Origin: Cellulophaga fucicola
GTDB lineage: Bacteria; Bacteroidota; Bacteroidia; Flavobacteriales; Flavobacteriaceae
Assembly (NCBI RefSeq): GCF_900119145.1
Contig: NZ_FPIY01000003.1
Location: forward strand, 162,299 to 226,298
Direction: 5' to 3'
Length of the DNA: 64,000 nt
The position numbers and the translations under genes are program-made. The notes beneath the pieces are model-generated. The model worked only from the letters and a program-made list of their open reading frames with translations. It did no database searches and was not told where the DNA came from. Below are positions 1 through 64,000 of the stretch, one piece after another. Position 1 is the first letter of the stretch. Each line of letters opens with the position of its first letter.

Positions 1-10
1 TACTGCGAAT

Positions 11-336
11 CATCAATAAAATTAATGAACTGACCGAGCGGAGCGACCGATGAATTCCTATAAAAAAACAATAGTAAATATATGAATAAAGCAATTACTC
101 ACGCCATAGTTATTTTTTTTGGTGTTCATGAAGCTCATTCTTCGCTTTCACAACTACTAAACGTAAAACAATACTATAATTTACTAAAAAACATCAATAA
201 ATCAATAAACTGACCGAGCGGAGCAACCGATGAATTCCTATAAAAAACAATAACAAATATATGAATAAAGCAATTACTCACTTTACATCTATTTTTTTAA
301 ATGTGTTCGTGAAGCTCATTCTTCGCTTTCACAACT
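11..336. repeat. Tandem pair of ~145-bp direct repeats
   Basis: Two copies of one non-coding unit lie at 11-155 and 192-336, a 181-bp period. Both hold CTGACCGAGCGGAGC, then CGATGAATTCCTATAAAAAA, AATATATGAATAAAGC and a closing GAAGCTCATTCTTCGCTTTC. The copies differ by scattered substitutions and small indels, so they are not a recent duplication. The end of each unit can fold, with (G)TGAAGC pairing to GCTTTCA. No ORF fills the region. The repeats lie downstream of the minus-strand AraC gene. Their function is unknown, and they could be part of a longer array that continues to the left. Confidence 0.75.
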
Positions 337-419
337 TGTAACAGCTACCAATAGTATTTTTTTTTACTGAAAACACCTATAAAATTAAAAGGTAGGACAA
401 CTAGTCGGCTTATAAAAAA

Positions 420-1331
420 CTAATGCTTTGTTATTAACTTCTGTTGATCTCTAAAGTAACTAGGGGTATACCCCATTTTACGTTTAAAAGTTCTATTAAA
501 GTTAGATATGTTATTAAACCCACTATCAAAACAAATTTCGTTTATAGAGCGTTCTGTTTCTATAAGCAACCTTGCCGCGTGCCCTAAACGCAAATCACTA
601 ACATAGTCAGAGAATGAAGAGTTTGTGCTTTTTTTAAAAAAGTGACTAAAGGCAGATTCAGACATATTAACCAAACTAGCAACATCTTTTAAAAGTATTT
701 TCTGATGCAAATTCTCTTTAATATAATTGTTTACTTTTTCTATTCTACGGCTTTTATGTATGGTATAATAATCTACATAAGAATGAGATGCTAACATTTT
801 AGTGTTGCGAGCAATAGACAAATCGTACAAGATTGATAAAAAATTAAGAAGTGAATCAAAATCCTGAGACTCGGATAAACGCAATATTTTAGGTTTTAAT
901 ACAGCTAAAGTTTCTTTAGAAAACAAAATACCTCTTTTAGATTTTTCTAACAAGTCCCTAATAGGCAACATTAGCTTTCTTTTTAATGCCAATTCTGATA
1001 AAAACTTCTCATGAAACTGCACTGTTACAACATGTGCTTCTGTGTTTTCATCTACTCCTGTCCACGCGTGTGGTGTATTAGAACCTACCAATACCAAATC
1101 GCAATTTTCATACTCCTGTATAGAGTCTCCTATAATTCTTTTTCCAGATGAATTTAATACCAAGTTAAGCTCTAGCTCGGGATGAAAATGTATGGGAAAA
1201 TCGAACTTAGCCGAGTGATGGTTTAATACAATGAAGAAATCATCTTCAGATATAGGCACTAATTCCCTTAAAATACGCGCTTCTTTATTCATAATAGTAT
1301 CATAAGGTGTTTCATCAAAATTACGTCTCAA
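420..1331 (-). CDS. AraC-family transcriptional regulator of the PUL
   Basis: A 303-residue cytoplasmic activator. Residues ~30-110 look like a cupin sensor domain (HFHPELELNLVL, then TPHAW). Residues ~205-300 form the double helix-turn-helix of the AraC family, including SESAFSHFFKK and the family end motif FNNISNFNRTFKRKMGYTPSYFR. It is transcribed divergently from the SusC/SusD operon 221 bp away, a common position for a local regulator of a utilisation locus, so it probably controls that operon in response to a sugar. The ligand is not visible. AraC membership is secure; the target is inferred from position. Confidence 0.9.
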   Translation of the reverse strand: MRRNFDETPYDTIMNKEARILRELVPISEDDFFIVLNHHSAKFDFPIHFHPELELNLVLNSSGKRIIGDSIQEYENCDLVLVGSNTPHAWTGVDENTEAHVVTVQFHEKFLSELALKRKLMLPIRDLLEKSKRGILFSKETLAVLKPKILRLSESQDFDSLLNFLSILYDLSIARNTKMLASHSYVDYYTIHKSRRIEKVNNYIKENLHQKILLKDVASLVNMSESAFSHFFKKSTNSSFSDYVSDLRLGHAARLLIETERSINEICFDSGFNNISNFNRTFKRKMGYTPSYFRDQQKLITKH

Positions 1332-1552
1332 TTATATTAAATTGTAAATAAAAAGCTACAATTATTATCAAATTAAATAAAAATAACTTAAAAAAACACT
1401 ACAACGGACACTAATATTTCGTAAAAATATCACATTTTACCACCTAAATTCATATAAGTATCATTATTTAACATCATTTACAAAATCATTGTTAACGATA
1501 TGTTATTCTTTTGTAAACAACTTAATTACTAACTAATTAAACTTATGAACTA

Positions 1553-4500
1553 ATGAAATATAAATTTCAAAAAAGCATAATTTTTATTGTTTTCTTAATT
1601 TTAAGCTTCTCAGGAGTTGCGCAAATTAATGTAACCGGAACAGTAAAATCTAACGACGGAGTTCCTTTACTTGGTGTCACCATTATGGAAAAAGGTTCTG
1701 CCACAAACGGTGTAACAACAGATTTTGACGGAAACTTTTCTATTGACGTTAATAGCACTAAAGACCTACTTGTAGTTTCTTACATTGGCTTTGTTACTAA
1801 AACGATTTCGATACCAGAAAACAAGGTTGTAACTGTCCTCCTAGAAGAAGACCTGCAACAATTATCAGAAGTTGTTGTGGTTGGTTATGGATCTGTTAAA
1901 AAGAGTGATATTACCGGTTCTGTTACTTCGGTAGAAATGGACAACATACCCTCTAAACCGGCCAATTCTATTGATGGTTTGTTACAAGGACAGGTTGCTG
2001 GTGTGCAAGTAACAACACCGTCTGATAATCCTGGAGCCGGTGCAGTTATAAGAATTAGAGGTGGTAGTTCTTTACGCGGTGGTAATGATCCGCTTGTTGT
2101 GGTAGATGGCTTTCCTATTGGGTACGCAGGTGATTTAAAACAAATATCTCCGCAAGATATTGCTTCTATGGAAGTGCTTAAAGATGCTTCGGCTTCTGCA
2201 ATATATGGCTCTAGAGGTGCCAATGGTGTAATTATGATTACAACAAAAAAAGGCGCTAAACATACTACAGAGGTTACCGTTTCTCAGCAAAATACCTACT
2301 CTAGCTTTACATCTGATTTGAATTTATGGAGAGATCCTGTATTAATGGCAGAATTAAGCAACGAGAGCAGAACTAACGGTGGTTTTACTCCAATTTACAT
2401 TGGGGCTAAAGATGCAAATGGTGTGTATTACCCATCTGTAAGCGAACTTAAAAGCGGAGATTGGAAATACAACACTCGCTGGGACGATGTTGTTTTTCGC
2501 GACCCTGTATCTAACAACACTAACGTTGCTATACGTAGCCAAACAGACCGCACACAGTTTAGTTTAAGTACTACATATTATACTAACGAAGGTGTTTACA
2601 TTAATAACGATTATGAAAAACTAAACATTAACTTAAATGTAATTCATAAAATATTTAATGACAAAGTTACTGTTGGCGGTAATGTTATATACTCTAAAGG
2701 AAACCAGAACAATAATAATGATTTAGCATATTGGCGTAATCCTATTTTTCCTATTTACCAAGATGGCAACCCAATTAACGACTACTTTTTAGCTGGCTCT
2801 CAAGATTACTCTCACCCTATTGCTTTAATAGAAAACAGGACTAATAAAAATAAATTTTTAGACTTTATAGGTTCTGCTTTTATAGAGATTGATTTTACAA
2901 AGACTTTAAAATTAAAAACTCAGGTTAACCATAAATACGGGCGTTCTATAACAGATTATTACAATCCAAAAATTTATACAGAAGACGGTACCTTTAACAA
3001 TGGTTCTGGAGGTATAAACAACTGGGAAAATAGTGAAACTGTTGCAGAAACTTTTTTAACCTATAATGATACGTATAAAGAAAAGCACAACTTTACTGCA
3101 ATGGCTGGTTTCTCTTACCAAGGGTACGAGGCTAGGACGTCTGACTTAAAAGCGTATGATTTTTTAAACGAATCTCTAGGCAATGGTAACCTTGGTGCTG
3201 GCAACCCAGAAAAGCAATCTGTTGCCAATAGCTTATCTGAAACCGTAATGTACTCGGGTATTGGTCGTTTAAACTATGGGTATGATGATAAATACCTAGC
3301 AACATTTACTGTGCGTACAGACGGTTCTTCTAAATTTGGAGAAAACAACCAATGGGCTATGTTCCCTTCTGGCGCATTAGCTTGGAAACTACACAAAGAA
3401 AGTTTTATAGACAACCTAAATGTTTTTGACGAGCTTAAGTTACGTGCTAGTTATGGTATATCTGGTAATCAAGGTATTTCTCCATACCTAATTAATAGTA
3501 GGTACGGACAAGACCAATACTATGTAAACGGTCGTTGGCAAACAACAATTGGCCCTGGCTACGTAGTTGGTCAAGATAGTCAAAGTGGTAAAAAAACGTG
3601 GGGAGGTATTCCTAATCCAGATTTAAAATGGGAAACTACAGAGCAGTTTAACATTGGTGCAGATTTTGCCTTTTTTAATAACAGATTAAAAGTTACTGCA
3701 GATTACTACAAAAAACATACATCAGATTTATTAAGAGAACGTTTGCTTTCTCCTTCTTCTTCTTACGATAAAATGTGGGTTAACGATGGTGAAATAGAAA
3801 ACCAAGGAGCAGAAGTAACTCTAGATGGTACTATGGTTAATAAAGAAGATTGGGGATTAAACGGTATGTTTATTTTCTCTAGAAACAAAAACAAAGTGGT
3901 TAGCCTAGGAGATGCAGTATCATCTGGCCTAAATACTGATGCTTTAACAGGTATTAAATATGAGTTCTCTGGAAACCAAGTTGAAGCTTTCCGTTCTATA
4001 CCAAACATCTTAGCTGTTGGGCAACCAATAAATGTGTTCTACGGTTATAAAGTAGATGGTATTGTACAGTCTGAAGCCGAAGGTTTAGCTGCCGGCTTAA
4101 ACGGAGATTTAGCACAACCAGGAGAATTTAAATATGTAGATTTAAATGAAGACGGAGTTATAGATGAAGATGACCGTGCAATAATTGGTAATCCTAATCC
4201 AGATTTTACTGCAAGTTTAAATCTTAATGGTCGTTATAAGAATTTTGATGTATCTCTTTTCTTTAACGGTAGTTTTGGTCAAGATATTTTTAACACCAAA
4301 GCATTTAGTGAGCCTAGCAACACACCTTTACGTTGGACACAGGATAATAATACCAACAACTATCCTAGTTTAAGAGATGGACGCACACTTTATATGTCTG
4401 ACTACTTTATAGAAAAAGGAAGCTTTGTACGCCTACAAAACGTATCTATTGGTTATAACATAAAAGATTTAAAAACGGCTTGGTTTAAAAAAGGTAGAAT

Positions 4501-4636
4501 TTTTATGAACGGAACCAACCTATTCACCATAACAGATTTTAAGGGTTATGATCCTGAATTAGGCGGAGATGGTATTTACTGGGGTGGTTACCCTAAGTTA
4601 AGAAACTGGACTTTAGGTGTAGAATTAACCTTTTAA
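1553..4636 (+). CDS. SusC/RagA-like TonB-dependent outer-membrane receptor
   Basis: A 1027-residue outer-membrane protein that imports oligosaccharides using TonB energy. The order is signal peptide (1-23, ending GVAQ), carboxypeptidase-D-like domain (~25-105, with VTGTVKSNDGVPLLGV), a short TonB box region, a plug domain (~115-235, with GLLQGQVAGVQV and DASASAIYGSRGANGVIMITTKKG), and a 22-strand-type barrel ending in aromatic LGVELTF. Length and domain order are typical of SusC. The SusD gene follows after 16 bp, so the two should form one complex. It is the first gene of the utilisation operon. Confidence 0.96.
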   Translation: MKYKFQKSIIFIVFLILSFSGVAQINVTGTVKSNDGVPLLGVTIMEKGSATNGVTTDFDGNFSIDVNSTKDLLVVSYIGFVTKTISIPENKVVTVLLEEDLQQLSEVVVVGYGSVKKSDITGSVTSVEMDNIPSKPANSIDGLLQGQVAGVQVTTPSDNPGAGAVIRIRGGSSLRGGNDPLVVVDGFPIGYAGDLKQISPQDIASMEVLKDASASAIYGSRGANGVIMITTKKGAKHTTEVTVSQQNTYSSFTSDLNLWRDPVLMAELSNESRTNGGFTPIYIGAKDANGVYYPSVSELKSGDWKYNTRWDDVVFRDPVSNNTNVAIRSQTDRTQFSLSTTYYTNEGVYINNDYEKLNINLNVIHKIFNDKVTVGGNVIYSKGNQNNNNDLAYWRNPIFPIYQDGNPINDYFLAGSQDYSHPIALIENRTNKNKFLDFIGSAFIEIDFTKTLKLKTQVNHKYGRSITDYYNPKIYTEDGTFNNGSGGINNWENSETVAETFLTYNDTYKEKHNFTAMAGFSYQGYEARTSDLKAYDFLNESLGNGNLGAGNPEKQSVANSLSETVMYSGIGRLNYGYDDKYLATFTVRTDGSSKFGENNQWAMFPSGALAWKLHKESFIDNLNVFDELKLRASYGISGNQGISPYLINSRYGQDQYYVNGRWQTTIGPGYVVGQDSQSGKKTWGGIPNPDLKWETTEQFNIGADFAFFNNRLKVTADYYKKHTSDLLRERLLSPSSSYDKMWVNDGEIENQGAEVTLDGTMVNKEDWGLNGMFIFSRNKNKVVSLGDAVSSGLNTDALTGIKYEFSGNQVEAFRSIPNILAVGQPINVFYGYKVDGIVQSEAEGLAAGLNGDLAQPGEFKYVDLNEDGVIDEDDRAIIGNPNPDFTASLNLNGRYKNFDVSLFFNGSFGQDIFNTKAFSEPSNTPLRWTQDNNTNNYPSLRDGRTLYMSDYFIEKGSFVRLQNVSIGYNIKDLKTAWFKKGRIFMNGTNLFTITDFKGYDPELGGDGIYWGGYPKLRNWTLGVELTF

Positions 4637-4685
4637 AAAAAATTCAGCTACAATGAAAACATTTACAATAATAAACGAATTGAAA

Positions 4686-6188
4686 ATGAAGCACTTTAAA
4701 AAATTAATAGTAGCGCTCGCTCTTGCTGCAGGTGTTACTTCTTGCGAAAGTCTAGATGTAGAACCTACTGGTTTTTATTCTGATGAAAACTTCTATAAAA
4801 CAATAGAAGACGCAGAAGCATCTATTTTATATGCTTATGATGCACTTACACTTGTAAGTTATGCTCCTGTAACGTATTACTTTACAGAATTAGCATCAGA
4901 CAACTGTAATGTAAAAGCAGACGAAGGTGCAGATGCGCAAGCATTTGTAAACTGGGAGATTACGGCTCAAAACCAATTATTAACACAATATTACAGATCT
5001 ATTTACATTGCTGTAAATCGTGCCAATGCTGTTATAGAAAACATAGAAGGCAAAGGGTTTAATCCAGAAGACGAAAAACGCATTTTAGGTGAGGCCTTAT
5101 TCTTAAGGGCTTATAACCATTTTAATGCCGTAAAAGCATTTGGTTTAGCGCCATTACAAAAATCTCTTATAGATAAGCTAGACGAAACAACAGCTACACT
5201 ACCTGCAGATATGCAAGAGGTTTATGCCTTTTTAATAGACGATTTAACTAGAGCTATAGACAATTTAGAGGTAAACAGAGTTACTGGTCGTGCAGATAAA
5301 GTTGCTGCACAGGCATTACTTTCTAAAGTGTACTTATTTGCTGCTTCTGCCAAAGAAAGTGGTGTCCCTAAGTACAATGCTATTACAGAAAGTGTAGATA
5401 ATTTATATGCTAAAGCTGCTGAGTATGCAGGTATGGTTCTAAATAATCAAGGGGAATATAGTCACGATACGGATCTTCAAAACATTTATAATATTGACTC
5501 TCCTAACGGACCTGAGCATATTTTTATATTATCGTTAGACAGGTCTGGTACGCAAGAAGGAGATTACTCTAAACTATCTAAATACTTTATTCCTTATATA
5601 GATGGTGCAACAGTATATCTAAAAAACACAGATGGTACATTTTCTCCAACACATGATGGGTGGAGTGTTTTTCAAACCTCAGATAAATTGTTCTCTTCTT
5701 ATGCTGCAGATGACAAACGTAAAACCGATTTATTTGTTTCAGAAATATACGATCAAGATGAGGTAGCTATAGGTTCTGTTGCAGATGGCACTGTAATTTA
5801 TCCTTTTACAAGAAAATACATAGATCCTTTATTTGAGGGTGATAAAACAAGTACAAGACCATACTTAATTCGTTATTCAGACATACAGTTGGTATATGCA
5901 GAAGCTACTGCCAATGCAGATGGTTTAGCACAATACAACCAAATTAGAAATAGGGCCAATGCTACAGAGTTAGCTAGTATTGGTGGTTTATCTAAAGTAG
6001 ATTTTAGAAAACTAATTGTAGAAGAACGCCAAAGAGAACTTGCTTATGAAGGAGACCGCCTATGGGACCTTAGACGCACAAATACAGTGCAAAGCAATGT
6101 AACCAATGCCGCTGGTTTATCTCCAGAAGCAGTTGCTTTTTATCCTATTCCACAACGTGAGATCGATTTAAATCCTAACATCAACTAA
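4686..6188 (+). CDS. SusD/RagB-like surface glycan-binding lipoprotein
   Basis: The partner of SusC: a surface lipoprotein that captures glycan and closes over the receptor. I chose the ATG at 4686 because it gives a clean lipoprotein signal (KKLIVALALAAGVTSC, lipid Cys at residue 20). An upstream in-frame ATG at 4653 would add 11 residues before it. The SusD fold is shown by the N-terminal FYSDENFYKTIEDAE region, the helical repeats with FLRAYNHFNAVKAFG, and the C-terminal LIVEERQRELAYEGDRLWDLRR with YPIPQREIDLNP. Length (500 residues) is typical. Confidence 0.95.
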   Translation: MKHFKKLIVALALAAGVTSCESLDVEPTGFYSDENFYKTIEDAEASILYAYDALTLVSYAPVTYYFTELASDNCNVKADEGADAQAFVNWEITAQNQLLTQYYRSIYIAVNRANAVIENIEGKGFNPEDEKRILGEALFLRAYNHFNAVKAFGLAPLQKSLIDKLDETTATLPADMQEVYAFLIDDLTRAIDNLEVNRVTGRADKVAAQALLSKVYLFAASAKESGVPKYNAITESVDNLYAKAAEYAGMVLNNQGEYSHDTDLQNIYNIDSPNGPEHIFILSLDRSGTQEGDYSKLSKYFIPYIDGATVYLKNTDGTFSPTHDGWSVFQTSDKLFSSYAADDKRKTDLFVSEIYDQDEVAIGSVADGTVIYPFTRKYIDPLFEGDKTSTRPYLIRYSDIQLVYAEATANADGLAQYNQIRNRANATELASIGGLSKVDFRKLIVEERQRELAYEGDRLWDLRRTNTVQSNVTNAAGLSPEAVAFYPIPQREIDLNPNIN

Positions 6189-6199
6189 ACTAAAGCGTA

Positions 6200-7867
6200 A
6201 TGAAAAAATTATATAACATATACTTTATAGTACTGGCATTGTTTTTTGTTGCTTGTACAGAAAACCCTCTTGAAGATGTAGAGGGCACAGATTGGCAAAA
6301 AGAACGTAATGTGGTTTCTATTTTAGTCGAAGGTCAAATAGGTACAGCTATTATAGAGCGTAATTTTGATGATGCAAAAATTAAAATATATGCTAAAGTT
6401 GAGAACATAGCTGACTTAGCAAATGTAGAAATTAAAAACATCGCGTTTTCATACGGAGCTAGCTCTGCAAATGAGAAAGGCACAACCTTAGATTTAAGCA
6501 GCGGTACAGCTACAATTGCTGTTGCATCTGGCGCAGGAGAAAGCTTAAACTGGGAGGTTTCTTTATTACCTTTTAAATCTGACTTAGAAGGTACTTGGTA
6601 TATTGGTGATGTGCGTATGTATTGTGATATGTTTACTAACGAAAGTTGGGGCTGGGAAAAGAATGAAAGTATGTTTAGTTACTTAGCAGAATTAAACCCT
6701 GAGTTAGACAACAAAATTACTTTTACTGTGGAAGGTGCAGATGCTAAAGGAAATCCTTTTGGCAAGTATGAACATAACGTTGGTGATGATGGTGCTTATG
6801 GCAGCTATACAGATGCTAACAAAGGATGGGACTTTAATTCTAGATTCAGAAAAATACCAACAGGGAATGGTACTTGGCTGCGCGACTTTGAACGTAATAA
6901 GGTAATTATTACTGATGCTAATAAAGTTGAACACGAACTAGATTTAGAACTACTTACTGCAACTAACGAGGTTAATTTAAAAACTGAAGTTCCTTACCTA
7001 GCTGAAAACTTTAGTTGGACAGATACGGATTGGAGTTATGAAGAACTAGCGCATATGTCTAAATTAACTTGGTATACGTTGACTAAAGAGCGTGTGTTAC
7101 AAACAGGTAATAGTATTACAGGCCTAACGGTTAAAGATCAAGATGGTGATACGCAAATAGATGGCGACACTAAAGAAATTACAGTTACTATTTTAGATAA
7201 TGGCGCAAATTTAGCAGCCATAGAACTTACTAGTTTAAACCTGTCTTACGCTGCAACTACAGATAGTAGTGTTGGTAGCACTTTAGATTTTTCAACGGCA
7301 AATACTACTACAATAAATGTTACTTCAGAAACTGGAGAAAGTGCAAGCTGGACCGTAAAAATTGTAGTTAAATCTGATTTAGATGGCACCTATTCTAACC
7401 CATCATCTTTAATCTATGTAAACCAAGAGTACGGTAGTGATTACAGTAAAAATATTAGCGATGATTTTACAAGCGCTAATTTAGAATTTGATAACGAAAT
7501 TGTTATTGTAAGCGAAGGCTACAATGGCGACAGACCTAACGGAAAAATAACAAATAACGCTGGCGCGGATGGCGTGTACGGAGATTACAACCACGTAGAT
7601 GCGGATGTAGACTTAAATTCTAAGCTTAGACATTTGTTACCTGCTGGCGAATCTTACTTTGAGATAGATTTAGTTACAAATACAATGTACATAGGCTCTT
7701 CTAAAGACGACCTTACCTCAGAAGCTAAAATGTTGGCTACAGACACAGGAATTACACTTCAGTTTACACTTGCTTACAGAGAGCTAGAGCCCAATTGGAA
7801 CTACGGTAATTATGATAATTATATGTGTTGGACCTACCAATACGAAATTAATTTAGACAAGCAATAG
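6200..7867 (+). CDS. SusE-position lipoprotein with internally duplicated two-domain unit
   Basis: A 555-residue lipoprotein (LALFFVAC, lipid Cys 19) in the place where SusE/SusF glycan-binding proteins lie. The protein is a tandem duplication. Residues ~35-125 and ~295-385 are matching beta-sandwich-like modules (TLDLSSGTATIAV and TLDFSTANTTTINV, each followed by GES..W.V). Each is followed by a second matching module that starts SDLEGT or SDLDGT and contains GAYGSYTDANKGWDFNSR or GVYGDYNHVDADVDLNSK. The first module resembles DUF5018-type domains. I infer surface glycan binding from position and from the paired modules; no catalytic motif is seen. Confidence 0.7.
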   Translation: MKKLYNIYFIVLALFFVACTENPLEDVEGTDWQKERNVVSILVEGQIGTAIIERNFDDAKIKIYAKVENIADLANVEIKNIAFSYGASSANEKGTTLDLSSGTATIAVASGAGESLNWEVSLLPFKSDLEGTWYIGDVRMYCDMFTNESWGWEKNESMFSYLAELNPELDNKITFTVEGADAKGNPFGKYEHNVGDDGAYGSYTDANKGWDFNSRFRKIPTGNGTWLRDFERNKVIITDANKVEHELDLELLTATNEVNLKTEVPYLAENFSWTDTDWSYEELAHMSKLTWYTLTKERVLQTGNSITGLTVKDQDGDTQIDGDTKEITVTILDNGANLAAIELTSLNLSYAATTDSSVGSTLDFSTANTTTINVTSETGESASWTVKIVVKSDLDGTYSNPSSLIYVNQEYGSDYSKNISDDFTSANLEFDNEIVIVSEGYNGDRPNGKITNNAGADGVYGDYNHVDADVDLNSKLRHLLPAGESYFEIDLVTNTMYIGSSKDDLTSEAKMLATDTGITLQFTLAYRELEPNWNYGNYDNYMCWTYQYEINLDKQ

Positions 7868-7885
7868 ATCGCTAAATAATAGTGC

Positions 7886-7920
7886 AGTCACTTGTGAAAA
7901 ATCTGATATCACAAGTGGCT
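7886..7920 (+). other. Intercistronic hairpin between SusE-like and glycosidase genes
   Basis: AGTCACTTGTG at 7886-7896 pairs with CACAAGTGGCT at 7910-7920 with one wobble, around a 13-nt loop. No T-run follows, so it is not a standard terminator. It may be an mRNA stabiliser or processing site that separates the abundant sus genes from the enzyme genes in the same operon. Confidence 0.6.
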
Positions 7921-7940
7921 CACAATCAAAAAAATATAAT

Positions 7941-9458
7941 ATGAAACTAAAAAATATTTTTGCCACTGTATTACCAATGTTACTTATTGCAGCAAGTTGC
8001 GATGATGATGAACCAGCATTTACTTCCCTAGAAAAAAATAGAGAAGTAACAATTACAGAAGAACTAGTTTCTACAAACTTTGTGGGTAACGGTGCACAAT
8101 GGGGAGGTTATGAAATAACACCAACTTGGCTAGGAACAGAAACACTTAGTGATGCGGATTGGAATACTTTATTTAATCGTATAGATTTTATGCGCCCTCC
8201 GTTTTTAAGAATTGTGACAAATCCTGCTTGGTCTTATGACAATAATGGTACGTATGACGAGACAACAAAAACGGTTTCGCTTTTTAAAATGTTGGACTAC
8301 GCAAAAGACCGCGATATAGAAATTACGTTTGGCGAATGGGGACATAGTTCTACTGATGATATTAGCACTATAGATATGGGTTGGATTGAAAACTCTGTAA
8401 AATTTTTAAATCATTTGGTAAACGAAAAAGGCTATACAAACATTAAAACAATAAACATTATTAATGAGCCTAATGGCGACTGGTCTAGTACTAAAGGAGA
8501 TTACAACATTTGGAAAAATGTACAACTAGCGTATTTAGAAGAAATGAAAAAGTACAGCTTGGCAGATCTAAAAGTTATGGGGCCAGATATTGCAGTTTTT
8601 AATACCGCTAGCCAAACAGATTGGTTTACAAAAACGGAAGCAGATTTAGGAGATAATGTTGGTTTATATGACATTCACGTATACCCGCAACAGCAATTAA
8701 TTCGTAATGGAGAATTTGCTCAAATGCTTAGAGCTTATAAAAAAGAAACTCCTGCAGACAAGCGTATTGTGTTAGGTGAAATAGGTTTTAAATACACAGA
8801 AGTAGATGCGCAATTAAAGTTAGAAAACGAAGAAGCAATTGCAAACGACCCCTATGCTGGAGAAGATTCTAATATGATGATTTACAAAGCATTTTACGGT
8901 ATAGATATGGCCGATGCTTTAATACAAGCAATGAGAGAAGGCTACTCTGGCTCTTTAGTTTGGAATATGGATGACGCTATGTACAACAGTCCAGACAATG
9001 GAGATTACCAATCTGATAAATTAAAACGTTGGGGATTCTGGAACATCTTAGGAGAAGAGCACACGGGTAATGCTGCAGATGAAGCTATAAGACCATACTT
9101 CTACCCTGTTTCTTTATTAACACGTTTTTTTCCTGCTGGCAGTGATATTTATAACGTAGAACTACCTAATAAAAAAGGATTACGTGCCGTAGTAGGTACA
9201 TACAATGGCAAACAAACAATTGCTATTGTAAACTCTCATTACAGTACTTATGAGCTTAATTTAAAATCTGGTTTTATAGGCAGTATTACAGCAAATAAAT
9301 ACAGTTACAAGTCCAATGCAGATGGCTCTTTTGTTGGCGAAGTAGACGAAAATGGTTTTGCTACACCAATGGAAAATAACCTAGAACTAAACTTTAAAGA
9401 CGGTGTAAAAATGACGCTAGAAGGTGAGTCTTTTGTATTATTTACGAATATGGAGTAA
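7941..9458 (+). CDS. Clan GH-A glycoside hydrolase, lipoprotein
   Basis: A 505-residue lipoprotein (MLLIAASC, Cys 20) with a TIM-barrel glycosidase domain. The likely acid/base is Glu176 in IINEPNGDW and the likely nucleophile Glu280 in VLGEIGF, the strand-4 and strand-7 positions of clan GH-A retaining enzymes. Other conserved pieces are NGAQWGGY, FGEWG, MGPDIAVFN and YDIHVYP. A small beta domain follows residue ~410. The product at 10559-12103 is a paralogue with the same motifs. The family could be GH5- or GH39-like and I cannot fix it by eye. It should cut an oligosaccharide at the surface or in the periplasm. Confidence 0.8.
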   Translation: MKLKNIFATVLPMLLIAASCDDDEPAFTSLEKNREVTITEELVSTNFVGNGAQWGGYEITPTWLGTETLSDADWNTLFNRIDFMRPPFLRIVTNPAWSYDNNGTYDETTKTVSLFKMLDYAKDRDIEITFGEWGHSSTDDISTIDMGWIENSVKFLNHLVNEKGYTNIKTINIINEPNGDWSSTKGDYNIWKNVQLAYLEEMKKYSLADLKVMGPDIAVFNTASQTDWFTKTEADLGDNVGLYDIHVYPQQQLIRNGEFAQMLRAYKKETPADKRIVLGEIGFKYTEVDAQLKLENEEAIANDPYAGEDSNMMIYKAFYGIDMADALIQAMREGYSGSLVWNMDDAMYNSPDNGDYQSDKLKRWGFWNILGEEHTGNAADEAIRPYFYPVSLLTRFFPAGSDIYNVELPNKKGLRAVVGTYNGKQTIAIVNSHYSTYELNLKSGFIGSITANKYSYKSNADGSFVGEVDENGFATPMENNLELNFKDGVKMTLEGESFVLFTNME

Positions 9459-9519
9459 TCTATAAATTCAAGCATTAAATCAATCAACATAATTTACAAA
9501 TAAGGAAATAAAAATTAGA

Positions 9520-10566
9520 ATGAATACTGTAGAAGAAAACAAAACAGGATTATTACGCCTAATAAAAAACGAAAACAACCCAGTTTTAAGTCCAAATCCA
9601 GAAAACGACTGGGAAAGCTTAGTAGTATGCAACCCTGGAGTTTGGTATGAAGAAGGTACTTTTTATATGCTATATAGAGCTGCTGGTAACGACAAAGAAC
9701 ATCAAATACGTTTTGGTTTAGCCACTAGTACAGATGGTATTAATTTTACACGTACTTCTAACAAACCAGCTTTTAGTCCAAGTATAGATGGTCCTGATAT
9801 GGGCGCAGTAGAAGACCCTAGAATTGTAAAATTTGGAGACGAATTTTACATTACTTACGCCTACAGACCTCATCCCCCAGGACAATACTGGAACTTTGAC
9901 CACGATGAAATTTTATTGCCAGATTGTGATAAAGATGCACCTTTGGTTTTAAAAAATAACATTGCAAACTCGGGCTTACTTTTAACCAAAGACTTTAAAG
10001 AATACAGACGTTTAGGTAGAATTACACAGAGTAACTTAGACGATAGAGATGTTATTATTTTTCCTGAAAAAATAAATGGGAAATTCGCAATGCTACACAG
10101 ACCAAAAGAATGGATTGGTGAAGAATACGGTTGCGACAAGCCTTCTATCTGGCTTCGTTTTTCTGATGACTTAATGGTTTGGGAAGAACCAAGCACATTA
10201 TTGTTAGCAGGTATAAATGGCACTTGGGAAGAAAAAATTGGAGGTAGTACTCCTCCTTTAAAAACCAAAGATGGGTGGCTAATTATATACCATGGTGTAG
10301 AAAATGGCGGACTAGGATATTACCGTGTTGGTGCGGCTCTTTTAGATTTAGAAGACCCAACAATTGTAAAATCTAGATTAACCAATTGGATTATGGAACC
10401 AGAGCACGATTATGAAATTGATGGCTTTTACAAGGGTTGTGTTTTTCCAACAGGAAATATGATTATTGATGATACTTTATATGTATATTATGGTGCTGCA
10501 GACAGGTATGTAGGTCTTGCAACTTGTAATATTGATGAATTATTAAACGAATTAAAGAATGCTTAA
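9520..10566 (+). CDS. GH130 glycoside phosphorylase or hydrolase (mannoside-active family)
   Basis: A 348-residue protein with the five-bladed beta-propeller pattern of GH130. The markers are NPVLSPNPENDWES, NPGVWYEEGTFYMLYRAA, AVEDPRI (its Asp is the usual proton donor) and GSTPPLKTKDGWLIIYHGV. No signal peptide is visible, so it is probably cytoplasmic. Members act on beta-mannosides, mostly by phosphorolysis, and this points to a mannose-containing glycan as the substrate of the locus. The exact linkage cannot be read from the sequence. Its stop overlaps the start of the next gene by 8 bp. Confidence 0.88.
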   Translation: MNTVEENKTGLLRLIKNENNPVLSPNPENDWESLVVCNPGVWYEEGTFYMLYRAAGNDKEHQIRFGLATSTDGINFTRTSNKPAFSPSIDGPDMGAVEDPRIVKFGDEFYITYAYRPHPPGQYWNFDHDEILLPDCDKDAPLVLKNNIANSGLLLTKDFKEYRRLGRITQSNLDDRDVIIFPEKINGKFAMLHRPKEWIGEEYGCDKPSIWLRFSDDLMVWEEPSTLLLAGINGTWEEKIGGSTPPLKTKDGWLIIYHGVENGGLGYYRVGAALLDLEDPTIVKSRLTNWIMEPEHDYEIDGFYKGCVFPTGNMIIDDTLYVYYGAADRYVGLATCNIDELLNELKNA

Positions 10567-12103
10567 TAAGCAACTATTTAACTACATTTTACTTCTTCTT
10601 TTTTTACCGCTAGCATCTTGCCAAACGGTAAAAAAGGAGGAATTAGTTAAAATTGAAGCCAATACCATTATTTCTGATGAATTTATTGGCAACGGAGTGG
10701 AGTGGTCTGCGTACCCACACGCAGATGCAGATGACGCAGAATGGGGCTTACTAATGACTGATAAAAAATGGGAAACCGTTTTTAAAAGGTTAGATTATAT
10801 GAAACCCCAAATAGTACGTGTTCTAGACCAAGCAAATTGGAGGTATCTAGAAGGCATAGATACAAAAGGAGAACCTATACTAAATTTTGAAAATCAGGAA
10901 ATGTACGCTTTATACAAGCTGCTAGACTATTGTCAAAAAAACGACATAAAAGTTATACTTGGTGAATGGGGACAACCATACAAAGTACATGATACGCATT
11001 TAAAAATGCAAAATACCTTTACTGGTGCTACAGATCCAAAATGGCTAAATAGCATTGCACAACACGTAGATTATCTAATAAACAAAAAGGGCTATAGCTG
11101 TATTAAATATTACAATTTAGTAAACGAACCTAATGGTTATTGGTCTTCTATAGATGGTAATTGGGACGAGTGGAAACTTGGAGTTAAAAAGTTAGATAGT
11201 GCTTTTGTATCTAAAAAGCTTAAAACACCAGTGCACGTAATAGGTCCAGACGCTACGCCTTTTAACAATGATAAATCTAAGTATACTGGTGCAGAGTGGG
11301 CAAAGGAATCTGTTTTGCAATTAAACGATGTTTTAGCAGCTTACGATGTGCATGATTACCCTACTAAAGAATTTGTGCGTTCTGGTGATTTTGAAAAACA
11401 CTATACAGCTATGATATCTTTTGCTGATAGCGTTGCTAGAAAGCCTTTTATTTTAGGAGAAATAGGGTTTGAAAAATACGTAGACGATAATATAAAAAGG
11501 TACGAAGCAGATCCGTTTGCAAGTCCAGATAGTCAATTATCAATTTATGATTATGACTATGGTGTAGATATGGCAGATGTTCTAATACAGTCTATGAATA
11601 GTGGTTTTGATGCTGTTATTGCTTGGGGATTAGATGATGCTATGCATACCAATGGTGATACCGGAGAAAAAAATCAGCTTAAGAAATGGGGAATGTGGAA
11701 TATTCTTGGCAAAGAACTAACTGGTGATGCCAAAGAAGAAAACATAAGGCCTTGGTTTTATACGTGGTCTATTTTAACAAGGTACTTTACAAACGATATG
11801 AAAATTGTAAAAACTACCGGATTAGATATACATAAAGTACGTATGGTTTCTGGCTGGTCTACAACAAATCACGTTACTTTTTCTGTGGTTAATAATAGTG
11901 ATAAAGAAGCAACTTTTGCTTTAGACACAGAAAACTTAAAAAACAAAAGCTTTAAAAAATTTATATACAGTGAAAACAATAGACCTGTAGATAGCAACAA
12001 TTTTCCTAAAGCGGTACAAAATAATTTAAGTTTTATGTCAAGATCAGAACAAATTACTATTCCTGCAAAAAGCGTATTACTTTACACAACCTACAACTAT
12101 TAA
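10559..12103 (+). CDS. Clan GH-A glycoside hydrolase, paralogue of the 7941 gene
   Basis: A 514-residue lipoprotein (FLPLASC, Cys 21). It matches the enzyme at 7941-9458 along its whole length: NGVEWSAYP, LGEWG, LVNEPNGYWSS (Glu190 as acid/base), IGPDATPFN, YDVHDYP, ILGEIGF (Glu301 as nucleophile) and MADVLIQSMNSG. The pair probably arose by duplication and then took different positions on the glycan. The start overlaps the GH130 gene by 8 bp and the symporter starts 3 bp after its stop, so the three genes are translationally linked. Confidence 0.8.
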   Translation: MLNKQLFNYILLLLFLPLASCQTVKKEELVKIEANTIISDEFIGNGVEWSAYPHADADDAEWGLLMTDKKWETVFKRLDYMKPQIVRVLDQANWRYLEGIDTKGEPILNFENQEMYALYKLLDYCQKNDIKVILGEWGQPYKVHDTHLKMQNTFTGATDPKWLNSIAQHVDYLINKKGYSCIKYYNLVNEPNGYWSSIDGNWDEWKLGVKKLDSAFVSKKLKTPVHVIGPDATPFNNDKSKYTGAEWAKESVLQLNDVLAAYDVHDYPTKEFVRSGDFEKHYTAMISFADSVARKPFILGEIGFEKYVDDNIKRYEADPFASPDSQLSIYDYDYGVDMADVLIQSMNSGFDAVIAWGLDDAMHTNGDTGEKNQLKKWGMWNILGKELTGDAKEENIRPWFYTWSILTRYFTNDMKIVKTTGLDIHKVRMVSGWSTTNHVTFSVVNNSDKEATFALDTENLKNKSFKKFIYSENNRPVDSNNFPKAVQNNLSFMSRSEQITIPAKSVLLYTTYNY

Positions 12104-12106
12104 ATT

Positions 12107-13744
12107 ATGAGTAACTTAAGTTATATAGACCTTACCGTTCTAGTTCTCTACATTGTTTTTATTATTTGGTGGGCTTTAAAAAACGGAAAAAGTAATAATT
12201 CTGACGACTATTTTTTAGCTGGCAGAAATTTAACTTGGCCAATGGTTGGGTTGTCATTATTTGCTGCTAGTGTATCTAGTTCTACCCTAATGGGGCATTC
12301 TGGAGAAGGATTCATAAGTGGTATTGCAGTATTTAATTACAACTGGATATCGGTTTTAATAATGGTCTTTTTTGCAATGTTCTTTCTTCCGTTCTATATA
12401 AAATCTGGAATTTTTACAATGCCAGAATTTTTAGAGCGTAGGTTTGATGGCAAGTCCAGAACCTACTTCTCTTTTATTACCATTATAGGAAATGTTTTTT
12501 TAGATGCAGCCGCAACATTATATACTGGCGCGCTAATTATTAAAATGATTTTTCCGGAAGTAGAAATTATCTGGATTATTATAGGGATGGCTGCCGTTGC
12601 TGGTAGTTATACTATTATTGGCGGGTTATCATCTGCCATTAATGCAGATATGATACAAGCCGCTGTTTTAATTATTGGTTCTTCAATTTTATCGTTCTAC
12701 GCTATTAGTAGTATTGGCGGATGGGAATCTTTCGTAGATAAATTTAACGATGGCGTTTGGTTAAAATTAACCAGACCTCTAGATGACCCAACAGTGCCTT
12801 GGCTAGGAATGTGGGTTGGTATACCTATTCTAGGTTTTTACTTTTGGGCTAACAATCAAGTTATGGTACAACGTGTGTTGTCTGCAAAATCTATAGACCA
12901 CGGAAGAAAAGGTGTGTTGTTAGTGGGGTTTTTGTATCTATTTACGTTGTTTATTTTTATAATTCCGGGATTAATCGCTCGTGGCATAAACCTTTTTGGA
13001 GTAGAGAATTTGCCGCATGAATTAATAAGTGGCATCGATTTAAAAGAAAAATACGGTATAAATACAGATCAGGTGTACCCAAGGCTTATTGTTAAGTTAT
13101 TGCCCGTTGGCCTTATTGGTATTATTTTGTCGGCAATGATTTCTGCATTAACATCTACACTAAGTGCAACACTTAGTTCTGTGTCTACCCTATTTACTAT
13201 GGATTTTTATAGTAAAATAGATAAGACAGCAAGTAGCACTAAAAAAGTAAGAGTAGGTAAAATTACAGCAATAGTGACTTTAATAATTGCTGTAATTTGG
13301 GCTCCATATATTCAAAGGTTTGATTCGCTTATTGCGTATTACCAAGAAATAGTTTCTTATTTAGCACCGCCCATTGTAGGTACATTTTTTATTGGTTTGT
13401 TCTGGAAGAGAGCCAATGCTAAAGGTGCTTTTAGCGGTCTTATGGCGGGTTTAGCTGTTGCCGCAACAATTATGACGTTAAAATATATATTAGGCGTTAA
13501 AATAGCTATTCACTTTTTGCTATTAGCACCTGTGTTACTAATTATAAGTTTGGTTGTTTCTGTAGTTGTTAGTTTAGCAACTGCGCCACCACCTGCAGAT
13601 AAGGTTGCAGAAAATACGTGGACAAAGCAAATTTGGATAGACGAAACCAAAGAATTAAAAGGTATAGTTTGGTATAAGAATTTTAGAGTACAAGCTATTT
13701 TGTTAGTTATAGCCTGTTTTGTTATGTACGGCCTATTTTATTAA
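12107..13744 (+). CDS. Sodium:solute symporter (SSS/SLC5 family)
   Basis: A 545-residue inner-membrane protein with about 13-14 hydrophobic segments. SSS signatures include DDYFLAGRNLTWPMVGLSLFA near the N-terminus, GGLSSAINADMIQAAVLIIG, and ALTSTLSATLSSVSTLFTMDFY in the sodium-binding region. It should carry the sugar released by the periplasmic enzymes into the cytoplasm, where the GH130 enzyme can act. It is the last gene of the locus, before a bidirectional terminator. Confidence 0.93.
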   Translation: MSNLSYIDLTVLVLYIVFIIWWALKNGKSNNSDDYFLAGRNLTWPMVGLSLFAASVSSSTLMGHSGEGFISGIAVFNYNWISVLIMVFFAMFFLPFYIKSGIFTMPEFLERRFDGKSRTYFSFITIIGNVFLDAAATLYTGALIIKMIFPEVEIIWIIIGMAAVAGSYTIIGGLSSAINADMIQAAVLIIGSSILSFYAISSIGGWESFVDKFNDGVWLKLTRPLDDPTVPWLGMWVGIPILGFYFWANNQVMVQRVLSAKSIDHGRKGVLLVGFLYLFTLFIFIIPGLIARGINLFGVENLPHELISGIDLKEKYGINTDQVYPRLIVKLLPVGLIGIILSAMISALTSTLSATLSSVSTLFTMDFYSKIDKTASSTKKVRVGKITAIVTLIIAVIWAPYIQRFDSLIAYYQEIVSYLAPPIVGTFFIGLFWKRANAKGAFSGLMAGLAVAATIMTLKYILGVKIAIHFLLLAPVLLIISLVVSVVVSLATAPPPADKVAENTWTKQIWIDETKELKGIVWYKNFRVQAILLVIACFVMYGLFY

Positions 13745-13766
13745 AAAAGCTGAGTTTAGTTAATTG

Positions 13767-13799
13767 AAAAAACCACACTATTACAGTGTGGTTTTTTTT
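13767..13799. terminator. Bidirectional terminator between symporter and REC-GT2 genes
   Basis: ACCACACT (13772-13779) pairs with AGTGTGGT (13785-13792) around a 5-nt loop, with an A-run on the left and a T-run on the right. It can end transcripts from both converging genes. Confidence 0.9.
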
Positions 13800-13819
13800 A
13801 GTTAGAAGTAAACCTTAAC

Positions 13820-14971
13820 CTAAACTTCATAACTTTTATTTCCGTAATGCATTTTAATTTGTGCTAATTGACCAACAATTTTTATAGAGTCTTTCATAGA
13901 TAGTTTAGATCCATCTGCGTGTATCCATCTTTTTAGTGGCTGCTCACATATTAATTGTTGTACGTTATCTTTTCCGTACTTCTTTTTCATACGCATAAAG
14001 ATCTCAACATCAAACAACCAACGTGTTATAAATTTTTTATTAAACATTGTAGTTGCTATTTCTCTGTCCATTATTTTAGCACCACATTGTGTATCTTTAA
14101 ATGGCATTTTTAATATATTCTGAATAATAAGATTTATTGTTTTACTTATTATTTTACGAGCTGATTCTTTAGTAATATCTGCTCCCATTCTACTAATCCT
14201 AGATCCGCTTACTATTTTATACTCAGAGTTTTCTAATGTTTTTACCAACTCATCAAAATCTCTAAAATCTGTAGATAAATCTGCATCTAAATATCCTATA
14301 TAATCAAACTGTGAATCTTTAGTTAAATGCAATACTCCCTGGCGTACAGCTTCTGCCTTACCTCCATTTTTTTCACAATTGTAGATGCTTATTGTATTCT
14401 CGTGTCCTTTTCTTAACTCTTCTAAAACCTCTAAAGTGTTATCTGTACTACCATCGTTTACAAAACATAAATGGTATCCTAGGTTTTTGCTCGCAAAATC
14501 TTTAAAAGCATCACTAGATAATCTATCTGCTTCATTATAACAAGGTATTACAACACCCACACAGTTTTTCTGTAGCATTTGTCCGCCTTGAACCTTAACC
14601 GTTTCCTTTGGTTGTCTTGGCACACCTACAATACGTTTTACACGAGCGGCAACCTCATCTAAGCTTACAGGCTTTTTCATATAATCATCTATACCAAGAT
14701 TAAATCCGTCTAAAATAGTATCCTCATTAGTATTACCAGACATTACCATTATAGCAGTTTTAGATGTTTCTCTAATATGTTTTACCACATCTAGACCACT
14801 CATATCTGGCATATTAATATCTACTATAACAAGGTCTGGACTAAAAGAGTTAAAAATCTCTATTCCGGTTGCGCCAGAACTTGCAGTTTCTACTTGATAT
14901 CCTAAATCAGTTAATTTTTTTTCAACAGAAAGTAAAATTAATTGTTGATCGTCGATTGCTAAAATTTTCAT
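13820..14971 (-). CDS. Response-regulator receiver fused to a GT2 polyprenyl-phosphate glycosyltransferase
   Basis: A 383-residue fusion. Residues 1-118 are a REC domain with acidic pocket IDDQ, phospho-acceptor Asp51 (IVDINMPDMSG) and the Lys of MKKPVS. Residues ~136-370 are a GT-A fold GT2 enzyme (VVIPCYNEADRL, VNDGSTDN, DXD-type LDADLS at 229-231, QCGAKIMDR, RWLFDVEIF), most like dolichyl-phosphate glucose/mannose synthases. No membrane segment follows. The expected reaction is transfer of a sugar from a nucleotide donor to undecaprenyl phosphate, gated by phosphorylation. The neighbouring GT-C-like protein could use that donor. Its leader has LytTR boxes and a small-RNA-like pairing site. 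Confidence 0.9.
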   Translation of the reverse strand: MKILAIDDQQLILLSVEKKLTDLGYQVETASSGATGIEIFNSFSPDLVIVDINMPDMSGLDVVKHIRETSKTAIMVMSGNTNEDTILDGFNLGIDDYMKKPVSLDEVAARVKRIVGVPRQPKETVKVQGGQMLQKNCVGVVIPCYNEADRLSSDAFKDFASKNLGYHLCFVNDGSTDNTLEVLEELRKGHENTISIYNCEKNGGKAEAVRQGVLHLTKDSQFDYIGYLDADLSTDFRDFDELVKTLENSEYKIVSGSRISRMGADITKESARKIISKTINLIIQNILKMPFKDTQCGAKIMDREIATTMFNKKFITRWLFDVEIFMRMKKKYGKDNVQQLICEQPLKRWIHADGSKLSMKDSIKIVGQLAQIKMHYGNKSYEV

Positions 14972-14995
14972 AGGTTAAGGTTTTTTTAATTTGGG
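14972..14995 (-). promoter_or_regulatory. Leader motif CCCAAAT-N9-CTTAACCT touching the REC-GT2 start codon
   Basis: On the minus strand CCCAAAT (14995-14989) is followed after 9 nt by CTTAACCT (14979-14972), which abuts the ATG. The same two blocks lie in the GT4 leader. Both are complementary to the conserved part of the small-RNA-like repeats at 42357-44250. Confidence 0.6.
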
Positions 14996-15032
14996 TTAGA
15001 AAAAGTCTTTTATTACTGTCATTTTTCTTCTG

Positions 15033-15040
15033 CAAATATA
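15033..15040 (-). promoter_or_regulatory. -7 promoter box of the REC-GT2 gene
   Basis: On the minus strand this reads TATATTTG, a perfect match to the Bacteroidetes -7 consensus TAnnTTTG. The leader from there to the ATG would be about 55 nt. Confidence 0.75.
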
Positions 15041-15070
15041 TAACGTAATACTATTTAAAAACTTGACTTT

Positions 15071-15100
15071 AAGGTCGGTAACCATTTACTGTAGATGAAT
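15071..15100 (-). promoter_or_regulatory. LytTR-type binding site P1 (REC-GT2 / 15189 divergent region)
   Basis: Given as plus-strand text, the distal box is TAGATGAAT (15092-15100) and the proximal box a weak AAGGTCGGT (15071-15079), 12 bp apart. The proximal box lies 30 bp from the -7 box. The same geometry occurs at 22435, 24261 and 32826. The region also holds ACCATT..AATGGT (15081-15103) as an inverted repeat, so it might serve the divergent plus-strand operon too. Confidence 0.65.
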
Positions 15101-15149
15101 GGTTTTTAAGCCGGGACAACACACATTATATATTATGCTACAATATGCC

Positions 15150-15157
15150 TATCTTTA
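15150..15157 (+). promoter_or_regulatory. Possible -7 box of the 15189 operon
   Basis: TATCTTTA matches TAnnTTTG at 7 of 8 positions and lies 31 bp before the ATG at 15189. No clear -33 element is seen. Confidence 0.4.
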
Positions 15158-15188
15158 TCTTGTTATATATTCTTACAGGATTTAATTT

Positions 15189-18100
15189 ATGAAGAGAACC
15201 AATATTTTATTAATATTAGCTCTTATTATAGGCATCGCTTTTCACGGTTCAAGTATTTTCTTTACCCTAGAGAATACTTATGATGCCCTTATTCATTTAT
15301 TTTTTGCTGATCATTACGCTAATAGTTGGTTTGAGCCTTGGGATTTTCGTTGGTATACTGGCTTTACGGTACAAGCATACCCGCCACTGGTTCATCAACT
15401 AATTGCAATTTTATCATACATAGGTGGTTTAAAATTTGGAATGTTTTCCGTTGCCCTACTCGCCATTATCTTATTTATTACCGGTGCATACAGGTTTGGA
15501 TTACTAATGACTGCCAATAGGCGTGTTGCTGGCTACACTGCATTACTCGCTGTATTTTCATCTACCTTTATAGAGACACTACATATTTTTGGACAATTAC
15601 CTAGTATTATGGGGCTCTCCCTTTTACTACATAGCATCCCTGAGATTTATTTATGGATAAAAGAGGGTAAAATTAGATACTTAGTAACCAGTCTTTCTTT
15701 AATTGCTGTTACAGTAACATCTCATCATGTTACACCAATTTTCGGAATGGTATTCTTTATTTTTCCGCTTATTGGTATGGTGGTTATGGATACCGCAAGA
15801 GATACGGTAGACAAATCTAAAGACATTAATTTTAAAGTATTTTTAGCGGCCTTTAAAAAGCTTTTTTGGCGCATTGTAATCTTTGGCTTTTCATCGCTCT
15901 TACTAATTATATTTTGCATTTTACCGTACTGGATAAACTCTAAAAAAAATCCAATTACGCAGGTTCCTATACCGCATGGATCTAGAGATAACTTTTTAGA
16001 GGTGCTTTCTTCTGGGCTTGTATTTTTTATGATTCCTTGGGGGATTCTCTTGTTTATACTTCCGTACATTTTTTATAGATTTTATAGCAAAAGATATTTA
16101 TTTTTTGGACTCTCTTTTTCTATGCTTCTTGTTTTAGGAACTGGTGGCACAACACCTATTCCATTAAAATTATTAGGAGAAACAGCTTTTAACATTTTAA
16201 CCTTAGACCGCTTTACCCTTTGGGCTACTATTATGGCTTTGCCCATTTTTGGAGAATTTGCCTACCGAATGGTAGAAGGAGATTTAAAACAGAATTTACA
16301 AAAACGTTTTGGAGCTGTTTACCATAGAATTCTTGGCGGCTTTTTTATGGGTGGCATTCTCTTTATGGTAATTTTTACAATGAGCTTAGGATATTTTAGA
16401 CCATCGCAACCAGACAAAATAAAAATGTTGCCCATTGTAAACTTCTTAAATCAAGATCAGCATGATCATTGGCGCTACTTAACTCTTGGCTTTGGAGACC
16501 AAATGGCGTGGCTGTCTGCACAAACAAAAGCAATGACGGTAGATGGTAATTACCATTCTGCAAGACGCTTACCAGAGCTTACAACACGAGCTATAGAACG
16601 ATTAGAAAATTCTAAATTTAGGGGAGTAGAAGGCATTGGCTCTTTACAACAATTTTTAACCGTGCCGGAAAAATACAATTTAAAGTATATATTTTCTAAC
16701 GATAAGTTTTACGACCCTATTTTATATTACTGCGGATGGCAAAGGTTGCAGCAACTAGAAAACGGTATTATGGTTTGGGAAAAACTAAATGTACCACCCA
16801 TACCTGCCATTATACCTAAAGAAGATGTCTCTACCACTTTAAAAATAATGTGGAGCACCATACCTATATTAACTATTTTGTTTGCTTTTATTATAAACAT
16901 ACAATTGGTTTGGATACGTGTTTTAAAATCTAAAAAATTACCAGAACCGTCTTATCTAAAGTACAAACTTGTGTACAATAAGTTTTCTAGAAAATTAGTT
17001 ACCGTAAATCATATCTGGGCAGTAATTGTATTGGTTTGTTTGGCCTACGGCGGATATTTATTTTACGCTAAAAATACCACTCAGTTAAATGCTAAAAATG
17101 TAGTTACAGCGTATTACGATGCTATAGATTTTAAAGAGTTTGAAAGAGCTTTTTCTTATTTAAATCCCGATGATGATGTAAGCCTATCTCAATATATGCT
17201 AGAGGTATCTGTAACAGATGGTATTTTAAGTTCGTATGCCAAGTTAGATTCTATAGGCATTTCTTTTGTAAGCAGAACCAAAACTAGTGCTAGAGTAAAA
17301 GTTGACACTAGGTGGATAACACCATTAGAAGCAGTTAACAAAACCTATTACCATACCGTAAAGAAAAGAAAAAACAAGTGGTATATAAGTCCGTCTAAAA
17401 TTGATAATGACCTACCACCAGACCAATTATTTATAGATAACAATACTACCTTTTTTAATCATGGTAGGCGTAAAATTACAACAGAACAAACGCACCATGA
17501 AGATGTGTTAAAACAACCTATTTTAGAAATTTTAACTGCAAAGTTGGTAGAATATAATGGTAGATATAGCATTATTGGTCAACTACAAAACGTAGATAAT
17601 GTTCCTTGTGATGTTGTTATAAAAGGCACACTTTACAATCAAAAAAATAAAGAACTAGCCAACTACAATGCTAAAGACAATATTAAGCACAAACTTATGC
17701 CAAAGGAGATTACCTCTTTTAAAATAAATTTTGAAGGTATAGCCTGGTCATCAACAAAAGACACATTGCCGCCAACATTTAACCCAGATGAGTTTACACC
17801 TATTAATTTAGAAGAAATACCAACTAAATTTAACTTGCAATGCGCAGGTAATGTTGCCAATACAGATTTATATAAAAAATTGTCTTTACAAGAGTTAAAC
17901 TTTTCTAATGGCACAATGTCTGGCGCGTTATTTAATTCTGGTGTGCAAGAAGTTACCATACCACAGCTATTAATATCTTATTATGATGACGATAAAAAAT
18001 TAGTCTGGGTAGATCATAATTTTTTAACCGAAGGCGTACGCATACAACGAAAACAGTCTTTTAACTATGACTTGTTAGACTTAGAGAATTTACATATTAT

Positions 18101-18275
18101 TAATGATGATATGACAAACTGTTTTGTAAATGGTTCTCCAAATATTGAAATTGCAAAAAAAGTATTTCCCAATAGAAAAACAGAACATATAGCAGAACAA
18201 TTACAGGGGCAAACAGGAAAAGGTTTTAGTTTTATTAAACTAGAGATTAATAGTTACATAGGAAATCCAAAATAA
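15189..18275 (+). CDS. Large GT-C-like membrane protein (PTPS-related family) with NTF2-like and FxLYD-like C-terminal domains
   Basis: A 1028-residue membrane protein. Residues 1-420 hold about ten membrane segments, with a first loop YDALIHLFFADHYANSW..FRWYTGF of the type in GT-C glycosyltransferases and the 6-pyruvoyl-tetrahydropterin-synthase-related membrane family. A soluble part (~420-550) is followed by two more membrane segments (~555 and ~610). Residues ~635-740 look NTF2-like (VVTAYYDAIDFKEFERAFSYL). Beyond lie beta-rich FxLYD-like stretches (IIGQLQNVDNVPCDVVIKG). It is the best candidate to use a lipid-linked sugar made by the REC-GT2 enzyme. Function is inferred. Confidence 0.65.
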   Translation: MKRTNILLILALIIGIAFHGSSIFFTLENTYDALIHLFFADHYANSWFEPWDFRWYTGFTVQAYPPLVHQLIAILSYIGGLKFGMFSVALLAIILFITGAYRFGLLMTANRRVAGYTALLAVFSSTFIETLHIFGQLPSIMGLSLLLHSIPEIYLWIKEGKIRYLVTSLSLIAVTVTSHHVTPIFGMVFFIFPLIGMVVMDTARDTVDKSKDINFKVFLAAFKKLFWRIVIFGFSSLLLIIFCILPYWINSKKNPITQVPIPHGSRDNFLEVLSSGLVFFMIPWGILLFILPYIFYRFYSKRYLFFGLSFSMLLVLGTGGTTPIPLKLLGETAFNILTLDRFTLWATIMALPIFGEFAYRMVEGDLKQNLQKRFGAVYHRILGGFFMGGILFMVIFTMSLGYFRPSQPDKIKMLPIVNFLNQDQHDHWRYLTLGFGDQMAWLSAQTKAMTVDGNYHSARRLPELTTRAIERLENSKFRGVEGIGSLQQFLTVPEKYNLKYIFSNDKFYDPILYYCGWQRLQQLENGIMVWEKLNVPPIPAIIPKEDVSTTLKIMWSTIPILTILFAFIINIQLVWIRVLKSKKLPEPSYLKYKLVYNKFSRKLVTVNHIWAVIVLVCLAYGGYLFYAKNTTQLNAKNVVTAYYDAIDFKEFERAFSYLNPDDDVSLSQYMLEVSVTDGILSSYAKLDSIGISFVSRTKTSARVKVDTRWITPLEAVNKTYYHTVKKRKNKWYISPSKIDNDLPPDQLFIDNNTTFFNHGRRKITTEQTHHEDVLKQPILEILTAKLVEYNGRYSIIGQLQNVDNVPCDVVIKGTLYNQKNKELANYNAKDNIKHKLMPKEITSFKINFEGIAWSSTKDTLPPTFNPDEFTPINLEEIPTKFNLQCAGNVANTDLYKKLSLQELNFSNGTMSGALFNSGVQEVTIPQLLISYYDDDKKLVWVDHNFLTEGVRIQRKQSFNYDLLDLENLHIINDDMTNCFVNGSPNIEIAKKVFPNRKTEHIAEQLQGQTGKGFSFIKLEINSYIGNPK

Positions 18276-18278
18276 ATT

Positions 18279-19508
18279 TTGAAGCACTATATATACATAC
18301 TCGTTATACTTATATGCAGCTTTAGCTGCAGTAAAAGTGATGCTCCAAAAAAACAGGATACAAGTACTATAACATCTACACTAATAACTAAAAAAGATTC
18401 TTTTACAGCTGGTGACTCTATTGTATTAAAGTTTTCTTCAACCAAAGAAAATGAAGCTGTTTTAATAATAAAAAATGTATACGGAACTACGGTATTGCGC
18501 CCAAAGACAGACAAAGAAATATCGACCTATAAAATCCCTAATAGCTTTAGTAGTATTGCCAACAAAATACATTGGGAATTAATCTTAAATTCTAATAAAC
18601 TAGCAACAGGTAGCATACAAATTACAACGGACACAACTAAAAAAACCAAGCTAGAAACATATTTAGGACCAAGAAGTATTATTGCTGGCGGTAATGATTT
18701 TTCTATGCTTGTTAATGTTCCTACAGATTGGTTAGATAACCCAATGTTAGATGATACTAAAGTGGCCATAAAACATCAATTTAAAAAAGAGATTACAATA
18801 GACACTTTAAGAGTAAAAAATTTAGTTGCCTGGACAACTATTTATTCTCCTAAAAAAACAGGGCGTATTTTAATTACCTCTTTATCTAGCGGTACCAAAT
18901 CTAAAGAATTAACTTCTGTTATTTTGCCAGACAATGCATCTGACTTTACCATAGGTTATACTAGAAATCATAAATACGCAGATGGCAACCAAATTATTAC
19001 GTTTACATCGTCTACCATAAAAGACAATCACGGCAACATAGTTAGTGATGGTACTTTGGTTTTATTCTCGGTAAAAAACAGTAATGGCATACAATTACAA
19101 ACTAATGGCACCACTATTAATGGTGTTGCAAAAGCAAAATTATTACACCCAACAAAAAAAGAGTCTTGGGTAGTTACAGCATATGTTACTGGTGCAGCAA
19201 AAAGCAATAATTTGCCTGTAGATTTTGATGCTGCAATAGTAGACTACACAATTACTCTTTCTAAAGATAATAGAACTATAACTATTGGGCCAATAGAGAG
19301 TTTTATGCAACAATTGGTGCCAGACGGACTTGCCGTTAAAGCTACTATTTACGATGCTAATAAAATAGTCCTAAACACTAAAGAAACAACCACTTTAAAA
19401 GGGTTTGCAACATTTAATCTTGACAGTGATTTTTACAAATCTAACGACTACAATATAACAATTGAAGCCGCTGGCATTAAAAAAAATAAGACTCTACATT
19501 TAAGATGA
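18279..19508 (+). CDS. Lipoprotein of the exopolysaccharide locus, Ig-like domains, TTG start
   Basis: A 409-residue protein that begins at a TTG three bases after the previous stop. The start is supported because it gives a full lipoprotein signal (YILVILICSFSC, Cys 17). The rest is beta-rich. Residues ~20-125 look like a macroglobulin/Ig-like module (SFTAGDSIVLKFSST) and residues ~235-320 like a bacterial Ig-like domain (DGTLVLFSVKNSNGIQLQTNGTTINGVAKAKL). No catalytic motif is visible. It lies between a membrane glycosyltransferase-like protein and a glycosidase-like protein and overlaps the next gene by 4 bp, so it probably assists polymer assembly or export in the periplasm. Confidence 0.7.
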   Translation: MKHYIYILVILICSFSCSKSDAPKKQDTSTITSTLITKKDSFTAGDSIVLKFSSTKENEAVLIIKNVYGTTVLRPKTDKEISTYKIPNSFSSIANKIHWELILNSNKLATGSIQITTDTTKKTKLETYLGPRSIIAGGNDFSMLVNVPTDWLDNPMLDDTKVAIKHQFKKEITIDTLRVKNLVAWTTIYSPKKTGRILITSLSSGTKSKELTSVILPDNASDFTIGYTRNHKYADGNQIITFTSSTIKDNHGNIVSDGTLVLFSVKNSNGIQLQTNGTTINGVAKAKLLHPTKKESWVVTAYVTGAAKSNNLPVDFDAAIVDYTITLSKDNRTITIGPIESFMQQLVPDGLAVKATIYDANKIVLNTKETTTLKGFATFNLDSDFYKSNDYNITIEAAGIKKNKTLHLR

Positions 19509-21025
19509 AAAGAAACAGAAACATATACCGCATACTATTGCTTTTATCCTTTATAGGGTTAAACGCATTGCTGCTTTTTGGTATTAGCTCTATTTTATCT
19601 TATTTAAATACTGGTGCAGACAGGGCTTCTATTTTACACATAGAACAGAATTTTGAAGAAACATATACTCCTAAAATTACATGGAGTAATACAACTAACG
19701 AAGGCAGGCCTATAGAAGACCAGACTTTAAAAGCTGTAGAAAAAGATTATATAAGTGCTTGGAACGTTCGTAACCTAGCCTATACAACAAACGATATGTA
19801 TGGTATTGAAGATTACTATACAGAAAGTGCTAGAAAAAAAATAAACAACACCCTAAAGTTAAATACCAAAAACGGAACAACTTTAAAGACTACGACCATA
19901 AAGCATAACCCAACTGTAAATTTTTACAGCACAGATGGTAAATTAATTGTATTTACAGATCGTAATGTAGAACAATACCAAGAAGTTTATAGCAATAAAG
20001 AATTGGTTGGCACATACCATATTGCTCCTAGCTACAAAGTTATGATGCTTTTAGAAGATGGTTTTTGGCGAATTAGACATTTGGTTGAAATAGAGTCTGA
20101 ATCTAAAAAGAACAACACAAACCAAAGAGAAACTATAGATACAAAAAATATAAAAGGTATTAATTACTATCCCAAAAATACACCTTGGGATATGTATGGC
20201 AAAAAATACGATAGCACTGTTTTACAAAAAGATTTTGCTCTAATACAGCAAATGGGACTAAATACAATTCGGATTTTTGTGCCTTATGAAGACTTTGGCA
20301 AAGCCACTGTAGACCCAAAAAAATTAGCCCAACTAAAACAAACTCTAACTATTGCAGAACAGCATAATTTAAAAGTAATAGTTACTTTATTTGATTTTTA
20401 TGGTAATTATGACATTCAAGATTGGACTTTAACCCATAGGCACGCAGAACAAATTGTAACGGCACTTAAAGATTATAACGCGTTACTTGCTTGGGACATT
20501 AAAAATGAACCCGATTTAGATTTTGAATCTCGTGGAAAAGAAAAGGTAACTGCGTGGCTTACACAAATGATAAAAAACATAAAAGAGTGGGACAGCAAAA
20601 CAAATGTTACTATTGGCTGGTCTAGTACAGAAGGAGCAGAAAATTTAGTTGAAGAAGTAGATTTTGTGTCTTTTCATTATTACAAAAAACCAAAAGACTT
20701 TTTAGATGCTTATGCAGTTTTAAAAGAGAAGAGTAAAGGCAAGGATTTGGTTTTGCAAGAATACGGTTATTCTTCTTATAGTGGTTTTTGGAATTTTTAC
20801 ACCGGATCTAACAATGACCAAACCCAGTATTATAAAGAAATGCAAAGCTATGTAAAACAAGAAGATATACCTTTTATATTGTGGACTTTATATGACTTTG
20901 AAACTATACCAACTGCTGTGGTTGGTAGGTTACCTTGGCGTAAAAAACAACAACAATATTTTGGTTTATTAACTACAGAAGGCAAAGAAAAAGAGGCTAT
21001 TTCTTTTATAAAAACAAAAAAATAA
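19505..21025 (+). CDS. Membrane-anchored GH5-like protein with NTF2-like domain
   Basis: A 506-residue protein starting at an ATGA overlap with the lipoprotein gene. One N-terminal membrane segment (residues ~9-30) is followed by an NTF2-like module (~70-200, with AVEKDYISAWNVRNLAYTTND) and a TIM barrel of the GH5/GH2-C type (~215-500). Barrel motifs are KGINYYPKNTPWDMYG, GLNTIRIFVPYEDFG, AWDIKNEPD (likely acid/base Glu), SFHYYKKP and LVLQEYGYSS (likely nucleophile Glu). The upstream membrane protein has a similar NTF2-like module. Such enzymes in synthesis loci often trim or transfer the new polymer. Confidence 0.78.
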   Translation: MKRNRNIYRILLLLSFIGLNALLLFGISSILSYLNTGADRASILHIEQNFEETYTPKITWSNTTNEGRPIEDQTLKAVEKDYISAWNVRNLAYTTNDMYGIEDYYTESARKKINNTLKLNTKNGTTLKTTTIKHNPTVNFYSTDGKLIVFTDRNVEQYQEVYSNKELVGTYHIAPSYKVMMLLEDGFWRIRHLVEIESESKKNNTNQRETIDTKNIKGINYYPKNTPWDMYGKKYDSTVLQKDFALIQQMGLNTIRIFVPYEDFGKATVDPKKLAQLKQTLTIAEQHNLKVIVTLFDFYGNYDIQDWTLTHRHAEQIVTALKDYNALLAWDIKNEPDLDFESRGKEKVTAWLTQMIKNIKEWDSKTNVTIGWSSTEGAENLVEEVDFVSFHYYKKPKDFLDAYAVLKEKSKGKDLVLQEYGYSSYSGFWNFYTGSNNDQTQYYKEMQSYVKQEDIPFILWTLYDFETIPTAVVGRLPWRKKQQQYFGLLTTEGKEKEAISFIKTKK

Positions 21026-21060
21026 AGGGGGAAACAGCTAACCATACTGTTCCCCCCTTT
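21024..21060. terminator. Bidirectional terminator between GH5-like and GT4 genes
   Basis: AAAGGGGGAAACAG (21024-21037) pairs with CTGTTCCCCCCTTT (21047-21060). On the minus strand the stem is followed by a T-run from the end of the plus-strand gene. Confidence 0.85.
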
Positions 21061-21063
21061 GGG

Positions 21064-21071
21064 CTTAACCT
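21064..21071 (-). other. AGGTTAAG in the 3' UTR of the GT4 gene
   Basis: Reading the minus strand, AGGTTAAG begins 10 nt after the GT4 stop and just before the terminator. It is identical to the core of the small-RNA-like repeats and complementary to the CTTAACCT next to the same gene's start codon. A matching AGGTTAAG lies just after the REC-GT2 stop (13821-13814). Confidence 0.5.
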
Positions 21072-21080
21072 AACCGTAAA

Positions 21081-22355
21081 TTATTTTGCTATAAGCTCAC
21101 TTGCAACTTCTTCTTCTTTCTTCATTTCTCTTTCCTTTTCTCTTTCTGCTATAATAGTATCAATACTTACGTTACCAGATTTAGCCATTTGTATTGCCGT
21201 AAAGTAATCTACATACATCTGTGTAATATCAGACATTGGTAAAGAACAAGCAGCTTTATAATTAGCTTTAGATAATTCTTCTCTATAATCGTCGTACGTT
21301 AATATGTTTTCTATTGCATCTGCTAAAGACTCAGCACTTTCTGGCTCAAAAAACTCACCTCTATAACCTTCTTCTTTAACTAGTATGCTTAAGTCTCCTA
21401 AATCTGGTAAAGCAACTGCCTTACCATAACTACCTGCTTGGTGCAATACACCAGAGCTACCTGTTGTAGATGTGTAAGGAAAAACAACTACAGCACTATC
21501 TCCAAAAATAACAGGCACATCCTCTTCTGCAACATAACCTGTAAACCTTAATTGGTCTACGTGGTTGTATTTTTTGCTCACTTCATTTAAATAACCTGGT
21601 GTGTTTGGGCTATCTGTACCTGCTATAACTATTTCTATATCTTGTTTTGTACGTTGGCGAATAATTTCTACTGCTTCTATTAAAACCTCAACTTTTTTAT
21701 AAGTTCCAAATTTTCCAAAAGCCATTACTTGCTTAGGTCCTTTAGGCAGCTCATAAGTTGGTTCTGGTGGAGTTTCAAAAGCACCGTGTGGTATTAAAGC
21801 AACATTTCTAGAATTATATTTATCTTCTAATATACTCTTGTATTTACTAATTGTAACGGCTAAAACATCTGAAGCTAAAACTACTTTTGTTAGTGTACTA
21901 CCAATAAAGTTATAAGCTTTCTTTAAAAAGTTATTTTTAGTGATACCTGCATTTTCTAAATCTACCTGCTCTAATATATTATGTAATAAAGAAATTGTTG
22001 GTATACCTTTTAATTTACATATTAATGGTAACATTAAACCTAACGCAGCAGGGACTTTTTTATCTCCAAATTTTAAAAACTGAAGGTTAAATAAAACTGC
22101 GTCTGGTTTAGTGTCTGCAATTGCACCCATAATACCAAAAACATTTTTGTAGCTATTAAAATCCCAGCATTCTTTAACTGTAATTTTACAACCATCTTCA
22201 GTAAAAGAAAGGTCTTTGGCTTCTTTGGTTTTGTCTGTAATTAAGACAATTTCAGTTACTTCTTTTTGTAATCTAAAATGTTTTACCAAGTGGTATCCGT
22301 ATTCTGTTAAAGTTACTTTACTTGGTGGGTACGCTGTTACAATTGCTAATTTCAT
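21081..22355 (-). CDS. GT4-family glycosyltransferase
   Basis: A 424-residue cytoplasmic enzyme with the GT-B fold. The N-terminal half starts MKLAIVTAYPPSKVTLTEYGYHLV. The C-terminal half has the GT4 pattern KQVMAFGKFGTYKKVEVLIEAVEII for donor binding, RFTGYVAEEDVPVIFGDSAVVVFPYTS, and GSSGVLHQAGSYGKAVALPDLGD in place of the usual E-x7-E segment. It should add a sugar to the growing repeat unit. The last ~30 residues are highly charged. The gene is monocistronic, with its own promoter, LytTR boxes and leader motif upstream and a strong terminator downstream. Confidence 0.88.
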   Translation of the reverse strand: MKLAIVTAYPPSKVTLTEYGYHLVKHFRLQKEVTEIVLITDKTKEAKDLSFTEDGCKITVKECWDFNSYKNVFGIMGAIADTKPDAVLFNLQFLKFGDKKVPAALGLMLPLICKLKGIPTISLLHNILEQVDLENAGITKNNFLKKAYNFIGSTLTKVVLASDVLAVTISKYKSILEDKYNSRNVALIPHGAFETPPEPTYELPKGPKQVMAFGKFGTYKKVEVLIEAVEIIRQRTKQDIEIVIAGTDSPNTPGYLNEVSKKYNHVDQLRFTGYVAEEDVPVIFGDSAVVVFPYTSTTGSSGVLHQAGSYGKAVALPDLGDLSILVKEEGYRGEFFEPESAESLADAIENILTYDDYREELSKANYKAACSLPMSDITQMYVDYFTAIQMAKSGNVSIDTIIAEREKEREMKKEEEVASELIAK

Positions 22356-22356
22356 A

Positions 22357-22382
22357 AGGTTAAGATTTTAAGGTTATTTGGG
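22357..22382 (-). promoter_or_regulatory. Leader motif CCCAAAT-N11-CTTAACCT one base before the GT4 start codon
   Basis: On the minus strand CCCAAAT (22382-22376) and CTTAACCT (22364-22357) are 11 nt apart, the same spacing as on the plus strand of the repeats at 42357-44250. Pairing with a minus-strand RNA from those repeats would cover the translation start. Confidence 0.6.
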
Positions 22383-22396
22383 TTAAATTTCTTATA

Positions 22397-22404
22397 CAAA
22401 TATC
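22397..22404 (-). promoter_or_regulatory. -7 promoter box of the GT4 gene
   Basis: On the minus strand it reads GATATTTG, one mismatch from TAnnTTTG. The 30-bp distance to the LytTR-type box is the same as at the other three promoters. Confidence 0.65.
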
Positions 22405-22434
22405 CATCTTAAACCCTTATTTAAAAGGCGATTA

Positions 22435-22464
22435 GAGACGAATCAACTATTACTATAGACGAAT
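22435..22464 (-). promoter_or_regulatory. LytTR-type binding site P2 (GT4 promoter)
   Basis: In plus-strand text GAGACGAAT (22435-22443) and TAGACGAAT (22456-22464) are direct repeats on a 21-bp period, with 12 bp between them. The proximal box is 30 bp from the -7 box. Confidence 0.75.
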
Positions 22465-22580
22465 GAAAAGAGTGTTGCGATTAGAGGTTTTAGTAGCAAA
22501 ACAACAACGTAAAAACAAGGTTTTATCTATTGCGTTAATAAAAACAGAACCTTATTATTGTAATTAAACAAGAGTTTCTC

Positions 22581-22620
22581 AAAAACAAAAAAGCCCAAAA
22601 CTTAATTAAAAGTCTTAGGC
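22581..22620 (-). terminator. Terminator of the flippase gene
   Basis: On the minus strand GCCTAAGAC pairs with GTTTTGGGC (with G-U pairs) around an AT-rich loop and is followed by a T-rich run. It lies about 40 nt after the flippase stop. Confidence 0.7.
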
Positions 22621-22657
22621 CGTTTCTCGGGGGGAACAGTCATATTATAAGTAGGTC

Positions 22658-23893
22658 TTATATATTTCTTTTTGATGAAAAGTAAAGTAGCTGTGCAAAA
22701 AGCAATGCTAACATTACTATAATTTGTAATTGAACGACCATAGCTAAACTGCTATGAAAAAATACTATTAATACTATTTGTGATAATCCTAATACGCCAG
22801 ATAGTATAACCGGCACATAATAGTCTAGAGATAAAAAATAGTATGCAAATATGTTAGAGATTGCAAAAAGGGAAGTTGCCAATGCATATTGCCATAATAA
22901 TGATGACATTGCTAAATAAGCATCTCCAAACATTAAAGAGATTATTGTTTCTGGAAAAATATAACAAGCAGCAACTATAACAACAGATAGTAAACTTATA
23001 TAACCAACATATTTAAATAAAATAGGCGCTGTACGTTTTCCTTCTTTTCTTTTTTCTATAACAGCAGGTAATAATAACATTACAAACATCCAGGCTACAA
23101 AGTAAACTACTCTACCTATTAATGCTAAAGATGCATAAAGACCAGCGTCTAAAGAGTTAAAGTAATGCTTAACTAATAGTACATCGCTATTGTTTATTAT
23201 AATCTGTGTAAGCTCGTAACCTGCAGTTAATAGTATAAATGTTGTTACTTTCTTTTTGTTTTCTGATGTTAAAACTTTAGAAGCCGAAAAAGATATTTTC
23301 TTGAATTTTACTGGTACAAGTCCAAAAACAAAAGAGATAACTATGCCCACAGCTACCAAAAAAGCCGGATTCATAGGAACAAATAACAATAATGCTAGCG
23401 TTATTAAAAGTCTACTCCACATTTCTGATTGATATGTTACAGATAAACCTGCGTAATCTTGCTTTCCTTGAAATTTTCCTCTTTTAACAGACATAACAAA
23501 GTAAAGTGGAATACCAACTGCAAAAACCTTAAACATTGTAGATGATTGCGTATTAAATAATTGTTGTAAATCTTGTGAAAAGAAGAAAAGTAATGCTCCA
23601 ATTGCGAATCCAAAAATAACAGCGTATTTCTGCATATAATTTTCAAAAGCAATCCATTGTTCTCCAGAAAACAAAATATTAAATTTTGTAGTTACCAATT
23701 GAAAAGTCATTCCTACAAACGATAACACTAATAATAATGTTATTAGTAAAGCAGCATCTGCAAAGGCAGTAGGTCCCAACATACGACCTAATATTAAGTT
23801 ATATAGGTAGTTTCCTCCGTTTACAACAAGTACACTTGTCATAAATAATTGCTCTGGAGTAATCTTCTTTTTTACAAAACTAAACGCGGTCAT
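22658..23893 (-). CDS. Wzx-type polysaccharide flippase (MOP superfamily)
   Basis: A 411-residue inner-membrane protein with about 12 hydrophobic helices. It starts MTAFSFVKKKITPEQLFMTSVLVVNGGNY and has the MOP-superfamily layout with charged loops and helices such as FAIGALLFFF and VVYFVAWMFVMLLLPAVI. Members flip lipid-linked oligosaccharides or polymer across the inner membrane. It overlaps the upstream 78-codon gene by 14 bp, so the two are translated as a pair. The promoter upstream carries LytTR boxes. Assignment to the superfamily is firm; the substrate is unknown. Confidence 0.88.
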   Translation of the reverse strand: MTAFSFVKKKITPEQLFMTSVLVVNGGNYLYNLILGRMLGPTAFADAALLITLLLVLSFVGMTFQLVTTKFNILFSGEQWIAFENYMQKYAVIFGFAIGALLFFFSQDLQQLFNTQSSTMFKVFAVGIPLYFVMSVKRGKFQGKQDYAGLSVTYQSEMWSRLLITLALLLFVPMNPAFLVAVGIVISFVFGLVPVKFKKISFSASKVLTSENKKKVTTFILLTAGYELTQIIINNSDVLLVKHYFNSLDAGLYASLALIGRVVYFVAWMFVMLLLPAVIEKRKEGKRTAPILFKYVGYISLLSVVIVAACYIFPETIISLMFGDAYLAMSSLLWQYALATSLFAISNIFAYYFLSLDYYVPVILSGVLGLSQIVLIVFFHSSLAMVVQLQIIVMLALLFAQLLYFSSKRNI

Positions 23894-24116
23894 TGCTAAA
23901 GATATAAGATGTGTTAGACAAAATCATTACTGGCGCAATTTGCTTATTCTCTTGGCCAACAATAGTTAAAACTTTATTGTTTTTGGCTACCTTAATATAT
24001 AATTGCTCTAATTGTTTAGCGCTAGAAAAAACTATTTCGTTTACTCTTTCTAGAGACAAAATTAATTTTTCGTTACGCTTTAAATAAAAATCGATATGGT
24101 TGTTAAGTGTCTTCAT
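23880..24116 (-). CDS. Small unknown protein coupled to the flippase
   Basis: A 78-residue protein, not recognised. It begins MKTLNNHIDFYLKRNEKLILSL, has a likely helical first half and a short beta-like end (KVLTIVGQENKQIAPVMIL). No signal peptide, membrane helix or cysteine pair is visible. The stop lies inside the flippase coding region in another frame (14-bp overlap), which suggests translational coupling and a joint role. It is the first full ORF of a LytTR-type transcript. Confidence 0.6.
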   Translation of the reverse strand: MKTLNNHIDFYLKRNEKLILSLERVNEIVFSSAKQLEQLYIKVAKNNKVLTIVGQENKQIAPVMILSNTSYIFSNDRV

Positions 24117-24152
24117 ATTCTGAGTGTTAAGATTTCCTTTTACTTCTAAAAA

Positions 24153-24182
24153 CTAGCTGTTATGATTAATTTGTAAAGCCAT
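24153..24182 (-). CDS. Possible nine-codon leader peptide upstream of the flippase operon
   Basis: In the predicted leader an ATG at 24182 opens a 9-codon frame (MALQINHNS) ending at TAG (24155-24153). CTTAACCT lies 13 nt before the ATG. It may be a regulatory uORF, or chance. Confidence 0.25.
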   Translation of the reverse strand: MALQINHNS

Positions 24183-24195
24183 AATTTTATATTTT

Positions 24196-24203
24196 AGGTT
24201 AAG
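24196..24203 (-). promoter_or_regulatory. CTTAACCT in the flippase-operon leader
   Basis: The 8-mer that lies at the start codons of REC-GT2 and GT4 also occurs here, about 20 nt downstream of the -7 box. The companion CCCAAAT is absent. Confidence 0.4.
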
Positions 24204-24222
24204 TTTTGTTTTATTGATACAG

Positions 24223-24230
24223 CAAATATC
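24223..24230 (-). promoter_or_regulatory. -7 promoter box of the 78-aa/flippase operon
   Basis: On the minus strand it reads GATATTTG, identical to the GT4 box. Confidence 0.65.
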
Positions 24231-24260
24231 AGGGAACTTATTATCTTAAATTGGCGTCTG

Positions 24261-24290
24261 TAGACGACTAGACGTTTACTGTAGATGAAT
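24261..24290 (-). promoter_or_regulatory. LytTR-type binding site P3 (flippase / exporter divergent region)
   Basis: In plus-strand text TAGACGACT (24261-24269) and TAGATGAAT (24282-24290) form direct repeats on a 21-bp period, 30 bp from the -7 box. The site also lies upstream of the plus-strand TPR/YaiO gene and may serve both. Confidence 0.75.
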
Positions 24291-24408
24291 GGTTAGGTTT
24301 TCTCTTTAAATAAAAAATTAGTTCTGTATTAATTAAATAAAACAAAGCACTAATAAATCTAAAATGTATTCGTTATATTACTGTAGTAATAACCCTACCT
24401 GTTCTATA

Positions 24409-26484
24409 ATGAGAAAATTTGCATCCTTTTTTATATTCCTTATTACCATATCTTTAACCGCACAAGAAGACTTTACTCCTGGTTTTAAATTGTTAGAGAA
24501 TGGAGATTTTAAAGAAGCAAAAACATTTTTTGAACCCTTTACAAAAAGCTTACCTACAAACAAAACTGTTTTAATTTGTTATGGTAGAGCAGTTGGTTTA
24601 AGCGGTGAACCAGAGGTAGCTAATACAATATTTAAAGACCTACTAAAAAAGCACCCTAATGATTTTGAAGTACAGATAAATTATTACGAATCTTTTTTAT
24701 GGGCAAATCAATACCAAGAAGCCAAACCTTTATACGCAGACTTAGTTGCTAAAAATCCTGAAAATTTTGCTGCAATACTAGGGTATGCAAACACATTAAG
24801 TAATTTAAAGGAATACAAAGACGCTTTAAAATGGGTTAACAAAGCTCTAGAAATAGATCCTAATAACGGTAGTGCTAAAGTATCTAGAAAATACATTAAA
24901 CTTGGCTATGCTAATTACTATGTAAATAACCAGAATTACAAAAAGGGAGAGAGCCTATTAAACGAAATATTAGAAGATTTTCCGGATGATAAAGATGCAC
25001 TATTAAACCTAGCTAATATCTTTTTAATTACTAAGGAGGTAAAAAAAGCTAAAGAAACGTATTATAAATACGCTAAAACACCTAAAGACTCTATTACAGC
25101 TCTAAATGGTGTTGCTCTAGCAGAGCATATAGGAGAAAAAGAAAAAATAGCTCTAGAAACGGCTATTAACGCTAAACAAAAAGCAATTAAACTTAAAGAT
25201 ACCGAACTTTTAGAAAAAAGTGAAGAACGTTATGTACAAGCCTTAATCTGGAATAGAAAATTTGTCTCCGCGAAAAAAGAAATTAGTGTCTTAGAAGAAA
25301 AATATCCAAATCGTAATTGGGTTCTGGCTTTAAAAGCTACCTTGGGTATGTACACTGCTAAATTTAAAACCAGCATTACAAACTATGATAAAATATTAGT
25401 CAACGATAGTCTTTCTTTTGATGGTAACTTAGGTAAAGCAAATGCATTATTTGCGTCTGATAAAATTGTACCTGCATACATAACTACATATAAAACCTTA
25501 GATATTTTTCCGAAACAGAAAGATGCCTCTGGCTTAATTAAAAAATTAAATACAAACTACACGCCATTTGCAGAACAACAAGTTAGCTACACGTTTGATA
25601 ATGGCGATAATACGGCAATATCTTTAAGAAGTGCTGTTATGGTTCCGTTATCTACTAAATTTAGAACAACGGTATCTTATCAATATAGAACCACAGAAAA
25701 TACCACAACAAACAACAAGGCAAATTCGCATATTGTACAAGCAGACATTGAATATAAGTTGATGCCACAAACTAATTTATTAACCTCTGTTGGACTTAAC
25801 AACTCTAGGTTTTCTAACACAGCGTACACACAACCTATTATTCAGGCTAAATTACAAATGAAGCCTTTGTCTTTTTTAAACCTAGATTTAGGATACCAAA
25901 GAGAAGTACAAAACTTTAATGCCGAGTTAATAGAAAGAGAAATTGTGATGAACCATTATAGCTTAATCTACAACTTAAGCACAAACTTTAATTTAGGCTG
26001 GTATAGCCAATTAATACACACAAAACAGACAGACAACAACGAAAGAAACCTTTTATTTACTTCTTTATATTACAATGTATTACGCAAACCTGCCTTAAAA
26101 TTTGGTGTAAACTACCAATACATAACATTTAAAGATCAGTTACCATTAATATATTTTAGCCCAGATAAGTACAAAGCTTTAGAACTATTTGGGGACGTTA
26201 GAGGTAAAATAAACTCTAAAACTAATTATTTTGCAAGTGCAGCTACAGGTCTACAGTATGTAGAAGAACAAGATGCTAGTTCTCTCTTTAGAGCAGAAGC
26301 TGGAGTAACACATCAATTTTCTGATAGATTAATAGGTGATATATATGCTAAGTATAGTAATATAGCATCTGCTACAGCTGCCGGTTTTGAGTTTACAGAA
26401 GTAGGTATTAAACTAAAATACTACTTAACTAAGCAGCCTTTATTTTTAGATAGATTGAAGAAAAAATACAGTATAAACAAATAA
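24409..26484 (+). CDS. TPR plus YaiO-type beta-barrel outer-membrane protein, likely polysaccharide exporter
   Basis: I use the ATG at 24409 because it gives a clear signal peptide (MRKFASFFIFLITISLTAQ). An in-frame ATG at 24364 would add 15 polar residues. The mature protein has TPR-like helical repeats over its first ~380 residues (LEIDPNNGSAKVSRKYIKLG, FPDDKDALLNLANIFL) and a YaiO-like barrel of about 12-14 strands at the C-terminus (SYTFDNGDNTAISLRSAV, NLDLGYQREVQNFNAEL). The architecture parallels PgaA and BcsC, where periplasmic TPRs feed a polymer into a barrel. Next to a flippase and glycosyltransferases, an export role is likely. Confidence 0.82.
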   Translation: MRKFASFFIFLITISLTAQEDFTPGFKLLENGDFKEAKTFFEPFTKSLPTNKTVLICYGRAVGLSGEPEVANTIFKDLLKKHPNDFEVQINYYESFLWANQYQEAKPLYADLVAKNPENFAAILGYANTLSNLKEYKDALKWVNKALEIDPNNGSAKVSRKYIKLGYANYYVNNQNYKKGESLLNEILEDFPDDKDALLNLANIFLITKEVKKAKETYYKYAKTPKDSITALNGVALAEHIGEKEKIALETAINAKQKAIKLKDTELLEKSEERYVQALIWNRKFVSAKKEISVLEEKYPNRNWVLALKATLGMYTAKFKTSITNYDKILVNDSLSFDGNLGKANALFASDKIVPAYITTYKTLDIFPKQKDASGLIKKLNTNYTPFAEQQVSYTFDNGDNTAISLRSAVMVPLSTKFRTTVSYQYRTTENTTTNNKANSHIVQADIEYKLMPQTNLLTSVGLNNSRFSNTAYTQPIIQAKLQMKPLSFLNLDLGYQREVQNFNAELIEREIVMNHYSLIYNLSTNFNLGWYSQLIHTKQTDNNERNLLFTSLYYNVLRKPALKFGVNYQYITFKDQLPLIYFSPDKYKALELFGDVRGKINSKTNYFASAATGLQYVEEQDASSLFRAEAGVTHQFSDRLIGDIYAKYSNIASATAAGFEFTEVGIKLKYYLTKQPLFLDRLKKKYSINK

Positions 26485-26513
26485 AGCCCTAACACATAGC
26501 TAAGGCTTTATTT
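26480..26513. terminator. Bidirectional terminator between exporter and LytTR regulator genes
   Basis: AAATAAAGCC (26479-26488) pairs with GGCTTTATTT (26504-26513), with T-rich flanks on both strands. Confidence 0.8.
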
Positions 26514-26533
26514 ATATTTTAGTTAAACTTAAC

Positions 26534-27253
26534 TTATAATAAGTTTAATCTTCTCATTAGTTCTGGTCTATTAGACCTGCTTATAGGCACTACATTTTTT
26601 TCTATTAACACACTATTATCTTCTATATCTATAATCTTAGTAAAGTTTATAATGTAAGATCTGTGTATTTGTAAAAACAGCTTTTCTGGTAATTTATCTT
26701 TAATTTTCTTTAGTGTATTACGCACTCTATAAGTTTCTTTTACTGTTTTAACTTCTATATAATCTCCTTTGGCTTCTATTAACTGTATGTCGTTAAAATT
26801 TATTTTTATTAATCGTCTATCTATATTAATATATAGCTCTTCGCCAAGTTCTGAGTTAGATGATGCACTTTCCGTCACTGCCTCTACTTTTGGTTGTTGA
26901 GAAAGTGATTTCTTCACTTTTTGTATCGATTTTTCAAAACGCTCTAATGTAACTGGCTTAACCAAATAATCTACAATAGCCTCGTACTCATAAGCTTCTA
27001 TTGCAAAATTTGTATCAGAAGTAGTTAAAACTATTTTTGGTGGATTTTTTAATGTCTGCACAAAATCGAAACCACTAAAACCAGGCATATGTATATCTAA
27101 AAAGATAACATCTACTGTATTCTGATTTAAAAATTTTATAGCCTCTATTGCGCTACTAAAATCATCTATAACATCTAAGTTATCTATTTTAGAGCATAGC
27201 TGAGATACAATTAGCCTTGCTGTTGCTTCGTCATCTACTATAATACAATTCAT
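26534..27253 (-). CDS. LytTR-family response regulator
   Basis: A 239-residue DNA-binding response regulator. Residues 1-120 are a REC domain (IVDDE, phospho-acceptor Asp53 in IFLDIHMPGFSG, KPVT). Residues ~140-239 are a LytTR domain (LYINIDRRLIKINFNDIQLIEAKGDYIEV, QIHRSYIINFTKI, PISRSNRPELMRRL). LytTR proteins bind two 9-bp direct repeats about 12 bp apart. Four such sites lie in this window, at the exopolysaccharide promoters and at the promoter of this gene's own operon. It starts 3 bp after the Hpt gene and is probably the output of the cascade. Confidence 0.94.
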   Translation of the reverse strand: MNCIIVDDEATARLIVSQLCSKIDNLDVIDDFSSAIEAIKFLNQNTVDVIFLDIHMPGFSGFDFVQTLKNPPKIVLTTSDTNFAIEAYEYEAIVDYLVKPVTLERFEKSIQKVKKSLSQQPKVEAVTESASSNSELGEELYINIDRRLIKINFNDIQLIEAKGDYIEVKTVKETYRVRNTLKKIKDKLPEKLFLQIHRSYIINFTKIIDIEDNSVLIEKNVVPISRSNRPELMRRLNLL

Positions 27254-27256
27254 ATT

Positions 27257-27574
27257 CTAAATGGTTTTTAGGTAGCTAGTTATTTTATCTAGTATCTGTT
27301 TAAATTCTGAGTCTAATTTAAAATTACCTTCTCTTAGCTCGTCTTCATAAGTAACAGCCAATCCGTAGGCTTTTTCTAGTCCTAGTATATTAAACTTGTG
27401 TTTTAATTTATGTACAATATCTGCTGTAGCAATATGGTCTTTAGTATTAACTCCTGTACTGTACGTCTGTACTTCTCCAGGGAATTCTTTTTTTATAATA
27501 GCTATAAATTCGTTTAAAAATTCTTGGTTACCGTCTGCTAACGTATTTACGTAATTAAGATTAGGCTGTTCCAT
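27257..27574 (-). CDS. Hpt-domain phosphotransfer protein
   Basis: A 105-residue single-domain histidine phosphotransfer protein. His55 lies in IVHKLKHKFNILGLEKA, matching the HxLK..x..LG signature. It should shuttle phosphate between receiver domains. The start overlaps the upstream kinase gene by 14 bp. The locus contains three receivers that could exchange with it (single REC, LytTR regulator, REC-GT2 fusion), but no kinase here carries its own REC domain. Confidence 0.88.
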   Translation of the reverse strand: MEQPNLNYVNTLADGNQEFLNEFIAIIKKEFPGEVQTYSTGVNTKDHIATADIVHKLKHKFNILGLEKAYGLAVTYEDELREGNFKLDSEFKQILDKITSYLKTI

Positions 27575-28637
27575 TCTGTTCTTTTTTAATAGTGAAGTAA
27601 AATGTAGTTCCTTCGTTTTCTTTTGATTCTAAACAGATTTCACCCTCATAGAAATTTACAATTTTTTCTACTAATGCCAGACCTATTCCATTAGATTCTA
27701 CATCATTATCTAACTTTTTAAACATTTCAAAAATTTTGCTTTGGTACTTTGCCGGAATTCCTTTACCATTATCTTTTACAGCAAACCTCCAAAATTTATC
27801 ATCTTCTTTATAACTAATACTTATTATACCTTTATTTAAATGCTCTGTAGCTTTAACGGCATTGGTAAGTAAGTTCATAAACAACTGATCTAATCTATAC
27901 TTATCTATATGTATTGTTGGCAGTTTATCTTCTATTGTAATTGTAACGTTTTCTGGCACATATATAGTACTCTCTATATCATTTATAAGTTGCGTTAAAT
28001 CTACATTACTTTTAGTTTCTTCATTAGCCCCAATGGTAGCATGTTTTAAAATGCCACTAATTAGATTGTCCATTTTTATTAAGTTCTGCGATATTAATGA
28101 GCAGTTATTTAAACTGTCCTCTGCAAACTTGTGCTTTTCTTCTTCCACAATCCAACTCATTAGCGTATTTATGTTACGCATTGGAGATTTTAAATCATGA
28201 GATACTACGTGCGCATAGTTATTTAAAGACTTATTTTGTTCCTCCAAATCCTTTACAAGCTTATCTTTTTCTACAGTAACCATTGCAATATGTTCTGCCT
28301 GTTTACTAATATGCTTTGCTAGCATTTGAGCACTTACTATATTAGATCCAGTATTAACAACATTTTCTGTATTTCCTAAGTTAATATTTAAGCTATTAAT
28401 GGCTTTTTCTAGTGCCTCTAATGTTTTGTTTTGTTCTTTTGCCTCTGCTGCTAGTTCTAAATTTGCTGCTTTTAATTCTTGTGCACTAATAGTTGTTGCA
28501 CGTTGTATCATAGCAATTTTATCGTCATAATCTTCATAAGATTTTTCTACCGCACTAAATAGCAATGCTAAGTCTGCATCATTTTTAAACTTTTCTGGCA
28601 AATTTTTTCGGATTTGTCTTTTTAGTAGTGAATGCAT
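27561..28637 (-). CDS. Cytoplasmic sensor histidine kinase paired with the FIST protein
   Basis: A 358-residue kinase without membrane segments or a visible PAS domain. Residues ~25-70 (LALLFSAVEKSYEDYDDKIAMIQRATTISAQEL) resemble the N-terminal region of kinases found next to NO sensors. A coiled coil leads to the H box (YAHVVSHDLKSPMRNI, His147). The ATPase part follows with N (QLFMNLLTNAVKAT), G1 (VKDNGKGIP) and G2 (GIGLALVEKIV). Its start overlaps the stop of the FIST gene by one base, which suggests that the FIST protein controls it, as NosP controls its kinase in other bacteria. Confidence 0.88.
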   Translation of the reverse strand: MHSLLKRQIRKNLPEKFKNDADLALLFSAVEKSYEDYDDKIAMIQRATTISAQELKAANLELAAEAKEQNKTLEALEKAINSLNINLGNTENVVNTGSNIVSAQMLAKHISKQAEHIAMVTVEKDKLVKDLEEQNKSLNNYAHVVSHDLKSPMRNINTLMSWIVEEEKHKFAEDSLNNCSLISQNLIKMDNLISGILKHATIGANEETKSNVDLTQLINDIESTIYVPENVTITIEDKLPTIHIDKYRLDQLFMNLLTNAVKATEHLNKGIISISYKEDDKFWRFAVKDNGKGIPAKYQSKIFEMFKKLDNDVESNGIGLALVEKIVNFYEGEICLESKENEGTTFYFTIKKEQNGTA

Positions 28638-29770
28638 TACTCGCTAATTAAAGTTAAAGTCATTGTTTGGTTGTGCAGCTTACAGGCATTGTCACCCTCA
28701 AAAGGTGCCATTTCTCCGTAAGAATAATATCCTATGATTTTAGATTGGCTACCTATTACATCTAAAACCTCTTCTACTTCTTCTTCTGTTCTTTGGTCCA
28801 TAACTAGTTTACGGCCAATGCAACTTACAAGTAATGTAAGTTCTGGTTTGTTTTTTCTGTTCCTAGATGCGTATATAGCCGCTTTATTTGCGCCTTCTGC
28901 AATATCATCTACAGTAGACATCATTAATTGTACAATAGAACCTTCTGGCACATCACCAGCTAAAATCATTGTATTTGCTGTTTCATCAATATTTAAAATT
29001 GTGCGCACAATAGGCTCTGCATCTTCATCTGTTTTTACACTTAAAGGGTATAATAATGCCGATTTAGGCAACTCATTTGCTTTTTCTCCTAAATACTTTT
29101 TATAAAGGTCTAATGCTGGTTTGCCATCTAACTCATATAAAATATTTCCTTTAGACTTTGTAATAATACGTTCTGGCCCAAAACCTGTCCAGCCTCCATA
29201 ATTAGCACTAGTAATCTCTAATGTTTTACCATAAAAACCAATGGCAACAATTTCACCTTCTTTAGGACTCTCATTATAAGCTGTTAACGTTCTTTCAAAA
29301 CGATCATCGTCTCCGCATAAACCACCAGACAAACCTATAGATATATGTTTTTCTTTTTCTATTCCGGCAATTAAAGCACTGCCATTTACTGTACTACCCT
29401 CAGATACTACGTATATATGTTTAAGGTCTTTTTTAGGAAATTCTGATATTAATTGCGATCCTAAATCAAGCTCATTATTATTAAATTCTTTTACGTTTTT
29501 ACTCTTAACTATATAACTCGACTTTTCAAATTCTATAGCCGTTAATACAATTGAATTATCAGTTACACTATCGCCTAAAATTTCACCAGAAGTACTACCA
29601 AATACTATATTTCCGTTAGGAAACATTTGTTTAATCTCTGTATATAGGTTTACATCCTCTAACATATATCTATTGCCAAAAACCAATACCAAAGGGTTGT
29701 TTAAAGCTACCTTTTTGGTTGTAAATTTAAAACTAGAGCCATTATTTTTTTTTGCTTGTACTATTTTCAT
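28637..29770 (-). CDS. FIST-domain (NosP-like) sensor protein
   Basis: A 377-residue soluble protein with FIST_N followed by FIST_C. N-terminal marks are NPLVLVFGNRYML, NIVFGSTSGEILGD and ISIGLSGGLCGDDDRFERT. C-terminal marks are GNILYELDGKPALDLYKKYLG, ASRNRKNKPELTLLVSCIGRKLVM and IIGYYSYGEMAPF. FIST proteins include the heme-based NO sensor NosP, which regulates a kinase encoded beside it. Here kinases lie on both sides. Heme binding cannot be seen in the sequence, so NO sensing is inferred. Having a FIST and an H-NOX in one operon is uncommon. Confidence 0.88.
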   Translation of the reverse strand: MKIVQAKKNNGSSFKFTTKKVALNNPLVLVFGNRYMLEDVNLYTEIKQMFPNGNIVFGSTSGEILGDSVTDNSIVLTAIEFEKSSYIVKSKNVKEFNNNELDLGSQLISEFPKKDLKHIYVVSEGSTVNGSALIAGIEKEKHISIGLSGGLCGDDDRFERTLTAYNESPKEGEIVAIGFYGKTLEITSANYGGWTGFGPERIITKSKGNILYELDGKPALDLYKKYLGEKANELPKSALLYPLSVKTDEDAEPIVRTILNIDETANTMILAGDVPEGSIVQLMMSTVDDIAEGANKAAIYASRNRKNKPELTLLVSCIGRKLVMDQRTEEEVEEVLDVIGSQSKIIGYYSYGEMAPFEGDNACKLHNQTMTLTLISE

Positions 29771-29774
29771 AACT

Positions 29775-31754
29775 CTAATTAATGTTTTTTTTAAGTGTGA
29801 AAAAGAATTTTGTTCCTTCTCCTAATTCACTTTCTATCCAAACTTTACCTTGGTAGCGATCTACAATTTTTTTAACTATTGATAAGCCTATTCCTGTAGA
29901 ACGCTCGTTGTCTCCTATAGATTGAAAAATTTCGAATATCTTTTTATGAAATTTCTCTGGTATACCAACACCGTTATCTTCTATACAAAATTGCCAATGT
30001 TCTTTTTGCTCTGTAAACAGTACTTTTACAACTCCTTCTTTTTTTTCTATATGCACAACAGCATTTCCAATTATATTCTGAAATAATTGATGAATTTTAG
30101 TACTGTCTGCATTTAACAACGGAAGTTTTTCTGGTACAACTACAGTTACGTGTTCTGGTATATAAATACTGTCTTTTATATCTGTAATAATAGTATTTAA
30201 ATCTACTTTAGCTTTAGACATTTGCGAGCTTCCGGCAGTAGAATACTCTAAAATACCGTGAATTAACTTGTCCATAAAAGCAACCTTCTCTTGCATAAGT
30301 GTTAGGTTTTGCACGCCAGCTTCATCTAACACATCTTTATAATCTTCATAAGTCCAAGTTGCTAATGCACTTATACTACGCAATGGTGATTTAAGATCAT
30401 GAGATACTATATGTGCATACTCTTGCAAACCATCATTACTAATTTTTAATTCTTTAAGTAATTGTTCTTTTTGTTCTTCTAACTTTTTTTGATCTGTAAT
30501 ATCTAAATGAATACCAATAGAACCAACAACCTTACCTTCTACGTTATATCTTGGAGCGCCACTAACAAGCCAATCTCTTATTTCTCCGTTTTTATTAGAT
30601 ATTTTAATCTCGTAAGAATCTGAAATTCCTTCTAGCCTTTTACGCGTTTTTTCTTCTACGGCTTTATTGTTTTGTAACTTTAATACATCTACTGCATTTT
30701 TACCAATAAGTTCTTCTTTGGTAAAACCACTCATAGAGCAAAAGCATTGATTAACCATCTGAATTTCATCATCAATAGTTATCTCTATTAAACCAAGATT
30801 CATATTAGCTATAATACCACTGTATTTATCTTTTTCTGCTTTAATTTGCTCTTCTGCTTTTCTCTCTTTTGTAATATCTTCTATTACAGAAACCTGATAT
30901 TCTACCTCTCCTTTATCATTTTTAACAACACTTACATTGGTTTTTGCTAAAATTATAGAGCCATCTTTTTTAAAGTATTTTTTTACAGTTGAAAAGTTAT
31001 CTAAAAGCCCTGCAGTCATTTCTGCAACCTGCTTTTCTGTAGCTTCCACATCTTCGGGTTCAGAAATATTTGACAATTTTATTTCCTCCAATACGGCATT
31101 TTCATACCCTAAAAGGTTTGTAAATGCAGTGTTAGATTTTATTATTTTATCGTCAACAGTTAAAACAATACCTAGTGGAGAATTTTCTACAATAATATCT
31201 AATTGCTTTTTTTGCTCGTTAAGTAATTCTTTAATTTCGGTTTCCTGACTAATATCTCTTATTATACCTTGGGCTCCTATTGGCTTTAAGTTTTTATCAT
31301 AAATAACACTTGTATTTATTTGTATCCACTTATAGCTACCATCTTTTAAAATAATTTTAGCTCTGTAATTTTTTAACGTCCCAATTTCTAGCAATCGCTG
31401 AAAAGACTCTATAGTGTATTGTATAAAATCTTTGTGTACTAATTTGGGTAGGCTAATGGTTTCTTTAGTGTTGTCATAGCCCAGAAAGTCTCGGGCAGAC
31501 TTATTCATATTTACAACATTAAAATTTAGATCCATAACAACATACGGGTCTATAATATTAACAAAACCACCATCTAATTGCGATGTTGTTTCTGTTAACA
31601 AATTTTCTAATTTGTTGTTTGCCTGTTTAAGGTGTAGCGCAGTATCAAAAAGCTCCTTAGATTTATCTTCTAAAATTTTCTCTGCCTGTATTCTCGCTTT
31701 TTTTTGTCTTTCTAATGCCCTTTTTAGCAAGTGTATTTCTTTCTCACTATCCAT
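29775..31754 (-). CDS. Multi-PAS sensor histidine kinase paired with H-NOX
   Basis: A 659-residue cytoplasmic kinase. An N-terminal coiled coil (EIHLLKRALERQKKARIQAEKI) is followed by three PAS domains (about 65-185, 190-305 and 310-430), the H box EYAHIVSHDLKSPLRSI near residue 455, and an ATPase domain with N box (LFQNIIGNAVVHI), IEDNGVGIPEKF and STGIGLSIVKKIV. No membrane segment is present. It overlaps the H-NOX gene by 8 bp, the usual arrangement for an H-NOX and its target kinase. In known pairs unliganded H-NOX leaves the kinase active and NO-bound H-NOX inhibits it. Confidence 0.92.
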   Translation of the reverse strand: MDSEKEIHLLKRALERQKKARIQAEKILEDKSKELFDTALHLKQANNKLENLLTETTSQLDGGFVNIIDPYVVMDLNFNVVNMNKSARDFLGYDNTKETISLPKLVHKDFIQYTIESFQRLLEIGTLKNYRAKIILKDGSYKWIQINTSVIYDKNLKPIGAQGIIRDISQETEIKELLNEQKKQLDIIVENSPLGIVLTVDDKIIKSNTAFTNLLGYENAVLEEIKLSNISEPEDVEATEKQVAEMTAGLLDNFSTVKKYFKKDGSIILAKTNVSVVKNDKGEVEYQVSVIEDITKERKAEEQIKAEKDKYSGIIANMNLGLIEITIDDEIQMVNQCFCSMSGFTKEELIGKNAVDVLKLQNNKAVEEKTRKRLEGISDSYEIKISNKNGEIRDWLVSGAPRYNVEGKVVGSIGIHLDITDQKKLEEQKEQLLKELKISNDGLQEYAHIVSHDLKSPLRSISALATWTYEDYKDVLDEAGVQNLTLMQEKVAFMDKLIHGILEYSTAGSSQMSKAKVDLNTIITDIKDSIYIPEHVTVVVPEKLPLLNADSTKIHQLFQNIIGNAVVHIEKKEGVVKVLFTEQKEHWQFCIEDNGVGIPEKFHKKIFEIFQSIGDNERSTGIGLSIVKKIVDRYQGKVWIESELGEGTKFFFTLKKNIN

Positions 31755-32289
31755 TCTGTACTATATCAAATTTAACTTCTGTTCCGTTATCGTTTAAAAG
31801 TTGATACGTTACTGTAGCTGTACTATTAAAATGCTCAAAAGACTTTTCTATTAGACCATGTGCTAACTGGTATAAACCTCTAGACGAAGAATAAACCATA
31901 GAAATAGATGTATCTGTTTTTTCTAAAATTTTAAATGTAGGCAACTCAGCATCAGGATACAGTTTTTTAACATGTACATGAATGTGGTCTTCTATAGAGT
32001 ATAATAAACTTAAAGGAGAATTATAGCTTTTTATTACTTCTGGGTGTGCGCTTGCCAAACCATTAAATAAAAATAAGCCAAATGCGTAGATTAAATCTCC
32101 TACTGGCGTTTTAACTTCTGTGCTTAGACTGGTAATAAGACTTACCATTTCGTTAAAACTATAGGTACCAACAGAGGTATAAATTCCTTCTGATGGTAAA
32201 TTAGAATTTTCTATAATATTATCTACAGTTTCTAATCCAAACTTAGATTCTACCATTTCTAAAAACTCTGTAAACACAACTCCTTTCAT
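31747..32289 (-). CDS. hnoX: H-NOX heme nitric oxide sensor
   Basis: A 180-residue HNOB/H-NOX protein. The opening MKGVVFTEFLEMVESKFGLE and GTYSFNEMVSLITSLS are hallmark sequences. The proximal heme ligand is His104 in DHIHVHVKKLYPDA, and the heme propionate motif YxSxR is Y133-S135-R137 in MVYSSSRG. Length is normal for a stand-alone H-NOX. It senses NO and controls the kinase encoded by the overlapping next gene. In other bacteria such pairs control biofilm formation, which fits the exopolysaccharide genes next door. Confidence 0.97.
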   Translation of the reverse strand: MKGVVFTEFLEMVESKFGLETVDNIIENSNLPSEGIYTSVGTYSFNEMVSLITSLSTEVKTPVGDLIYAFGLFLFNGLASAHPEVIKSYNSPLSLLYSIEDHIHVHVKKLYPDAELPTFKILEKTDTSISMVYSSSRGLYQLAHGLIEKSFEHFNSTATVTYQLLNDNGTEVKFDIVQNG

Positions 32290-32366
32290 ACTTAGACATT
32301 TAAGTAATTAAAAGTAAGAAAAATAACACCTGCAGTGTAATTTTTGTTGTGAAACGCGTTAAATCA

Positions 32367-32768
32367 TTAGCCTTTTACTAGTTCGTTGTTGTCCCAGTAG
32401 TTAAGAACACTTTGCATTTTAGTCTCGTAGTCCTCATATTTAAGGGGTTTAATAACATAACCGGCAATGCCAATTCTATAACACTCTAATAGATCTGCTC
32501 TATTTTCTGATGTAGTTAATATAATTGTAGGCAAGTATCTTAAAGTATCATCTGCCTTTAAAATAGACAAAAACTCTATACCACTCATTCTTGGCATATT
32601 TAAATCTAACAAAATAATGTCTGGTAAAGTATTACCAGATTTTAATATATCTAGAGCTTCCTCTCCATTCTTCGCCTCTGTTATTTTATGTTTTAATTGA
32701 AGCTTAGAAACTGTTCTTTTCAGCTTCATCGTCTCTATCATGTCGTCTTCAATAAATAAAATATTCAT
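32367..32768 (-). CDS. Single-domain response regulator
   Basis: A 133-residue stand-alone REC domain: acidic pair EDD at 7-9, phospho-acceptor Asp55 in LLDLNMPRMSG, LTTSE, and KPLK as the conserved Lys. There is no output domain. It is the first gene of the signalling operon, 77 bp before the H-NOX gene, behind a promoter with LytTR boxes. It may act as a phosphate sink, as an intermediate feeding the Hpt protein, or through protein contacts. Confidence 0.9.
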   Translation of the reverse strand: MNILFIEDDMIETMKLKRTVSKLQLKHKITEAKNGEEALDILKSGNTLPDIILLDLNMPRMSGIEFLSILKADDTLRYLPTIILTTSENRADLLECYRIGIAGYVIKPLKYEDYETKMQSVLNYWDNNELVKG

Positions 32769-32787
32769 AGTTCTAAATTTTATATTG

Positions 32788-32795
32788 CAAATATA
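32788..32795 (-). promoter_or_regulatory. -7 promoter box of the NO-signalling operon
   Basis: On the minus strand it reads TATATTTG, identical to the REC-GT2 box and a full match to TAnnTTTG. Confidence 0.75.
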
Positions 32796-32825
32796 ACTGC
32801 ACTATTTTAATTAATTTGTAGGGCA

Positions 32826-32876
32826 ATGTTCAATAGTAATTTAGTGTAGACGAATGGTAGTTTTTTGTAGTTGAAT
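32826..32876 (-). promoter_or_regulatory. LytTR-type binding site P4 (signalling operon, autoregulation)
   Basis: In plus-strand text the boxes are ATGTTCAAT (32826-32834, weak), TAGACGAAT (32847-32855) and TAGTTGAAT (32868-32876), all on a 21-bp period. The strong middle box lies 51 bp past the -7 box, exactly where TAGAYGAAT lies in the other three promoters. The rest of the 180-bp gap shows no further feature. Confidence 0.7.
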
Positions 32877-32948
32877 AAAGTTGTATTTTTTGTAAAAAAA
32901 TTTAACTCCGATGAAAAACAAAAAGTATCGATGAAATGCCTTTCAAGT

Positions 32949-35684
32949 CTATTTTATCTCTTTTTCTACAAATGGCGTATTTGGATCACAAATAGCGTAT
33001 ACCAAGCTTTGCAGTTCTTTTGTAAATAACTCCAGTGTATCTTGGGTTATTATGGTATTCTTATTATCTGTAAACTTTAAAATTCCAGCTTTTATATTTT
33101 TAAACGAAAAAATACCGGCCTCAACTTTATCTATAGGGTGCTCACTGTTATACATATACGCATAGCAAAGCAACTGAAAAGCTTTACTTTTATCGTACTC
33201 TTCTACAATGTCTTCCCATGAAGATAAATTAAGATTCCTTTGCTCTACCTTACCTGTTTTATAATCTATTACTCGTAATACACCATCTATCTCATCTATC
33301 CTATCTAATTTACCTTTTATATGTATAGGAAAATTTATTCCTGGCACATTTATAGCTGTTTTTAGAGCTAACTCTAAACCTATTATTTTTATTTTATGCC
33401 TTTTAGCACTCTCAATTTCTAGCTTTATAAAGTTCTCCACATACTTTAAGACAACATTATACGCTATTAAATTTTTACCTTCTTCTAAGCTTACATTCTT
33501 ATAAAACTTAGCAAATTGTTTGCGTACAACAGCATTAATAGATGGCAATAATGCGTTTAACTTTTCAGGATCTAAAAATTTGCCTAAAAATGGCTGATAA
33601 AGCTCATCTAAAGTTTCATGCACAATAGTCCCAAATGTATTTGCTGCTACTGTTTCTTCAACCTCCTCTAGTTCGTTAATTTTTAAAATATTCTTTTTAT
33701 AAAAATCTAAAGGATTTCTAATGTAGTTAGATAAAGATGTTGGCGAAAAGCCATACGCAGCAATGCCCTTAATTAACTCCATTAAATGTGTATCTTTCTG
33801 TATTAAAACCTCTTTCTTCTCTGGAGATTTAATTTCTGGAAAAGCTATAGATTCAGTAATATAAGTTGACATATTATCATCTGCAACCAGCTGCCTAATT
33901 AACCTACTAACCTCACCACCTTCTAACACATCTGGTTCCGTGTTATATACCAAATGAATATTTTTTGCTCTTTGAAGAAGTCTGTAAAAGTGATACGTAT
34001 AAACTGCATCTTTCTCTTTATACGTAGGCAAACCGTACAGTTTTTTAATATCAAAAGGAATAAAAGAATTATTAGATTTTCCTGATGGTAATATACCCTC
34101 GTTTACAGATGTTAATACTACCGTTTCAAAATCTAGATTTCTACTCTCTAACATCCCCATAATTTGCAAACCTTTTAAAGGCTCTCCTTTAAAGTCTAAT
34201 GTTTCACTAGACAATAACTCTTTATACAGTCCAAAAAGTGATTGTAAGTCGTCTAAAAACGGGTATTTAATCACTAAATCATTCAACTGATTAAATAACT
34301 GATGAAATCTATATAAATATTCTAATTCTAAACCGTTACCCTCTACTGTTACGTGCTCTTTTATTGCGGTAATTAGAGTTAAACATTTCTTTAAAAATAC
34401 TGGCACTGTTACATTAGAAGTATAAAATAATAAGTCTAAATGAGTAGTATTGTTATGACTAGCTAACTTTAATTTAGGTACATCTACATAAATCCAGTTT
34501 CTAGATTTAATTTCTGTACAAATGGTATCTGCAATATTATCTGAATCTTCAGCAGAAAACAATAATTGTATATAAGGGTGATTTAAAAGTGTTATTACTT
34601 GCTGATAGTACCAACCCTTTACATCTTGGCGTATATAAGCCTCGAACAATTGCGTAAATAAACTTTCTAAAGGCGATTTGTGCAACGGAAAACCCATAGT
34701 AATATTAATACCATTAATTTCTTCTGGTATAGCATTAATTAAAGGATTTAAAAGAGTTTCGTCTCCCAAAACAACTGCTGTATTGGTTAACATACTCTTT
34801 TTTTCTAAGTGCATTTCTCCTAATAAATTGCCCACAAACTTGGCTTGAGATACATTTTTAGGAACACCTGTAATGGTAATATTTTTCTCAGTTAAGTATT
34901 GTCCTTTTGTAATTTGTAAAGGTTTGTCTTTAAAATAACGCCATTTATTATTAAACTGACGAATAAAAAAACCTGCATCATGCACAGGATCATTAAAGAA
35001 ATACTCATCTAAATCCCAGTAAATTTCAGCTTCAGTTTTTTCTAAAATAGTTTCTAGAATTAGTTCTTCTGCTGTATTTAAAGCATTAAAACCTATAAAT
35101 AAGTGTTTGCTATGTTTTGTTTCTTCTATGTAATCACCTAGGTTAACACAGGCTTGCCTATACACTAACCCTTGGTGACCAAGACCTTCTTGCTTAAGTC
35201 CTTTATTAAAAGCTGTGTACAAAGCTTCTAAAGAGTTCCAGAAAGCAATATAATTGGTTATAATAGTACTATTCTCTTTTTCTACAGACCAATGGTTAAT
35301 TTCTTGTACTGCATTAAGGTGAGAAAAGATTTTAGCGGTATCTACTAAATACCTATCTATTTCATTAAAGTCTTGCAATAGGGTAGTTCCCCATTTAGAA
35401 AATGCATAAAAATTATCTCTTTCTCCTTTTACAGAAGATTCGTATGCTTTGTATAACTCAAATAATTGTTGTGTATTAGACGCATATGCTAAGCCAGATA
35501 TAGTTTCTACAAAGTCTTCTATACTTTGTATTTCTGGAGCAAATATGGTTGTATCTGTATGTTGAGAGATTGCGTTTTTAAGAAACGTGCCCGCACGTTT
35601 ACTTGGTAAAACAAAAATAAGGTTCTCTAATGAACCTTCTTTTTCTATAATGGTAAGTAGTGTTTCTTCTAAAAAGCTTTGCAT
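32949..35684 (-). CDS. AddB-like PD-(D/E)XK nuclease of a double-strand-break repair complex
   Basis: A 911-residue protein. The N-terminus (LIFVLPSKRAGTFLKNAI) looks like the degenerate helicase domain of AddB/RexB proteins. The C-terminus holds a PD-(D/E)XK nuclease, with FGTIVHETLDELY, then KLDRIDEIDGVLRVIDYKTGKVE, where D and D-x-K are catalytic. It should act with the AddA-like protein at 38424-41543 in end resection. The two genes are separated by ompA and kbl instead of adjacent as in many bacteria. Confidence 0.85.
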   Translation of the reverse strand: MQSFLEETLLTIIEKEGSLENLIFVLPSKRAGTFLKNAISQHTDTTIFAPEIQSIEDFVETISGLAYASNTQQLFELYKAYESSVKGERDNFYAFSKWGTTLLQDFNEIDRYLVDTAKIFSHLNAVQEINHWSVEKENSTIITNYIAFWNSLEALYTAFNKGLKQEGLGHQGLVYRQACVNLGDYIEETKHSKHLFIGFNALNTAEELILETILEKTEAEIYWDLDEYFFNDPVHDAGFFIRQFNNKWRYFKDKPLQITKGQYLTEKNITITGVPKNVSQAKFVGNLLGEMHLEKKSMLTNTAVVLGDETLLNPLINAIPEEINGINITMGFPLHKSPLESLFTQLFEAYIRQDVKGWYYQQVITLLNHPYIQLLFSAEDSDNIADTICTEIKSRNWIYVDVPKLKLASHNNTTHLDLLFYTSNVTVPVFLKKCLTLITAIKEHVTVEGNGLELEYLYRFHQLFNQLNDLVIKYPFLDDLQSLFGLYKELLSSETLDFKGEPLKGLQIMGMLESRNLDFETVVLTSVNEGILPSGKSNNSFIPFDIKKLYGLPTYKEKDAVYTYHFYRLLQRAKNIHLVYNTEPDVLEGGEVSRLIRQLVADDNMSTYITESIAFPEIKSPEKKEVLIQKDTHLMELIKGIAAYGFSPTSLSNYIRNPLDFYKKNILKINELEEVEETVAANTFGTIVHETLDELYQPFLGKFLDPEKLNALLPSINAVVRKQFAKFYKNVSLEEGKNLIAYNVVLKYVENFIKLEIESAKRHKIKIIGLELALKTAINVPGINFPIHIKGKLDRIDEIDGVLRVIDYKTGKVEQRNLNLSSWEDIVEEYDKSKAFQLLCYAYMYNSEHPIDKVEAGIFSFKNIKAGILKFTDNKNTIITQDTLELFTKELQSLVYAICDPNTPFVEKEIK

Positions 35685-35695
35685 AGGTTAAAAAT

Positions 35696-35727
35696 AAAAA
35701 AAGCTCCGCAATTGCGGAGCCTTTTCT
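35696..35727. terminator. Terminator downstream of ompA-like gene
   Basis: GCTCCGCAATTGCGGAGC (35703-35720) is a perfect inverted repeat with an A-run on the left and T's on the right. It separates the OmpA gene from the AddB-like gene. Confidence 0.9.
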
Positions 35728-35752
35728 ATAAAATTAGAGTTTAAAACTCTTA

Positions 35753-37111
35753 TTATTTTACTAAGTTGATTTCAACTCTTCTGTTTTGCTTTCTACCAGC
35801 TCTAGTTTTGTTAGTAGCCATTGGCTTATCTTCACCGTAACCTACAGCAGATAATCTAAATTCACCAATTCCTTTTTCTACTAAAAATTCTTTTACTGAA
35901 AGAGCTCTAGACTCAGATAATTTCTGGTTTAAAGAAGCAGAACCAACACTATCAGTGTGACCTTCAACTGTAAACTTAGCGTTAGGGTACTCTTTTAAGA
36001 TAGTAATGATATCTACCATAACAGCAGTAGACTCAGCTTTGATAGAAGATTTACCTGTATCAAATAAGATAGTTCTAGCGTAATCGTTTAATTGCTTCTG
36101 AACTTCTTCAGTTACTTCAGGACAACCGTTGTTAGCAACAGTACCAGCAACTTCTGGACATTTATCATCCTTGTCTAATACACCATCTTTATCTTTATCT
36201 TCCCAAGGACATCCGTTGTTTGCAGCAGGACCAGCTTCAGAAGGACATTTGTCATCTTTATCAGCAACACCATCACCATCAGCATCAGGACAACCGTTTA
36301 ATGCAGCAGTACCTGCTTCATTAGGACAAGCATCATCTTTATCAGCGATACCATCACCGTCAGCATCAGGACAACCGTTCATTTCTTTAGATCCAGCTTC
36401 GTTAGGACAAGCATCTTTGCTGTCTTCGATACCATCACCATCAGCATCTGGACAACCGTTGAAAGCTTCTAAACCAGCAACTTCTGGACAAGCATCATCT
36501 TTGTCATAAACACCATCACCATCTGTATCAGCACCACCAAATTTGATAGCAAGACCAGCTAAGTGTTGGAAATGTTTAACGCTGTAATCTTCAAATCCGT
36601 GCTTGTAACCAGTTTGTAATGTTAAACCTATGTTCTCAGAGAACCATATGTTAACACCAACACCACCGTTTACAGTACCAGAACCGATTTCATCAACCCA
36701 CGTGTAACCACCACCGATTTCAACGAAAGGATCAATTGTTGTATTTTTTAAGAATGCATATTTAATTGCACCATCTAAACCGTAGTAAGAAAGGTCATCA
36801 GCTGCCCAATCTCCTAAGTTTTCAATTCTATTTAAAGAACCTCTAACTCCTACAGAGAAACCATTACCTACAGATCTAGAAACTCCAATATAAGAGATAG
36901 AAGGAAGAATGTTCCAGTGATCAGTAGCATTGAAGTACTCATCAAACAATTCTCCAGTAGGGTAAGCGGCATCCTCATCATTAGTTGGCCACATATCAAC
37001 TGCGTTTACACCAAAATTAATCTGCCAAGGATTATTTTCGTCTTGCGCTTGCATGTTGTTTACACCTACTAGAAGTAAGGCAACAACCATTAATTTGCTA
37101 AGATTTTTCAT
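35753..37111 (-). CDS. OmpA-family outer-membrane protein with thrombospondin type 3 repeats
   Basis: A 452-residue protein. A signal peptide (1-22) leads to an eight-stranded barrel (~25-195) and five calcium-binding thrombospondin type 3 repeats (~195-325, unit DADGDGIxDxxDxCPxxAG). The C-terminal OmpA domain (~335-452) binds peptidoglycan ([45 protein letters not shown]). It is a typical major envelope protein in flavobacteria. The repeats give a tandem pattern in the DNA at 36129-36530 that is coding, not CRISPR. Confidence 0.95.
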
Positions 37112-37225
37112 GCTTTAAAATTTAAGTTTTAAGTGTTTGTAAGCTGCAAATGTAAGTTGTTAGGATTTATTAACAAAATCAAACAACTCTTTTTTTTAAC
37201 ATTATATGTAAAAAAAAAATGTTAA

Positions 37226-38419
37226 TTATATGATTCCAAGTTCTTTTCCTACTTCGGTAAAAGCTTTAATTGCTTGGTCTAAATGCTCTTTTTCATGGGC
37301 CGCAGATAACTGTACCCTTATTCTAGCCTTGTCTTTTGGTACAACCGGAAAGAAAAATCCTATTACGTATATGCCTCTTTCTAATAACATATTAGCCATT
37401 TTCTGAGAAAGTTTTGCATCATAAAGCATTACGGGTACTATAGCAGAATCTCCATCTATAATATCTAAACCTGCTGCTTTCATACCTTTTTTAAAGTATG
37501 CCGTATTTTCTGCAAGCTTATCCCTTAAAGTTGTATCCTTATCTAACATCTCAAACACTTTAATAGATGCACCAACAATTGCTGGGGCTAAAGAGTTTGA
37601 AAATAAATAAGGTCTAGAACGTTGTCTTAGAATTTCTATAATTTCTTTTTTACCTGTAGTATAACCACCCATTGCACCACCTAAAGCTTTACCCAAGGTA
37701 CCTGTAATAATGTCTATACGGTCTAAAACTCCTTTTTCTTCTAATGTACCACGACCAGTTTCTCCTATAAAACCTGCAGAATGGCATTCATCAATCATTA
37801 CCAATGCATCATACTTATCTGCTAAGTCACATATTTTATCTAATGGCGCTAATAAACCATCCATAGAGAAAACACCATCGGTAACTATTATTTTAAATCT
37901 AGAACCATCTGCATTGGCTTGCTTGAGCTGCTCTTCTAAATCTGCCATATCATTATTAGCATATCTATATCGCTTTGCTTTACACAAACGAACACCATCT
38001 ATAATAGATGCGTGGTTTAATGAATCTGATATTATTGCATCTTCTGCAGTTAATAACGGCTCAAAAACACCTCCGTTAGCATCAAAAGCTGCTGCATATA
38101 ATATAGTATCTTCTGTACCATAAAAATCTGCTACTTTTTGCTCTAACTCTTTGTGTATATCTTGCGTACCACATATAAAACGTACAGACGACATACCAAA
38201 ACCGTGTGTATCCATAGCATCTTTTGCTGCTTGAATAACTTCTGGATGAGATGATAAACCTAAATAATTATTTGCACAAAAGTTAATTACCTCTTCTCCT
38301 GTAGATATTTTTATAACTGCATCTTGCGGAGAAGTTATTATACGTTCTGTTTTGTAAAGACCTGCTTCTTTAATAGCGTCTATTTCGTTTTGTAAGTGTT
38401 CTTTAATTTTTCCGTACAT
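37226..38419 (-). CDS. kbl: Glycine C-acetyltransferase (2-amino-3-ketobutyrate CoA ligase)
   Basis: A 397-residue PLP enzyme of the alpha-oxoamine synthase family. It cleaves 2-amino-3-ketobutyrate with CoA to glycine and acetyl-CoA in threonine breakdown. Motifs are [37 protein letters not shown] and the PLP lysine in [18 protein letters not shown]. Length matches Escherichia coli Kbl. It starts 4 bp after the AddA-like gene stops, so it is probably cotranscribed with it, although no functional link is known. Confidence 0.94.
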
Positions 38420-38423
38420 AATT

Positions 38424-41400
38424 TTAAATTATAAATTCTGGCGTTATGTTATCATTAATATATACTATTACTTTAGTTGCTATTTTATAATTCATAGCTT
38501 CTAATGCGGTAGCATAAGTATTTACTTGTTGGTGATACGTATTGTTTGGCACACCTGTTTTGTAATCTATGATAGTTGCTTCATTATTTATATTAATAAC
38601 AACTCTATCTGGACGCAAAAGTAATCCTTCTGCTGTAATTATATCCTTTTCGTTCTTAACAATATTTCCTTCCTTATAATATATCTCTAAATCTGGATGC
38701 TCTATTATTGTAAGTACTTTTTGCTTAGTTACTTCTTTATCTTGCTGAGCTAAATGCCCATCTCTTATTAAAATAGCAATAGCCTTATCTACATCTTTCT
38801 TTGTTTTAATATAACTAAGGAGTAAATGTATTAAGTTTCCTTTTTCCATAGCTACGTTTCTACCACTCTCCCACAACATACCAGACTGAGTTAATATTTT
38901 AAAACTTGGCCTGTCTTTTGTAGAATATTGATAAGGTATATGGTTTAAAGCACTAATTACTTTAGTCGAAGCTTTTGCATCATCTAAATTACCAAAACTA
39001 TAGGTAAGCTCCGTGTCTGTCCAAACTCCCATTTGCTGCAAGTACTTAATAAACAAACCAGAATACTTATTTATATTAGGTTCGCCTTTTGTACTAATCT
39101 CTTTTTTACTTATTACATACAGTGCTTTAACTGCCCTTGTAAGTGCCACATACAATACATTAAAAGCATCTAGTTCCATTTTACTATGCTCCTCTGTAAA
39201 CAACTGTGCTGCTAACTCACCGTACTCTTCCATTTCTTGTTTCTTAGTAACAAGCATTTCTGTAAAGCCATTAAAGTGCACAGGATCTACCGGAAGCCAA
39301 ATTTTCTCGTCTTTACCATATATAAACGAATTTGCAAACGGAAATATAACAATAGGAAACTCTAACCCCTTAGATTTATGCACTGTCATAATCTGGACAG
39401 CATTAATATTATCGGGAGCTTTTAAAGACAATTTATCTTTTTTCTTTTCCCAGTATGATAAAAAAGTTTGCGCACTAACACCATCTTTTTGCTCTACATC
39501 TAACACTTCATCCATTAGGCTTATTAGATATGCGTCTGATGCTTCTGCTAATTTAAATTGATGAATTGCTTTTTCAAAAGCATCATAAACAGATGATTGC
39601 TTTAATTTCTCTATTGCAAAACCATAATCACTATGCAAAAACTCTTCTAAAGAGTTTAAATGTGTTTGTATAAAATTATGAGTTCCTTCTTTCTCATCAG
39701 CTAAAAAATATAAGATTTCATAAGCAGTATCTTTATCTTTTGGCTGTGTACTGTATTTTAAAAGATTGATAAGAAAAGTTACTTTAGTACTACTCTTTAA
39801 CAGTAAAGATTCTGAAGATATAATAGGTATGTTTTGCGCTGTTAAAAAATCTGCTAATACATAACTATGACTATTAGACCTTACTAAAATACAAATATCC
39901 TTATAGTTGTATTTTTTTTCTAAGGTAAGTTCTTCTATTGTTTCTAAAACAGTAGTGCAATATAAATCGTTATCATTTTCTTCCTTTTCATTAGGAATAA
40001 AAGACAATGTAACCAAACCACCTTCTTTTGTATTTACCTCTTGTTTATTGCCAGAAACATACAACTCTGCATATGTTGGGTTATTTAAAAGGTCGCTAGA
40101 CAGACTAAAAAAGTTATTATTAAAGTTAATTACTTCTGAGTAGCTCCTATAGTTTTTAGGTAATTCTGCGGTTACTGGCTCTAATACATAAGGTAATTTC
40201 TCTTTATTGGTAAGCTGTATAAACTGTTCTGCCTTACCACCACGCCATCTATAAATAGCTTGTTTGGCATCACCCACTAATAAAAGCGACCCCATTTTAC
40301 CATAATCGTCTAAACTCTCTAAAGCATTACCTATTAGTGGCACTAAGTTTTCCCACTGAAGTTCAGATGTATCTTGAAATTCGTCTACAAAATAGTGTCT
40401 GTATTTTTCTCCTAAACGTTCGTATATAAATGGAGCAGGCTGATTCTTAATTTCTTTAGAAATAATTGCATTAAAAGAAGCTAATGTTAATTGGTCTCTT
40501 TCTTTACAAATAGCATTAATTTCTTTTTGTATTTCGTTCAAGACCGTTAATGGTACAATATTATTGTATACATTTTTATACAGCGCTCTTTGATAAACAC
40601 TTTGCTTTACACTTAAATAAATTTCTAAAAGTAATGGTACTATATGCTCTGGGGCATTTTTTACACTAGCTTTAAATATTTTACCGTCTCGTAAATTTTC
40701 TTCTAACTTGTTATTATACAGCTTGGTCGGATTAAACTCACCCTCTATTACTTTTTTAAAGTGATTTGGTAATGTTTGCCTTGGAAAATCGGCTATATCT
40801 ATACCCTCTGTGTCTATAATAGTTTGTACTGCCTTCGCTTTTTCTATACTAGCATCTTCTAGATTTTTTAGAGCAGTAGTAATTGTTTTTTTTAACGCCA
40901 AAAAATCTGTGATGCTTTTGGTTTTAAAACTCTTTAAATGTTCTATGTTATTTTCATTAAATAACATTTTCCCCACCTTATTTAAATCAAAAGATATATC
41001 CCAACTTTTATCATCATCAATTTTCTCAAAAGTAAATTCTAATAATGTATTGGTTAACAATTTATCTGTACCCGCTTTTGCTATTAAACGCTCTACAGCT
41101 TCTGCCAAAAGTAATTCGGTATCTAAAACAACTTCAAAATTTTGAGGTATTTTTAAATCTTTAGCGAAGGTTCTAATAAGTCTATGCGTAAATTTATCAA
41201 TCGTAGATATATCAAAAAAAGCATAATTATGTAATATACTTTTATGTACTTGTTTTGCTCTTTTCTGTAATTCTTCTGTACTTACACTTAACTCTTTAGC
41301 TACATCTAAAAATAAATCTGACGGTGTAACAGTTATATCTGTTTTACTAAAAGCGTATAAATTATCCAAAATACGCTCTTTCATTTCGTTTACAGCCTTA

Positions 41401-41543
41401 TTTGTAAATGTAATAGCAAGTATTTGCCTATAACTTTTAGATGTTTCTGAAGACAAAATAATTTTAAGGTATTCCTTGGCTAAGGTATATGTTTTACCAG
41501 AACCGGCAGACGCACTGTATATTTTATAAGGAGAAGTTTCCAA
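38424..41543 (-). CDS. AddA-like UvrD-type helicase-nuclease
   Basis: A 1039-residue superfamily 1 helicase. Walker A is [15 protein letters not shown] near residue 12, with motif Ia [19 protein letters not shown], Walker [15 protein letters not shown], motif [20 protein letters not shown], and [18 protein letters not shown] and [16 protein letters not shown] for motifs V and VI. A C-terminal PD-(D/E)XK nuclease shows as [21 protein letters not shown]. It pairs with the AddB-like nuclease at 32949-35684 to process double-strand breaks. Confidence 0.9.
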
Positions 41544-41665
41544 GTAGTTTTTAGTTGCAAATTACATAATATTACAATGTTCTTAACAGAAACCTTATGG
41601 AAAATGCTCTAGAATATTGTAAATTTGAGCTACGACATTTTTTTAACTTAAAAATAGATATAATT

Positions 41666-42274
41666 ATGGCTTTTGATTTACCAAAATTACCTTACGCATA
41701 CGATGCGTTAGAACCACATATTGATGCTAGAACTATGGAGATTCACCATACTAAACATCATAACGGATATACAACAAAACTTAATGGCGCTATAGAAGGC
41801 ACAGATTTAGCAAACAAATCTATTGAAGATATCTTAACTAATTTAGATATGAGCAATGGTGCTGTACGTAACAATGGTGGTGGTTTTTACAACCATTCTC
41901 TTTTCTGGGAAGTTATGTCTCCAAACGGAGGCGGCGAGCCAACAGGTGAATTAGCGGATGCTATTACTGCTGCTTACGGATCTTTTGAGGCTTTTAAAGA
42001 AGCTTTCTCTAACGCTGCTGCAACTAGATTTGGTTCTGGTTGGGCTTGGTTATGTGTACATAAAGGTGGAAAAGTAGAAGTTTGTTCTTCTCCTAACCAA
42101 GATAACCCATTAATGCCAGGTGTTGGTTGTGGTGGTTTTCCTATCTTAGGTTTAGATGTTTGGGAACATGCATACTACTTAAACTACCAAAACAGAAGAC
42201 CTGACTACATTGGAGGTTTCTTTAATGTAATTAACTGGGATAAAGTATCTGAGCTTTACGCTAGTAACAAATAA
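41666..42274 (+). CDS. sod: Superoxide dismutase (Fe/Mn family)
   Basis: A 202-residue enzyme that converts superoxide to hydrogen peroxide. I chose the ATG at 41666 ([20 protein letters not shown]), the standard family start. An in-frame ATG at 41597 adds 23 residues without homology. Metal ligands are His in [12 protein letters not shown], His in [13 protein letters not shown], Asp in [13 protein letters not shown] and His in the same segment. Iron and manganese forms cannot be separated reliably by eye. A terminator follows at 42294. Confidence 0.96.
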
Positions 42275-42293
42275 GAATTATTCTTACAAATAC

Positions 42294-42326
42294 AAAAGCC
42301 ACTCTTAGTTTAGAGTGGCTTTTTTT
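42294..42326 (+). terminator. Terminator of sod
   Basis: GCCACTCT (42298-42305) pairs with AGAGTGGC (42312-42319), followed by TTTTTTT. Confidence 0.9.
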
Positions 42327-42356
42327 ATACCTTTTATTTAAATGCTTTCTTTAAAA

Positions 42357-42431
42357 TAGAAAAGGGTAGAGAAGTCTCTACCCTTTTCGTCCCAAATCTT
42401 ACCATAAACTTAACCTACTTATGCTATGGCT
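42357..42431 (-). ncRNA. Small-RNA-like repeat, copy A
   Basis: Read on the minus strand: a -7-like box TAATTTAG (42442-42435), then the conserved block CCATAGCATAAGTAGGTTAA, then ATGGTAAGATTTGGG, and a terminator with perfect stem GGGTAGAG/CTCTACCC, loop ACTT and a T-run. The stem sequence differs entirely from the other copies while structure and conserved block are kept, the kind of change expected for a structured RNA. It lies in the 407-bp gap between sod and the zinc-protease-like gene. Confidence 0.6.
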
Positions 42432-42551
42432 CTGCTAAATTACTGGTATTGTGCCTAATAAAAAAAATATTATGTAAAAAAATTAATCAAAAAACAACAA
42501 AAAATGCAAAAAACATCGATGAAATACACCCTAATAGCTTGATTACAAGCA

Positions 42552-42600
42552 AATAAAAAGGCGAAGTTTCCCTCGCCTTTTATCCAAAAACTAATACCAA
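42552..42600 (-). ncRNA. Diverged small-RNA-like repeat, copy E (or protease-gene terminator)
   Basis: On the minus strand TTGGTATTAGTTTTTGGAT precedes the stem GGCGAGG, loop GAAA and CTTCGCC, followed by TTTTT. The hairpin is identical to copy B. The upstream part keeps only a weak likeness to ATGGTAAGATTTGGGG, and AGGTTAAG is missing. It also lies about 105 nt after the stop of the zinc-protease-like gene, so it may simply be that gene's terminator. Confidence 0.4.
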
Positions 42601-42681
42601 AACTTGTGCACAAATCTTATAGTTTTGTTAAAATTATAGTAACAATTAAAAATTTGTACAAAAATGATTGTATTACAATTT

Positions 42682-43572
42682 TTAATCTAACTCAAAATAT
42701 TCCTCATCTGTCATTTCACCATTCTTAATTCTTTCTAATTCCTTAGTATAAGAACGAATGTATTTGTCCATTTCTGGATTAAAGAATTCTGACTTTTCTT
42801 GCTTATAAGAACCATTTAATACACCATTATAGTAGTAAAAGAAATTGTAGTCAAAACTAGCTGCATTAAGGTCATAAGCTCCTAAAAGAAAACCTAATCT
42901 TACTGCAGAACGTCTTTGGTAACTACGACCATGATGTCCAGGACTAGATGTGTTATTATCCCCGATAGATTCCGCAAACTCATAAGCTGCTGCAATCTGA
43001 GAAAAACTAGTTTTATTATACCCATTTGGTCTTCTTAGGTAATAACCAGCCATACCATCTGCCTCTAATTCTGCAGCTCTTGCAGTAGTTTCATTTTTAG
43101 AAGGGTAACCATAAGTAAATTGTAATTGGTGCGCATACTCATGTGCTAAAATCATAACGTTAGCAATTTGCCCTTGTGCCTTTGCAGCATTATAAATAGC
43201 CTGACCATAGTAAATTTTGCCACTACCATAAGATATAGCATTGTACGTAGAATTTGGATTAGAGTTATCTTTTACAAAAGATAACGGCACTGCTGGTCTT
43301 CCCCAAACAGATGCTATCTTAGAATTCTGCGTTTGCATAAAGTTTGTTTCTGATGTAGAACCTATAGAATTAGATAAAAAAGCAGTACTACTCCAATTAC
43401 CGTCTACATACCCACAATTATGCAGTTCTTCTGGAAAAGCATCTGAAATTGCCAAAACAGACTCTTCTGCACTTTCTACATCTGCAACATCTGTGTCTTT
43501 ACTACAAGATTGCAACATCGAAAAAAAAGTAACTCCTAATACATAGGCCACTTTGCGATTTAAGTTTTTCAT
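42682..43572 (-). CDS. Putative zinc metalloprotease lipoprotein
   Basis: A 296-residue lipoprotein (VTFFSMLQSC, Cys 23). It holds the zinc motif HExxH in ILAHEYAHQLQ and a downstream EADGMAGYY segment whose Glu or Asp is a likely third ligand, as in the neutral zinc metallopeptidase (YpfJ-like) group. YYLRRP and FAESIGDNN follow. The substrate is unknown. The gene stands alone, with the small-RNA-like repeats on both sides. Confidence 0.78.
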   Translation of the reverse strand: MKNLNRKVAYVLGVTFFSMLQSCSKDTDVADVESAEESVLAISDAFPEELHNCGYVDGNWSSTAFLSNSIGSTSETNFMQTQNSKIASVWGRPAVPLSFVKDNSNPNSTYNAISYGSGKIYYGQAIYNAAKAQGQIANVMILAHEYAHQLQFTYGYPSKNETTARAAELEADGMAGYYLRRPNGYNKTSFSQIAAAYEFAESIGDNNTSSPGHHGRSYQRRSAVRLGFLLGAYDLNAASFDYNFFYYYNGVLNGSYKQEKSEFFNPEMDKYIRSYTKELERIKNGEMTDEEYFELD

Positions 43573-43803
43573 TTCTTTAAAATTTAAATTAGTTATATAT
43601 TCACAATATTAGTAAATAAAATCTTACAAATAATGAAATATTAATATTTTTTTAACAATAACTGTGAAACCATCGGATTACTAGGCTTTTATAAAATAAA
43701 TTTACAGCTGTTAACCAGCATAGAGTCAAAATAAAAATAAAAGTGAAAAAGTGTAATTGTTTTAGATAGACAGAAAATCTAAATCTAGAAAAGTAATTAA
43801 AAA

Positions 43804-43875
43804 TAAAAAGGCGAAGTTTCCCTCGCCTTTTTCCCCAAATCTTACCATGAACTTAACCTACTTATGCTATGGTCC
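43804..43875 (-). ncRNA. Small-RNA-like repeat, copy B
   Basis: On the minus strand: -7 box TATCTTTG (43885-43878, full TAnnTTTG match), then ACCATAGCATAAGTAGGTTA, AGTTCATGGT, AAGATTTGGGG and the terminator GGCGAGG-GAAA-CTTCGCC with TTTTT. The sixth pair is G-U. On the plus strand it would be an A-C mismatch, which favours minus-strand transcription. ACCAT and ATGGT can close a loop that displays AGGTTAAG. The predicted RNA is about 70 nt. Confidence 0.68.
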
Positions 43876-44004
43876 TCCAAAGATATTGTTTAAATAAACC
43901 CTGTTAAACAATATTAGTTAAACTATTGAGTTTACTAGACTAAGTGTGTTATTAAAGATGTTTGAAAAAAAAGAAAAACTTACATTTGGGAAAGTAGTAA
44001 AAAA

Positions 44005-44076
44005 TAAAAAGGTAGAGTTTCCTCCACCTTTTTCCCCAAATCTTACCATGAACTTAACCTACTTATGCTATGGTCC
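44005..44076 (-). ncRNA. Small-RNA-like repeat, copy C
   Basis: Minus strand: -7 box TATCTTTG (44086-44079), the same conserved block as copy B (AGGTTAAG at 44060-44053, ATTTGGG at 44041-44035), and the terminator GGTGGAG-GAAA-CTCTACC with one G-U pair and a T-run. The copies share blocks almost without change while the surrounding DNA is unrelated. Confidence 0.68.
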
Positions 44077-44179
44077 TCCAAAGATATAGTATGCAAGTCA
44101 CACATACATAATCTATCGGATTAACGTCCATTTCATCAGTCAAACTACATATTATCCGACGTACAGCATAATATAAAAA

Positions 44180-44249
44180 TAAAAAGGCGGAGTTTCCTCC
44201 ACCTTTTCCCCAAATTTTACCATGAACTTAACCTACTTATGCTATGGTA
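44180..44249 (-). ncRNA. Small-RNA-like repeat, copy D
   Basis: Minus strand: -7-like box TAATTTAG (44261-44254, as copy A), the conserved block (AGGTTAAG at 44234-44227, ATTTGGG at 44215-44209), and the terminator GGTGGAG-GAAA-CTCCGCC with a U-G pair at the third position and TTTTT. It lies closest to the end of purF. Confidence 0.65.
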
Positions 44250-44350
44250 GCCACTAAATTAGTTACGGAAACACCATTGTATTGCATAAAAAAGACTAAA
44301 TGCGTATTTTACCGATAAAATACACTAATTGTACCTTTTATCGACTTTAA

Positions 44351-46249
44351 TTAATATGCACGTTCACTTTTACCTTCATAAAAGTTAATAAAAGCTCTGT
44401 TTACCACTCTGTTACCTCCTGGAGTTGGATAATCTCCTGTAAAATACCAGTCTCCTAAATTTTTAGGACAAGCTTTATGTAAATTATCTACTGTTTGATA
44501 TATAATCTCTACTTCTGCTTTAATTTCAGATGAACTAAGTAACTCTCCTATTTTCTCAGAAACCTCTTCTGGTGTAAATGGTTCGTAAAATTCTTTTACA
44601 TAGTTTATAACATCTTTATCTGCAGAATCTACTTGCGTTAAACATTTTTTATAAATGCCCTCAACAATATCCATAGTACCTCTATCCTTATGTAAGTCCA
44701 ACGCAGCTCTAAAAGCAATAAAGTCTTCTAACTTAGCCATATCTATACCATAACAATCTGGATATCTAATTTGTGGCGCAGAAGAAACTACTACTATTTT
44801 CTTTGGTAGTAACCTATCTAATATTTTTAAAATACTCTTTTTAAGTGTTGTACCACGAACAATACTATCATCTATTATAACTAAATTATCTCCTTTTTTT
44901 ACAGAACCGTAAGAAATATCATAGACATGCGCTACAAGATCATCTCTACTACTATCTTGTGTAATAAATGTTCTTAATTTAGCATCTTTAATTGCTACTT
45001 TTTCTATACGTGGCCTTACCTCTAAGATTTCATGTAATTCTTCAGAAGTAATTTTTCTTCCTATAGATAATATTTGCTCTTCCTTTTTTCGGTTTAAGTG
45101 GTTCTGAGCCTCTTTTACCATACCATAGAAAGATGTTTCTGCTGTATTAGGTATGTACGAAAACACGGTATTTTTAATATCATCCTCTATAGATTCTAAT
45201 ATTTGTGGAAAAAGCAACTTACCTAGCTCTTTACGCTCTTGGTATATTTCTTTATCACTACCTCTAGAGAAATAAATACGCTCAAAAGAACAAGCTTTAC
45301 GTTCTGTTGGTTCTAATATTTGCTTTAAATCCATTTTACCACTCTTCTTAACAATAAGTGCGTGTCCAGGATCTAATTCATGTATTTCTTCAAAAGGAAC
45401 ATTAAATACAGTTTGTATTGCTGGTCTTTCTGATGCAACAACAACAACCTCATCATCTTTATAATAATAAACTGGTCTAATACCAGCCGGATCTCTAAGA
45501 ACAAAACTATCTCCATGACCTAAAAGTCCAGACATTGCATAACCACCATCCCAGTTCTTAGCTGCTTTTCTTAGAATTTTACCAAGATTTAAACGCTCTG
45601 CTATTAATGGTGAAGCTTCTAGTTTTGTAAAACCCTCTTTTTTTATTTGCTTATATAGTTTTGCTACGGCGTCATCTAAAAAATGACCTATCTTTTCCAT
45701 AACAGTTACTGTATCTGCTTTTTCTTTTGGGTGCTGTCCAATTTGCACTAGATTGTCAAAAAGCTCATTAACATTAGTCATGTTAAAGTTACCTGCAACA
45801 ATAAGGTTTCTGTGCATCCAATTGTTTTGTCTTAAAAACGGGTGCACACTTTCTATGCTGTTTTTACCAAAAGTACCGTAACGTACGTGCCCTAATAAAA
45901 CTTCTCCTATATAAGGTATGTGTTTTTTTTGCGCAGCCACATCATCCACATATTCTGGATTTTCTAACATAGCAGTGTTAATACGGTCGTTAATCTGTGC
46001 AAAAATATCTTGTATAGGTTGGCTTTCTGCAGAACGCACTCTACTCATGTAGCGTTCTCCTTGTTCCATATCTAACTTAATGCTAGCAAAACCTGCGCCG
46101 TCTTGTCCACGGTTGTGCTGCTTTTCCATCATTAAATACATTTTATTTACTCCGTAAAAAGCTGTACCGTACTTTTCTTTGTAATACTCTAAGGGCTTTA
46201 AAAGCCTAATCATAGAAATTCCACATTCGTGCTTAATGGCGTCACTCAT
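44351..46249 (-). CDS. purF: Amidophosphoribosyltransferase
   Basis: A 632-residue enzyme for the first step of purine synthesis (PRPP plus glutamine to phosphoribosylamine). The N-terminal Ntn-type glutaminase has its nucleophile Cys9 in KHECGISMI, so a short leader must be removed. NRGQDGAGFAS, GHVRYGT and NFNMTN follow. The PRPP site is VIIDDSIVRGTTLKKSI near residue 465. The protein is longer than the ~500-residue E. coli enzyme, as in other Bacteroidetes. A terminator-like hairpin separates it from the PfkB kinase gene. Confidence 0.93.
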   Translation of the reverse strand: MSDAIKHECGISMIRLLKPLEYYKEKYGTAFYGVNKMYLMMEKQHNRGQDGAGFASIKLDMEQGERYMSRVRSAESQPIQDIFAQINDRINTAMLENPEYVDDVAAQKKHIPYIGEVLLGHVRYGTFGKNSIESVHPFLRQNNWMHRNLIVAGNFNMTNVNELFDNLVQIGQHPKEKADTVTVMEKIGHFLDDAVAKLYKQIKKEGFTKLEASPLIAERLNLGKILRKAAKNWDGGYAMSGLLGHGDSFVLRDPAGIRPVYYYKDDEVVVVASERPAIQTVFNVPFEEIHELDPGHALIVKKSGKMDLKQILEPTERKACSFERIYFSRGSDKEIYQERKELGKLLFPQILESIEDDIKNTVFSYIPNTAETSFYGMVKEAQNHLNRKKEEQILSIGRKITSEELHEILEVRPRIEKVAIKDAKLRTFITQDSSRDDLVAHVYDISYGSVKKGDNLVIIDDSIVRGTTLKKSILKILDRLLPKKIVVVSSAPQIRYPDCYGIDMAKLEDFIAFRAALDLHKDRGTMDIVEGIYKKCLTQVDSADKDVINYVKEFYEPFTPEEVSEKIGELLSSSEIKAEVEIIYQTVDNLHKACPKNLGDWYFTGDYPTPGGNRVVNRAFINFYEGKSERAY

Positions 46250-46263
46250 TTCTTATAATTTGA

Positions 46264-46290
46264 TATTAAAAAAAGCCCATAAATGGGCTT
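46264..46290 (-). terminator. Terminator between the PfkB kinase gene and purF
   Basis: AAGCCCAT (46273-46280) pairs with ATGGGCTT (46283-46290). On the minus strand a T-run follows. Confidence 0.7.
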
Positions 46291-46294
46291 GTTG

Positions 46295-47221
46295 TTATTG
46301 TAATTCTATATTAAACTGCGTTAATTCTGCAAATTGGCGCAGCCTTTTATCTACTTCTGTTTTTTCTAATTTCTCCATACGCTCTGTACCAAAACGTTCT
46401 ACACAAAAAGAAGCTAAATTAGATCCGTGAATAATTGCGCTTTTTAAATTCTCAAAAGACACATTACCAGACGCTGCTAAATAGCCAGAAAAACCACCGG
46501 CAAAAGTATCACCTGCTCCAGTAGGATCAAAAACCTCTTCTAAAGGTAATGCTGGCGCAAAGAATACCTTATCGTCTTTAAACAATAAAGCCCCGTGTTC
46601 TCCTTTTTTAATAACCACAAATTTTGGCCCCATTGTTTGTATTTTGGCTGCTGCCTTAACTAAAGAATATTCTCCTGTTAATTGTCTTGCCTCTTCATCA
46701 TTAATTGTAATAACATCTATATGCTTAATTACGTTTAACAATTCGTCTAAAGCATTATCCATCCAGAAATTCATTGTATCCAAAACAATTAGCTTTGGTT
46801 TTTCTGTCATTTGCTCTATAACACTCATTTGGACGGATGGATGTAAGTTTCCTAACATTACAACATCTGCATTTTTATAGCTCTCTGGAACAACTGGTTT
46901 AAAATCTGCTAATACGTTTAGTTCTGTTGCTAAAGTATCTCTAGAATTTAAATCGTTATGATATTTACCTTTCCAAAAAAATGTTTTACCACCTTTTACA
47001 ATTTCTAAGGCAGATAAATCTACGTTTTTGCTCTTTAATAAATCTAAGTGTTCTTCAGGGAAATCTTCACCAACAATAGATACTATTGCTGAGTTTACTT
47101 TAAACTGTGAAGCCGCTAAAGCTATATAGGTTGCTGCACCGCCAAGGATTACATCAGTTTTACCAAAAGGAGTCTCTATAGCATCAAAAGCTACAGTACC
47201 CACAATTAACAATTTGCTCAT
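46295..47221 (-). CDS. PfkB-family sugar or nucleoside kinase
   Basis: A 308-residue ribokinase-like enzyme, with the start taken at MSKLLIVGTVAFDAIETPFG (47221) and not the ATG 42 bp upstream. Family marks are the N-terminal GGAATYIALAASQF and the C-terminal PfkB signature DPTGAGDTFAGGFSGYLA with catalytic Asp. MDNALDELLNVIKHIDVITINDEEARQLTG lies between. Adenosine or ribose kinases are the nearest types; proximity to purF and purN suggests a nucleoside substrate but does not prove it. Confidence 0.85.
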   Translation of the reverse strand: MSKLLIVGTVAFDAIETPFGKTDVILGGAATYIALAASQFKVNSAIVSIVGEDFPEEHLDLLKSKNVDLSALEIVKGGKTFFWKGKYHNDLNSRDTLATELNVLADFKPVVPESYKNADVVMLGNLHPSVQMSVIEQMTEKPKLIVLDTMNFWMDNALDELLNVIKHIDVITINDEEARQLTGEYSLVKAAAKIQTMGPKFVVIKKGEHGALLFKDDKVFFAPALPLEEVFDPTGAGDTFAGGFSGYLAASGNVSFENLKSAIIHGSNLASFCVERFGTERMEKLEKTEVDKRLRQFAELTQFNIELQ

Positions 47222-47306
47222 ATAAGTTAATTTTGGTGCAAAGATACATTTTTGAAATAGCAATTCCGAAGCATTAGAACATCAATTTATAAAAAAAGAA
47301 AAACAC

Positions 47307-47939
47307 CTATTTACGCCCAAAGTCAGCCGGAATTTCTCCCCAAGCTTTGGTTTCCCACTTAACTATAGTAGTTGTGTAAGTATTACTCTTTAGCCAATCT
47401 TCCGCCCTTCGTATTAAATCAAAAACATCTTTATTCTTAGCAGACTCTGTTAATTTACTATTGCACTTTTTTTTACGAACCCAACTCATAGCGGTTCTAG
47501 AGTCTGTATATAAAATTCTGTCGCTATTGTTTTTCTTTAAATATGCCAAACCATGTACTAAGGCCAAAAACTCACCTATATTATTAGTTCCTTGTTTAAA
47601 CGGACCTTGTTTAAAAAGCTCTTTTGCTCCTTGGGTAACTACTCCTCTATATTCCATAATACCGGGATTACCACTAGAAGCTGCATCTACAGATATAGAG
47701 TTATAATTAGGTTGCCCTATTTTAAGCAACTCTTCTTTAGATAAGGTTGTGCTTACCTTTTTACCTTTATAGTCATCATAACTACCATTAAAGGCTTTTT
47801 TTGCAGCTTCAAAAGTTAAGAAAGATTTGTACTGCGCACCTTTCTCCTTATTAATAGCAGCCTTGCAAGCAGACCAAGAATCGTAAATACCTGGCTTTTT
47901 ACCTTTCCAAACTGTATAAAATTTTCCTTTTTTACCCAT
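47307..47939 (-). CDS. Ribonuclease H with N-terminal RNA/DNA-hybrid binding domain
   Basis: A 210-residue protein. Residues 1-55 are a viroplasmin-like hybrid-binding domain (FYTVWKGKKPGIYDSWSACKAAI, KSFLTFEAAKKAF), as in eukaryotic-type RNase H1. Residues ~75-205 are the RNase H fold, with SVDAASSGNPG, Glu in NNIGEFLALVHGL and Asp in ILYTDSRTAMSWV as catalytic acids. It removes RNA from RNA-DNA hybrids. It ends next to the start of purN with no gap. Confidence 0.9.
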   Translation of the reverse strand: MGKKGKFYTVWKGKKPGIYDSWSACKAAINKEKGAQYKSFLTFEAAKKAFNGSYDDYKGKKVSTTLSKEELLKIGQPNYNSISVDAASSGNPGIMEYRGVVTQGAKELFKQGPFKQGTNNIGEFLALVHGLAYLKKNNSDRILYTDSRTAMSWVRKKKCNSKLTESAKNKDVFDLIRRAEDWLKSNTYTTTIVKWETKAWGEIPADFGRK

Positions 47940-48506
47940 TTAGTTTGATAAAAGTTGATCTATTACTTTAGGAAAGTGCTCGTATTCTAATACATGAATT
48001 TTTTGCGCAATATCTTCTGCCGTATCTGTGCTAATAACTGCTGTTTTTGCCTGATGAATTATTGCTCCTTCGTCATAATTCTCATTTACATAATGAATTG
48101 TTATGCCAGTTTCTGTTTCATTATTATTTTTTACTGCATTATGCACATGCATTCCATACATTCCTTTGCCTCCATATTTTGGCAACAATGCAGGATGTAT
48201 ATTAACTATCTTATTAGGGAATGCAGCAACAAAATTTTCAGGTATTTTAAGTAAAAAACCAGCAAGTATAATTAGGTCTGGCTGCATACCTTTTATAATA
48301 TTTAGCAAGCAATCTGACTTAGAAAACGATTGCCTATTAAAATACAACGCATTAACATTCAATCTATTACACCTGTCAATAACTTTGGCATCTCTTTTGT
48401 TAGTAAGTACAGTGGCAATAGTAACCAAAGGGTTGTCTTTAAAATAATTTGCTATGTTCTCTACATTAGAACCAGAACCAGAAGCAAGCAGAACAATACG
48501 TTTCAT
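47940..48506 (-). CDS. purN: Phosphoribosylglycinamide formyltransferase
   Basis: A 188-residue enzyme that formylates GAR with 10-formyl-tetrahydrofolate in purine synthesis. Marks are LLASGSGSNVENIANYF, the catalytic Asn-His-Asp set in NIHPALLPKYGGKGMYGMHVH and HYVNENYDEGAIIHQ. Length is typical. It is divergent from acpP across 163 bp. Confidence 0.94.
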   Translation of the reverse strand: MKRIVLLASGSGSNVENIANYFKDNPLVTIATVLTNKRDAKVIDRCNRLNVNALYFNRQSFSKSDCLLNIIKGMQPDLIILAGFLLKIPENFVAAFPNKIVNIHPALLPKYGGKGMYGMHVHNAVKNNNETETGITIHYVNENYDEGAIIHQAKTAVISTDTAEDIAQKIHVLEYEHFPKVIDQLLSN

Positions 48507-48669
48507 AAAGCGCCAAATAAGTTAGTATAAAAGGATAAAATAAGGTCGTAAAATTAACACTTCAATATTAAATTAAATTAAAAATTGACACATTTTAACG
48601 ACATTTGGTGTTTTTAAACCAAAGTTTTTTATTTTTGCCTTCAATTAAAATTATTAAAACAAAATTATT

Positions 48670-48903
48670 ATGTCAGACATTGCATCAAGAGTAAAAGCTA
48701 TAATCGTTGACAAATTAGGAGTTGACGAGAACGAAGTTGTTACGGAAGCGAGCTTTACAAACGACCTAGGAGCAGATTCATTGGACACTGTTGAGTTGAT
48801 TATGGAGTTCGAAAAAGAATTCGATATTCAAATTCCAGATGATCAAGCGGAGAACATCGCAACAGTTGGTCAAGCAATAAGTTATATAGAAGAAGCAAAG
48901 TAA
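48670..48903 (+). CDS. acpP: Acyl carrier protein
   Basis: A 77-residue acidic four-helix protein that carries fatty-acid intermediates. The phosphopantetheine serine is in [19 protein letters not shown]. It is followed by a terminator and then fabF, the classic order. A partial terminator probably gives excess AcpP over FabF. Confidence 0.97.
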
Positions 48904-48930
48904 TTTATTATATCTTGAACAAGATTTAAA

Positions 48931-48974
48931 AAAAATATCCATGTGGTAGTCTTGCTGCATGGATTTTTTTTTTT
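48931..48974 (+). terminator. Terminator or attenuator between acpP and fabF
   Basis: ATCCATG (48937-48943) pairs with CATGGAT (48958-48964), followed by more than ten T's. Confidence 0.85.
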
Positions 48975-49018
48975 AATTTACACGTATCTAATAAATAGAT
49001 TTAACAAAATTTGAGTTC

Positions 49019-50269
49019 ATGCAATTAAAGCGAGTTGTAGTTACTGGTCTTGGAGCTTTAACGCCTATAGGCAATAACATAGAAGAATACTGGGATGGGT
49101 TGATAAATGGAAGAAGTGGATGCGCCCCTATTACCTATTATGACGCGGAAAAATTTAAAACTAAATTTGCCTGCGAATTAAAAAACTATAATCCAGCTGA
49201 TTTTTTTGACAGAAAAGAAGCACGTAAACTAGATAAGTTTGCTCAATACGCTATGGTTTCTGCAGATGAAGCTATCGCAGATTCTAAATTAGACTTAGAT
49301 ACATTAGACAAATTTAGAGTTGGTGTTATTTGGGGAGCTGGTATTGGCGGTTTAGAAACATTCCAAAACGAAGTATTAAATTTTGCTGCTGGTGACGGCA
49401 CGCCAAGGTTTAACCCTTTCTTTATACCAAAAATGATTGCTGATATAGCACCAGGTAACATATCTATTAAACATGGATTTATGGGACCTAACTATACTAC
49501 TGTATCTGCATGTGCATCTTCTGCAAATGCAATTATAGATGCATTAAACACTATACGTTTAGGTCACTGTGACGTTGTTGTTACTGGTGGTAGTGAAGCT
49601 GCCGTAACCATTGCTGGTATGGGTGGTTTTGGAGCAATGCATGCATTATCTACAAGAAACGATAGCCCAAAAACAGCATCTAGACCTTTTGACGCTACCA
49701 GAGATGGTTTTGTTTTAGGAGAAGGAGCTGGCGCACTTATATTAGAAGAATACGAACATGCAGTAGCAAGAGGTGCAAAAATTTATGCAGAAGTTGCTGG
49801 TGGCGGTTTATCTAGTGATGCTTACCATATGACAGCTCCACATCCAGAGGGTATTGGTGTTGTACGTGTTATGCAAAACTGTCTTAAAGATGCAGGCTTA
49901 AACCCTGAAGATGTAGATGCCATAAATACACATGGTACCTCTACTCCATTAGGAGACGTTGCAGAATTAAAAGCTATTACTAAAGTTTTTGGTGAGCACG
50001 CACATAACATAAATATAAACTCTACTAAATCTATGACAGGGCACTTACTTGGTGCTGCCGGAGCAATAGAAGCAATTGCATCTATACTAGCTATGGAACA
50101 CGGTATTGTACCGCCTACTATTAATCATGAGAATGTAGATGAGAATATAGATCCTAAGTTAAACCTTACACTTAATAAGGCTCAAAAAAGAGACGTGAAA
50201 GTTGCACTAAGCAACACGTTTGGATTTGGAGGGCACAATGCTTGTGTAATTTTTAAAAAAATAAACTAA
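49019..50269 (+). CDS. fabF: 3-oxoacyl-[acyl-carrier-protein] synthase II
   Basis: A 416-residue condensing enzyme for fatty-acid elongation. The catalytic Cys is in TVSACASSANAI, the two His in NTHGTSTPLGD and KSMTGHLLGAAGA, and the start is KRVVVTGLGALTPIGN. It ends NTFGFGGHNACVIF. rnc follows 4 bp later, a common flavobacterial order. Confidence 0.97.
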   Translation: MQLKRVVVTGLGALTPIGNNIEEYWDGLINGRSGCAPITYYDAEKFKTKFACELKNYNPADFFDRKEARKLDKFAQYAMVSADEAIADSKLDLDTLDKFRVGVIWGAGIGGLETFQNEVLNFAAGDGTPRFNPFFIPKMIADIAPGNISIKHGFMGPNYTTVSACASSANAIIDALNTIRLGHCDVVVTGGSEAAVTIAGMGGFGAMHALSTRNDSPKTASRPFDATRDGFVLGEGAGALILEEYEHAVARGAKIYAEVAGGGLSSDAYHMTAPHPEGIGVVRVMQNCLKDAGLNPEDVDAINTHGTSTPLGDVAELKAITKVFGEHAHNININSTKSMTGHLLGAAGAIEAIASILAMEHGIVPPTINHENVDENIDPKLNLTLNKAQKRDVKVALSNTFGFGGHNACVIFKKIN

Positions 50270-50273
50270 GATA

Positions 50274-51014
50274 ATGAGTTTTATCTCCAAAATATTTAAT
50301 TCCCATCCAGAAAAAGATGGGGATTTTTTTTTAGGAATAACACACATTTTAGGTTTTAAACCTAAAAATATAAGTATTTACCAGAAAGCTTTTTTGCATA
50401 GATCTGCAAACAAAAAAGACAAAGACGGAAATCCTTTAAACTACGAGCGTCTAGAATTTTTAGGAGACTCTATGCTAGGCACAATTATTTCTAAATACTT
50501 ATATAACGAGGTTCCTCTAGGAGACGAAGGTTACCTAACCAAAATGCGCTCCAAAATTGTTAGTAGAGAGCATTTAAACGAATTAGGAAAAGATCTAAAC
50601 CTAATTAAATACGTAGAAAGCAGAATCTCCAAATCTCATTTTGGAGAAAACATACATGGTAATGTTTTTGAAGCTCTAGTTGGTGCTATTTATTTAGATA
50701 GAGGATATAACTATTGCGAAAAATTTATTCGCGAAAGAGTAATAGGTCCTTATGTAGATATAGAACAACTAGAAGGTAAAGTAATAAGTTACAAAAGTTT
50801 GGTTATTGAGTGGTGCCAAAAACAAAAAAAGCAGTTTAATTATAATGTATATGAAGATACAGGTAATGATACTCTAAAACACTTTGCCGTAAAACTTTCT
50901 ATAGACAATAATATTATAGCAAAAGCAAGAGCAACATCTAAAAAGAAGGCAGAAGAGCTTGCTTCTAAGCGTGCTTTTTTCGCACTTCAAGACAAAATTA
51001 AGAAGTCTAAGTAA
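50274..51014 (+). CDS. rnc: Ribonuclease III
   Basis: A 246-residue double-strand RNA endonuclease. The catalytic signature is NYERLEFLGDSMLGTIIS, with a second acidic patch in NVFEALVGAIYLDRGY. A dsRNA-binding domain fills residues ~165-240 (YKSLVIEWCQKQKKQFNY, ATSKKKAEELASKRAF). It matures rRNA and could cleave small RNA-mRNA duplexes. Confidence 0.96.
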   Translation: MSFISKIFNSHPEKDGDFFLGITHILGFKPKNISIYQKAFLHRSANKKDKDGNPLNYERLEFLGDSMLGTIISKYLYNEVPLGDEGYLTKMRSKIVSREHLNELGKDLNLIKYVESRISKSHFGENIHGNVFEALVGAIYLDRGYNYCEKFIRERVIGPYVDIEQLEGKVISYKSLVIEWCQKQKKQFNYNVYEDTGNDTLKHFAVKLSIDNNIIAKARATSKKKAEELASKRAFFALQDKIKKSK

Positions 51015-51124
51015 AATAATTGTTAACTAAAACGTTTTCGCTCTAAATACCTTGCTCAAACCTTAAAACATACTAGGCTAGTATTTGTTTTAATCCTATA
51101 TTTACTCTTTCAGACATAAAGAAT

Positions 51125-51589
51125 ATGGGAGCTATACATAAAATTTCTGAAGATTTTTTTGAAGATTCTTTTTCATTAATTGCTCTACACAGCAGTCTAG
51201 AAGATTATGCAATTGGCTATAATCTCAATTTATTTTTAAAAGCTAATTTTAAAAGAGCTAAAGTAGATTTAGATGTCAACCAGCGTATTTCATTTCCTTT
51301 TTTCGAATGGGAAGATGTAGACAATCACAATAACTGGACTTTAATTAGCAACCATAGTAAAATAGAAGAACAAGAGGAACAAGGAGGTCTGTTTGGTAGT
51401 GAACTATCATACACAACACATTATCTAGTGCCCGAATATAAGGACGTAGATTATTTTTTAAAGATTGAGCAAGAAGACAAACAAATTGTAGCTGCAATTT
51501 TAAAGCAAATTGTAAGTATACCAAAAATTGTAACTGCTTATAGTATTGATGTTGATAACCTAAAATCTAAAAACAACTTAATTTTTTAA
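51125..51589 (+). CDS. IPExxxVDY family protein of unknown function
   Basis: A 154-residue protein. It carries YLVPEYKDVDYFLKIEQED, matching the motif that names the family in Bacteroidetes, where it usually lies between rnc and pyk as here. No enzyme motif is visible. The 110-bp gap before it holds no clear feature. Its stop is 2 bp before pyk. Confidence 0.8.
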   Translation: MGAIHKISEDFFEDSFSLIALHSSLEDYAIGYNLNLFLKANFKRAKVDLDVNQRISFPFFEWEDVDNHNNWTLISNHSKIEEQEEQGGLFGSELSYTTHYLVPEYKDVDYFLKIEQEDKQIVAAILKQIVSIPKIVTAYSIDVDNLKSKNNLIF

Positions 51590-51591
51590 GA

Positions 51592-53037
51592 ATGCCAACT
51601 AACAAAAAAACAAAAATAGTAGCAACACTAGGACCAGCTACCAGCACAAAAGAGGTTTTAAGAGATATGATTAATTCTGGAGTAGATGTCTTTAGAATTA
51701 ATTTTTCACATGCAGATTATGCAGATGTTACTGAGCGTGTTAAAATGATACGTGAACTAAGTGAAGAATTAGGATCTAACACTTCTATATTAGGAGATTT
51801 ACAAGGACCTAAACTTAGAGTTGGTGTAATGGCTGGCGAAGTAGTTGTTTCACCAGGAGACAAAATATCTTTTATAACAGGTAAACCTTTTGAAGGTACT
51901 GCAGAAAGAGTATACATGAACTATGCTTCTTTCCCTAAAGATGTTAAGCCAGGAGAATTAGTTCTTTTAGACGATGGTAAATTAATGTTTAAAGTACTTT
52001 CTACAAACAAAAAAGACGAAGTAAAAGCTGAAGTTATACAAGGTGGCCCTTTAAAATCTAAAAAAGGAGTAAACTTACCTAACACTAACATCTCTTTACC
52101 TGCTTTAACAGAAAAAGATATTAAAGATGCAATTTTTGCCATATCACAAAATGTAGATTGGATAGCACTTTCTTTTGTACGTTTTAGTCAAGATTTAATT
52201 GACCTACAAACGCTAATTAAAAAGCACACAGATCACAAAATTCCAATTATAGCTAAGATTGAAAAACCTGAAGCTGTAGAAAATATAGATAAAATTGTTG
52301 CTTATTGCGATGGCCTAATGGTTGCTCGTGGAGATCTAGGAGTAGAAGTTCCTGCACATGAGGTACCATTAATTCAGAAACAACTAGTACTTACCGCTAA
52401 AAAAGCGCGTATTCCTGTAATTATTGCTACACAAATGATGGAAACAATGATCACAAGCCTTACACCAACACGTGCAGAGGTTAATGACGTTGCAAACTCT
52501 GTTATGGATGGTGCAGATGCTGTAATGCTTTCAGGAGAAACTTCTGTTGGTAATTACCCAGTACAAGTAATACAAAAAATGACTAGCATTTTAAAAAGCG
52601 TAGAAGGATCAGATTTAATTTCTGTACCACATAACCCACCACATGTAAAAACAAGCAGATACATTACAAAATCTGTATGTTACCATGCGGCTATTATGGC
52701 TAATGAAATTAAAGCAAAAGCAATTTCTACATTAACAAATAGTGGTTACACCGCATTTCAGATTTCTGCATGGAGACCAAGTGCACACATATTAGTATTT
52801 ACATCTAATAAAAGAATATTAACACAACTAAACCTTTTATGGGGTGTTAAAGCTTTTTATTACGATAAGTACGTGTCTACAGATGAAACTATAGACGATG
52901 TAAATGCAATTGCTTGTAAAAAAGGATTTTTAGAAGTAGGGGATATGCTTATTAGTCTTGCCGCTATGCCAATTAAAAATAAAGGTATGGTAAACACATT
53001 ACGCGTTACAGAAGTAGAAGCTAGCACAATGAAATAG
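51592..53037 (+). CDS. pyk: Pyruvate kinase
   Basis: A 481-residue glycolytic enzyme that makes ATP and pyruvate from phosphoenolpyruvate. Marks are KIVATLGPATSTKEVL, FRINFSHADY, IIAKIEKPEAVENID with the catalytic Lys, VARGDLGVEVP and TQMMETMITSLTPTRAEVND. A strong terminator follows. Confidence 0.97.
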   Translation: MPTNKKTKIVATLGPATSTKEVLRDMINSGVDVFRINFSHADYADVTERVKMIRELSEELGSNTSILGDLQGPKLRVGVMAGEVVVSPGDKISFITGKPFEGTAERVYMNYASFPKDVKPGELVLLDDGKLMFKVLSTNKKDEVKAEVIQGGPLKSKKGVNLPNTNISLPALTEKDIKDAIFAISQNVDWIALSFVRFSQDLIDLQTLIKKHTDHKIPIIAKIEKPEAVENIDKIVAYCDGLMVARGDLGVEVPAHEVPLIQKQLVLTAKKARIPVIIATQMMETMITSLTPTRAEVNDVANSVMDGADAVMLSGETSVGNYPVQVIQKMTSILKSVEGSDLISVPHNPPHVKTSRYITKSVCYHAAIMANEIKAKAISTLTNSGYTAFQISAWRPSAHILVFTSNKRILTQLNLLWGVKAFYYDKYVSTDETIDDVNAIACKKGFLEVGDMLISLAAMPIKNKGMVNTLRVTEVEASTMK

Positions 53038-53060
53038 TTTAAAAAACTAGTAATAGATAT

Positions 53061-53091
53061 AAAAATCCCAGGCAATGTCTGGGATTTTTTT
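53061..53091 (+). terminator. Terminator of pyk
   Basis: AATCCCAG (53064-53071) pairs with CTGGGATT (53079-53086), followed by a T-run. Confidence 0.9.
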
Positions 53092-53169
53092 GTTTATTGT
53101 TTTCCTTATTATTGTAAGTATACAAACAACCAAAAGACTAATTATATAGGTTGACTTAAAAATGTCTTT

Positions 53170-54012
53170 ATGAAATTTAAATATACTGATACTAAAATTG
53201 ATTCTGTTTTTGGAATGACAGACGACATTAAAAAACATCTAACTTATTTTAATACCAATAAAGACACCATAAGCATTTTATGGAACCAAAATAACACCGC
53301 CGTAACTTTAGAAATAGACAACACAGCTATAGAACTACAGCCTAATCAATTAATAACAACTACTTATTTACACTACGTCTCCTATCAAAAAGCAGAGCAG
53401 CCCTTAACTGCTTTTATGTTTAATAGACCTTTTTATTGTATTAGAGACCATGATAGCGAAGTGTCTTGTAACGGAATCTTATTCTTTGGCACTCAAGAAC
53501 TACCTATTGTAACTATCCCAGAAGAGCAGCAACGTAAATTTAACACCCTATACGAGATTTTTATAGACGAATTTAGCACATCTGACAAGATACAAGGAGA
53601 TATGCTTCAGATGCTCTTAAAAAGGCTTATAATAATCTGTACACGCTTAGCAAAAGATCAACTTACTCTAAAAAAATTAAATAACGAGCAAATAGACCTG
53701 GTTCGTAAATTTAATGTCTTGGTTGATGAGCATTATAAAACCAAACGTAAAGTAAGCGACTACGCAGAACTACTTTTTAAGAGTCCCAAAACCCTTTCTA
53801 ATATTTTTGCGCTTTACAACCAAAACACTCCACAACAAATTATATTAAGTAGAATTGCATTAGAAGCAAAACGACTTATGAATTTTACAGATAAGCAAAA
53901 CCAAGAAATTGCATACGATTTAGGTTTTAACGATCCAGCTCATTTCAGTTCATTTTTTAAAAAAATGACCAATCATTCTCCTACTCAATACCGCGAATTA
54001 CACAAAAACTAA
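53170..54012 (+). CDS. AraC-family regulator, probable controller of the 54111-55299 cluster
   Basis: A 280-residue regulator. Residues ~1-150 form a sensor part of uncertain type. Residues ~185-280 are the AraC helix-turn-helix pair (VSDYAELLFKSPKTLSNIF, EIAYDLGFNDPAHFSSFFKK, SPTQYRE). A direct repeat with 21-bp period lies just after its stop and before the next promoter, so it probably activates the downstream genes. The inducing signal is not visible. Confidence 0.87.
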   Translation: MKFKYTDTKIDSVFGMTDDIKKHLTYFNTNKDTISILWNQNNTAVTLEIDNTAIELQPNQLITTTYLHYVSYQKAEQPLTAFMFNRPFYCIRDHDSEVSCNGILFFGTQELPIVTIPEEQQRKFNTLYEIFIDEFSTSDKIQGDMLQMLLKRLIIICTRLAKDQLTLKKLNNEQIDLVRKFNVLVDEHYKTKRKVSDYAELLFKSPKTLSNIFALYNQNTPQQIILSRIALEAKRLMNFTDKQNQEIAYDLGFNDPAHFSSFFKKMTNHSPTQYRELHKN

Positions 54013-54016
54013 CCTT

Positions 54017-54047
54017 TCGGGAAATTTCTACAAGCCGTCGGGAAATT
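54017..54047 (+). promoter_or_regulatory. AraC-type operator: direct repeat TCGGGAAATT
   Basis: TCGGGAAATT occurs at 54017-54026 and 54038-54047, a 21-bp period that puts both on the same DNA face, as AraC-family dimers require. It ends 29 bp before a -7-like box. Confidence 0.75.
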
Positions 54048-54076
54048 GCTATTAACAAAAAGCTTTTAATAGGTCG

Positions 54077-54084
54077 CATCTTTG
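54077..54084 (+). promoter_or_regulatory. -7 box of the 54111-55299 cluster
   Basis: CATCTTTG matches TAnnTTTG at 7 of 8 positions and lies 26 bp before the small ORF at 54111. Confidence 0.55.
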
Positions 54085-54110
54085 CATTGTAATTATAAAA
54101 CAACGCAATT

Positions 54111-54272
54111 ATGAACTTAATACATACATCTATTTTTAACCTAATTGAAATATTTAGGTCAGAGAAAAAAAGTAAACAACAATCTGTATTAGCAACAGAT
54201 CATTGTGAAAAAAAATACCATCACGATTTCTACTGTGATGCAGAAAAACCTTTTATCCAAAATTTTCAATAA
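54111..54272 (+). CDS. Small 53-residue protein downstream of the AraC operator
   Basis: An open frame of 53 codons starting MNLIHTSIFNLIEIFRSEKK and ending FIQNFQ. It has two cysteines and a histidine-rich stretch (DHCEKKYHHDFYC) that could bind metal. It is the first ORF after the predicted promoter, 48 bp before the AhpD-like gene. Not recognised; coding status is likely but not proven. Confidence 0.5.
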   Translation: MNLIHTSIFNLIEIFRSEKKSKQQSVLATDHCEKKYHHDFYCDAEKPFIQNFQ

Positions 54273-54320
54273 AAAATAACACAAATCGTCATTCTTAAAA
54301 ATGACATTAAAAAAATAATT

Positions 54321-54857
54321 ATGAGCAATTTTAGCGTATTAACAAGAGCAGAAGTAAGTGAAAAAAATCAAGGTATTTTTGATTCACTAGAGAAAAAAGT
54401 AGGTTTTGTACCTAACCTATACGCAGCATACGCACATTCTAATAACGCATTAGAAAACTACCTTAATTTAAGTGCTGCAAAAACCTCTTTGTCTGCAAAA
54501 GAAAAAGAAGCAGTAAACTTAGCAGTTAGTGAGGTTAACAAATGTATTTACTGTTTATCTGCACATACTGCAATTGGCAAAATGAATGGTTTTACAGATT
54601 CAGAAATATTAGAATTAAGAGCCGGCAAAGCTTCTTTTAACTCTAAACTAGATGCTTTAGCAGCTTTAGCTAAAAACATTACAGAAAAAAGAGGCGCAAC
54701 AAACACTACTGTTGTAGATAACTTTTTAAACGCTGGTTACACTAAAGAAAACTTAATAGACACTATAGTTTTAGTTGGCGATAAAACTATATCTAACTAT
54801 GTACACAGCACAACAAAAGTGCCTGTAGATTTCCCTTTAGCACAACCATTAAACTAA
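54321..54857 (+). CDS. AhpD-like carboxymuconolactone decarboxylase family protein
   Basis: A 178-residue all-helical protein. The redox motif CxxC followed by His is in NKCIYCLSAHTAIGK, as in AhpD and related peroxidases. The N-terminus (SVLTRAEVSEKNQGIFDSLEKKVGFVPNLY) is typical of the peroxidase-related subgroup. It probably handles peroxides or acts as a disulfide reductase. It follows the AraC operator and precedes a cupredoxin-like gene by 43 bp. Confidence 0.85.
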   Translation: MSNFSVLTRAEVSEKNQGIFDSLEKKVGFVPNLYAAYAHSNNALENYLNLSAAKTSLSAKEKEAVNLAVSEVNKCIYCLSAHTAIGKMNGFTDSEILELRAGKASFNSKLDALAALAKNITEKRGATNTTVVDNFLNAGYTKENLIDTIVLVGDKTISNYVHSTTKVPVDFPLAQPLN

Positions 54858-54900
54858 GTAGAAGCTTAAAATAAAAATAACAAACAATTAAATAAACAAG

Positions 54901-55299
54901 ATGAAAAATTTAAAAAGCGCAATCGCATTAATAGCACTAGCAGTAGGTTCTGTATTTACAAGTAACGCACAGGACAAAATGGACAAAAAAGCTCCTAAAG
55001 TAGTTTCTTTAGAGCAAGTTGAAGGTGAGTTTACTAAGAAAAACTTAACTCTAAGTCAAGGTACTTATGTCTTTGAAATTGCAAACAACAATGTTGGTCA
55101 TGATGTTGGTTTTGTACTCGTAAAAAAAGGACAAGATATTAGCAAGCCAGAAAACCACATTAAAACAGCTTACGTTACTAAAGCAGTTGCTAATGGCAAA
55201 AAAGAAAAATCTAACCCAACGGTTTTAGAAAAAGGTGAGTACGTATACTTTTGCCCCTTAAACCCAACGGCTACAGACAATACAATTACAGTAAATTAA
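54901..55299 (+). CDS. Periplasmic cupredoxin-like protein with incomplete copper site
   Basis: A 132-residue exported protein (signal 1-23, ending SNAQ). The fold is cupredoxin-like, with YVFEIANNNVGHDVGFVLV supplying a first His and VLEKGEYVYFCPLNPTATDN supplying the Cys. The usual His and Met after that Cys are missing (CPLNPT), so a normal type 1 copper centre is unlikely. It may bind copper differently or only keep the fold. It is the last gene of the AraC-linked cluster. Confidence 0.7.
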   Translation: MKNLKSAIALIALAVGSVFTSNAQDKMDKKAPKVVSLEQVEGEFTKKNLTLSQGTYVFEIANNNVGHDVGFVLVKKGQDISKPENHIKTAYVTKAVANGKKEKSNPTVLEKGEYVYFCPLNPTATDNTITVN

Positions 55300-55318
55300 G
55301 GGTAATCTTTTTTTGTGT

Positions 55319-55363
55319 AAAAATCCTCTTCTGGCATACCTATGCTGGTAGAGGGTTTTTTTA
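55319..55363. terminator. Terminator between cupredoxin-like and Gre-like genes
   Basis: AAAATCCTCT pairs with AGAGGGTTTTTT with an inner imperfect stem (GGCATA/TATGCT). It serves the two converging genes. Confidence 0.75.
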
Positions 55364-55365
55364 TT

Positions 55366-55815
55366 TTAAAGTACGTCTGTTATAGCTATACTTTCACCAT
55401 TAAAAATAAAATTTTCTCCTTTGCTTTTACCAAACAACAACTTACCAATTGGTGTATTTGCAGATATGCAATATATATTTTTAGCACTTAGCGTATACTC
55501 CCCTGCAGATATAGATAAAAAGTAATTATTTTTCTCTGTAAAAACAACACTCCCTAAACCAATGGCAGCTACCTGCTTTGTTGGTTTTACTTTAGACAAC
55601 AACTGTTGCATTTTTTCTGCCTCTAATAACTGTTGACCAAGTTTTTCGCGCTCTAACTGCAACATAGCTCTACCGGTCTCGTGTTTATCGCCAGCACTAC
55701 TTTTTGTTTCAGAGGTTAACGATTCTTGCACACCCGCTATGTTCTTTTGTATTCTAGAAACTCTATCGTTTATAAAACCAGCACAAAATTTTAAAAGCTC
55801 TTCTTTATCTACCAT
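55366..55815 (-). CDS. GreA/GreB-like coiled-coil protein
   Basis: A 149-residue protein. The first ~75 residues form a helical coiled coil (RVSRIQKNIAGVQESL, EREKLGQQLLEAEKMQQLL). The second half looks like the FKBP-type C-terminal domain of Gre factors (IGLGSVVFTEKNNYFLSIS, SANTPIGKLLFGKSKGENF). It may act on RNA polymerase, but the acidic coiled-coil tip of true GreA is not clear. It overlaps the oxidoreductase gene by 7 bp. Confidence 0.65.
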   Translation of the reverse strand: MVDKEELLKFCAGFINDRVSRIQKNIAGVQESLTSETKSSAGDKHETGRAMLQLEREKLGQQLLEAEKMQQLLSKVKPTKQVAAIGLGSVVFTEKNNYFLSISAGEYTLSAKNIYCISANTPIGKLLFGKSKGENFIFNGESIAITDVL

Positions 55816-56927
55816 TCTACTAAATCTGCTAATTCTTTACCCACTAAACTACCAATGGCTATACCCATACCACCTAAACGAACGCCACAATAGACATTAG
55901 ATGCGACTTGCTTTACAATAGGATTTTTCTGTTTACCAACACCCATAACACCACTCCATCTTTGATCTACTTTAAAAGGTGTATTAGGCAAAATAGTTTC
56001 TTTAAGTATTTTTTCAAGTTGATGTTGCACTAATTGTGTTTGTCCAAATTCTGTGGTTTCTTCTGCTTTAAAATCTAAGTTTCTTCCACCACCAAATAAA
56101 ATTCTATTATCTATATTTCTAAAATAATAGTAACCCTCATCCAAATGAAAAGTTCCTCTTATATGTAAATTCTCTATTGGCTCTGTTACTAATACTTGCG
56201 CCCTAGCCGGCTTCACTTTTTCATTTAACAACTGAGCAGCAAAACCATTGGTTGCTACTATTAACTTTTTTGTTTGTAGCGCAAATGTATCTGTTTGTAC
56301 CGCTACACTAGTAGCTAATGCAGTAAAAGTTTTTACCGTTGTGTTATTTAATATTAATATTCCTTGTTGATACACTTTTTGCAGTAAACTTTGCATCATC
56401 TTACCCGTATCTATCTGAGACTCGTGCTTATGCGTAATGTAGTTTTCTTGTGTTTTTTTAAAGTTGAAACTATTATGACTTGCTACAAATGGCTCCTCTT
56501 TAAAAACTGACTTAAGCAACGTATTTATACTTGTCATTTTCTCTAGGCAATGCTCATATAAATTGACATTAGTCTCTAAAAACAGTTCGTGACCGCCATA
56601 ATTTTTATAACCTATAGCTGAGTCTCCCAAGTTGGTGCGCAACAAATTAATACCGTCTAACCTCTTTTTTACCAAAGCAACAACTTCTGTTTCTGTATGC
56701 CGCTCTAAGTCTGAAAGTATTTCTGATATACTACCAAAGCAAGCAAAACCAGCATTTTTAGTACTAGAGCCTTGGGGCAACATTCCTTTTTCTAAAATTA
56801 AAATCTTTGCTTTAGGAAAACGAGCCCTTAAATGTAAAGCACAGTTTAGTCCAACAATACCACTACCAATTATGGTAAAATCTACAGCAGACAACCACGT
56901 TTTATGTTCCCAATAACTAAAATTCAT
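55809..56927 (-). CDS. FAD-dependent oxidoreductase (DAO family)
   Basis: A 372-residue flavoprotein. The dinucleotide motif is FTIIGSGIVGLNCALHLRARF and AKILILEKG near residue 18. GSSTKNAGFACFGS and the C-terminal YCGVRLGGMGIAIGSLVGKELADL are typical of the D-amino-acid oxidase/GlpO fold. The substrate is probably an amine or amino acid but is unknown. Confidence 0.85.
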   Translation of the reverse strand: MNFSYWEHKTWLSAVDFTIIGSGIVGLNCALHLRARFPKAKILILEKGMLPQGSSTKNAGFACFGSISEILSDLERHTETEVVALVKKRLDGINLLRTNLGDSAIGYKNYGGHELFLETNVNLYEHCLEKMTSINTLLKSVFKEEPFVASHNSFNFKKTQENYITHKHESQIDTGKMMQSLLQKVYQQGILILNNTTVKTFTALATSVAVQTDTFALQTKKLIVATNGFAAQLLNEKVKPARAQVLVTEPIENLHIRGTFHLDEGYYYFRNIDNRILFGGGRNLDFKAEETTEFGQTQLVQHQLEKILKETILPNTPFKVDQRWSGVMGVGKQKNPIVKQVASNVYCGVRLGGMGIAIGSLVGKELADLVEW

Positions 56928-56972
56928 TCTACTAAAATAAGAACTAAAACTAAGCTATTGTATGTTTGTCTG

Positions 56973-58376
56973 CTATTTGGCGTTTTCTAAACCAAAAAAT
57001 AATTGTGTAATTATATTTACATCTTCTCTTTGTGCCGTTAGCACACCTTCTAAACCAACTTTACCTTCTTCTACCAAATTAGCATTAACATCTAAGGTTT
57101 TTAAAAGACCAAATATTAAGTCAGACTTAGGAAAACTTAACTGTTCGTTTAATTTTTTAAAATCTGCGGTACACTCAAAAAAATTAGCCGTTTTAAACGT
57201 TTGTGTTTTAGGCAGACTCTTATCAGTAGAAAACAAGGTCGTATTATTTGCGCTAGACACCTTAAGATTATAATACGGGAATGCCGTAAAGATATCTTGT
57301 TCTATTGCCCCTTGTTCTTTTAAATATGTAGATAAACCTTTCTTTTTAGATCCTATATTAAGGTATATTTTTGGAACTTCTTTTTCTTGAATCGTCTTGG
57401 CTGCAACCTTATTAAAATTGTCATCATAAGTATAACTTACAATAGTATCTTGTTGCATTGTTTTACCATTTATAGCTAAGCTAAAAAAGCCATTACTATG
57501 GGCTACTATAGAATCTATTTTTAAATTACTTTTTTCTAAAAAAGAACTGTTTTTAAAGGTCGACACAAAATTAGATGTATGCTTTGGATCTGTAAAACTA
57601 TAATCCATATACAATTGAAAAGACGCGTCTGTAATACTACTTACCGAAATTTCTTTAGCAAAACCAGTTGTACTATCTACCTCTAATTGTCCAGAAAACT
57701 CTAATTTACCGTCTACAAAATTTGCACCAACTAAACCGTTACCTTTTACATACACAATATGGTCTTGAGCACTTTTTAGTTTTTGTATTAATGCATTATT
57801 CTTGTCTGTAATTAGCTTATTACCAACAAGAACATCTGTAAACACAGATGCTATTTTGGTGGCTGTAAGTTTTTCTGGTGATGCAGCTATTGTTACGTGT
57901 GTTGTATTCCAACCAATAATGACTTTAGATTTTTCTAGAACAGCATATTGATACTCTTTTTCTCTCTCTATAACAGATTTTTTATCTGCAACAAAAGTCT
58001 TTATATAGCTTTTAAAGTCTAACGAATTATCTATTGGCAAGGTTGCAAACACTGTATTCTTTACATTTTTTAATGTGTATAAAACCAGAGTATAAGGCTG
58101 TAAATCTACCCCCTTATTCTGTGTAGAATCTTTCTCTTTATCTTTTTTACTACTAGAAAAAGAAATATTACTGTAATAATACTTAGGAGCAGATAACGCA
58201 TCTAAAATCAAGGTCTCTTTTATACTATGCAGATCTACTTTTACAACTACATCTGCATCTTTATGCAATACACCTATTAATGATGATGTCCTGTTTATAT
58301 AGTTGTAGCCCCAATAACCAATACTTAAAAGTATGGCTATTGGGACTACAAATTTTAAAATTTTTTTTAAACGCAT
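56973..58376 (-). CDS. Membrane-anchored protein of unknown function next to DUF4836
   Basis: A 467-residue protein with one N-terminal membrane segment (ILKFVVPIAILLSIGYWGYNY) and a large likely periplasmic domain. The pattern DADVVVKVDLHSIKETL resembles the opening of DUF4836-type proteins (AVVTIKGSNVTDLF in the neighbour), so the two may be distant paralogues. It follows the DUF4836-like gene by 13 bp. No enzyme motif is seen. Confidence 0.55.
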   Translation of the reverse strand: MRLKKILKFVVPIAILLSIGYWGYNYINRTSSLIGVLHKDADVVVKVDLHSIKETLILDALSAPKYYYSNISFSSSKKDKEKDSTQNKGVDLQPYTLVLYTLKNVKNTVFATLPIDNSLDFKSYIKTFVADKKSVIEREKEYQYAVLEKSKVIIGWNTTHVTIAASPEKLTATKIASVFTDVLVGNKLITDKNNALIQKLKSAQDHIVYVKGNGLVGANFVDGKLEFSGQLEVDSTTGFAKEISVSSITDASFQLYMDYSFTDPKHTSNFVSTFKNSSFLEKSNLKIDSIVAHSNGFFSLAINGKTMQQDTIVSYTYDDNFNKVAAKTIQEKEVPKIYLNIGSKKKGLSTYLKEQGAIEQDIFTAFPYYNLKVSSANNTTLFSTDKSLPKTQTFKTANFFECTADFKKLNEQLSFPKSDLIFGLLKTLDVNANLVEEGKVGLEGVLTAQREDVNIITQLFFGLENAK

Positions 58377-58389
58377 ATGTTCTAAAAAC

Positions 58390-60321
58390 TTAATCTAAAA
58401 AAGCATCTATAAAATTAATAAAGTAAACTAAACCGTTTTTATGTCCTTCTTCTGGCGTATTTAAAACTACTTTACTGCTAGACTTATTTCCTTTTAACTT
58501 GCTAGTAGTAATTAGCATGTCTTCTGTATTGCTAGTTATAAAGTTTATTTTCTTTCTAAAATCTCTTGGCAATTCTTCAACTGGCACTTGAGATATAATA
58601 CTTTTACCATCTACATAAACAGCAGAAGTGTTTTTGCTAATATTTTTCTTGTGCTCACTAGAAACACCACCATTAAAGTTTCCATTTCTAATTGCTAATA
58701 ACTGCTCTTTAGATGTTGCAAAAAACAACACTCCGTTAGCATGCATTGCATACACATTTACAGGCACACTTCTTGGCGTGTTAAATTTATAAATACCGTT
58801 ATCTACCGTCATTTCATTTTCCTTAACAGCAATATTCATAAGCTTATTAAAAATACTTTCACCATTAGATGTTGCCATAAAGATAAAGTCCGGTACAGTT
58901 TCCTCTTTTGTTTTCTCAATAGGAATTCTGTTGTAGTCCTCATCATAATCATACGTAGTGTATGTTATTTGTTTTTTGGCTATATCATTAACAACAAACA
59001 ACATATCTCCTCTAACCAATTCGCCTATTGCTTCTTCATCTAAGAAAATAGATAACACATCTGCACCAAGCGGAATCATAGTTGCCATTTCGTTATTAGC
59101 AGAATTAGCAAACATAGATTTCATTAGCTTTGGATATTCTGTAAGCAAACCTTCTGTACTTGCATTAACAGACATATAACCCAGCATTTTATCTTCATTA
59201 AAATACTTAAAAAAGTCTTTATTCATTTTACCATCATACATAGCTTTGGCGTGTTTAGCCATTATATCGCTCATTGTATAATCTATATTTAAAACTGCAC
59301 TAGTTTTAGTAAAATCTAAAGTAGAAGATACTGTAGAACCGTTATACAACTGCTCTACATTATACATACCTAAAGCATTACCATACATTTGATCTAAAAC
59401 TAATTCTTGATAAAGATTCATAAAATCTCCTGCCCAAGCATGCGCTTCAAAATTTTGCTTACCCAAACTAGCAACATAACTTTTGTTACGTAAAATATTA
59501 TTGGATGAGTGGTCGCCATTTATAAAAGCTTTTGCCTTTTGTAAATTACGCACTTTTGCTTTTTGAGTTTTAGCTATTCTTTTTGCTTCTCTTTCTTGGC
59601 GTTCTCTTTTGTAACGCTCTTCTCTTTTTTTATAGTAATCATCATTAGAGTATGTTGCATCTTCGGTAGATTCAATTACCGTCTCTTCAACATCTTCAAT
59701 TTCTACTTCTACAATTTCAATAACTTCTTCAGCCTCTTCAACTTCTACTGCTTCAACAGCATCTTCTGCGGCATCAACAGCAACTTCTACTGCTTCTTCT
59801 ATTTCTGTAACATCATCATAACTGTAGTAATTATAATCATCATCTTCGTTTGTATCTTCAGAAATAACCACAACAAGCATTCTATCATTCCAGGCTACAG
59901 TAATGCCGTCATAATTATCTTGCATATAAGTTATATCACCGTCAGTTTTTATCTTTTCGGTACTACTATTATTCTTTTTAATTAGGTTATCAAACCCATT
60001 TTTAGAACGTAACGGAATAGCAAAGTAGTTAGAAAAAACACCTTTTTCTGCTTGTAAAAAATAATATGCACTTGCATTAAAATCTATACCTAAATCATTA
60101 AGACTTGTTAGGTCACCGTCTGATTCTCTGGCTAACTCTTTAACCATTTCCTGTCCTATTTTAGAGTTTTCAAACTCTTTAATAGAAAATAAGTCTGTAA
60201 CATTACTTCCTTTTATAGTAACAACCGCACTAGAATTGGCGGGTATATTTTTTATTAAATCTTGCGCTTGTGCTGTATAAGCAGCGCAACAAATGGTTAG
60301 GCTTAGTAATAATTTTTTCAT
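58390..60321 (-). CDS. DUF4836-like exported protein with acidic low-complexity insert
   Basis: A 643-residue protein with a signal peptide (ending AYTAQAQ). The start DLIKNIPANSSAVVTIKGSN and the blocks around IPLRSKNGF and GYMSVNASTEGLL match the DUF4836 type. Residues ~170-230 are a run of Glu, Val, Ala and Asp followed by a very basic KREERYKRERQER stretch (to ~265). That acidic-then-basic insert splits the domain and is unusual. Function unknown; an envelope role is inferred from the signal peptide. Confidence 0.65.
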   Translation of the reverse strand: MKKLLLSLTICCAAYTAQAQDLIKNIPANSSAVVTIKGSNVTDLFSIKEFENSKIGQEMVKELARESDGDLTSLNDLGIDFNASAYYFLQAEKGVFSNYFAIPLRSKNGFDNLIKKNNSSTEKIKTDGDITYMQDNYDGITVAWNDRMLVVVISEDTNEDDDYNYYSYDDVTEIEEAVEVAVDAAEDAVEAVEVEEAEEVIEIVEVEIEDVEETVIESTEDATYSNDDYYKKREERYKRERQEREAKRIAKTQKAKVRNLQKAKAFINGDHSSNNILRNKSYVASLGKQNFEAHAWAGDFMNLYQELVLDQMYGNALGMYNVEQLYNGSTVSSTLDFTKTSAVLNIDYTMSDIMAKHAKAMYDGKMNKDFFKYFNEDKMLGYMSVNASTEGLLTEYPKLMKSMFANSANNEMATMIPLGADVLSIFLDEEAIGELVRGDMLFVVNDIAKKQITYTTYDYDEDYNRIPIEKTKEETVPDFIFMATSNGESIFNKLMNIAVKENEMTVDNGIYKFNTPRSVPVNVYAMHANGVLFFATSKEQLLAIRNGNFNGGVSSEHKKNISKNTSAVYVDGKSIISQVPVEELPRDFRKKINFITSNTEDMLITTSKLKGNKSSSKVVLNTPEEGHKNGLVYFINFIDAFLD

Positions 60322-60325
60322 TCTT

Positions 60326-61015
60326 TTAGTTATTTATTAATTGTATGGTATTTTCTACTGTTTTTTCACCTGAAATTAAAGACATTGCTGCCACACGTAA
60401 AAAAACCGCTTTTTTATTTGGTGATATTTTTGATGCCGAATTAGAGACACTTTTTACAAGCGACTTAAACCTATATATTGTTGTGTAACTAGCATCGTTA
60501 AAGACTTTTTTATCTTCTTGTTTAAGTGAATTAAATGTCTTTTTTACACTACCATCATATCTAAAATGTCTTTTAAATTGATGATTTGCATTGTTATATG
60601 AAAAGTTGGTAGTATTAAAGTTTGTCTTTTCTCTTTTATTCTGCTTGGTAATTAACTCTTTAAAAATTGAGTTAACATTCTCTACCGATTTAAAATCACA
60701 AGAAATTGAAAAGATATAATTATCAAAATCTACACTCTTTTCTATATTAGAAATACCTTCTGTTTTCCCTAGATGATCTATTGCATTTTTTATAGCCAAG
60801 TTAATGTCGTCCTTAGAAGGTACTTTATACCCATTAACACTATCTAACAGCATTACAGACGCTAACTTAGACTTACTTTTACTTAGGTTAGCTGTAACCG
60901 TTATACGGCCAGTACCGTCTTTATTTAAGTTTATCTCTTCTAAAATCTCAAAACAACTTGTACACAATAACAATGAGCAAAACAAAAGTGTGTATGTAAA
61001 TAGTTTTTTTAACAT
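60326..61015 (-). CDS. Lipoprotein of unknown function upstream of DUF4836 gene
   Basis: A 229-residue lipoprotein (LFCSLLLCTSC, Cys 21), starting EILEEINLNKDGTGRITVTANLS after the Cys. No known domain is recognised. It is 4 bp upstream of the DUF4836-like gene, so the three minus-strand genes at 56973-61015 form a probable envelope operon. Confidence 0.6.
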   Translation of the reverse strand: MLKKLFTYTLLFCSLLLCTSCFEILEEINLNKDGTGRITVTANLSKSKSKLASVMLLDSVNGYKVPSKDDINLAIKNAIDHLGKTEGISNIEKSVDFDNYIFSISCDFKSVENVNSIFKELITKQNKREKTNFNTTNFSYNNANHQFKRHFRYDGSVKKTFNSLKQEDKKVFNDASYTTIYRFKSLVKSVSNSASKISPNKKAVFLRVAAMSLISGEKTVENTIQLINN

Positions 61016-61110
61016 ATATTGATGTAAAATTATAATAGTAAACTATGTTTTCCCTTTAAAATTGTAATTAGAGTAAACTTTCTTAATTAGACTACTGCTC
61101 GCCTTAAATA

Positions 61111-61878
61111 TTACTCTAATGCAGAAATAGCATATTCCCAGTTTAATGCCTTGGCATATTCTAAAGCTGTTTTTCCTTTATTATTTTTAGCTTCTTTATC
61201 GGCACCTAAACTTAATAATATCTCTATTGTTCTTTTATTACCTGCAATTGCTTGCCTATGCAAAACGGTAAAGCCTTCTTCATCTAAAGCAGTAACTTGA
61301 TCTGGGTTTTCTTTAAAAAATTCTAAGAATTTATCTCCCATATTTACACACATAGGATGCTCTATAAGGTTTTCTGGGTTCTCTTGCTGCTTATACACAT
61401 TTAGAATATTATTATAATCGCCAAAATCTAATCCCCAAGAACTATCATGTTGTGCCCTTGCTTCTTCACTCATATCAGATCGTAATGCATGAATTGTATA
61501 ACCTCCATAGGTTTTACCAGAGATAGCAAGCATCCAATCACTAATTTTATGTAAATCACAACTAACTACGTCTCCTTCAGACACATTTGTTAATTGTATA
61601 GGCTTATTTACTAGTACTCCAGTAACAGTCTCCCCATCAAAATAAATATCGTTAACCCACATATATTCAATTGTTGGTTTTTCATCTCCTTCAAACATTT
61701 GCTCAAACGGAAACTTAACTATTGCTAAACTATGAGCTGGAACTATACGTCTCTGTTCCCAATATAATTCTCTCCAAAAAAACTTAAAAGTTTCCTGTGC
61801 TTTTTTATAAGCTACAGACATTTTATCGTTCTCTTTTACAAAAAAAACTTCTTGTTCTTTATTTTCTGATGTTGACAT
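61111..61878 (-). CDS. DUF2314 protein with C-terminal ankyrin repeats
   Basis: A 255-residue soluble protein. Residues ~15-125 fit DUF2314 (FWRELYWEQRRIVPAHSLAIVKFPF, EYMWVNDIYFDGETVTGVL, SEGDVVSCDLHKISDWM). Residues ~190-255 are two ankyrin repeats (DEEGFTVLHRQAIAGNKRTIEILLSLGADKEAKNNKGKTALEYA). Function unknown; DUF2314 proteins occur in toxin-immunity and bacterial ankyrin contexts, but nothing here shows a partner toxin. Confidence 0.75.
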   Translation of the reverse strand: MSTSENKEQEVFFVKENDKMSVAYKKAQETFKFFWRELYWEQRRIVPAHSLAIVKFPFEQMFEGDEKPTIEYMWVNDIYFDGETVTGVLVNKPIQLTNVSEGDVVSCDLHKISDWMLAISGKTYGGYTIHALRSDMSEEARAQHDSSWGLDFGDYNNILNVYKQQENPENLIEHPMCVNMGDKFLEFFKENPDQVTALDEEGFTVLHRQAIAGNKRTIEILLSLGADKEAKNNKGKTALEYAKALNWEYAISALE

Positions 61879-61975
61879 TGCGTTACTTTTTAATTGATAC
61901 TACAAAGATATTGCCAAAGCCATCTAGCCTATACCCTGTAAACCGTGAAAAGTTAACAACTAGTTATTCTACAAA

Positions 61976-62006
61976 AAAAAACTCCGATAATTAAATCGGA
62001 GTTTTT
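61976..62006 (-). terminator. Terminator of the accBC operon
   Basis: ACTCCGAT (61981-61988) pairs with ATCGGAGT (61995-62002), with runs of A on the left and T on the right. It follows the accC stop by a few bases on the minus strand. Confidence 0.9.
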
Positions 62007-62009
62007 ATT

Positions 62010-63365
62010 TTATTCATCGTCTTTACTCGGTTCCATAACAAAACTTTCCATAAAGGCTGTGGTATAATTACCAGCCAAATAATCTGGATGATCCATTAAT
62101 TGCCTATGAAAAGGGATTGTAGTTTTTACACCTTCAATCACAAATTCATCTAAAGCACGTTTCATTTTATTAATAGCCTCTTCTCTAGTTTGCGCTGTTG
62201 TAATTAACTTTGCAATCATAGAATCATAATAAGGAGGTATAGTGTAACCACTATAAACGTTAGTATCTAAACGTATACCGTGACCACCTGGTGTATGTAA
62301 TGTAGTTATTTTTCCTGGAGAAGGTCTAAAATCGTTTCTAGGATCTTCTGCATTAATTCTACATTCTATAGAGTGTAATTTAGGAAAATAGTTTTTACCA
62401 GAAATTGGCACACCACCTGCAACTAAAATTTGCTCACGTATTAAATCGTAATCTACTACTTGTTCTGTTATAGGATGCTCTACTTGTATTCTAGTATTCA
62501 TCTCCATAAAGTAGAAGTTACGGTGTTTATCTACTAAAAATTCTATAGTACCTGCACCTTCATACTTAATAAATTCTGCAGCTTTAACCGCAGCCTCTCC
62601 CATATCTTTACGCAGCTGATCTGTCATAAAAGGAGAAGGTGTTTCTTCTGTTAGTTTTTGATGACGTCTTTGTATAGAACAATCTCTTTCAGACAAGTGA
62701 CATGCCTTACCGTATTGATCTCCTACAATCTGTATCTCTATATGTCTTGGCTCTTCAATAAGCTTTTCCATATACATAGCACCATTACCAAAAGCAGCTG
62801 TTGCTTCTTGTACTGCACTTTCGTAAAGAGCTTCCATTTTGTCCTCAGACCAAACAGCACGCATACCTTTACCACCACCACCGGCAGTTGCTTTTACCAT
62901 AACAGGATACCCCATTTTTTTAGCAACTTTTTTTGCCTCGGCAACATCTTTAAGCAAACCATCTGAACCAGGAATAGTTGGCACACCAGCTTTTTTCATA
63001 GTTTCTCTAGCACTAGCTTTATCTCCCATACGGTCAATATGCTCGCCAGATGCACCTATAAATTTAATTTCATGCTCTGCACATATCTTAGAAAACTTAG
63101 AGTTTTCTGATAAAAACCCATATCCTGGGTGTATTGCATCTGCATTTGTAATTTCTGCTGCTGCAATTATATTCGGTATTTTCAAATAAGATTCACTACT
63201 AGGAGCAGGGCCAATACATACAGCCTCATCTGCAAACCTAACATGCAAACTTTCTTCGTCTGCCTTAGAGTATACCGCTACCGTTTTAATTCCCATTTCT
63301 TTACAGGTCCTAATAATACGCAACGCTATCTCTCCTCTATTTGCAATAAGTATTTTTTTAAACAT
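62010..63365 (-). CDS. accC: Acetyl-CoA carboxylase, biotin carboxylase subunit
   Basis: A 451-residue ATP-grasp enzyme that carboxylates biotin on AccB. Marks are [23 protein letters not shown], the ATP loop [40 protein letters not shown] with catalytic residues, and [15 protein letters not shown]. It follows accB by 67 bp in the usual fabH-accB-accC order. Confidence 0.97.
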
Positions 63366-63432
63366 CTTATGAAATTTTAAATTTTAAATCCTAAATTCTA
63401 AAAAACTAAAAGTATTTAGTGTCTAAAATTCC

Positions 63433-63915
63433 TTATGATGGATCTACTAAGAATAAAGGTTGATCAAATTCTACTGGAGAAGAATCATCTACTAACACTT
63501 TTACAATTTTACCAGATACTTCTGATTCTATATCGTTAAAAAGTTTCATTGCTTCTATAACGCAAAGAACATCTCCTTGACCAATACTATCACCTACTTC
63601 TACAAACACTGGTTTGTCCGGAGATGGTTTTCTATAAAAAGTACCAATAATTGGAGACTTTATAGTAATGTATTTAGCATCTTCACTTTCAGCTGGAGCA
63701 GGTGCTGCTTCAGTTCCTGCAACCGGTGCTGGTGCTGCAGCTGGTGCCATATGAGGTTGCCCCATTGGTATCTGCTGTAAAATAGTAGTCTCCCCACCAG
63801 AGTTAAGTGCTCCTGTTCTAATGGTAATTTTAATGTCTTCCATTTCTAATTTAACTTCGCTAGCGCCAGATTTTGCAACGAACTTAATTAAACTCTGAAT
63901 TTCTTTAATATCCAT
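63433..63915 (-). CDS. accB: Acetyl-CoA carboxylase biotin carboxyl carrier protein
   Basis: A 160-residue carrier. The N-terminal helical part is MDIKEIQSLIKFVAKSGAS, then an Ala-Pro-rich linker (~60-80), then the biotinyl domain with the modified Lys in CVIEAMKLFNDIESEVSG. Length is typical. Confidence 0.97.
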   Translation of the reverse strand: MDIKEIQSLIKFVAKSGASEVKLEMEDIKITIRTGALNSGGETTILQQIPMGQPHMAPAAAPAPVAGTEAAPAPAESEDAKYITIKSPIIGTFYRKPSPDKPVFVEVGDSIGQGDVLCVIEAMKLFNDIESEVSGKIVKVLVDDSSPVEFDQPLFLVDPS

Positions 63916-63957
63916 AAAAATTAGATTTTGTTTAGTTGTAAGTTTTAATATGTTTTA

Positions 63958-64000
63958 TTAAGAGTTGTAGGCCCATTTTAAGTAAATAGAACCCCAAGTA
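63958..64000 (-). CDS. fabH: 3' end of fabH (partial)
   Basis: The minus strand at the window edge reads TWGSIYLKWAYNS then stop, a typical C-terminus of 3-oxoacyl-ACP synthase III (the WGS..LKW ending). It lies 42 bp before accB, the known flavobacterial order. The rest of the gene is outside the window. Confidence 0.75.
   Translation of the reverse strand, partial: TWGSIYLKWAYNS

What the first reader, a model, noticed from the sequence alone, without database searches (positions are those of the whole stretch)
15033..32876. Four promoters with identical LytTR-box geometry define a regulon of exopolysaccharide genes and an NO-signalling operon
Minus-strand promoters at 15033, 22397, 24223 and 32788 share one layout: -7 box (TATATTTG or GATATTTG), exactly 30 bp, a 9-bp box, 12 bp, then a strong second box of consensus TAGAYGAAT. 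Distal boxes are TAGATGAAT (15092), TAGACGAAT (22456), TAGATGAAT (24282) and TAGACGAAT (32847). Proximal boxes are good at 22435 and 24261 and weak at 15071 and 32826, but P4 has an extra box at 32868 on the same 21-bp period. Two 9-mers 12 bp apart is the established site layout for LytTR regulators such as AgrA and VirR. A LytTR regulator is encoded at 26534 by the operon behind P4, so autoregulation is expected. The targets are the REC-GT2 enzyme, the GT4 and the flippase.
Basis: partly seen in the sequence, partly recalled or inferred. Interest (0 to 1): 0.93.

Follow-up and report, generated by a model that had tools for sequence, protein, structure and literature searches.

The report
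LytTR regulon coupling NO-sensor to exopolysaccharide
Four matching control sites in a marine bacterium's DNA very probably let one regulator, encoded beside a predicted nitric-oxide sensor, switch on both its own genes and the genes of a slime-export machine, and the same code recurs in many related bacteria.

Summary
All four sites have the stated boxes and spacings, and at 0 mismatches the fixed-spacing element occurs nowhere else in the 3.92-Mb genome (a Cellulophaga, by inference). In the window plus 80 related H-NOX loci, 148 places match it, 1 in reversed sequence, before REC/H-NOX operons, STAS-flippase, GT4 and REC-GT2. The unit is a direct repeat CCATTCGTC-TACAGYAA of 21-bp period with a weaker third copy, at fixed distance from a -7 box and with -33 TTG depleted: activation is likely.

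The link to this LytTR protein is strong. Of 249 family genomes, 43 of 44 with the strict element encode the orthologue; 1 of 150 without it has the element. Five genomes have H-NOX and LytTR at separate places: in three the boxes stand only at the LytTR locus, in two at neither. Two genomes without H-NOX keep LytTR and boxes.

So this is a LytTR autoregulon of an exopolysaccharide module; H-NOX and a NosP-like FIST protein are common but optional inputs. No GGDEF protein was found, so NO control would not use c-di-GMP synthesis. Binding, sign and NO response are untested.

The parts
15033..15100 (-). P1: LytTR-type element (boxes 15092-15100 and 15071-15079) with -7 box 15033-15040, before REC-GT2
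   Evidence: model score 50.4 bits
13820..14971 (-). REC-GT2: receiver domain fused to family 2 glycosyltransferase
   Evidence: Pfam PF00072 5.1e-26 and PF00535 3.1e-23
22397..22464 (-). P2: element before GT4
   Evidence: 45.8 bits
21081..22355 (-). GT4 glycosyltransferase
   Evidence: Pfam PF00534 4.8e-20
24223..24290 (-). P3: element before the STAS gene and flippase
   Evidence: 51.0 bits
23900..24182 (-). STAS-domain gene, interrupted by an in-frame TAG at codon 10 in this genome; open in relatives
   Evidence: 3 of 3 relatives scanned match PF01740; 100-aa open ORF in L018
22658..23893 (-). probable Wzx/MOP-type flippase (411 aa)
   Evidence: no Pfam hit itself, but 16 of 24 family members match PF13440; all-helical AlphaFold2 model, pLDDT 88.7
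24364..26484 (+). TPR domain plus 16 long beta-strands, read as an outer-membrane barrel: polysaccharide export porin type
   Evidence: Pfam TPR; AlphaFold2 model with 16 strands from residue 402 to 687, pLDDT 90.2; barrel closure not checked
32788..32876 (-). P4: triple element (32868-32876, 32847-32855, 32826-32834) with -7 box, before the REC/H-NOX operon
   Evidence: 43.2 bits
32367..32768 (-). single-domain receiver (REC)
   Evidence: PF00072 6.6e-21
31747..32289 (-). H-NOX haem NO sensor
   Evidence: PF07700 2.8e-39
29775..31754 (-). PAS histidine kinase
   Evidence: PF13426, PF02518
28637..29770 (-). FIST protein, NosP-like but below the NosP cut-off
   Evidence: PF08495/PF10442; NF041558 69 bits against cut-off 450
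27561..28637 (-). second histidine kinase
   Evidence: PF02518 9.9e-24
27257..27574 (-). Hpt-like phosphotransfer protein
   Evidence: PF01627 0.00075, below Pfam cut-off
26534..27253 (-). REC-LytTR response regulator, the proposed binder
   Evidence: PF00072 2.5e-18, PF04397 4.4e-20

Best explanation
The four elements are operators of the REC-LytTR protein encoded at 26534-27253. The protein binds two or three direct repeats (CCATTCGTC, 21-bp period) on one face of the DNA, the nearest ending about 30 bp before a -7 box whose -33 TTG is usually missing, and activates transcription. It activates its own operon (REC, H-NOX, PAS kinase, FIST, kinase, Hpt, LytTR) and an exopolysaccharide module (STAS-flippase, GT4, REC-GT2). 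Inferred upstream steps: H-NOX and the NosP-like FIST protein report NO to the two kinases, Hpt passes phosphate to the receivers, and because LytTR and REC-GT2 both carry receivers, one phosphate flow could set both expression and activity of the polysaccharide machine. Shown by sequence: elements, conservation, linkage to LytTR. Inferred: binding, activation, NO input, phosphorelay.
For: Only these 4 sites in the genome at 0 mismatches. In the window and fetched loci, 32 of 36 box/-7 pairs at distances 35-69 have distance 52. Weight-matrix scan of 81 sequences: 148 sites at 14 bits or more, 1 in reversed sequence; genes within 700 bp behind: REC 65, 411aa 14, GT4 14, STAS 13, REC-GT2 5, other or none 37 of 148; all 144 sites in L018-L097 point the way of the operon. 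Genomes: 43 of 44 with the strict element have the LytTR orthologue, Fisher p 1.8e-19; by group LytTR+H-NOX+ 41 of 91, LytTR+H-NOX- 2 of 8, LytTR-H-NOX+ 0 of 4, neither 1 of 146. 17 of 20 LytTR neighbourhoods without a strict hit have matrix sites, 1 of 20 control regions. G145 (Euzebyella), G010 (Pseudozobellia) and G194: no site at the H-NOX operon that lacks LytTR, sites at the separate REC-LytTR locus. The 16 other LytTR loci of this genome have no element in their 3.3 kb (best box score 2.4). TTG in the -33 region: 13 of 144 against 24.2 in shuffled spacers.
Against: No binding or expression data. The weight matrix was trained on the window and H-NOX loci, so scores there are not independent (the reversed control, the 249-genome pattern search and the third box are). 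Some LytTR+ genomes lack sites: L156, L160, and L158 just under threshold; in G152 and G167, which have H-NOX and LytTR apart, neither locus has a site of 12 bits or more. One region without LytTR has a site (L168). 8 of 63 strict places lie over 30 kb from LytTR, on other contigs, or in a genome without it. Proximal boxes of P1 and P4 are weak. Activation rather than repression is inferred from geometry.
Confidence: 0.86

Rival explanations
1. The elements are bound by a different regulator (another of the 17 LytTR proteins or a global factor) that merely governs the same genes.
For: The genome holds 17 LytTR domains, and LytTR sites resemble each other in layout.
Against: Presence of the element follows this orthologue: 1 of 150 genomes without it has the strict element, although 93 of those 150 have a LytTR paralogue at E 1e-40 or better. 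In 3 of 5 genomes with H-NOX and LytTR apart, boxes stand only at the LytTR locus (in the other 2 at neither). The 16 other LytTR loci of this genome have no element (only 1.5 kb on each side of the domain was seen).
Confidence: 0.08
2. The LytTR protein binds the sites but represses rather than activates.
For: One LytTR protein, CoxC, is a repressor whose three repeats overlap the -35 box (PMC11347149, passages).
Against: Here the nearest repeat lies upstream of the -33 region, the spacing is fixed and the -33 TTG is depleted, as expected for activation; AgrA sites centre near -60 (PMC4227749, passages).
Confidence: 0.12
3. The regulator is real but NO is not the signal; H-NOX and FIST are accessory and the core responds to another cue through the PAS kinase.
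For: 8 of 99 LytTR+ genomes have no H-NOX; L138 keeps REC-PAS kinase-Hpt-LytTR and L139 PAS kinase-Hpt-LytTR (contig end) with sites and no H-NOX; no FIST match over 40% identity in 21 of 67 full-length loci.
Against: 91 of 99 LytTR+ genomes have H-NOX, and in this genome two potential NO sensors share the operon with the regulator.
Confidence: 0.3
4. Chance or sequence kinship: the similarity is inherited DNA without function.
For: Related species share flanking sequence.
Against: The two box stretches carry 1.50 and 0.97 bits per column on average, the spacer 0.19 and the upstream flank 0.07 (boxes were part of the scoring matrix, spacer and flank were not); four different promoters in one genome share the element.
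Confidence: 0.01

Closest known systems
LytTR response regulator operators (AgrA, VirR, YpdB, RcoM, CoxC)
   Same: Direct repeats of about 9-11 bp separated by 10-13 bp, mostly upstream of the core promoter (PMC4847170 and PMC11347149, passages); YpdB uses GGCATTTCAT twice with a 21-bp period in the printed probe; RcoM and CoxC use three repeats
   Different: New consensus CCATTCGTC-TACAGYAA, Bacteroidota -7 box (TAnnTTTG, recalled), targets are exopolysaccharide genes
H-NOX / histidine kinase NO signalling in Vibrio, Shewanella, Legionella
   Same: H-NOX encoded next to a histidine kinase and receiver proteins; FIST/NosP proteins found near H-NOX (PMC8738867, passages)
   Different: Outputs in the passages seen are c-di-GMP enzymes, quorum-sensing relays or iron uptake; here the output gene is a LytTR regulator and no GGDEF match was found
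NosP
   Same: FIST domains, beside a histidine kinase
   Different: 69 bits against a NosP cut-off of 450
TPR-porin polysaccharide export systems (PgaA, PelB, BcsC; recalled)
   Same: TPR region followed by 16 strands, with GT4 and flippase genes beside it
   Different: GT4 and flippase give no PelF or PelG assignment in NCBIfam; polymer unknown

Membership tests
LytTR response-regulator regulon | regulator with receiver and LytTR domains | tested here: met
LytTR response-regulator regulon | direct repeats of about 9 bp, 10-13 bp apart, upstream of the promoter | tested here: met
   layout from PMC4847170, PMC11347149 (passages)
LytTR response-regulator regulon | sites co-occur with the regulator gene across genomes | tested here: met
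   43 of 44 genomes; 17 of 20 against 1 of 20 regions
LytTR response-regulator regulon | physical binding and phosphorylation dependence | not testable with these tools
   needs purified protein
H-NOX NO-signalling operon | H-NOX protein encoded with a histidine kinase | tested here: met
H-NOX NO-signalling operon | output through c-di-GMP synthesis (usual, not universal) | tested here: not met
   no GGDEF match in the genome, family found in 8 of 14 control genomes; EAL and PilZ not searched
H-NOX NO-signalling operon | haem and NO binding | not testable with these tools
   sequence only
NosP | NCBIfam NosP equivalog cut-off | tested here: not met
   69 of 450 bits
Wzx/MOP polysaccharide flippase | Pfam polysaccharide biosynthesis family membership | tested here: inconclusive
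   window protein no hit, 16 of 24 members of its alignment match PF13440; fold search never ran
TPR-barrel polysaccharide export porin | TPR domain plus 16-stranded barrel | tested here: inconclusive
   TPR by Pfam; 16 strands in the AlphaFold2 model, barrel closure and comparison with solved folds not checked

The most novel reading that the evidence does not exclude
A widespread, c-di-GMP-independent NO-to-matrix circuit of marine Flavobacteriaceae: H-NOX and a NosP-like sensor feed one Hpt phosphorelay that branches to a LytTR activator of the exopolysaccharide genes and, directly, to the receiver domain of a glycosyltransferase made from one of those genes (a feed-forward loop), with H-NOX as a plug-in module on an older REC-kinase-Hpt-LytTR core.
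Probability: 0.45. Interest if true: 0.78.

Novelty: new variant of a known kind. Interest (0 to 1): 0.68.

Why it matters
H-NOX occurs in 95 of 249 sampled genomes of this family. Searches of open-access papers for H-NOX with LytTR, with Flavobacteri- and biofilm (38), with Bacteroidetes or FIST (51), with Kordia or histidine kinase (67), and with NO, Flavobacteriaceae or dispersal (75), and for LytTR with Bacteroidetes (22), direct repeat, consensus or Flavobacteri- (39), exopolysaccharide and Flavobacteri- (66) and Bacteroidota and regulon (74) showed no paper in the rows listed that describes such a circuit. The longer lists were seen only in part (12 of 60, 15 of 1063, 12 of 81, 8 of 160), and most subscription papers are not held. 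If true, the finding gives a defined operator code, a regulator, a short target list and natural variants, so that how a bacterium without GGDEF proteins could couple NO to matrix production becomes directly testable. It also gives a tool to annotate this LytTR regulon in Flavobacteriaceae.

Tried and rejected
The degenerate second-box pattern in the own genome gave 6 hits including only 3 of the 4 window sites, and 3 in the reversed control; replaced by fixed-distance patterns. Counting the 9-mer alone does not discriminate. H-NOX presence as the explanatory variable (41 of 44) was replaced by LytTR presence (43 of 44), because G004, G055 and G145 separate the two. Sequence searches of solved structures for the flippase gave nothing useful. 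The search with the 36-aa protein over 249 genomes found only G185; its first-look filter is probably poor for so short a query, so I draw no census from it. Fold searches never ran. The control includes true sites, so its 99th percentile (19.4) is high: 32 of 81 REC promoters exceed it, while 79 of 81 score 7.2 or more, above the 95th percentile (5.4). G091 counts as LytTR-less, but its contig ends inside the operon. G172, the only other genome of the genus in the sample, has no LytTR orthologue, H-NOX or strict site; the stretch of it fetched was only 346 bases. The 20 control regions are a mixture: arbitrary stretches, H-NOX loci without LytTR and LytTR-paralogue loci. Rows dropped before counts: L018 before the matrix; L018, repeated sequences and cut stretches before the logos. 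When asked to check the report I tested the three remaining genomes with H-NOX and LytTR apart; G194 agrees, G152 and G167 show no site at either place.
Full report
WHAT IS THERE. The window lies in a 3.92-Mb genome in 21 contigs (G000:C16:162299-226298). The best H-NOX relative in named genomes is Cellulophaga sp. 20_2_10 at 100% identity over 180 residues (L018), so the host is taken to be a Cellulophaga (inference). The four sites were read and recomputed; every coordinate and spacing in the finding is right.

MORE THAN CHANCE. ATTCRTCTA occurs 8 times in the window against 1.18 expected. The box at fixed distance from the -7 box is far rarer: with up to 3 mismatches the own genome holds the 4 window sites at 0 mismatches and one place at 3, while the reversed pattern gives 8 places at up to 3 mismatches.

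RELATIVES. One scan with the H-NOX protein brought 80 loci, the best 80 of 344. In these, the window and the 17 own-genome LytTR loci (98 sequences), ATTCRTCTA followed by ATNTTTG at 35-69 bp was counted: 32 of 36 pairs lie at 52 bp and 2 at 51 (the window's 4 and the near-identical L018's 2 are among them). A weight matrix from 30 such sites (window included, L018 left out) gives CCATTCGTCTACAGYAA N5 CATCCRYC ... GATATTTG. Scanning 81 sequences, 148 places score 14 bits or more, against 1 in the reversed sequences. Genes within 700 bp behind them: REC 65, 411-aa flippase 14, GT4 14, STAS 13, REC-GT2 5, unannotated 20, no ORF 11, locus end 6; all 144 sites in L018-L097 point in the operon's direction. 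73 of 81 sequences have at least one site. The matrix was trained in part on these loci, so the reversed control and the outside tests below carry the weight.

ANATOMY. The repeat is direct with a 21-bp period: similarity to CCATTCGTCTA peaks at offset 0 (0.86), +21 (0.65) and -21 (0.44), median 0.26; the upstream copy was not part of the matrix. The TTG expected in the -33 region is depleted (13 of 144, 24.2 in shuffled spacers). By convention (recalled) the -7 box puts the nearest repeat at about -42 to -50. AgrA repeats centre near -60 (PMC4227749, passages). LytTR sites in general are two repeats of 9-11 nt with 11-13 nt between them (PMC4847170, passages), and RcoM and CoxC use three (PMC11347149, passages). 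The layout fits an activator site.

WHICH PROTEIN. The same 249 family genomes were searched three times (pattern, H-NOX, LytTR protein). Orthologues of the window LytTR (229 bits or more) stand clear of paralogues (210 bits or less). The strict pattern gave 87 places: 63 at spacing 52, 14 at 51, 7 at 53, 2 at 54, 1 at 50. Of 44 genomes with a spacing-52 place, 43 have the LytTR orthologue; of the 150 genomes without it, 1 has such a place (Fisher p 1.8e-19). Split by H-NOX: both 41 of 91, LytTR only 2 of 8, H-NOX only 0 of 4, neither 1 of 146. 55 of 63 places lie within 30 kb of the LytTR gene, 8 do not. LytTR-positive genomes without a strict place are mostly pattern misses: for 20 of those 56, 17 LytTR neighbourhoods hold matrix sites (39 sites, 0 reversed), against 1 of 20 control regions (some of these neighbourhoods are in genomes also reached). 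That one is L168, whose locus keeps REC, H-NOX, a PAS kinase and a FIST fragment without LytTR.

NATURAL VARIANTS. In 79 of 81 loci the best box upstream of REC scores 7.2-29.8 bits (box-only matrix); the exceptions, -0.3 and -1.3, are Euzebyella L094 and Pseudozobellia L097. These two are also the only loci without LytTR that are not short contigs. Both genomes carry the orthologue elsewhere (77-78% and 72-74% identity), next to a second REC and a second flippase, in Euzebyella also a second GT4, and there the elements stand (L136: 4 sites, L137: 3 sites), while their H-NOX loci L140 and L187 have none at 12 bits or more. By coordinates these genomes are G145 and G010 of the sample. Three more sampled genomes have H-NOX and LytTR apart: G194 behaves the same (H-NOX locus no site, REC upstream 5.9; LytTR locus sites of 50.5 and 29.3 bits); G152 and G167 have no site of 12 bits or more at either place. 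Conversely G004 and G055 lack H-NOX but keep PAS kinase-Hpt-LytTR (with REC in view in G004), polysaccharide genes and sites (L138 28.9 and 13.6 bits, L139 31.2 and 33.1). Where elements exist, they go with LytTR rather than with H-NOX.

THE MACHINE IT CONTROLS. GT4 and REC-GT2 are clear from Pfam. The 411-aa protein has no hit itself but 16 of 24 alignment members match PF13440, with a confident all-helical model. The divergent TPR gene at 24364-26484 models as a TPR arm plus 16 strands, which recalls polysaccharide export porins (recalled; closure not checked). STAS relatives match PF01740 (3 of 3 scanned). No GGDEF match was found in the genome. The polymer is unknown.

MECHANISM. Shown: operators, target genes, link to LytTR. 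Inferred: LytTR binds and activates; autoregulation at P4; Hpt carries phosphate from the kinases; NO enters by H-NOX (and perhaps FIST, which falls far below the NosP cut-off). Since LytTR and REC-GT2 both have receivers, gene activation and enzyme control could be joined; this is the boldest reading and untested.

NOVELTY. LytTR regulons and H-NOX operons are both known kinds. The paper searches named in Why it matters showed no paper, in the rows listed, on a LytTR output of H-NOX or a LytTR operator code in Flavobacteriaceae; subscription papers are mostly not held. I therefore file it as a new variant of a known kind.

Noticed in passing
window 24182-23900 (-): STAS-domain gene directly behind P3 has an in-frame TAG at codon 10 (24155-24153); in the near-identical L018 the gene is open over 100 aa, so this copy looks recently interrupted.
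   Followed up: partly
L024:15490, L025:14055, L027:13668, L031:13667, L033:13666, L034:7350, L038:15522, L039:14051, L043:14052, L050:14059, L065:13297, L072:14062, L080:15491, L081:9179: A hydrophobic protein of 36-37 aa encoded about 130 bp after the LytTR gene in 14 of 73 loci, in 12 of 14 directly behind a LytTR element; in pairwise comparison of the nine 36-aa copies single-change codons are 457 synonymous and 103 not, against 159 and 401 expected (pairs not independent). Not behind LytTR in the window. A candidate new small member of the regulon.
   Followed up: partly
L025, L027, L028, L034, L039 and others, after LytTR: A cluster of proteins of 830-957 aa behind 13 LytTR elements; the one scanned (L027) has DUF4114 and a type IX secretion tail: possibly a secreted matrix protein in the regulon.
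   Followed up: partly
L073:15454: A strong element (44 bits) directly after LytTR with no ORF of 90 aa or more within 700 bp on its strand and, by eye, a terminator-like hairpin behind it; a small RNA or a lost small gene.
   Followed up: no
L136, L137 and L182: REC-LytTR loci without kinase or Hpt in view, apart from the H-NOX operon; their phosphate may have to come from the Hpt of the H-NOX operon elsewhere in the genome.
   Followed up: partly
L183 (G152), 5104-5220: The H-NOX operon of G152 ends in a LytTR-like remnant of about 39 residues (72% identity) while a full LytTR orthologue lies at L184; no strong elements at either.
   Followed up: no
window 15189-21025 (+): 1028-aa membrane protein without Pfam hit, 409-aa protein with weak Ig-like match and 506-aa glycoside-hydrolase-like protein, found together next to GT4 and the flippase also in L138 and L158; probably part of the polysaccharide module.
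   Followed up: no
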